DNA of 40,275 nucleotides from positions 832,133 to 872,407 of the forward strand of contig NW_003140812.1 of NCBI RefSeq assembly GCF_000003605.2, given 5' to 3'. The stretch is from Saccoglossus kowalevskii (taxonomy: Eukaryota; Hemichordata; Enteropneusta; Harrimaniidae). The notes below the pieces were generated by a model. It saw only the letters and a list, made by a program, of their open reading frames with translations. It ran no database searches and was not told the DNA's origin. The translations under genes were made by a program, and so were the position numbers. Shown here piece by piece: positions 1-40,275 of this stretch (positions are counted from its first letter, which is position 1; each line of letters starts with the position of its first letter).

Positions 1-49
1 AAATCTTTATCGCAGGATATAAAATTCATACATCCCATATTAAATCAAA

Positions 50-90
50 ACAACAACAACAACAACAACAACAACAGCAACAACAACAAA
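50..90. repeat. (CAA)n microsatellite
   Basis: About 13 CAA triplets in a row, interrupted once by CAG and ending in an A-rich tail. It lies just left of the first recognisable block of copy A. A shorter CAA tract occurs at 37690-37727, with no wider similarity seen between the flanks. No function is implied. Confidence 0.95.
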
Positions 91-192
91 ACAATAAATT
101 TAAACAAATGAAGAGAAAAACACGAATATATGTATGCATATGCGCAACGTTTTTGTTCGTATATATTCCCACCCAAGAAAACACTGAACTGC

Positions 193-620
193 TGATGATA
201 TCAGCTACAATAACACAGTATCAGCGCCTCCTATCGTTAACCTGTATAATAATATACAGCTGTCACCATTGCATGTACAATTTGTACTGGGATAAAGATC
301 CAACGAATGGACACGTGGTTAAAGTAACAGTTATTTTGTATCGTACTCATGTCTGCCCAGCGTACCTGTGTCACGATTAAAACTCAAATAACATGCCATA
401 AATGCTCAATCTCGTTAATATATCGATATAATGTGATGAACTTACCAATGTTCATAATTTATTTAAAACAATTCATGGTCCACTTTCGGTCATTTACTTC
501 ATTCCTGTGCGCGTTAAAAAACACAGTTCTTGTTCTGTGCACGTGAATATATTACTTATTTTGTTTTTTAAAAACCTTCTCCAATAATGGTTGCTGATAC
601 ATTTGTGTTTACACACGGCG
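193..620 (+). repeat. Duplicated block 1, copy A (partner 6907-7266)
   Basis: It pairs with 6907-7266. Both begin with GATATCAGC followed by CACAGTA/CACAGTAACA-type sequence, pass through a CGTACTC-GTC-GCC stretch and AAATGCT near 404/7096, and end with CTTCTCC plus GGTTGCT and a TACA-rich tail (572-620 and 7220-7266). No clear partner was seen in copy C. Indels are not multiples of three, so the block does not look coding. Confidence 0.75.
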
Positions 621-2627
621 CTCGCATAATAGTCTCAATTGCCCACATACTTCTATACAAAATAGACGATAATGCAGATAACAACGTTATGTATGTAACA
701 CCGCATATATAAATTCGTAACATTGTGATATTTTCGACCACCAATTGCATTTCATTCATATCACACTAATATTGTATGTATATCAATCCTCAATCACTAA
801 TAAGTGCAAAAAATAATAGAAAGTATCATATAATGGCTTTAGACTTTAATTATCGGTGATTCATCATATTTTTGTTCGTATGAGAGAGATTGTGTCCGAT
901 TACGTAAACAACTGGTGTATTCGTTCGAATTGTTTTTCCCGACGACTATTTTGCGGTACATTGTATCAAGCATTCACCTGCAAATAACAATATTTTTAGG
1001 ACTATACATGATAGGATCGTACTTAAATAACGGAATAAAAACCACAATAGACTATTGAAAAGTATTTTAGCTTACAACGAATGTTCATTTGAGACTGTTA
1101 AATAAATATTACGAAGTGGATATATCGTTATTAATAATTAAACCAGTTTGCCCTTTATTTAGTTGCATGCTGCTTTTTATGTTATAACCAGTGGAATAAT
1201 CTTGATCAATGTAGCGAATAATAAATTATTTTATCCTTATTTCCGTCTCATGAAATGTGGAATAATTATATTATTGAGTATATTATGGAGTATAATATAT
1301 TCACTTCAACGTATTTAAAATGCCATTCAACCCTAAATGATCTTAAGGAACAGGAACGCTATCCTCTCACAAATAAAGGAATTTTATTGGATCAATTCAT
1401 CGCGGAATTGGCCCGTAGATTAATTCATTTTAGAAGAACGGCTTCCAGAATTAAATCTGTTTGAGCTACCATTACGATATATCAGATTATGATCTAGTTC
1501 ATCATTAGTGTTGACACATCTAATTGGAAATTCATGATACTTTAAATGACCTAAGTGTTTTATTATTAGTATTAAACAACCTAGGGAGTTTCAGTTTATA
1601 GCAATTTATAGAGTCGCTCAATATCTTATACTCTCATCGCCTCTTGGTGTTTTTCCTTAAACGTGATTTCTTCCACCGATTTAAAATCCAACTCGAATAA
1701 TTTGAGATATTTGGTGTCATTCTCATGGTTGTTTCAAATATTTTTGTGGAGCTGTGTAAGTATAGGCTAGCGCGGCATTCGTCATGAGTTCTAATAGTAT
1801 GACACGAGTTTAAAATAAGGTATGACCTCATTTGATAAAATAAATGAAAGGCGATATCATTCTACAAATGACTAATAACATTCTAATAATAATGTCGGGT
1901 CAACTATATACAGACTTAACAGTCCCCGAATAAGAATACTTTTATTGTTGCTCATATTAATGCATAATGCATCAGTTCTATGTGGAAACACGCAACAAAA
2001 ATAATCCTGATGGGTTGCACTGTAGAATTGCTTTGTTACACGGTAACACAGTGAACGCGGACGTCTGTTGTGTTTTATTCAGATCTATTTCAATCCTCTC
2101 CAGTTAAATGTATAGTCTGAGTCAATTCGTTGGTAATTAATTTTGCTAACGACTTACCCGTGGATACAATTCGAATCTCAATTGGGAATAAAAAAAAATT
2201 TCCATTGATGACAATTCACGAACCTTATTTTCTATATTATTACTATTAATTGTTAAGATTGCAAACACATGTATTTTAAAAAGATGAATTACATTTTTTA
2301 TATTTTTAAGTTCATCTAGAATACCATGCCATGCTTTGTTTTAAGTTTCTAGGTTTAAAACCATTATTTAAATTAGTTAAAACAACATTTTAGTCATATC
2401 ACTGGCCCCCATTTGCAGAATACAAAAGTAAAATGACTTTTTCACGTGGACATGTATACATTGACACAGTTACATGCAATTCACATGAACTGCAATAGGA
2501 ATATGAATATTCACACTTATATAAGTATACCAATTAGTTAAGACATAAGTTATTAAGAAATTATGTTAATATGTACAGTACATAGTATCGTATTATGTCA
2601 TTACAAAAAAAATAACAAAGGTGCTAA

Positions 2628-3010
2628 TGTATGATTTTGGAAAGTCGGTCAAGTATACATTTGCAATGCACCAAGCGACAAGAGTCTTAATGTGCTAGTG
2701 TTAATGGGTCTGAGACAAGGACATGTTTACCTTAAGACGAACCAATTTCAGCAATCGTTAACTTTTATTTTCTCATAAACACCTCTATGACGTAGCATTG
2801 AATTGTAACACTTATACTGATTAGTGTTCACCAGAAAACTCAAAAGCAGGCGTGATTATCTAAATGTTTTATTTATTTCAATCAGAGTTAGTCAATCGTC
2901 AACATACGAACATAACACAAAATAAATATCTTTCGAAGGTCGTTTCAATTATGTGTTCCTGGATGCGTTTTAGTGACATGAAATTACGGGTATCTGGAAT
3001 AACTCATTAA
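2628..3010 (+). repeat. Duplicated block 5, copy A
   Basis: It has partners at 12228-12600 (B) and 23655-23990 (C). Shared landmarks are GTCGGT followed by a CATTTGCAATGC/CATTTACAATGC stretch, GACAAGAG, GGACATGTTTA, AACACTTATACTGATT, AATGTTTTATTT, and in A and C a closing GGTCG...AATTACG...ACTCATT segment. This is one of the two best-conserved blocks of the unit. Confidence 0.85.
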
Positions 3011-3576
3011 TCTTCTGGAGATCGATTATTATATATATGTATAAGCGTATATGACTCCCCCTGTGCTGATTGAGAGGAATTTCACAATGCACCACCATAA
3101 ACTTATATATTCCACAGCATTTCCAATGTTATGCCTTCAATTACATCGATTACCATTTCGAATGTGTGTCATACACCATCTTCTTTCGCTTTCTTACCAA
3201 TCTCTGTGGTATTACTTGCAAGGCAAGACAAGACGTAACAGTATATCTACACGATATCTAATCTTCTACAATCCAAGAATACACAATAATATATAACCAA
3301 TGACAAACAATGTTATGACCTGAATGCATAAGGCAGTTATTTACGAATCACTTATCTACAGAAATGTCATATCATTTCGTCGTTTTTTACAGACCCAAAT
3401 GCAATTGGCTTATAAATGCGTGAATTATGTTTGTCATTGGGTCGGGCATTTTACCAAACTACTATATATTTTTGATTTTAGTGTCAAAGAAGTGTTGTTT
3501 AATAATTTATTAATCCATATTAATGTGTACCATTTCATTGACTGTTAGTAATTGTTATCCGATTGTGGTCCACTTA

Positions 3577-3600
3577 CATATATATATATATATTTATATA
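3577..3600. repeat. (TA)n microsatellite
   Basis: A short run of alternating T and A with one T interruption, lying between blocks 5 and 6 of copy A. No partner run is present at the matching place in B or C. Confidence 0.8.
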
Positions 3601-3837
3601 CATTATGTTCTTGCGTAAGGATCTATGGAATTTATTACAATGCACGAATAAGTGTGAATATATGACATGCGCCATGCGCCATGCTTTGAGGTTTCTCTCA
3701 TCCAGAGCTGAAATTAAATTAATTACCACTCTTCCTGGCGGTGTTTCTACACACATTTTTACTATTCACCAAACTGCGTTATTATGTGTTCATTGCTAAT
3801 TTGCTAGCGGTGCACGTGCCAGTCTGCTTTTCTCACA

Positions 3838-4335
3838 TGATAAAAATATAAGACGGAAATCCTTGCTCATTAACGTCTATACGTAAGGTTAACGCTGAAG
3901 TCACGCTGCCGCATCAAGGATTTGCAAAATAGCTTCCTTCCTATAAATTAATGAAAGTTAGAACGGGCTGTTTTATTTGTTAATTGATTGATGGATATGG
4001 GTACGATTGGCAAGTCTTCGTTATAGTAACTGAATGAACTGACATACGATCAGGTCGAGTGACTAATTTATTGTCTTGTAGTTTCATCACTTTTTCATTC
4101 TTATCTACTCTTACACAATATAGCATTCTTAATCTTCAGTTGGCTCCGCATTTTCTAATAATCTAATTAATATGTTCAAAGACTCCAATAAAATCTTTCT
4201 TCCTCTAGCAGTTGACAAGTGTTTAGACAAATTGTTTTGATACATGCGATTTTAACACTTCAGTGCATGTCCAAATTTTCCTACTAGAGTGAACGAAATT
4301 ACATCTCCAATAACTAGTAATTTGACTGTTGTTCG
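3838..4335 (+). repeat. Duplicated block 6, copy A
   Basis: It has partners at 13495-13965 (B) and 24806-25318 (C). The shared run includes AAGACGGAAAT (A and C), a CGCTGC-TCATCAA segment, TTGTT-ATTGATTGA followed by GGATATGG, GTGACTAAT/ATTGACTAAT, TCATC-C-T-TTC, AATATA-CATT-TTA and CAGTTGACA. Identity by eye is about 70% over more than 400 bp with few large gaps, the clearest three-way match in the window. Confidence 0.85.
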
Positions 4336-4394
4336 ATTTGATTAGAGCTTTTAAAATTTGAGCAATTCAACCATTAATGAATCTTACTGCATTG

Positions 4395-4860
4395 AATTCA
4401 ATCAATCAAAGATGTAACATCGCATATTCTTCAAACAACTCTTTTGATGAAGTAAAATGCTATGCCCAACCAACAATATTATATGTGTTTTATCTTTAAA
4501 TATAAGTCAGAGGTATATTCATGGCGTTCGAATATTTTAATAAATGTCATTGACATACTAATGTATAGGATAGGATGTTTAAAAATGATATCGAATATAT
4601 TTATTTGAATTGTATATTGACTGAGAGAAAGTATTACCGTACCTATTTAATATCTTCTCATCGCGAGTAGTACTTCATAAATCAATACAATGCAAACTGT
4701 TCCAATTACATTGGTTTAATAATGTTATGGAATGACTCGCAATCATTTTTTTTCAAGTTACACAGCTAAACATATTTGACACATGTTAATGTGTATGTGA
4801 AATTATGCACATTTATTGTTTGGGTAATCTGCGTGTAATACTAATATATATGGATGAATA
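4395..4860 (+). repeat. Duplicated block 7, copy A
   Basis: It matches 14038-14430 (B), and its first 90 bases match 25380-25470 (C). Landmarks are ATTCAATCAA followed by GATGTAACATCGCATATTC (A and B, identical), CAACAATAT/CAGACAATGTTAT, TTATTTTAATAAAT, ATCTTCTC near 4655/14263, GACACATGTT and TTATGCACATTT. These long identical words make the A/B relation safe. Confidence 0.85.
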
Positions 4861-5030
4861 CTAACTATGAAGACCTATTTGCGATAATGATAAAATACAG
4901 ATAAATAAATTTACTAAACTAGTTCATTGCAGTACACGCCTTGTACACAAACAAGTACGAAAATGCTGCGAACATTATTCAGCTTAGTGCCTAAAATATA
5001 TAGAATTTTAAATAGAATTACATTATCTAT

Positions 5031-5300
5031 TTACAACTAACTGGATATGATGCACATGATTGAATAGATTCGTATAAAACCATATAATCAGGTCAGGTGG
5101 TCTAAATAATTATGTGCATATATACAGAGATTTATTATAGATTCACATTTACTGCTAACTGGATACTGTGCACAACAGACCAATTTAGATACATTATTAG
5201 CTGGTCAAGTTACCACAATGATTGAGTGTTTACCTAATCCACAGATATTCAATTCGCATTTAGTACTAACTGGTAATGTGCACATTATTTACGCACTACT
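5031..5300 (+). repeat. Minisatellite with ~110-bp period, copy A
   Basis: Three degenerate tandem units start near 5031, 5145 and 5255. Each carries CTAACTGGATA (or CTAACTGGTAA) followed within a few bases by GTGCACA or TGCACA. The two complete units also carry a GGTCAGG/GGTCAAG word and AATTATGTG/AATGATTGAG downstream. Copy B holds a shorter version at 14781-14900. The array therefore probably existed before the duplication and changed unit number afterwards. Confidence 0.75.
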
Positions 5301-5342
5301 CACTGGATAACAAATGGTTATTTATTTCATACTCAACACACT

Positions 5343-5440
5343 CGAACAGTATGAACATACGGCTTTTAACAATGTGTATAATCTGTCATGCAATTGACGC
5401 TCAATGAAATGTATTATATAACCACAAAATTATGTGAATT
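5343..5440 (+). repeat. Block recurring at 33019-33118
   Basis: This segment just after the 110-bp array of copy A matches 33019-33118 on the same strand. Landmarks are CGAA-A-TA-GA-CATA-GGCTTT, GT-TAATC-GTCATGC, ATTGACGCT and AAATTATGTGA, in the same order at nearly the same spacing. It may be part of the duplicated unit or an independent dispersed repeat. Confidence 0.6.
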
Positions 5441-6906
5441 TGCCAGCATCACAAAAGTCTCCACGATGTTTGGCGAATATGCTAACCATTGTGCCACACA
5501 TCCGGAATTATTGTGTATTATATATACATATTTATTTGCATATTTGTCTATTCCATGGCCTATATATATATTTGCATACCGATACAATATTTTTTCTATA
5601 ATTATAGCAAAAATAATATGTGTTACAACTATAATTTTGAAATTCGTACAAGGTAGTCAAATGCGATGATATAAAATGTATACATATATTTCATATGTAA
5701 TTTAGTTTCCAGTATTTATATTGCTGTTCAACGTTCCTTAAGCATTGTGAAATTTGTTCCTGATGGTTCGGAGGCAAAAATGTTAATCATGCTCTTGGTA
5801 TCTTAGAGAAGATATTGATTATAGGCGATGGCTTGAATGAATATTGAAAGATGGTTTTTGTGATAAATGTAACAACTTCATGACAATATCATCTATATTT
5901 TCATCTAGGTTTGATTATATTCGGTAGAATTTTAGGTTATTATATTGTGTATATTGTTTGGCGACCAGGGTTTCCAATGACGCATTGTCATTCTCAATGT
6001 CATACACAGTGTATGAATGCCAGTATTAAACAAAATCTGTCTTTCAGTGACGTCAAAACTGACAAAAGGCTTGCATGTCGCTATCCCCCAATGTCAATGT
6101 CCGCCATATAGTGTAATTGAAACATAAAATCTCATCTTCATGACAAATTTCCTTTCTTTGCACTTCTACCATAATAACGTATGTCAGCTCGATCTGAACA
6201 AAACACCAAACTGCTGCGATACGTTGTCTTGCTACACCTGTAGAATCTTACTATCCAATGGTACAATTGAATAGATAGCAGTATCTGGTCAATAAGCGGC
6301 CCATAATGCCCATAATAATAATTTGGTATACGATTGTGACCAACTCGGCTTCAAGCACTCTAGTGTGTCTGTAATATAAACAAATCATAATAATATAATA
6401 GCAAAAGTTCAATGCCGTTCAAGTTTTGTTAATTTGTCCCATCGACATATTCACATAAACTTTTATTTCCCATTGCGTTGATATGGAAAGTAGACAACCA
6501 ATAAATTGTAAGCGCTTCTTTTATCGCCACAAATCTGTGATGTCGGGCGCAAAACATTCACTAATTCAGCTGAGTCAGAGTAGGTAATACAATGACCATA
6601 AATAACGGTATTATCATTGAACGCGTGTTAGGTAGTTATGCAGTATTTTTCTGCCAACGTGAATAGACGAAATGAGCATATAAATAAATACAATTAATAG
6701 CATTATCACTCGACTATTAAATATCCATATTTAGCATGCCGCACATTCGAAGGTAACTACTTATATTAGGTACGAAATTTAGTTCTTCTGTGCCACTGTG
6801 ATTGTCAGAAAATTTGGTGGCGTTGTATTGGTATACAAATTGTTCCTTTTCAAGCAGAATGTATACGCCCCAGACATATTCTTATAAAAGCATAAACGCT
6901 ACGTCA
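5441..6906. other. Unassigned A+T-rich spacer between copies A and B
   Basis: About 1.5 kb with no long open frame and no repeat that I can place. The matching interval of copy B (14.9-17.85 kb) is about twice as long and I could not align the two. The A/B junction must fall in here or just before 6907. A weak word match around 6545-6575 with 14640-14665 (CAAAACATTCACTAATTCA versus AAAACATTCACTTATTCA) is suggestive only. Confidence 0.5.
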
Positions 6907-8149
6907 CGATATCAGCCACAGTAACACTCCATAGGCTCCGCATATCGTGTAGATATAACATATATCATAGTAATAATGCATGCCTGATCAGATCTAACAA
7001 ATGAAAACGTGTTTAGAATAACAATTATCATATACCGTACTCCTGTCAGCCAAGCCCATCTGTGTCGTGAATAAAACTCGCATAGTAAGGCACAAATGCT
7101 ATATCTCGTATTATGATTTATGATCAAGTTGTGCGAGATTTACCAATTTACGTGCGCTAAAGACAAAATACGGTGCTTTTTTACGTGCGGTTGAATTGGT
7201 CGACTCATTTTGTACCGAGAAATCTTCTCCATTAAAGGTTGCTAACATATTTACATTTACACATGTACTTTGTATATCAGGAATTCGACTATCAATGCAC
7301 GCCGTGATTACGCGGATAAATTCTGTAATGAATTTGACGATATTGCCTCTTTCATAATTCATAGTTCAGCTGTGACAGGACATTTTCCGTTTAGCTGTTA
7401 TATTTCCAGAAATGGGGCTAGCTTAGAAATTAAAATCTGGGTTCATATGATCGACCCAGTTTATTTATGAAATGTCATGTACCACGTTGAGGAAATGATA
7501 AGTTTTCGGTGACCAAAAGATGACGACAATGCATTTTTATTATAAATCACTAAGTGTTTTGTTTCACAGCACCGTGTAGCAGAATATTTCATTATATTTA
7601 TTGGAATCTACAACAAACTAATAAATTAAGTTTATCAATTAACAAAAGCGCCGTATCTGACAAGTGTTCCCATGGTAACGATGATATGGGAATATTTGTG
7701 ACTTCACGTATAAATAGGCCATCAAAAAACTGCGCCTGGTTTTATCACGATTTTAACCTTAAACACAATATACCATAACAAATAACATATTATTTTTGGC
7801 TTGATATCGCAGTGGAGAAACATAAACAGTTTCAACTTTTATTACATTAATTATTTTGTGGCACATATCATGCAAATTCGCAAATCAAAAGAACTATCTC
7901 GACTATCTATGAAATAGTGTACACAAATGACGTACTTACCCATGGATTGTATATTACAAAATATCTCAAATGCAAATATCACTATCAATATGTACGCAAG
8001 TTTTCTTTATTTCTAGTTCACGCAGCGTTTTCAACATTAAAATTGATGGAATAACCTTGACCACTGTAATGAAAAATAAATTGTTTTATCCGTACGTCCG
8101 TCTCATGCAACGCTAATATGTATGGAGTATAGGTAGAGAGATATTTCTT

Positions 8150-8160
8150 GGGGGTGGGGG
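8150..8160 (+). repeat. G-run in duplicated block 2
   Basis: GGGGG-T-GGGGG follows GATATTTCTT. The C copy has GAAATATTTGCTGGGGGG at 19671-19688, so a G-run is shared by B and C. It has two runs only, so it is not a convincing intramolecular G-quadruplex by itself. Confidence 0.8.
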
Positions 8161-9176
8161 TGTTATTATATTCCCGGAAATTGCACACTCGAGCAGAAAA
8201 TGATTAGGATATAAAGTCTGATTTTTAACTTCAAATATTCAACCTATTGTACGTAATTCAACCCTAATTGGTTTAAATATTCATTCTGTTCATATAAACA
8301 CGCCCCTTCCCAAATAAAAGGTTTTTATAGGATTAATTTATAGCAGAATAGGCAGATTTTAACGTTTTAGAAACGGCTTTCTAGATTGTATCTGATTGAA
8401 CGACCAACATATCATGGTTTAGTTCATCATCAATGTTGACACATAAAATTGGAGCTCTGTGATATTTTAAATAAAAGTTTTTTAATGTTAAGGTTTAAAA
8501 CATAGAGGCTATCGGGTTAAGGCCAACAGGATATAAAATAATTTATAAAGGCAATTAATGTATTCGTATCCTATCGACTTCGTACTGTTTTAATTCAGTG
8601 CCGCCTTGCCTTGTATTGTTTTGCCTTAAATATGACGCGATTCACCTGTTAATCTGTTGTGGTGAGCTAGCTGAACAAATATACTTATCTCGTCGTGCCT
8701 TATAATTCATATATTCAGCGCTATTTCGACGTAGAACGACATGACGTTGTATTAAGATATGACTTGATTTTATTAACTGAATGACGATTTTGATTAACAG
8801 CGTTTTCCTTTCGGTTTACTTCGTGGATAAATACGCAATTGGGTCTTATAAATGCAAAATCAATACATCACTAATTGAAACTTCAGTGTTAATATAATCA
8901 CGTCTATTTTAAAACAACTTGTAGAGTTAACATGCGAACTTCAATACGTAATAACGATGTTTGATGATCCGATTAAAACAATATTCAAACTGAAATTAAA
9001 ATCAGTCAAGCATTTAGAAACAGAATGAACTGTTTCCGAATCAGAACACTGCTCCAATTGATAGATGACCATAAAAGTACTTCGATGACATCAGTTCTCA
9101 GTGGAAACACCCACGATAGTAAAGACTGCACTGTAAATCTTGGGAGAACTTCCACACCGTTTTAATTGAAAGCACA

Positions 9177-9204
9177 CTATTGCAATTAAAACTATTGCAA
9201 TTAA
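9177..9204 (+). repeat. 15-bp tandem duplication
   Basis: CTATTGCAATTAA is repeated with a 15-bp period. It sits at the right-hand limit of recognisable A/B similarity (about 9140), where the B-specific (or A-deleted) sequence begins. Confidence 0.8.
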
Positions 9205-12130
9205 TGTGTACTATATCATAAAACAACTTTATGTTCTAGCAAAACAGTAGTGTTTTTAGAATTTTTAGAAAAGTGAGAGTTATTAAAACACTTGTTGATG
9301 AATATTAAGCACATTGTGAACATTAGATTCATTTTCTTCATAGCTATTCTTTTTGGCCGGGACTCAATGTTGAATCCATTCAATATGGTAATTACCACAT
9401 ACTTGTGCAAATTTGTGTATAATTTAAACTTGATCCTCTAAGTTTCTAATAATACATAACCATTAAACTGTTAGTTAGAAATTTCATTAATACAATAAAT
9501 ATAATATGAAAACAAATATTGAACAATAATTTAGTTTGCTACTTCTTTGCAAACATTTTGAGATACATTTCGTGAACGACCGTTTTCACGATGAACACTA
9601 TTTTATGTTGCTTGTTCAAGTAAGTGGTAACTTTTGTCGTGCGTACGCTTATCAAACGATTGAATTATACTATCGGGAGAGTGTGGACATATAGAATACC
9701 CGTTAAAGAAGCAGCAACAACTTGCACCAAATGATGCATTTTAGATTGTCTGTGGAAAGAAGGGAACTGGAAGTTATCCTAAATAAGCCTGAAGGTATGA
9801 TGATATTGTTACTCCATTACGACACGTGTGGAAAGTTTAATTGATTGAGCAAGCATCGGTACTTGTGTAGTGCATTGGTATTTGCAGCGGTCTGCATTCA
9901 TTTCATTATACACGGGTTGAACTCAAACTCATGCATGCATTTACAGAAACAGAGAATTTCATAGAGCATAAGTTCATTTTCGACATTCCCAAGATACATG
10001 ATCTGAGTTACAACAAAAATTCAAAGAAATGTTAGACAGAAAATTGCAGTTCAATTTGTGTAAATGGTGTTTGATCATATTTTTGTTTTCACATTACATA
10101 TGCGTTACTTTTTATTTTATTATTATTTTACATCACATATTTCTGATTCAAATACCACATTGCTTGAAACAATAATGATAATTAATTAAACATTACTCGC
10201 TGGATTTTTGTAATATTATACTTTTCAGCTGACAAGATGATAAGGCTAATATTGGGAAATAATTGTGTCATAGTAATATAGGTTAATATAGTTTTCTCTT
10301 CATCAATGCCAGAATAACTATGATTAGATAAACATAGCTTTAAAATACCACACTTTAAAAGTGGGGAAACTAAACAATCAAACCATTAGACGGATAGACA
10401 TGTGAAAGATGAATAAAATGTACATATGCAAATTCGAGGTTTGAGTGAGTATAGGATTGTAATAAAGTAAATTTTCTTTGAAATTATTGATTTTCTGGTG
10501 GAAATACTTTTCTAAATATGTATCTAGTGAGATGACTTTTTCAAAGAGTTACACTTGTCCTCGTTTGTGACACTTTTCTACGTGCCATGATCATAAACAC
10601 TTTACAAAATCTGTGTCTAGTAAACACTGTCTATATACATGTTCCAGGGGGAAACACTTTACAAAATGTGTTTTTTGCATGTAGGTTTTCTTGTAAATGT
10701 ATCTAGAAATTAAAATATAAGCCACATAGACACGTATACGCAGAGCTAGATACGTAATCAAATAAAGAACGACCGTTAACTAATTGGGACATCAGTAACC
10801 CAACAGTATCGCTTTCACCAGTATATATGCTTAATCTCTCGATATTCTTAATTACCCTGTAATGAAATGTCAAGATTTCCGATAGTCATTTTATTCTGGC
10901 CGCCCACAGATGATAAGACTGAAACATGTAATACTGTAATTTGAATGACTGGAAAGCTGGTAAAAATAATGAGGTTGTTTACAAAATCAGAATTTTAGAA
11001 AGAATTCAGTGATTTATAAAAGAGACAAAAACGGCTGTGGTTATCAACGTGTTCTGTCAATGTGGCAGTATTCAAGTGCCTGATCTTTCAAAGTTCATCG
11101 CATCTCCCGGTAGGTACTACATACAATTATAATATCTGAAAATATAGGTTAAAGTGACTGCAGACAGTTTCTGTAGCTGGCAAATATTGAATACGTAGCT
11201 GACAGCGCATGATAGCAAACGAGAGCGATATTTTAGCTGACGTTTTTTTACCTTTTGAAAAGGTGTACAATATTTAATTGGTTAGCAATATATCGGAATA
11301 CAGGCCCTCTTACATCGTACGCTTCGGCAAATATGCTTTATGATTATTTTTGCTCGAGTTTTTATTGACCAGGAAGTCAGGCCAAATGTCAAACAGAGAC
11401 AATAACTCAAGTAAAATAACACGAGTACAATATTTTGTTAGTTCCTGGAGCCATAGGCTGCAGGGTAAGGCGTATTATTTTAATTCCTATATATGACACA
11501 TGATTTCTAAAAGCAATCCGAATGAAAATAGATTTTTTAAGCTATGCAATGCCAGTTTTAAAGAAGTGGTCCTTATCATCTCATGTTATTCTTTATTGCA
11601 ACATTCACCGCAGGACGAATCAGAATTATGTATCTCACCCAAGCCATCTTGTATGTATCAAATTACGTTACATGAAAACTATCTATAAAGGTACTCTGAT
11701 GTTGCATTTCATATTTGTTAATGGAGTCCTCTATGTATTATTTTCAATCTTGCATTGTGGTAACGTCTTTATCATGTTGATTGTACATTGACGTGACCAA
11801 TTATAAACATACATCATTTCCATTCACAGTCATCTACGTTAATTACTTGGGCTTACACTTTTGTAACGTCACATCAAAGTACAAAAACAATATCACAATG
11901 ACCAAATCTTTAATTAAATCACGATTTGTCTGCTACTCAATATTTATCTTGCATATATGTCTTGACGCCTGCATGATTTTTTGTAAGTTGAAATAAAATT
12001 TCACAACAGATCGTGAGCGCACATCATATTTACTGTTACTGAAAAAATATACACCCCATATATATATAACTGTAAATGTAAGCGACATGGAATGAAAATT
12101 GTGATACAGTTTTTGTTGTTGACGCTAATA
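9205..12130. other. Segment of copy B without a recognisable partner in A
   Basis: About 2.9 kb of A+T-rich DNA lying between blocks 4 and 5 of copy B. Copy A has only about 0.6 kb at the same place. Copy C has about 3.5 kb, but I could not align it with B. No open frame has protein-like features. A loose repeat at 10500-10680 is the only internal structure I can point to. Confidence 0.55.
10500..10680 (+). repeat. Degenerate short repeat
   Basis: Three loose copies of a word of the form GAAACACTTTACAAAATGTG start near 10500, 10596 and 10651. The first two are followed by TGTCTAGTAAA or TATCTAGTGAG. The identical core AAACACTTTACAAAAT occurs in the last two. Irregular spacing suggests a decayed array. 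Confidence 0.5.
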
Positions 12131-12227
12131 CCAATTAAGCTAAGACGGAAGTTATATGAAATTAATACTAATATGTGTTATCGGAGTTAATATATGAATT
12201 CAGAGCAGCAATCACATATGCTGATGT

Positions 12228-12600
12228 GCCCTTTGGAAAAGTCGGTTAAACATACATTTACAATGCGTCAAACGACAAGAGCCGTAATGTGCAGGTGTTA
12301 AATTCGTCTGCGACATGGACATGTTTATCATTAGATGAACTAATTTCCGCAATCATCAACTTGTTATTTTCACCCAACACATCACCGATGTTACATTTGA
12401 TTGCAACACTCCTGCTTATTGGTGTTTATCGAAAGAAAACTCAGGTGTGAGTGACCTAAATGTTTTATTTGTTCCAATTAGTGCCAGGCTATTGTCGACA
12501 TACACAAAATAAATATTTTTCGAATGAATTACGTATCACTGAATGAGATTTAGTTATATACAATTTCGAGTACTTTGATTAAATAGGGATTGTTCATATA
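12228..12600 (+). repeat. Duplicated block 5, copy B
   Basis: Partner of 2628-3010 and 23655-23990. It opens with TTGGAAAAGTCGGTTAAACA and contains CGACAAGAG, GGACATGTTTA, TTATTGGTGTTTATCG and TAAATGTTTTATTTG, then the CACAAAATAAATAT segment shared with A. It is slightly shorter than A through small scattered gaps. Confidence 0.85.
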
Positions 12601-13009
12601 AATCATAATAAATGTGCTGATTGAGAGTAAAACACAATAAGATAAGAACTTTCCGTTTTCGACATTGTGAAATATAATTCGGAAATTTATAATATAAATA
12701 ATTCATAACGAAATGTATTTCCTATGCACCCATAGATAATTTTCATAATTACCGATTACAAAAGAATATTGCAAAAAAAGATAATTTGCTATATTTTCTA
12801 TATTTTTGCCTTTTATTTGTCTTGTCTCATGACTGAAAGTAGCTGAATGAAATTACAAACTATATAGTTTGTTCAACAACTTCACATATAAATCTTTATC
12901 GCAGTGTTGTAACTTCACAGCACATCATCGTCCACTGATATTTATCCACCCTTACCTGGAAATCTTGAATCTGAATTCATATTGCTTCTATCAACAAACA
13001 TCCTAATTC

Positions 13010-13318
13010 ATGACAAACGACAATTGCTTACCAGTACTAGTGTGGAATTTATTGTTGTTATTTTGTTCGGCATTTCGCGAAAGAACTATATATTTGTTTT
13101 GGCTTGAAATACCTCTGTCGCTTGTGTACTGTTCTTCTTATTGTGCAACACTGCACTATATTTTGGGATTTGCAAATAAACCGATCACGTGCTTCTTATT
13201 TTCCAACACTTATGGGTTCTGGACGTACATTTTGATGGAAAAGTATATTATAACTTACATGCCGTTTTCATTATCTCAAATTTCTGAAACTCGCTGCTAC
13301 GCAGAACGATTCATATAA
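13010..13318 (+). other. 102-codon ATG open frame, probably not a gene
   Basis: The longest ATG-started open frame within copy B. The predicted product is rich in Leu, Ile, Phe, Tyr and Cys with several hydrophobic stretches (about residues 10-22 and 38-55). That is what chance translation of A+T-rich DNA gives. I see no domain, and no matching frame in the corresponding intervals of copies A (3.1-3.8 kb) or C (24.0-24.8 kb). Confidence 0.15.
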
Positions 13319-13494
13319 CATATACCATGCTTTTTACAAAACAGTGGTACATACATTGCTAGAATTACTTTAATGAGCAAACTAACGCACCTGTTTACTG
13401 ACATTTGTTCTCATCACTGATTTAAAATGTTTAACACGCCAGATTATTGTTATACAACACACAAAAGAAGACTGACATAGATGAACAGAGGCGC

Positions 13495-13965
13495 TAACAT
13501 CTAAAATCATGAGACTGTTAAAGTTAATGACACGCTGCGTCATCAAGGTTTTGTGAAATGGCCTCCTGTCCAAAGTGACGGAAGTCGAAACGGATTGTTC
13601 GATTTGTTCATTAATTGATGAGTATGGATGTTGATTGTTACATTCTCGTTAAAGTCACTGAAATAGCAAACACAACAACATGGCGATTGACTAATGTATT
13701 GCATTTTCATTTTATTACCCCCTCATCCACATTTTATGTTTCTTAATATAACATTGTTAGTTTCGTCTTCAATTGTCATTCACGAATTCTCCTCTAATCA
13801 AATTAACATGTCTGAAGACTAGAATTAAATTCTTCACCTGGCAGTTGACAAGTTAACTCCGCAAATTGTTTAGATACACGCGGTAGTTGACAATAATTCA
13901 CGGCACGTCTACATTTTCCAACTGTAGGTAAATGAATTACATAGGCAACTAGTAGATTGAGTTTT
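13495..13965 (+). repeat. Duplicated block 6, copy B
   Basis: Partner of 3838-4335 and 24806-25318. GTTAAAGTTAATGACA is shared word for word with C. GATTGACTAAT, the TCATCC motif, TATAACATT and GGCAGTTGACAAGT follow in the same order as in A and C. Confidence 0.85.
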
Positions 13966-14780
13966 GAATGTATGAATTCCGTAACACTTCAACTATTACT
14001 TATACATGTATTGACATTATAAATCACATAACAATGAATTCAATCAAGCAGAGATGTAACATCGCATATTCCCGACAGTTCTTTTTAAGCAGATAATAGC
14101 ATTTGCTGTCCCACAGACAATGTTATGTGTGTTGCATATTTAAATAAAATAAAGTTATTTGTTCAATTATTTTAATAAATTAATTTCATTGGCACAATAG
14201 AAAAACGAATTGCATAATGTTTATATTGGCTGATCGGAAAGTATCAAAATATCTCTCTAAGATCTTCTCCGTGTCAGTAGTAAATCATAAACAATACATT
14301 GTTACAAGCAGTGCAAAACTCGTATGATCACGCCAGAACATTTTTAAAATGATTGGTATATCACACTTGACACATGTTGATCTATACGTACGTTATGCAC
14401 ATTTTTGGGTTGAATAATCTATAAACATCTCTTCTCTGCTTTCATACTATTTATGAAATTTTAAATAATTTGCTAATTAAAAAATACAAAATGCGCAGAA
14501 TAGACTTTTTGTAGTACGTGCCTACAATGTCATTATACTAGGTCGTGTACCTTATTTTAAGTAACGTTTTTGAAGGATGTTAATTTGTTTGTTGCATTCT
14601 GTCCCATTTAGTATAACTGTGCAATTGACTTGAAATCGCTTTGCGGAAAACATTCACTTATTCACTTTTTGTACATTCATTATGTTTGTGGGTAGAGGCG
14701 ATTTTGAATTAGTATAGAAAATAACAATTACTGGTCATGTATCCATATTGATATTGTGAATATATAATTTTTAGATATTC

Positions 14781-14900
14781 GTTACATTCACCTTTAATTA
14801 CTAACTGGATATTCTGCACAAACAAGCTGGTCACACGACCTAATTAATGGCAATTGTCTGATTCCCGGGATCTACTGACTTGATATTACCCACATTAGTG
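14781..14900 (+). repeat. Remnant of the ~110-bp minisatellite, copy B
   Basis: One clear unit (TTACTAACTGGATATTCTGC followed by ACA, then AGCTGGTCAC) and a degenerate second (CTACTGACTTGATATTACCC followed by ACA), about 75 bp apart. It corresponds in sequence and place to 5031-5300 of copy A. Confidence 0.65.
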
Positions 14901-15310
14901 AAGAGATTTGGATAAAATGATAATGCCAAGAGGCTAGTTATGTGCATCAAATGTGTTGGCAAATGGATCTATTCGGAGAAAATGTTAACGTATCCAAACA
15001 TGGTTCATCAGCTTGCCAGCTGCAAGCCGATCATCAATGCTTGCAGTTATATTTTACATTTGAAATCAGTATACGCGGAATGCAATGATATATACAACTG
15101 TACATTGTTCCAAATAAAACAATCTACAATCAGCCGTAGTCAAGTCAGGCCAAGGCAAATAACTGATTACACCCTGTTTTGTGAATCTGACACGTTCCAT
15201 AGAGTAGTGCAATTTGTCACGTACTTGATTGTGTGATACGTTATAAATAAAAAATCTGATTGTGTGAACAAGAACATTGGCACTGTTCAATCCCAATGGA
15301 GCAACTCGCA

Positions 15311-16093
15311 TGTTTCATCAATATCCACAATAATCACAGACCAAAAGCAACGCAATGAATCATCTAGTACCCAGTGTTTCACAAACATCAAAACTAATTC
15401 ACAGAAACAAAATCATGAACACTCCTGTACCCCAGCGTTCCACCGATATCCAAACTAATTTACAGAATAAGGAAAATGTCATAAACCATGTATTACCCCA
15501 GTGTTTCACCAATATTCACACTTAATTCCCAGAAGAAGAAAGTCATGAACCATCTAATATTCCCAGTGTTTCACCAATATTCACACCTAATTTCCAAAAG
15601 AAAGAAAAAGTCATTAACTACCTGTTAGCTCCCAGTGTTACATCAATATCCAGATTAATTCACAGAAGAAAAACAGTCACGAACCACCTAGTAGCTCCAG
15701 TGTTACACCAATATTCACATCTAATTCCCAGAAGAAAGAAAAGGCATTAACTACCTATTAGCTCCCAGCGTTACACCAATATCCAGACTAATTCACAGAA
15801 GAACAAGTCATGAACCATCGAGTACACCAGTATTTCACAAATATCGACACTTAATTCACTGCAGAAAAAAAATCATGAACCACCTAATACCCCCAGTGTT
15901 TCACCAATAACGTCACAATTTCACATAAGAAAAAAAATCTTGAACCATATAGTACCCCCAGAATTTCACCAATATCCACACTAATTCACATAAGAAAAAA
16001 GTAATGAACCATGTAGTACCTCTCAGTATTTCACCAATATCCACACTTTAAGAAGGAAAAAGCCATGAAGCATTTAGTACCCCAGTTATCGGC
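15311..16093 (+). repeat. 65-bp minisatellite, about 12 units
   Basis: Tandem units of 61-69 bp start (at the ATATCCACA-type word) near 15321, 15387, 15448, 15515, 15580, 15649, 15714, 15782, 15843, 15909, 15974 and 16039. The consensus has four landmarks: ATATCCACACTAATTCACAG, AGAA plus an A-run, GTCATGAACCA, and AGTACCCCCAGTGTTTCACC. The two units with AGCTCCCAG (15580 and 15714) alternate with units carrying ATCCAGA, hinting at higher-order duplication of two units. The array is absent from the matching place in copy C (26.4-26.8 kb), so it expanded, or was lost, after the B/C duplication. Confidence 0.95.
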
Positions 16094-16370
16094 TATCACA
16101 TTAAACATAGCAACACACAAATGCTTAACACGAGGTATACGCGTTATACGTTTCACAAAAAGCTATTCCGATAACAACGATATCTGCGACCCAGATAACG
16201 TAATTTCCCTAAAATGTAGATTCGTATCTACTTTAGTGTTTGTTCGGTATCCATGCAAGTATACATCGACGCAATCTTTTAAAGAAGCAATTACTTCCTG
16301 TCAGAGCGTAAACGAATGTGACAGTTTGGAATGCCATATAATACATTTATAACTTTTAGGACTTCAGTAA
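16065..16370 (+). repeat. Duplicated block 9, copy B (partner 26800-27110)
   Basis: It begins within the last minisatellite unit and matches copy C. Shared landmarks are TAGAT(C)GTATCTACTTTA versus TAGATCAACAGACTTCTTTA, GGTATCC-TG-A-GTATACATC-ACG, TTCTTTTAA/TCTTTTAAAG, GAGCAATTAC/AAGCAATTAC, TAAACGAATGTG and CATAACTTTTA/TATAACTTTTA. An open frame of 95 codons from 16065 is not conserved in C, where the matching frame is broken. Confidence 0.8.
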
Positions 16371-16669
16371 TAATTGCAATCACAGACATTATTTCGAATT
16401 GGAATGTGGCTTCGTGAAAACATTATTTTCTTGCAATCGTAAAAAATGTTTTTTTTTCTTCAAAAGTTTCTAATCGTGAGACATGTATCTGTAGTATTCT
16501 ATTAGTGGATCTCCACGTGTGTTGACTGTGTTTGTATACACGTACCTTGATGCAATTTAACTTTCACAAAAAAACTAAAATGTAAAAGGTTCGTGGGCAC
16601 TTGGGAGTGATTTTTTTTTTTTGCTTTTTATTATCCAAACAGTCTTGGCTATAGGCTGTTAAAATTTCG

Positions 16670-17410
16670 TAAATTGTGAATAGTGGAACATACTCAAAAA
16701 ACGATTTTAAAATATATATAACAGGTGCAAACATTCTCTCTTTTGAATGCTAAGCAAGATTTAGCAAGGCTGTACTTAAATAATAAAAAAGAAACATGGT
16801 GAAAAAAGAAATGACAGGATCTCCATATTATGCACTCTATTTAACATTTAACAAAACGATAATACATTAAAATTTGAAACTGTAACAGCCATTTATTTAT
16901 GAGCATTAGCAAACTTCTTACTGAGTGAATTGTTGTGCAAATTAGCAATTATCTCAGCTTCTTTTTAGTGCACATCTCAGAAAAATAGCTCCTAGACGCT
17001 TTGAACTGTTGTACAATCGTACAGACAACCAGCCTGGGTGTTAATTTATGCATAAACTTGAAGTAGTGAAATTTGGGCTGCTGCCCTGCAAAATTGACAA
17101 CTGGTAGACAGTTTTCATGACGGCACTTTTTTCATAGTAAACGGATGTACCCATAAACCAATTTTGACAGTAAACAGAAGCATGGTTCAGGAGCTAATTT
17201 TTCTTAAATCACTTTTGACCAAAAAAGCACATTTTCGTGTATATTTCAAACTACAGTGTCCATAATTTTTTTTAAAATTCATACAATAAGCTTTCCGAAA
17301 ATATATAGTTTTGTGGACAAGAGAGGTCATCTTGGTTTTCTAATTAACTAATTAAAATACCTCTCAGGTAAACTGCATCTCTACCTTAATAATCTTATTA
17401 TTTATTATTG
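16670..17410. mobile_element. Insertion in copy B, candidate decayed mobile element
   Basis: Copies B and C align up to CTTGGCTATAGGCTGTTAAA (16644-16663; C has CTTGATAGAGCTGTATAACG) and again from about 17410-17460, where C continues at about 27430-27470. The extra DNA of about 740 bp in B has no counterpart in C. It holds long A and T runs and no long open frame. I found no clear terminal inverted repeats, target-site duplication or poly(A) tail. Insertion is inferred from the gap; a deletion in C is equally possible. Confidence 0.45.
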
Positions 17411-17459
17411 ACGCCGTATTCGAGATTGTATGCAGTTTGCACGCAGAGACAAGATATCT

Positions 17460-17850
17460 AGAACAATAATGCTGTTTTTTGTAATACCTAATTGCGAAAC
17501 ATAGTATATACAGATTTCTTGTGATACACAGTTCGATTTACTAAGTTTGTTGACAAGTTTCATACGTTGATGGAACCTGAACGTGGGGGTGTATTCGCAG
17601 ATAAAGATCTATTCAGGCTCATGAGATTTGTATTAATACAGGGATGTGTTAGCTTTAGTTAAATCGCCACATATTGCAAACTCATGAACATACTAATACT
17701 AAACCTTGTAATTTCCACCAACGAAATGAAGCGAACATTTTGTTATTACCTAACCATTGTGATTCATATATTAAGTGAAAAAATATTTACAAGGTAATTA
17801 AACAAAATATAGAATTTTTGGCCACATAAGTTTCATATAATGGCATGTCC
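17460..17850 (+). repeat. Duplicated block 10, copy B (partner 27470-27875)
   Basis: Landmarks shared with C are GAAACATAGTA-ATAC, TTTCTTGTGATACACAGTT versus TTTCTTGTGATACGCAGTTT, GATTTACTAAGTTT/GATTTATTAAGTTT, AAAGAT, AAATC-CCAC, ATACTAAACCTTGTAATTTC versus ATACAAGCCTTATAATTTCG, and GACATATGAGGTTTATGGTA (C) versus GCCACATAAGTTTCATATAA (B). This is the last block I can align before the right edge of the unit. Confidence 0.8.
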
Positions 17851-17854
17851 TGCA

Positions 17855-17880
17855 ATTGTTATTGTTATTGTTATTTGTTT
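17855..17880. repeat. (ATTGTT)n short repeat
   Basis: Three tandem ATTGTT units with flanking partial units, at the right edge of copy B. Confidence 0.8.
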
Positions 17881-17913
17881 AAAAAAGTATTTTCTTAACG
17901 CTTATTGCAATAG

Positions 17914-18384
17914 AGTGTATCACGTACTAGTCGTTATGTACTACATAACCAGAACTCTCACTTGTCATTCTTAGGATTTGCAACCAACATTTTGTCCCTG
18001 TCTCTGCTAATAGTGAGCGGATATCGCCCGAGCTCTCCTGTTTACTGGAAGATTGGTTGTTTCTTTTTACGATATATTAGTGTATTTACACTTTACCTGA
18101 ATATCGGTTTTCAGCACAGGAGTTTACTCGGAATAACATCAAATATATATATTTTAATATTAAACGTTGAAAGTAATTTTCAGAATAATATAATACGTAA
18201 TCTCGTCTCACAAATATCGGAATTGAAGCGTTATCCGTCAAAATGTCACACGTATGCAAGAATGAACTACTTCAGTTATAGTGATTTCCACAGACTGTTT
18301 TCTCGACATATTACACGTGTATTTTCCATTTGCTACTGCATCATTACAGAAGTCATAGTATTTGTTATTAACTTTGTTACATGA
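17914..18384 (+). other. 156-codon stop-to-stop open frame, unknown
   Basis: The longest uninterrupted frame in the window, beginning right after a TAG. It has no ATG in its first two-thirds (the first is near codon 117), so an unspliced protein cannot start at its head. An AG preceded by a pyrimidine-rich stretch (TCTCACTTGTCATTCTTAG) ends at 17974 and could serve as a splice acceptor. The translation is hydrophobic at both ends and rich in Ile, Leu, Phe, Ser and Tyr, with no domain I recognise. A frame this long is uncommon but possible by chance in DNA of this composition. I favour chance. Confidence 0.2.
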
Positions 18385-19440
18385 TGCTATGGTTAGACAA
18401 TATTCCAAGCACAATGCATCAAGTGCTGGAATACTCAAATTACGTTAAACGAAGCCACACAGCCACATAACAGCCACACGAATATTATTAACCAAAATAT
18501 TTTGGTGATACTTTTCGGCTCTGCAGGCCCGGGGATTGTTGACACGACGGATCAATCCGGAAAGCATTTTTATACCGGTTGGCTCACTTATACTAAACAG
18601 TTTCTCGTGCAGTTTCTACTAATTAAATAGCAGATGCATTCAAACTAGGCTATTAATATAGATCTTTTTATTAAATTACGTCTTTTCATGACATGTTTCT
18701 ATAGTAGCAAAAACAAGTAGTACTTTTCGTTGTAGTTATTATTCGATTTCTAATTATATCATAAAACACAGAATTCATCAATTAATCCAGTGACATAAAG
18801 ATAACATTTGCTGTTTCCAAGGTGATATTTAAATTGGCTCGCTATCTTAAAACTTCGGCTAGTATTTTCAAGGTCAATATGTTCATCTGATTCACATTAC
18901 ACTGGTTACAATACACGAATTTGCAACAGCATCACACATATATTGTGTTTACTGATCTGTCAATGACTATACATTGTTATGTTTACATACAGCGTGTGTC
19001 GTGTTCGTTTCGCGTGTTTATTCAGATGTCACAAGTAATTATGAGTAAGTCACACAGATAAAACACACAAATATTTCTGGACAATGATAAATGTTATTAG
19101 ACTATTAGATCTCGACCACGAGTTTACCGAAAACCGAAAACAAATATAATATTTCGCCTTGATGTAATGCTCATGAACATGATGCAGCAATAAACCATTT
19201 TGTGGAGCTTCGGTATATGTGATATCAGATGTCAAATTACCATAGAAGCTGTGCTTGTGTTTCTTGGCGCCAGGCAAGACTCGTGCATTCGCACAATTGC
19301 ACCAAGTAAATATCACGGTTTTATAAGTTCGCATAACCTCAAATCACGCATTTACCAGCAATGCAATATAGTTGTGTGCATGACTATTATATTATAGACC
19401 GGATATCTAAGATTAAGCACCAACAACATGGCCTGATGTA
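18385..19440. other. Junction zone between copies B and C
   Basis: About 1 kb that I cannot assign to either copy. A short GC-richer patch lies at 18515-18590 (GCAGGCCCGGGGATTG, then CACGACGG and TACCGGTTGG). Alignment of C with B becomes convincing only from about 19440-19540, so the left end of C is either decayed beyond recognition or truncated here. No gene is seen. Confidence 0.5.
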
Positions 19441-20099
19441 ACGATAGTGAAGGTTACCTAAATACCTAAACTACAGTCATCAATTGCAAAGTATTGCAAA
19501 CTCACAGACAGGAAATTCATGCTCAATTGAGACTTTTAAATTTATCTCACGAAGTACATATATCACCATTAATATGTAACCCAGTTTGCTCTTTATATAG
19601 TAATGAAAAATATATGATTCTGTCCGTAACCATTTTGCTAAAATCCATGTCTCTGAATAGAGTAGTAGCAGAGAAATATTTGCTGGGGGGTATATAACTT
19701 ACGAAAATTTGGAAAATTGGAAATTGAGAATTTACGAGATGAAAAGTGGGATGGTTCCATCGAATATAATTTGACTCATTCTGAAAACACTGAATTATCA
19801 GGTATATTTAGATTTCTTTAATTATGATAAATGACTTCTATTTGATTAGGGTTTGGATCATTATGAATGTTGACATACTATTTGGAACTTCGTGATATTT
19901 TGAATGAACTAAGTGTTTTTTAATAGTAATTATCAACCCTAGCGGATGTCAAATATGGTCCAAAACAATATATAACAATTTACAAAGGTAATCAATTTGT
20001 GCATATCCTATCTACTGCGTGCGGTTTTAATTATGTGTCATGTGCTATACCGTTGCCAAGTAATACACTCGGACTCAACTGATTTGAGACATTTAGTAT

Positions 20100-22779
20100 A
20101 TTGAGACTATTCAAAAATTCATTTACTTTTTTCACAACTTTACCAATCAGACTTAACTGTTTTATAACACAGTTATTGTTGCGGCAGTTGTTACATGACC
20201 CTTCGAGTAGTTGGATGACGTCAATTATAAATGAAAACCCTCAGTGTAAAGATCACTGGCAGATCAGACTATTGAGTTGTCTCGTAACACGGATATTATG
20301 CGGGGATGTGTGTTTCCTTTTGATAAGATCTATTTTAATAATTATAAATTCCGTTGAATTTTATTGGACAGGTAAAATTAGTAGTAAAATTCAGTCGATT
20401 TGTAAATGGCTAAATCCGGTGATTTACTGAACGTTGACGTTTTTGCCAAAACGTCGACCAAATTAGCTTGTATGATATTACGCAATGGCCACTAATAACA
20501 AGTATATGCCTCTGAAATCCGGGGAAATACGTCTGCTTACGTAACCACATAATACGTCCCGAACCCCACTTGAATTATTTGAGAATAAAGTGTAATTTTC
20601 ATTGATGAACAATCTCGATATATTTCTCGTGATTCAAGTCTAATGAAATTCAGTATTTTGTTGCAAGCATGCATTTTCAGTATGCATACATTCATTTTTG
20701 ATTGATTTTATTCATAACACGTTCATCCAGAAAACTTGGCTATTTCAAATTTATGGCACGAAACCTTTAATTTAAAGCGGAGGGGTCGTCGTACGCTAAT
20801 ACGCAAAGCTACCGGGTATACGCTTATTAGTGAACAACATGATATGGCCGTTTGCTATAGCGCAGATGATGTTAGGAAACTGCACTTTCAATAGAATACT
20901 GACGCTCATTTGCTTTTGTGTTAACGCACATAAGATGACCTGTGAGATATAAAATAATATCAATTTCATAAAAAAAACACATATTTTGCGGTGAATTAAA
21001 TGCCATCAGGCTGTATAAATAATAATAATATAAACGAATAAGTCGGAACATGCATTAGCTGTCGTTGTTAAAATAACATTTTATTTGTCAATTTTGACAC
21101 AGGTTTTTTGCTGGACAAACAATATATTAGTAACCTTGTCTTTATCCTATATATAACTGTGACTACACCGGGTCTCTCGTCTTATGGCATTTTCTCGTCA
21201 TAAAAACTCAACCCACACAAAACAGGGCGATGTGATCTGCTACACTCATACACGGAAACTACGATTGAAACTGACACTAACAAATTTGGCGAAAAGTTTG
21301 ATATATTGAATTGTTCTCTTATTACCGCAATATGTTGACGAGCATCAAAAGAAAAACAGATGGAAAGGACCATTAAACCTAACTACAGAATTAAATGAGA
21401 GTGCAATCGCGGAAAGTGAAATGTATTATGACTCAACTCCACGTCTCTGTTGGAATAGACGGTACTGTATTGACGAAGATGTATATGCATATGGGGCGTA
21501 ACCATTTCGTTCAAACAACTGAACACTGTGCCTGTCTGACAACCGTTCAAACAGTATGTCCCACTAAGGAATTTTCTGTAATAAATTTTCAGTGTAGCGA
21601 GTGTTTTATTTACGAAATACGTTGTCCTCTTATTCAAGTCAATGCAAATTCCACATATTGTTCACTAATTATTGTAAATCAGAAAAAGGTCACCTAATCA
21701 AGTACTAACCGATTACAGAACATGTACCCAAACACGTAGTGTACGGCACTAAAAAAAACAAAAACTGCCAAATTGTGTGTATGACATGTTCCATGTAAAT
21801 ATTTTTTTTCGTAAACGATTATCAAACTATAATAAATGTGTCAAACAACATATTTTGTATGCTGTATAATTTTTATCATAGATTAACCCCTCTTATTAGA
21901 ATGACAAATAAAATCTCCAGCCATAAACAGTTCACGCTTATAAATATTGAATTGCCTTGTAATTCACCCTGACATCAACAATGACATCTATCTTTAAAAC
22001 CCATTACCAGGCACCAGCCCATCTAACCATCATCATAAAAGGTCGAAGTGAATACAATAAATGTTTAACCAGTTTATATAGTACATATAACACCTGTGAT
22101 TTATGTAGGATATCTTTTATAGACATCTTTACTAAATGTCATGATAATAAAACAAAATAAATTATTAGGTCGTCCCATTGAACCCTGTCATTTTATATGC
22201 GTCAACATCCACATTGCTAATTCGAATAATAGCCACGCACATTAGCAAGGTTATACAAGCTATTCTTCTTTGGTGATAATCAGCCACTTTTTGTTTGTAA
22301 TAATGAAACTTAATTTTGTACATTACCTACAATAACATACGAATACCTATAATGCTGAGCTTAATGGACGCCGACACATCATATACACGTTATGTAGTGT
22401 ATTTTAATGACCAGTGATCCTGACTTGTTATTTTTCTGTCTTTATATTTCATGAAAAATGTACTCATCATCGTTATCAGTTTAAAGGTCTTACATTTTAC
22501 TCTATATTTGAGGTGTACTTTTTAGCATTATCCTCCTGCATATGTGATTACATTTATGAAGTTGACAATCTGATACATTGACCCATGCTATGTGTACTAC
22601 AACACAAATTATTTGTTTAAACAAACGTGGTACAATCCTAAACACTTTTTGAAAGGTGTATTTTTTGTAGATATTCCCGTTTGTGTGACTAATGTAAGAC
22701 TCCGAATAAAACAAGCAGTTTGAAAAATGAACATCTAAGACGATTGTTAGCAATGAACTTAATCAAATCAAGTTACACT
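20100..22779. other. Unaligned interior of copy C
   Basis: A+T-rich DNA between blocks 3 and 5 with no confident partner in A or B. Open frames here (for example 100 codons from 21395, rich in Cys and Thr) show no domain and are overlapped by comparable frames on the other strand. I see nothing else in it. Confidence 0.5.
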
Positions 22780-23065
22780 AGTTCAAGAAAATACTCCCGT
22801 CTCCTTCGCTTCTGTACTGCTAAAATCGCGCTCATAGTCGGTGTCAAATATATATACCGCGCTACCCCATCTTACTTATCATAGAAGTACATGCTGTGTT
22901 AAATAAACCGGTCATAATATAAGGTTATCACGAGAGTATGCATGAAGACAGTAAAGCTGGAGTATCGACCGACGCGCGCGACGTACTTTCACCACGGGAA
23001 TGCCAAAATCTAAAATGTTTAAAGCAGCAAACTTCTCTGTGTTTAGTTCGGTCAAACTCTGGTGG
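22780..23065. other. CpG-rich patch with a TATA-like run
   Basis: A short interval with clustered CpG (ATCGCGCTC at 22825, ACCGCGCTACCCC near 22855, ATCGACCGACGCGCGCGACG at 22964-22983) in an otherwise A+T-rich setting. A TATATATA run ends just before the CCGCGC at 22857. On the minus strand, ATGGCTGCCACC (around 23062-23073) has a good eukaryotic start context but its frame stops after six codons. It could be a decayed promoter or first exon, or part of a mobile element. I cannot tell which. Confidence 0.3.
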
Positions 23066-23654
23066 CAGCCATGTTTGTTTTTATTATTAGAGGACAATTA
23101 TTTGGAATTCGCATTTCTTAATATGGTAGGATGAAAATACCCCGTAAAATACCGCAAAATTACGGCACGCTGTAACTTATGTATTAATCAATGTTGAATG
23201 AGTCACAAACATACACGAAAACTGACAAAATTCATGAGTATTCACAGATTATGTATTTTGTGCAAGTAGAATCTGGTATATGTATTTGTGGACAAAATAT
23301 ATGACACTTAATCAAAAGTAGGATGATTTCGCAAGGTTTTCTAGAGCTCACCAACCCAACATAGTCACTTGCATGAGTCTATATGATCAATGGATACTGT
23401 CAATGTTTTGACAGTGGATTCATATAAGGCTGCAGATTGGTCTATTCGCATCACAATTTATATTTAACATTTTGCTGAAGGCTAACGCTGTCGACGAAAG
23501 TCATTCCCGTCAGTGGAGTACCGCAGTTGCACGGCATGTTTGCCAATGCACAATTCTTGTATAACAAGATAAGAAGATAAGCAACAATATATAGTATATA
23601 ATTTCGCGTTCATAATATCTATAGTTTATAATTCATCCAGAACTGGTCAAATGT

Positions 23655-23990
23655 GATAATGTTTGTTTCAGAAAGTTGGTTATACATACATTTAGATTGC
23701 AGCAAATAACAACAAGGGGTGGTAATGAGTTTGAAACATGAACACAACTTTAAGGCGAACCATTTTTCCCATCAACGCACTTTATTGATGTTACAATTGT
23801 TTTCAACACTTATACTGATTGGTGTTAACCGTAAAACACATACACAGGTGTTTGTGATATCAATGTTTTATTTGTTTCACAAAAACTGCCTAACACCAAA
23901 TACAAATATCTATCGTAGGTCGCTTTATTTAGGTGCCACTGAATGCGTGTTAGTGATATAGAATTACGAATGTTTGAAATTACTCATTTT
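23655..23990 (+). repeat. Duplicated block 5, copy C
   Basis: Partner of 2628-3010 and 12228-12600. Opening AAAGTTGGTTATACATACAT, then AAGGCGAACCA (A has AAGACGAACCA), CAACACTTATACTGATTGGT, AATGTTTTATTTGTTTCA and GAATGCGTGTTAGTGATATA (A has GGATGCGTTTTAGTGACATG) make the relation to A especially clear at the right end. Confidence 0.85.
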
Positions 23991-24045
23991 TTATTATGCC
24001 AAAATATGCATATATTTTTGTTGATAACCATTGTTTTACACATCC

Positions 24046-24046
<1 letters not shown>

Positions 24047-24127
<81 letters not shown>

Positions 24128-24136
24128 GTTATTATT
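24047..24136. repeat. (ATT)30 microsatellite
   Basis: Thirty ATT triplets with one A-to-G change near 24128. It lies just right of block 5 in copy C. Copy A at the matching place has only GATTATTATATATA (3025-3038), so the array probably grew from a short seed in C alone. It creates long poly-Leu and poly-Ile frames that are not genes. Confidence 0.97.
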
Positions 24137-24805
24137 GAACACGTCACATATTTTGTAATTTCATCCAGCCAATTTCAATCATATTTCAAGTGGAATTGAA
24201 ATGCACAATTTATCGAGAATATAACAAATGTGTTAATATTTACGTGTAATCAATAATTATGAAAAGTATTATTGGCATGCATAATGAGTACATTTCGATA
24301 TGAAGTATAAATAATATATTTCTGAATTCACTTTTAATTTTTCTTCAAAAACCGAAAGAATTTCATAATGCCGAAAAGAAACAATTGTTCAACCACAAGA
24401 AAGTTACGAATACATCTGTTATTTGTTCAATGGAATTTTCAATGTGTAATATTGCACTGTCTGTTGGTATGTGTGGTTAAACTAAAACCCATTTGTGATT
24501 CTTATTTTTACTTTTGTTCTAGTGTGGGGTTCCAAGTGTGAATATATTTTATGCTAATGTATTAACAACTGAAAGAATACACGTTACCTAAAACACAGTC
24601 TTCTTTTCACTATCTCAATTGTGCTAAAATCAATACATAACATCCAACATGCTTTTGAGCTAAGAATTATCTCATTTAGCGCTAACAGTAATTTCCGCAA
24701 CTGTAATCTAATGAGCACTCTGTCGCGCCATAGTGTTCAATACGTCGTTTCACCCTTTGCTTCAAAACTAAATAGTAACTGCAGTATATTCGTCTCTTAT
24801 TCTTA

Positions 24806-25318
24806 CATGACGCACATTGCAAGACGGAAATAATTTCTCGTCAACGTCTATAATCGAAATACTGTTAAAGTTAATGACATTCTGCCTCATCAACAATTTG
24901 CCAAATAGCTCTCCGTCTGAACTTATGGGAGTGGGAACAGATTATTCAGTTTGTTCATTGATTGACGGATATGGATATCGATTGCAAGGCTTTGATAAAA
25001 GTCACCGAATAAAGAGACACATCAACCTGACGATTGACTAATTCATTGCATTGTTGTTTCATCACCTCTTCATCCTTATCTTCCCTCTACTCAATATAAC
25101 ATTCTTAATTTCTTCATCAGTTGCCATTTGCTACATTCTCCTACGTGTAATTGAAATGTCTGGCCGCTCTAATCAAATTGTTCTTCTTCTCTCAGTTGAC
25201 ACGTGTTCTTAATCTCAACACCACAAACTGTTTGATATACACGCCAGTTGAAGACACTCCAAGGTACGTCTATCTTCTTTTATAGCAAATTAAGTTACAT
25301 CTGCAATAACTGCATAGG
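24806..25318 (+). repeat. Duplicated block 6, copy C
   Basis: Partner of 3838-4335 and 13495-13965. It starts ACATGACGCACATTGCAAGA (A: ACATGATAAAAATATAAGAC), then CAACGTCTATA, GTTAAAGTTAATGACA, TTTGTTCATTGATTGACGGA, GACGATTGACTAAT, ATAACATTCTTAAT (A: ATAGCATTCTTAAT) and CAGTTGACA. Confidence 0.85.
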
Positions 25319-27469
25319 AATTATAAATTCCCCGGCAATTCAACTATTCATATACCCATTGAAATTATATATTGCATCTCAATCAATCAAACATTGTGTT
25401 TTCGTCAGATAGTTTCTTTAATTGGGTGAGGTAACAGTTGTTGCTCAACCGACAATGTGTTTTTCATCTGTAATTTTACATATTCAAGTCTCATATTAAT
25501 GTAAGCGTTTGATTTCTTTGATAATTGGCATTGACGCGATGTCCATTCACCAGTTTCTACATTTACGGTGCAGTTAACCCGACCTATCATTGGAATGACG
25601 AAATTGCATTTCGAAATGTACAGTCTCTCACGTTTGAGCACTCGTTAATCTGTAAGTGTTATTATGCATATTGATTGCGTAATTATTATATAATACACAA
25701 TTTAAATATTAATAACACATAGAAATGAGATATTATAGAACTGACGCATAGTAGAGCACGCAAAGTAAGTGCTGCACTACAAGCCTACAAATGCTGCGTG
25801 ACGTGACTGTTTATTTTACAATATCCACAAGCTAGGTTATTTTAAGTGAAGTTCGTTATGTTAATTGTATAGTTTGTTTTATTGCGTTTATTCAGTTCAA
25901 ATTACACTTATAGATTAATACAGTCATCTGGTACAAGACGTGTACACTTATCACAATACAGGATAGGTAGTGGATAATATAATCATGTCATCACTTGTGA
26001 GCATCGTTAAAATCCCGTAATGTTGTTTGTTTCAGTAACTGCTGTTCGGTTTTCCAGTAATTTAGTGGATAATGATTATTCGCTGGTAACAGAAAAAAAG
26101 TGCATAAATGCATTGTTAATCACCTTGTACAGGTGGTACGATAGTTCGTTTCCATCATTTGAAATATGTATGTACAGAACGCATTGACACAAATAATATA
26201 GTCGATGTTGTGAATCCCAGATCAATAATTCATTCTAAATTGATATTTGTTTGTCTGTTGTTGTATATAAGGTCAGATTCCCATGTCTATCAACAATATG
26301 TCCTGACAAGTTTGACAATTAATGCATTTAACACATTTTGAATTTGCAAAGCGGCTGTTTTATTTAAATGCACGTTATTGAATGCAATATTCCATGCAGT
26401 ACAGTGGTATAAAAACGACAAAAAATAATCAAGCAAAATGACCAGCTACGTCCTGTTACACGGAAAATACACCAAAGATGGAGTAGGGTTATTTGTTGAG
26501 TATCATTTATGTAATATTTATTAAATCATAAGCTCTACAGAAAATTAAAGACACTTCATCGGATAATCTGTTAAATCTGTGAATACAATTTGTGATTGTC
26601 CCTGTATGCAAATATGACCCTTAAAACACCTGTGCCGCACGAACACACATATAACAATTTTGATATTAGTTTTTGCTAACAAACCAGCTGGAAATGTGTA
26701 TGTAATAAACATAACACCAAATTCGTATCCGATAATATCAAATCTATTACCCTCGTGACATATTTTCCATATGTTCCTCGCCAAACGTTAGAAATATATG
26801 AAAATGCACTTGTTTAACATTTCCAAAAACATGAAACACGAACGCGTTGCCTGTATGCCTGATAGGAAACATGTCGCACACTTGTCAGTCACAACACCGA
26901 TATACTACAACCAAGATAGCTTATTTTCTCTCAAAAGTAGATCAACAGACTTCTTTAGCTGTTTGGTATCCCTGGATGTATACATCAACGAATTCTTTTA
27001 ACGAGCAATTACCTACCCGCGGAGACTAAACGAATGTGTCATTTTGAGAAGTCGTAAAGTACAATCATAACTTTTATGGCTCCAGTAAAATCGTGAAAAT
27101 AAGAACTATATACAACATTATCCCTAAAATTATTTTGAATTGAAATATGAGTAACATTTATGATTCGTGACAATAAAAAACGGAAAATACTCACAATTGT
27201 ATGAATAATGATATTTCAAAAGTACCTACTCGTGAGAAGCGGATTTACTATCAAATTAGATCTTCATAAGTGTTGTTTGTACATGTATAGATACATACTG
27301 ATACAATGCTACTTACACGTAAACTAAAATTAAAATGTAAAGCGAAGGACGGGTGATTAAAATATTTTTTTAATAACAATTCTTGATAGAGCTGTATAAC
27401 GTTTTAATCATACACAGCTTTTAAGGTGGTCTACACAATGTATGCGCAGACGCACGCTGTTAGGGAGGT

Positions 27470-27875
27470 ATGCTGTTATTCAGGTTACTAAGTGATGAAG
27501 AAACATAGTACATACCATTTTCTTGTGATACGCAGTTTGATTTATTAAGTTTTCCCTCAGGTGGTGTTCGCGCTAAAGATACATGAGTTCCAAGTGTTGT
27601 CCGGACTAATATATTTATAGAAACTGCATCTATGTTTATTGTCTCATTCCGTACATTCCTACAAATGTATTCAGGCAAATTGACATCGTATTAAATCTCC
27701 ACGCATTACGAACTGATACACTTGCGTATAATACAAGCCTTATAATTTCGTGTATATATTAGTTCTACCAAAGAAGTTGAAAAAATATATTATTAAACAT
27801 TTCCTATAATATTATTTATATTTTATGAATATGCAAAACAAATAACTGACATATGAGGTTTATGGTATAATAAAG
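27470..27875 (+). repeat. Duplicated block 10, copy C
   Basis: Partner of 17460-17850; shared landmarks are given there. After about 27875 no alignment with the region right of copy B is visible, which fixes the right edge of the duplicated unit to within roughly 50 bp in both copies. Confidence 0.8.
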
Positions 27876-27985
27876 CACGCCGTGTTCTGTGAATAGAGTT
27901 TTAGCGAAAACCAGCTTTGGTTGAAAGGACTGACTGGCCTATTTTATATATTACTGTTTATTATTTCATGTTTTAAATTGTGGGT

Positions 27986-28062
27986 AGTATGCACTCGGCA
28001 GTACGCGGGCGCATCAAGCTCCGCTGCGCGTCGATCGATATTGCCGCTGTACTGTGCATACT
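27986..28062. repeat. GC-rich imperfect inverted repeat
   Basis: A perfect 9-bp stem, AGTATGCAC (27986-27994) against GTGCATACT (28054-28062), closes a 59-bp interior that is strongly GC- and CpG-rich. Inside is a second small stem, GCGCA/TGCGC (about 28010-28029), and a CGATCGAT palindrome. Flanks on both sides are A+T-rich. The island lies about 110 bp beyond the right edge of copy C. It could be the remains of a mobile element or a structured RNA or DNA element. Confidence 0.55.
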
Positions 28063-28099
28063 TTGCAGTATCCTCGCAATAACCTCATATTATTTGCAG

Positions 28100-29339
28100 A
28101 GTTATTATCAAAATACGTTTGATTAATGAATTGATAACAAATACAATAAATGTAAAGTGAGTGTTGTTATATAACTACAATGCCCAGAGAGCGCCAAGTT
28201 TGTGACATTTATGGGTAAAAAGACATATTAGTTCAGGGTTTATAGAACATTTCTAAATCATTAATTAAACAATGTGGTTATGTTAAGTATTCATTATAGT
28301 AGGATATTCCTACATTAAGGCTAAACTCAGTATATGACTTTGAATTTCACAGAAAAAAATAAAAGTCAACCTACATGGCATTTGCATAAATAACTGATTA
28401 TATGACGTCTATCGTACGAACCGCTTACACGGACAAAATTACTGGGATTGTTTTCAAATTGTATGGAAATATCGATGAATTATTAAATGCATTATCACAT
28501 GGAGGATCTACCATAGTATATATAAGAACCATGAATAAAAGAAGCCCTACATGTATACATTGTTATTTTAATATTACTAATAACACACAAATAAACGTCA
28601 TGTAATGTACAAAATGACGCGACAGTTTTTACACAATTTTGACACAGGCATAACATGTAATAATAAAAAGCATAATCATAATTGAAAACAAGTACAACAT
28701 CACCTATTTGATTTGGTAGGCGATACGTATACGTAGTTGTAAAATCTGCAATCGTCACCGAAATAGTATTCATTATGCGGTATTATTCATTCCTGCCATC
28801 TATGCATAATAGAATTATGATGGACATTTAATAGAGTCGTATAAATTGTAAGAACAAAATGCGATTACTCCAATGAAACGGAATCTTACAAAATCTTACA
28901 ACAAAGAATTTGCAGTGTTTAAACTTTAAAATAGAATACCGAAAAAAAATAAATAATTATGCTGCATTATCGAAACGCCAAAGTTTTTTTCTTCTTCCTA
29001 AAATGCAATCAATTGCCATTGATTTTCAAACATTTTAAATTACAATAATCAATAATTTTACAATGACGTTAAGGTAAGATTTATAAATATAGAAGACATT
29101 GAAACTCAATATATGACCTGAAATACAAAATCTGGCAATTTTATTTACAAATTTAAATTTAAAACCATACCAATTCAATCAAAACACACATCGCATTTTT
29201 ATGACATCGTCGCCAGAAAGCGCAATTACATAAAAAGTCAGATTATGGCCAATTCCATCAACTGTTGTTATCTAGTCTGTTGTGTTAGCTCGTTTGTTTC
29301 GTAAAATTATTGTATGTGTCAGAGACAGTTCTTGAACGC
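28100..29339. other. A+T-rich DNA with no recognisable feature
   Basis: No block of the duplicated unit is recognisable here. One ATG frame of 67 codons at 28402-28605 has a balanced amino-acid make-up over its first 40 residues, but no domain. It is overlapped by a 92-codon frame on the other strand. I regard both as chance. Confidence 0.5.
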
Positions 29340-29479
29340 CTACCCCGATCATTGGTTTATTTAAACGTTTGTCATGGAGTTAACTCAGTGACCAGTGATA
29401 ATACACGACGAATAGGAAAATTTTGCGGCTGAATCATAATTGTCCAAGGTTTGCCCACCTTCTTATTAAACACATTAAG

Positions 29480-29650
29480 TGTTTTTTTCTTCTTCAAATC
29501 GCAAATACGTTTGTCACAGTTTAAGGCCTGCTTATTTCTATTGAGAGGGGCACCCACAAAACTCACACTGGAGAGAAAGTTCTTTCACTGCTAGAATGGG
29601 GTAGACAGACAATAGTACTGGAAGTAAAGAACACATAAACCACAATATCA
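29480..29650 (+). pseudogene. Decayed C2H2 zinc-finger-like fragment
   Basis: The hallmark C2H2 inter-finger linker is encoded at 29564-29578 (His-Thr-Gly-Glu-Lys, with the codons CAC ACT GGA GAG AAA), preceded by His-Lys-Thr. One extra base just before it disturbs the usual His-x3-His spacing. Downstream in the same frame come Val-Leu-Ser-Leu-Leu-Glu-Trp-Gly-Arg-Gln. This matches the usual Pro-Phe-x-Cys-x-x-Cys-Gly-Lys/Arg pattern with both cysteines lost. Upstream, TGTCACAGTT-TAAGGCCTGC (29513-29532) fits a broken Cys-x-x-Cys...Lys-Ala-Phe. Stops and indels break the frame on both sides, so it cannot make a protein. The family assignment rests mainly on one linker. Confidence 0.35.
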
Positions 29651-29704
29651 AGTTAAACTCCTGGCTTTAAAAACAATGATAAGAAACAAAGCAAGACTAA
29701 TACA

Positions 29705-30019
29705 ATGAATAAAGTCACTAAAATAGGGGATTTTCTAGGGAGGTGTGCAACAGTAATAACTTACACTTCCAAGATGTGGAAATTGATAACAGTGAAAGGC
29801 TTGTTTATACACAAAAAAGAAGAGTTACAGAAGTATTGCTTGCAGAGGAACGCTGTTATCCTGAAAAGCACCGCTGATATCAGGAGATCGCAGAGCAGTG
29901 CATACAAGTCTCACAGAATGATAAATGGAACCTGTATCACTTGTTTTGTAATATCGCAAAAGAAACACATAGAGTATTCAATTAAAATGGTGCACCCCAG
30001 CTGTCCTCTAGTCTATTAG
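29705..30019 (+). other. 104-codon ATG frame in a less A+T-rich patch
   Basis: The longest ATG-started frame of the window. The translation is Lys-, Ser- and Thr-rich with a Cys-x-x-Cys (Thr-Cys-Ile-Thr-Cys) near residue 79, and no domain I recognise. The surrounding 29.5-30.15 kb is visibly less A+T-rich than its flanks, and lies just downstream of the zinc-finger-like fragment on the same strand. Another short protein-like stretch follows in a different frame (Gly-Ser-Pro-Ser-Gly-Phe-Pro-Pro-Glu-Pro, about 30034-30063). This may be one decayed gene or mobile element. A functional gene is unlikely. Confidence 0.25.
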
Positions 30020-30253
30020 TAATTGCCATAGTTTCAGGTTCACCATCTGGGTTTCCACCGGAGCCAATCAGAATGTGGTTTCGCTAGCAGCTGTCTAACT
30101 TTGATGTGCAGGCACTCACGGAGGCAAATTTAGTAGGTCGTAAACATCCTTGGTTATTTCTTATGTACATCACAAGCACACCTGGTAGATTCCAATTGTC
30201 TTTTCAGAGTTGTTTGATCTGTCAGTCACCTTTATGACAGTTACCATACGGCA

Positions 30254-30275
30254 ATGTACATTGTGCAATGTACAT
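30254..30275. repeat. 10-bp perfect inverted repeat
   Basis: ATGTACATTG and CAATGTACAT face each other across two bases; the sequence can also be read as a direct repeat of CAATGTACAT. It lies at the right edge of the less A+T-rich patch. Confidence 0.85.
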
Positions 30276-30579
30276 CTTCTCATGATTCCATGCACACTTC
30301 TAATGGCAAGGTTTGAGGTTGAATACAAATAAACATAGAATAAAGAATGCTTATATTACAACACTACTGTTTTAACATCAAACATTTTTACTATTTTGGG
30401 ATAAAACATTTAAAGGTTAAACAAAAATAAACTTGTCCCACTTTAAAAACACTTAAAGTGTTTGTAATCTGCATAATTATGAATAGTTTATGTGATGAAA
30501 ACATTTGGACTCAGTTCTTTTTTATTGTAACATTGCTGGAATGTTTTTGCGTAAAACAATAGAAACACCTATTGAAAAG

Positions 30580-30712
30580 CGTTTATTATCACAACACTTT
30601 TAGAAGCGATTTCATTAAACATAAATTGTTTATGATCGCGACATATGGAATAGTGTATCTCTTTATTATCACAACTATTTGATAAGCGATTTTACTAGAC
30701 ATACATCATGAG
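30580..30712 (+). repeat. 80-bp-period tandem duplication
   Basis: TTTATTATCACAAC occurs at 30582 and again at 30662. Each is followed by a matching segment (AGAAGCGATTTCATTAAACA versus ATAAGCGATTTTACTAGACA, then TACAT/TAAAT). This is one simple local duplication. Confidence 0.8.
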
Positions 30713-33018
30713 TTGTTTTTACACCAGAAATATGCATTGACAAGGCGTTATCGTCGTAATACATCGTAATACTTCGAAAAGTGCAAAAAAGTGTTAATGA
30801 ACAAAATATGTTAATTGTGATGCGTTTCCCAATCAAGCACTTTGAGGTATTTTACAGTGATAACATACAATAAAACATCACATAATCAATTAAATATTTA
30901 TATATTATATTATAAAGTACTTTTGTGTAAAACATTTTAAAAAGACAGACACATATAGTTGTTGTAAAGAATAATAACAAACCTTGACTTATGTGCAGCT
31001 GGAAAGTATACTATTATGAAAATAATGAACGAACGAGTATTTTTTATTATCATTATTGTTTCAAGCAATCCGATATTTGAATCAGAAATATGAGATGTAA
31101 ATAGTATTGTTTTTATAAAGTAACGCACATGTAATTTGAAAACGGAAATAAGACCACAAACTATTAACACAAATTGAACTGTATTTCCTTATTAAATTCT
31201 ACAATTGTATTTCTTATCTCCGATCATACTTCTCAGGATGCCATATAGGAAGTTGTGCTGTATGACATTTCTCGTCGTGTTAATGAATGAACTTAAGTTT
31301 AATCAGTTATTGTAACACAATGAAATGAATGAAGGTCGATGCGAAAGACAAGGCAGTACACAACGTTAACTATCGACGCTGGCTCTATCAATTAAAATTA
31401 TCTATCAATTTCCTCGGATAATCTAAAAGGCGTCATTCAGTCAAAATTGGTGTTGTTGTCTTTATATGCCACCTGTCCACATACTCCCGAGTATACAATT
31501 CAACCTTTCAATGAGCTTTGCGCACGATACAATCTACCTGGTTACCAGTTCTTTGAACACGCAGCAAAGGAGTGTTCATCTCATACAGACGTAGCATTCT
31601 GAATTATTCTACAATATTAGTTTTGATATTGTATGTTTTCATATTCTAAATAACAGTAATAAATGGTTATGTATTGATAGTTTAGATTATATACACATTT
31701 ACACAGGTGTGTGGTAATCACCATATTAGATGAATTCAACATTGAGTCTCTGCATATAGAATAATCGATATGAAGAAAATGAATCTACTGATTAGATCAC
31801 AGAGAATTAACGCCTGTCTAGCGCTACGTCATCCAGCTTACTAAGTCGATCATTGATAACAACACCGTGCACATTTAATTTCTTTGGTTACTAAACTTAT
31901 GACAGGTACATGGCAGGGACACGCGAAAAATACGTGAATATATATGGCTGTATATTATTGAAAATACTAAAGGGAATACATTTATCGCTACATTCACAGT
32001 ATGTCTGCTGACAATTGTGACGTGTGTCAGAATTCATTTGGTAACCTGGCGCTTGACATAAAACTATTTTCTGAAGAATATGATACGACTATCTCATTGT
32101 GCATTGAAGTACGCAACCTTCGGTGATTGCCCAGTTGTCATATCTTGAGAATGTTTACTTACAAGTCCCAGACTTTTCATGAAATTTTGTTAATACTGCT
32201 TGCATAAAGTTGAATAATTAGTTCATAAACGTCCTACCAATAAACACTTTAATGACACATTTATGGCCCCGGATAACATTTTTGCCATTTTCATCTAATA
32301 AATGCTGGTGCAAAGACATATATATCTTGGCTAAGTTGCGCACCGACTAGAGACCACCGGTATCGACAATGTTACATCGTAAAAAGCAAGTAGCATGCAA
32401 ATGTGAACTTCAAATGTAAATGAACTGTAAATGCTGCATACAATCAAAGAATCTAGAAAATACAATTGCAAAACGGTCGGGAATAAAAAGTTTGTCATCT
32501 CATCGAAATCTAAGTTAATGGGTTAAATTGCGTGAATATAATAAAGATTATTACAACACACGCGCAAGTAATAATGTTAAGTGACTTCTGAAGACTGAAT
32601 GCTCTTTGCGAACTTCGTATATGGTCCCCGGTTTTAGTCATAACCCGACGTTAGCTTTACGTTCATGTCCCACCATGGTAACAGCCAAAACTATGTTGTT
32701 TGTTTTTGTGCGGAGCGGATCGCCAACCAGCCTCCCGGCTTGTATATACGATATATGCTGTTTTATGGGCAGGTGTGGGAACTAATATAATATCATCATG
32801 TTATATTGTGATATTATTATTGAACAACAGTGGGACAACGATATGACATGATTGTCATGGAGTGCGACATTTAAAAAAAATCACGAATGGTATTCACATT
32901 TAAACAATGAGTGCAGACGTAATATGTAAACTACAAATATATTGATACATTACTACTCTTTTCTAGATAGTAAATACGTTTCATTTATGTATTGTTATTT
33001 ATTATATGTTTTTTACAT
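30713..33018. other. A+T-rich DNA with no recognisable feature
   Basis: No gene, no tandem repeat and no recognisable block of the duplicated unit. A short GC-richer stretch at 32705-32745 (GTGCGGAGCGGATCGCC, then CCTCCCGGC) stands out but has no further structure that I can see. Confidence 0.5.
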
Positions 33019-33118
33019 TCGAATAATACGACCATATGGCTTTGAAATAAACGTGTAATCAGTCATGCTATTGACGCTTTGATCCGATTGTAGTTAGTCA
33101 AGAAATTATGTGAGACTG
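33019..33118 (+). repeat. Second copy of the 5343-5440 block
   Basis: It matches 5343-5440 of copy A in order and strand (GGCTTTGAAA, TAATCAGTCATGCTATTGAC, AAATTATGTGA). Its right half, GATTGTAGTTAGTCAAGAAA then TTATG, resembles 33714-33751 (GATTCGATGGTCAGTCAGTC, then GAGGAATTATG), about 630 bp further on. No other unit blocks were recognised around it, so it is an isolated fragment. Confidence 0.55.
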
Positions 33119-36100
33119 TTTACAACTGTGTTATGTAAATCAAGTGTATTTCTATTGTGCGGGTAAGCTGCTGTCATTTCCATGGTAATTTGCTGATCGC
33201 TGTGACAAGAATACCGAGGACAGGAATAACACACGGAAACTACAGGTTTCTGTCATCTCCCTGTTATTTACGCCACGTGATAGACTTGGTATACTTTACC
33301 AAAAAGACCTCGATATGGCACATTTCATAGGAACAATCAGAATGTTTGGTGTAATTTCGTCGATTTTCACCCAGAAAACAACACCGTTTATTATTTTGTA
33401 TATAATTTTTGTTTTGGTATTATATATCATATTCATATGTTAGCTAGCGTATTGATGAATTAATACGACACAAGAAAAATGTTAATTCCCGATCATCGAA
33501 TAATTCTTTCGAACACAGGATGCCTCAATTGTTACCATAACTACAGTACAGACAAATAACGAGCATATAAACAATATAAAATACGAAATTCGAACTCACT
33601 AATCACGGCTTCTCAACTCATATCTTGTTAATATTTTGACGAACTGATAACAATTAATCGTGTATATACTGTACCACTGAATGCATTCTAATACGGATTG
33701 CTGTTGGATTTATGATTCGATGGTCAGTCAGTCGAGGAATTATGCATGACAGCTTGAAGCAGAGTGATGTAAATTTATAATTTATAATCATCCGCCATTG
33801 TAGTATAATACTGAATGTGAATCCTATCTCGTACAATCAGAAACTATGATTAATGACGGTAACTGATGTAAGATTTATAAAACAATAAAAAAAAATCCAA
33901 GCCGAAATGTTATTGAATCTCGTAAAGAAGGTCAGCAATTATGAATACCTACAGCACACATAAACAAATATTGTTTTGTTTTCAGAGTTATACATATTTT
34001 AACCATACACATAGGACACTTAACGTTACAATGACTAATTTAGTATATCTGTACAAACCAGCTCATTGTAAACACAGTCCACGGCACGTCTAAATTCTTC
34101 GACATGAACTTACGGGTATATCATATTGAAATGTGAGCGTCGACAATACAACATAAACTAATTTTTTTTCGCGTTTTTAACGAATCAGCTAACATTAATC
34201 GCATTGTAACAGTGTTATAATTGAAGGAATTCAGATCATTTAACTACAAAATATTCTTGTGCTTAAATATTTAGTAGAACACTGATAATTGTTTTACTAA
34301 CGTGGCGCAATGTTATACATCATTGCATATCACCTGCTTTGCTGTCTGTAAACAAATCAAAACACGAACAAATACGAAGATAAGCGACATATGCAATATC
34401 ATTGCAAGTTACATGTGTTTCACAGTTGCATAATAAATATATATGTCCTTGAAAATCAAATTTTAATTAGTATTGGTTTATACAGTAATCCCACCGAACG
34501 GATTTACTTTGTTACTGGGAAACCGTCAAGTGCCCCTGAGTTGGTAATTTAATTTCCTTCTATGTGAAAACCCCGAAAGGAAATCCTAATAAATGGCGTA
34601 AATGTATAAATCACGACAAAATTGAAAACTCCCGAGGCATATATACAGCGTGTTGGTTGAGCTTCATCCGACGTAGTTAATAGAGGGACTATTTTGGTCA
34701 CGGATGTGCACAATACGTCATGCCGTTTAAGTGAAGCAGCCCAGGAAACTACCGTACCGGTACTTTGTACCACGCAAGTTGACCTTCGATATATTGCATA
34801 AAAGATGGATAGTATTACATGCGACATTAGGCAAACTGAGTGGGCATGAGGAATAATACATATTGTACATTACAGACGGAAATGCGTCGTATCCCGAGCT
34901 GTTCCGTAACTATATTTGTTCGAAAGTCATTGTATGAAATAGTAATGCTGTATAAACGCTACAGTGAAAACGCTAGACTACAATAATGTCCAGTCTCAAT
35001 GGAACAGACACGAAGTTTACCCCGCTTGTCAATCTTCATTCGGCAAACTGTTTGTAAAACACTTCGATTATTCGGAGCTTAACCAAAAAAACTGTTGTTT
35101 TTAGCCCAAGAGACAATCTTTGAAATTAACAAAATAATCAAATCCGATGGGAATTTCACTTGAGACTTGTAACTTTTCACACTAATCCTTTACTCTCTTC
35201 GTGTTAATTGAATTTCATGACACGCTTCGCGCAATTTCAGGCGATTTAAATGTGCAATGGTACACACACTAACAAACAGCGACACGGTACATTACATTAT
35301 TCTGTCACACACACGTGCTATATCATCGAACAACCGAACAAAAGAGAGATAGAACTTATCTACTTTCAACCACCATGCGTGTATTATATTTGTGCAACGA
35401 AAACGTGCTGCTTAAAAGACATATCTCACGATGTCGAACAAACACGGTGTATACCAAATAAAGTAATACACGCGTTTCTAGCTATGTGTCTATTATCAAC
35501 TCAGACGCGATATTGTACATGCATTTTATGTGTCCATTACACACGTCTAAAATAGCCGTAAACCCATCAACTTCAAGTTTACAATTGACTTAAGAAAATA
35601 ATACAATTGCTTTTATTAGCGTGATCAATTAGCATCATCGAATGAGCAACCACTTTCACATTAATTCTTAGTTTCAAATCTTCCGATGTTTCACTAATCT
35701 TAATGCCATCAACGTTAGAAAAGTAATTTGTTTGACGTTAACCTTGGGCGAATATGTATAACCAATTTCGGCAGATAGAATCACTGAGTGTACTACGGCA
35801 ATTCCATTTTCAACCAACGTCTTGACATGCAAATTAGCTGTATTTGAGTTCATCTATCAAATGTTTACGAACTATAGTAATAATAAACTAATACAAAGTG
35901 AAAACAATAAACACACGGTCACAAATTACATTTGTGTTGTAATACAGCGTGAACAAATCCTACACCAACATATTTCTTAATTCCATTTTAAATTCCACCA
36001 TCACTATGCATACGATCTTTAGAAATGCTAATGCTGTCAACGATGAAAAACACTAACACGACGTGGCGTTTCAGCGTATTGACTTGTCCAGCTTGTTCAC

Positions 36101-37689
36101 TCATTAAACACAGCAGACATGTATTCCCGGGCACTATTAATGTACCGACACGTATACACGTGTATATAACTGTTTTGACGTATCAAGCGATCACTAATAT
36201 ATTTCTGAAAGCAGAAACAAGAATAATAATAATAATTGAAAGAATATAAGCATTATATTCCTTAAGAACTCCTTCGCGTATTAAATTTGATGAAATCGTG
36301 CCTGAGAACACCAATGTGCTCTACATTGGATGATTAATGCATCGCGGTTATTACAAAGTACATGGTTCCAGTTGTTTCGGGTTTTATTGATCAAGAAATG
36401 CAATACTGTTGTTATTTTGCGTTACTAATTTCTACATTTAATAATGGGCGCTTTATATTTCAAGTACTGTCCATTTGTGTGTTAGCTAAATTGAAACTAT
36501 TAAAACTTGAATTCTTCATGTAAAGCAATTTACATGCATCGCGGTAGTCTTTTGTTAACTTGTACTCCAGACTTCTTACTTTTCTTCATGTTTATAATTA
36601 GAGATAGGATTTTATTTAGTTTCTCATTGCTAAATATCTGATAATAGACATATGTATTGTTAATATATACATTTAAGTATAACGGTACTATACATTTCAA
36701 CCGATCGGTGAATATAAGAATTTTCCGCCATGCGCTGAAATAACATTCTATCATTTTTTACATTGTGAATGACAGTCTGTCTGTCTCAAATGCGAAAAAC
36801 TAACATTCAATCGACTTTCGACATGTTTTCCAGATGAATATGGAATGTGTTTGCACCAGAACAACATTATGCACATGCTGTTACTGTAACATTAAAATGA
36901 CGAAATGTTGCAAATGACACACGCCAAAATTTCAAATCTCATATAAAATACACATTCAGGATTCTGTCTTTATGACAAAAAAACTATCGACAATCCTCAT
37001 CGATCGTTTATGAAATAAAACAGAATAGTAAGATAATCAACGTACTCCATCAAGTTCATGTTTGCATCTAATTGATGTCACAACTAGATACATATGTATT
37101 CGATTAGACACCAACGATGTGCGAATATATAGTCTGTAAGCGACTATCTTGAGAGAAAACCTGTATTTGACTTTGTAACTACGATGCTAAACAAAAACAT
37201 CTTAGTTTACATTATAGTTACCGTAATTACCGTAATTTGTAGACGCATTGTCAAGTATGATATATCTACAGTTTACTTAATGCCAGGAAAATGTGTTATT
37301 GCTCACGCACCCAGTTTATGCGCCCCCATAGCAACGGTCAACTTGACTTATAAATATAGCAAAATATGTTATCTGGGTCACCTTCGACATTTCAAGAAAT
37401 GTTAGGCGCCATGGAGTACGACATAGACCATTAAACCATTATGCTATTAGACCAACATACGCTATTAAACAATATTCTTAATGCATATTTGAAATTTGAT
37501 TGCATTGTTGGCTTCAGCAAAATAATGCAAATAAGCTGTATAGCCGACGTAATCTCATACAATGTGGGTTTTCCGACACAGTAATTGACATTCAGAATCC
37601 ATAGTCAATAATATTTTTTTTTAATAAATAGTCTATTCCTAATATTTGGCTCAACCCAAAGGTTTTAGAAATGCGACCAAGATTACATT
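33119..37689. other. A+T-rich DNA with no recognisable gene
   Basis: Apart from the weak repeat at 33714-33751 I see nothing I can name. The longest frames are 101 codons (35250-35555, plus) and 92 codons (34549-34827, minus). They have no domain and no partner elsewhere in the window. Their Cys/Ile/Thr-heavy composition is that of chance translation. Confidence 0.5.
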
Positions 37690-37727
37690 CACAACAACAA
37701 CAATAAAAACAACAGAAACAACAACCA
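37690..37727. repeat. Interrupted (CAA)n microsatellite
   Basis: CAA triplets broken by ATAAAAA and GAAA. It is shorter and less pure than the tract at 50-90. Confidence 0.85.
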
Positions 37728-39538
37728 GCAATCCAGTGGCTGGCTAGTAGACTAGAACAGTAGACTATCGATGATAAAATTGATAGAATACACAGTTTTG
37801 GAAGAAACACACGAATAGACAATATATTTTTTATGAATTATAATTTGCATACAAATTTCATGAATCCCTATTTCAAAGTAATATTCATTAAGAAATACGT
37901 TCCATTAATTCGATCAGTCGTATTAAAAAGATTTATTTACGGCAATATATGTGTTAACGTAGGAATATTAATATGATTATCATATCATTTGCATATAATT
38001 ATATCATTTGCAGCAACATATGCTCACCATTGAGGTTCCAATATGCTGCTTATCATACAGGAAGCCAGGTTGAAAATTACCTTGCTGTTGTATCCATGGA
38101 AACCGTAGACTATAGCACTCACACCTCAGTCATTGATTTATTATTCCATGCAAGGCCATTGAAGTAATTATATTTGTGGCATATGTTTAATTTTACAACA
38201 TGAATATGGCAGTTGTTTTTTCAGCAGGTGAAAACTGTGTATTTCTGACATGAACATTACCACATAGGTTTTAATACGAGTCAAATACATCGGCGACTGA
38301 GTGTGAAAGTTTGCGCCTAGCACAAAGGTCAGTCACATATGAATATCGACTCCACGTTAAATGTCTTATCAGTCAATCAGTATATATCTGAATATGGTAT
38401 CAGAGGAAAGAGATAGGCAGCATTAGGCGGAGTCATTAGAGTCCGAGGATCTTGTTCCACTGACTCGCAATTAGCCACCACCTTCTCGCTAAGGACAAAT
38501 ATGCTCACGAAATGGAAACCATTCTGTGACGTCAGTCTAATACTTTTCACGTGTTTACACATCATGGAGCTAACGGTTAACGCGACCTATAGGCTCACCA
38601 CGCACAGTGGCACTACATTTCCTGAGATTTGTCTTATTCACAAATTAGCCTCACCGGATTTAAAAGAAATCTACAACTAGTGAATATGAAAGTAAAAGAG
38701 TTTTATTCATAATCATTTTGAGGCAACAAAAAATAATGATAGCTTTTTTAAAACCAACTCTTACGCTTCAAACCAGCACGTGAATATAACGACGGGAAAT
38801 TTAATTTGGTTGGTTAATATATTCCTGGTAGTATAAATCATTGAAATCTATGTTCATTTTTCGTTTGACAGCAAGGAACAAGAACCGACAGTTAACGCCA
38901 ACACTAATAAGAAACCTATTTTTGAATAATGGTTGTTTTAGCTTGTATTTTTTCAGTGCCTATGCTATTGCGCTATGACATTTAATGTACATCATATAAC
39001 AAAGTAACAAATATTGTCTAACAAATTAAATATAGTTGTTGCATGACTTATTACACAGCATTTACGATATCTATCTATATATATGGTAAGAACATGCATG
39101 AGAGAAGTTATATTGACACAATTCGCAGCAAGGTGAATTAACATGTCAATTCTGTCAGAATGGTTCTAGTCCTGAAAACATATAACCAGCTTTTTATTTT
39201 GTCCTAGGTGCAGAAAATTATTCAAACAATAAACATTCATTTATCAGATAGTAATGCTAGCATGAATGCTTAATTTTTATAATTGTCATCGTCAGGTGAC
39301 CCATTTCTAAAGGCATGATCAGTGTATTAATCCTACCACCGTCCGAGTTTTGCGGGTCAGGGATCAATACTTTGGAAATTCCGAAAAGAGAATCATTACA
39401 TTAATTGCATTTATTTAACTAATGCGGTATTGAAGGGCATTCTTATACTATGCGTGCACGTCATAGTACAAACAAGGAAGTTCTCGTCTTTCCGTATTAC
39501 CGTCGAAGTGCATCGTCGGCGATAACTATCAAACAATA
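37728..39538. other. A+T-rich DNA with no recognisable feature
   Basis: No open frame above 65 codons with protein-like composition, no repeat and no match to the duplicated unit was seen. Confidence 0.5.
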
Positions 39539-39817
39539 ATGCAATCACACTTTTACGACAGCAGCTTCGAATTTCACCGCATTAATCTTTTACTGTACGT
39601 CACCGCCTCCACTCGAGAAAAAGAAACTGAGATGTATATGACGAACGCACTTGAACTTAAGCATGTAATTTTACAAAAAATAGATTCCTCCCATTGGAAG
39701 GCAATCGAACGTTCATTTGGCGGCTTTAATCAAAGCAGTACATGCTCAATCAATTTCAACAAAAATGAAGATATATTTACAATTTATACTGAAATTGGCA
39801 ATGGGATATTGCATTAA
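39539..39817 (+). CDS. 92-codon ATG open frame of unknown nature
   Basis: It starts ACAATAATG and ends TAA 30 bp before the terminal minisatellite. Unlike most frames here its composition is balanced, with Glu, Lys, Asp, Arg and Ser spread through it. A possible amphipathic segment (about residues 24-53) contains Arg-Glu-Lys-Glu-Thr-Glu and Leu-Glu-Leu-Lys-His. I recognise no domain, signal peptide or membrane segment. Frames of 61 and 67 codons overlap its end in other phases. It could be a chance frame or a small exon. The evidence is length and composition only. Confidence 0.2.
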   Translation: MQSHFYDSSFEFHRINLLLYVTASTREKETEMYMTNALELKHVILQKIDSSHWKAIERSFGGFNQSSTCSINFNKNEDIFTIYTEIGNGILH

Positions 39818-39847
39818 TTGTGTGTTTAGTCGAAGATCAATTCTACA

Positions 39848-40186
39848 AGTTCGGGTGTTTATCAAATTATGTGACCCATGTTTATGCAATTCACATGTTT
39901 AGATATCTATCCTATTGGGAAATCCACATGTCCATATTTAGCCTATTGTACAATTCGCATATTGTGTGTACATCGTGCGATGCTGTCCACATGTTCGGGT
40001 ATTTATCCTATGGTGCAAGCTAAATGTTTGGGTTTTATCCGATGATGTACTCAACATGTTGGGTGCTTAGCACATGGTGCAATTTTCATATCTGCATTTT
40101 ATTTCCTTGATGCGCGTGTATTTATCATAGGATGTCATCCACATGCTGGGTGTTTTATGTATGCAATCCACGTGTTTGGATGAAGG
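39848..40186 (+). repeat. Minisatellite with ~32-bp unit, about 10-11 degenerate units
   Basis: Units follow the pattern CCACATGTTCGGGTATTTAT then CCTATGGTGCAA, with lengths of about 23-48 bp. Clear instances start near 39893, 39926, 39989, 40021, 40053, 40138 and 40170; others are more degraded. The array may reach closer to the window end. No similar unit was found elsewhere in the window. Confidence 0.8.
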
Positions 40187-40275
40187 ATAGTCAGTAGATA
40201 TCGACTTGTTTTACATAAACAGACTCTTCAAAATGAAGATCCTCATTAAGCCAGGCCTTCATTAAGCGCCAACCT

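Follow-up and report, generated by a model that had tools for sequence, protein, structure and literature searches.

What kind of DNA is repeated three times, head to tail, in a stretch of the Saccoglossus kowalevskii genome that gives no coding signal, and how did the repetition arise? The window analysed here is a stretch of 40,275 nucleotides, bases 832,133-872,407 of a 1.41-Mb scaffold (NW_003140812.1) in an assembly of 572 Mb and 4,830 contigs. It has a GC content of 33% and a CpG observed/expected ratio of 1.0, and lies between two runs of N, of which the left one has 5,291 bases and the right one 6,647. With a probability of roughly 0.77, we regard the array in this window as an old tandem segmental duplication, gene-free as far as could be detected, that has decayed by substitution, indels and the insertion of repeats.

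Three collinear copies in direct orientation

The initial annotation had described three collinear head-to-tail copies, A, B and C, of a non-coding unit of about 10 kb. The window was aligned to itself with blastn (word size 6, scores +1/-1, match threshold E ≤ 1e-3); before matches were counted, the minisatellite, the triplet arrays and one repeat together with its inverted relative were masked. The masked window gave 28 matches, 26 of them direct and two inverted, and the inverted pair look like dispersed repeats. Among 20 Markov-1 shuffles, 19 gave no match at this threshold and one gave a single match. This excess of direct matches confirms the three copies. The best match pairs 2527-4899 with 12128-14488 (E = 5e-123), and the second and third strongest listed pair 13444-14191 with 24797-25520 (E = 4e-70) and 3822-4554 with 24792-25535 (E = 2e-64). 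With rows printed at E ≤ 1, corresponding places of two copies are joined by 21 of the 25 direct rows at E ≤ 1e-3, 12 of the 21 reaching E ≤ 1e-10; the other four are the pairs 4996/5120, 5314/32991, 7796/14625 and 33066/33699. A reversed-window control, run unmasked, returned 32 rows at E ≤ 0.1. Seven of the 15 listed reach E ≤ 1e-3, and all seven are simple or mirror-symmetric stretches paired with themselves.

The direct matches are ordered, as expected from blocks that share the same order and strand. At E ≤ 1e-3 their offsets are 6.65-9.76 kb between A and B, 10.0-11.4 kb between B and C and 18.4-21.0 kb between A and C, in agreement with the predicted 6.7-9.7, 10.0-11.6 and 18.4-21 kb. 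Nine blocks, b1-b9, were defined, and their profiles recovered each expected copy (Table 1). Copy A carries b1-b7, B carries b1-b9 and C, which spans at least 8.3 kb, carries b2-b9. Most blocks are therefore shared by all copies, as had been proposed, but at the sensitivity used pairwise tests detected neither b8 nor b9 in A, and no b1 in C. Similarly, the copies are real but do not follow an even 10-kb spacing, since b1 lies 6.7 kb apart in A and B and b2 lies 11.6 kb apart in B and C. Direct orientation and a common block order are features of a tandem segmental duplication, and both are observed here.

Table 1. Copies, blocks and inserts of the array, in window coordinates
Feature	Position	Strand	Basis or remark
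Copy A	193..5284	+	self-alignment and block profiles
Copy A, b1-b3	b1 191-618; b2 1031-1266; b3 1362-1624	+	
Copy A, b4-b7	b4 1862-1999; b5 2521-3041; b6 3815-4579; b7 4722-4901	+	
Copy A, tail (short, repeated)	to 5284	+	
Copy B	6901..17717	+	self-alignment and block profiles
Copy B, b1-b4	b1 6901-7268; b2 7886-8124; b3 8302-8603; b4 8972-9119	+	
Dispersed repeat, B between b4 and b5	9321..10675 (approximate ends)	+	genome DNA search
Copy B, b5-b7	b5 12122-12618; b6 13436-14226; b7 14317-14489	+	
Dispersed repeat of ~230 bp, B between b5 and b6	12664..12892	+	
65-bp minisatellite, 12 copies, B only	15311..16083	+	
Copy B, b8-b9	b8 16167-16600; b9 17460-17717	+	
Probable repeat, B between b8 and b9	16936..17395		one other copy, inverted, in the right flank
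Copy C	19462..27753	+	self-alignment and block profiles
Copy C, b2-b4	b2 19462-19707; b3 19832-20039; b4 20099-20249	+	
Copy C, b5-b7	b5 23561-24010; b6 24788-25540; b7 25588-25719	+	
ATT triplet array, copy C	24047..24136	+	
Relative of the 230-bp repeat, copy C	24132..24358	-	
Copy C, b8-b9	b8 26886-27348; b9 27461-27753	+	

Divergence, inserts and spacers

Identity between copies is 60-76% in the blast matches and 45-71% across whole aligned blocks. In b5 and b6 together (1,109 ungapped columns), the three-way identities are nearly equal (AB 0.679, AC 0.653, BC 0.653), and the corrected divergence is about 0.47 substitutions per site under an HKY star model. Taken by itself, b5 is more similar between A and B (0.705) than between the other pairs (0.640 and 0.633). 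Small indels amount to about 0.07 per mismatch. Segmental duplications are usually defined at over 90% identity; this array, at about 66% in its longest blocks, lacks the 90% or more of a recent duplication and is older. It resembles the general class of ancient intrachromosomal tandem segmental duplications, which are likewise multi-kilobase, direct and collinear and carry copy-specific repeat insertions. Local satellite and minisatellite arrays are also head to tail, and a genuine 65-bp minisatellite lies inside copy B, but the array differs from them in its unit of several kb, its three clear copies and its lack of homogenisation. An identity of ~66% is below the level of usual segmental duplication annotation, and the locus shows that an old tandem duplication with no detectable gene can still be recognised at this identity within one window. 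Otherwise the array looks like ordinary genome turnover.

The insertions invoked to explain the shifting offsets were found in several cases, as dispersed repeats, the minisatellite and the ATT array, and they account for several of the shifts, not all. The dispersed repeat between b4 and b5 of copy B has at least 84 matches in the genome including itself (326 candidates, 40 scored), and it has a relative in inverted orientation at about 30622-31790. It is 72-79% identical to the 19 best relatives listed and 81% or more in shorter rows. These identities exceed those between the array copies, which would fit a later arrival of the repeat. Besides itself, the ~230-bp repeat between b5 and b6 of B matches the genome over 190 bp or more in at least 39 places (40 of 485 candidates scored). 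Its relative in copy C is in the opposite orientation and is therefore probably an independent insertion. The b8-b9 gap, which holds a probable repeat in B, is only about 110 bp in C. The b4-b5 spacer is 3.3 kb in C (20249-23561) versus 0.5 kb in A, and that of C is largely unexplained by inserts. The spacers at 620-1030, 2000-2520 and 3045-3815 in A are, like this one, not filled by an identified insert.

Origin of the array

In the duplication that we favour, at least 5-8 kb of intergenic or intronic host DNA would have been duplicated head to tail to give three or more copies. Unequal crossing-over, in rounds that followed one another closely, is the probable mechanism. Substitutions would have lowered the identity of the longest aligned blocks to its present level, small indels would have built up to some 0.07 per mismatch, and the copies would have been split into islands, presumably without function, by larger insertions and deletions, including the dispersed repeats, the minisatellite and the triplet array. 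Collinear matches far above shuffles, the near-equal three-way identity, inserts confined to one copy, the negative codon test and, at limited sensitivity, core queries that matched this locus only speak for this duplication. The small-indel simulation, the unfilled spacers, the clustering of invariant columns and the copies missed in the genome search speak against it. The evidence is best accounted for by copied intergenic or intronic DNA; of the origins suggested initially, non-coding RNA loci found no positive support and a mobile element is disfavoured.

Alternatively, the blocks might be copies of non-coding DNA with a function, for example enhancers or the exons of tandem lncRNAs, that selection kept while the spacers changed, and they might serve the receptor genes that lie on both sides of the array. 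Islands of ~66% identity amid little detectable similarity are consistent with such elements. Copies simulated with small indels only do not reproduce these islands, since at least 0.95 of their length remained alignable in 8 of 8 runs. When 3% or 6% long indels were included, coverage was 0.37-0.97 in 16 runs; long-indel decay suffices for the observed islands, and long insertions that could account for them are seen in the array. Invariant columns are clustered in b5 and b6 together (P = 0.0005) and less clearly in b6 alone (P = 0.052; variance over 20-column windows, permutation), which could reflect constraint or local misalignment. The proportion of invariant sites is 0.525, versus 0.521 under a homogeneous model, in a test that is powerless here: a model with 30% of sites frozen fits almost equally well, and z ranges only from 0.23 to -0.79 for frozen fractions of 0 to 0.3. 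No known structured RNA was recognised, as no Rfam family reached its gathering score and ARAGORN reported no tRNA. In consensus folds of two blocks the covariation terms were weak (-1.31 and -0.43 kcal/mol), and covariation drawn from three sequences says little. Selected functional elements are an unlikely but possible explanation of the blocks. A slightly less probable version of this idea is that at least three non-coding regulatory or RNA units lie between the receptor paralogues, with blocks such as b5 and b6 under selection and the spacers turned over.

The description of the unit as non-coding is upheld by both the codon test and the Pfam scans. None of the 21 block pairs passed the codon-substitution test: 54/200 to 198/200 column shuffles reached the observed score, whereas none of 200 shuffles did so in any of three control comparisons of the flanking receptor paralogues; the blocks thus lack the codon-type substitution pattern of a protein gene family. 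The Pfam input comprised 124 stop-free pieces of at least 30 residues, each sharing 75 bases or more with a block. Searched as four joined strings, 123 pieces matched no family at E ≤ 1; the remaining piece (window 3-377, through an AAC array) gave matches only below the curated cut-offs, and ten further frames gave nothing above the Pfam cut-off. The right-hand receptor has no match in the window below E = 0.94. Among the indels, 29 of 114 are divisible by three. A protein-gene reading is not supported by the codon test, the Pfam results or the comparison with the right-hand receptor. Although duplicated genes occur nearby (the receptors and, judged by eye, a TMEM45-like pair), it is very improbable that the array is a tandem protein-gene family that decayed to pseudogenes or has short exons that went unnoticed.

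Genome DNA searches with 3822-4899, 193-2480 and 24785-25720 matched this locus only. These searches are insensitive, as known copies at 64-69% identity were missed: C by 3822-4899, B and C by 193-2480, and A by 24785-25720. The results for 12128-14488 were filled by a repeat. Repeat-bearing stretches returned at least 84 and at least 47 genome matches, so that dispersed copies were found for two inserts and, by a search of low sensitivity, none for the blocks. It is highly unlikely that a long mobile element landed here repeatedly, each time in one orientation, and left the array as its remnants. The window does contain dispersed repeats, and relatives at 64-69% identity could have escaped the genome search. 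Yet the three core queries matched a single locus while the repeats matched many, a single b1 piece stood well above shuffles in the 131,773 flank bases scanned with the nine block profiles, and a head-to-tail triplicate is a better fit to tandem duplication. The insensitivity of the genome search to an old element and the column clustering slightly lower the odds of a duplication of host DNA.

The flanks and the neighbourhood

The profiles of the nine blocks were also used to look for further copies in the flanks, as the initial annotation had proposed, and they revealed one clear piece of b1 on the left and no full further copy. The b1 piece (140 bp at -7237..-7098) scores 29.6 bits, versus a best score of 4.3 in 100 flank shuffles. 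The 1.8 kb between it and an assembly gap yielded none of b2-b4, and neither A 620-2100 nor B 7270-9120 matched -9500..-5291 (127/200 and 198/200 shuffles reached the score). The piece is either the remnant of a fourth copy, which is only possible, or isolated. A b8-like piece at -8456..-8400 was rejected, as its 6.9 bits fall within 100 shuffles (best 8.1).

On the right, b1, b2-b3 and b5 of A and B gave negative pairwise tests in 27,755-40,275. Two profiles matched in the expected order and strand, b6 over 34 bp at 34070-34103 (+, 8.9 bits) and b8 over 61 bp at 37503-37563 (+, 10.1 bits), with 0/100 shuffles reaching either score; the other seven of the nine had no match beyond 100 shuffles right of 27.75 kb. 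In the right flank, beyond the assembly gap, 56474-56570 matches b3 of C (E = 0.016, offset -36.6 kb, 0/100 shuffles) and 60614-60683 matches the end of b5 of C (E = 0.006, offset -36.7 kb, 7/100 shuffles). The stretch 23900-24044 of b5 of C, picked after the match had been seen, gave 0/100 shuffles. Copies A and B match neither of these two places, and no profile reaches E = 0.2 beyond the right gap. The faint right-hand matches are possible traces of older copies and were not counted as copies.

Paralogous rhodopsin-family receptors lie on either side of the array, at 47864-48913 on the right and -20098..-19159 on the left. The right receptor is one open frame, and its nearest solved structure is galanin receptor 2. 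The left match is split into three pieces in differing reading frames, and it may be a pseudogene, contain short introns or be affected by assembly errors. A weak match to the right receptor at 53780-53965 in the right flank (E = 0.015) contains stops and is perhaps a decayed third paralogue. In the left flank, open frames at -76754..-65404 and -53788..-53366 resemble, by eye, RIG-I-like helicase and CARD-like domains. A long open frame at -30406..-29456 is built from a short repeated peptide and is probably a tandem DNA repeat. Within the window, a short sequence recurs at about 33.0, 33.7 and 34.4 kb (33002-34471, the last at E = 0.036) and has a relative at 5314-5437.
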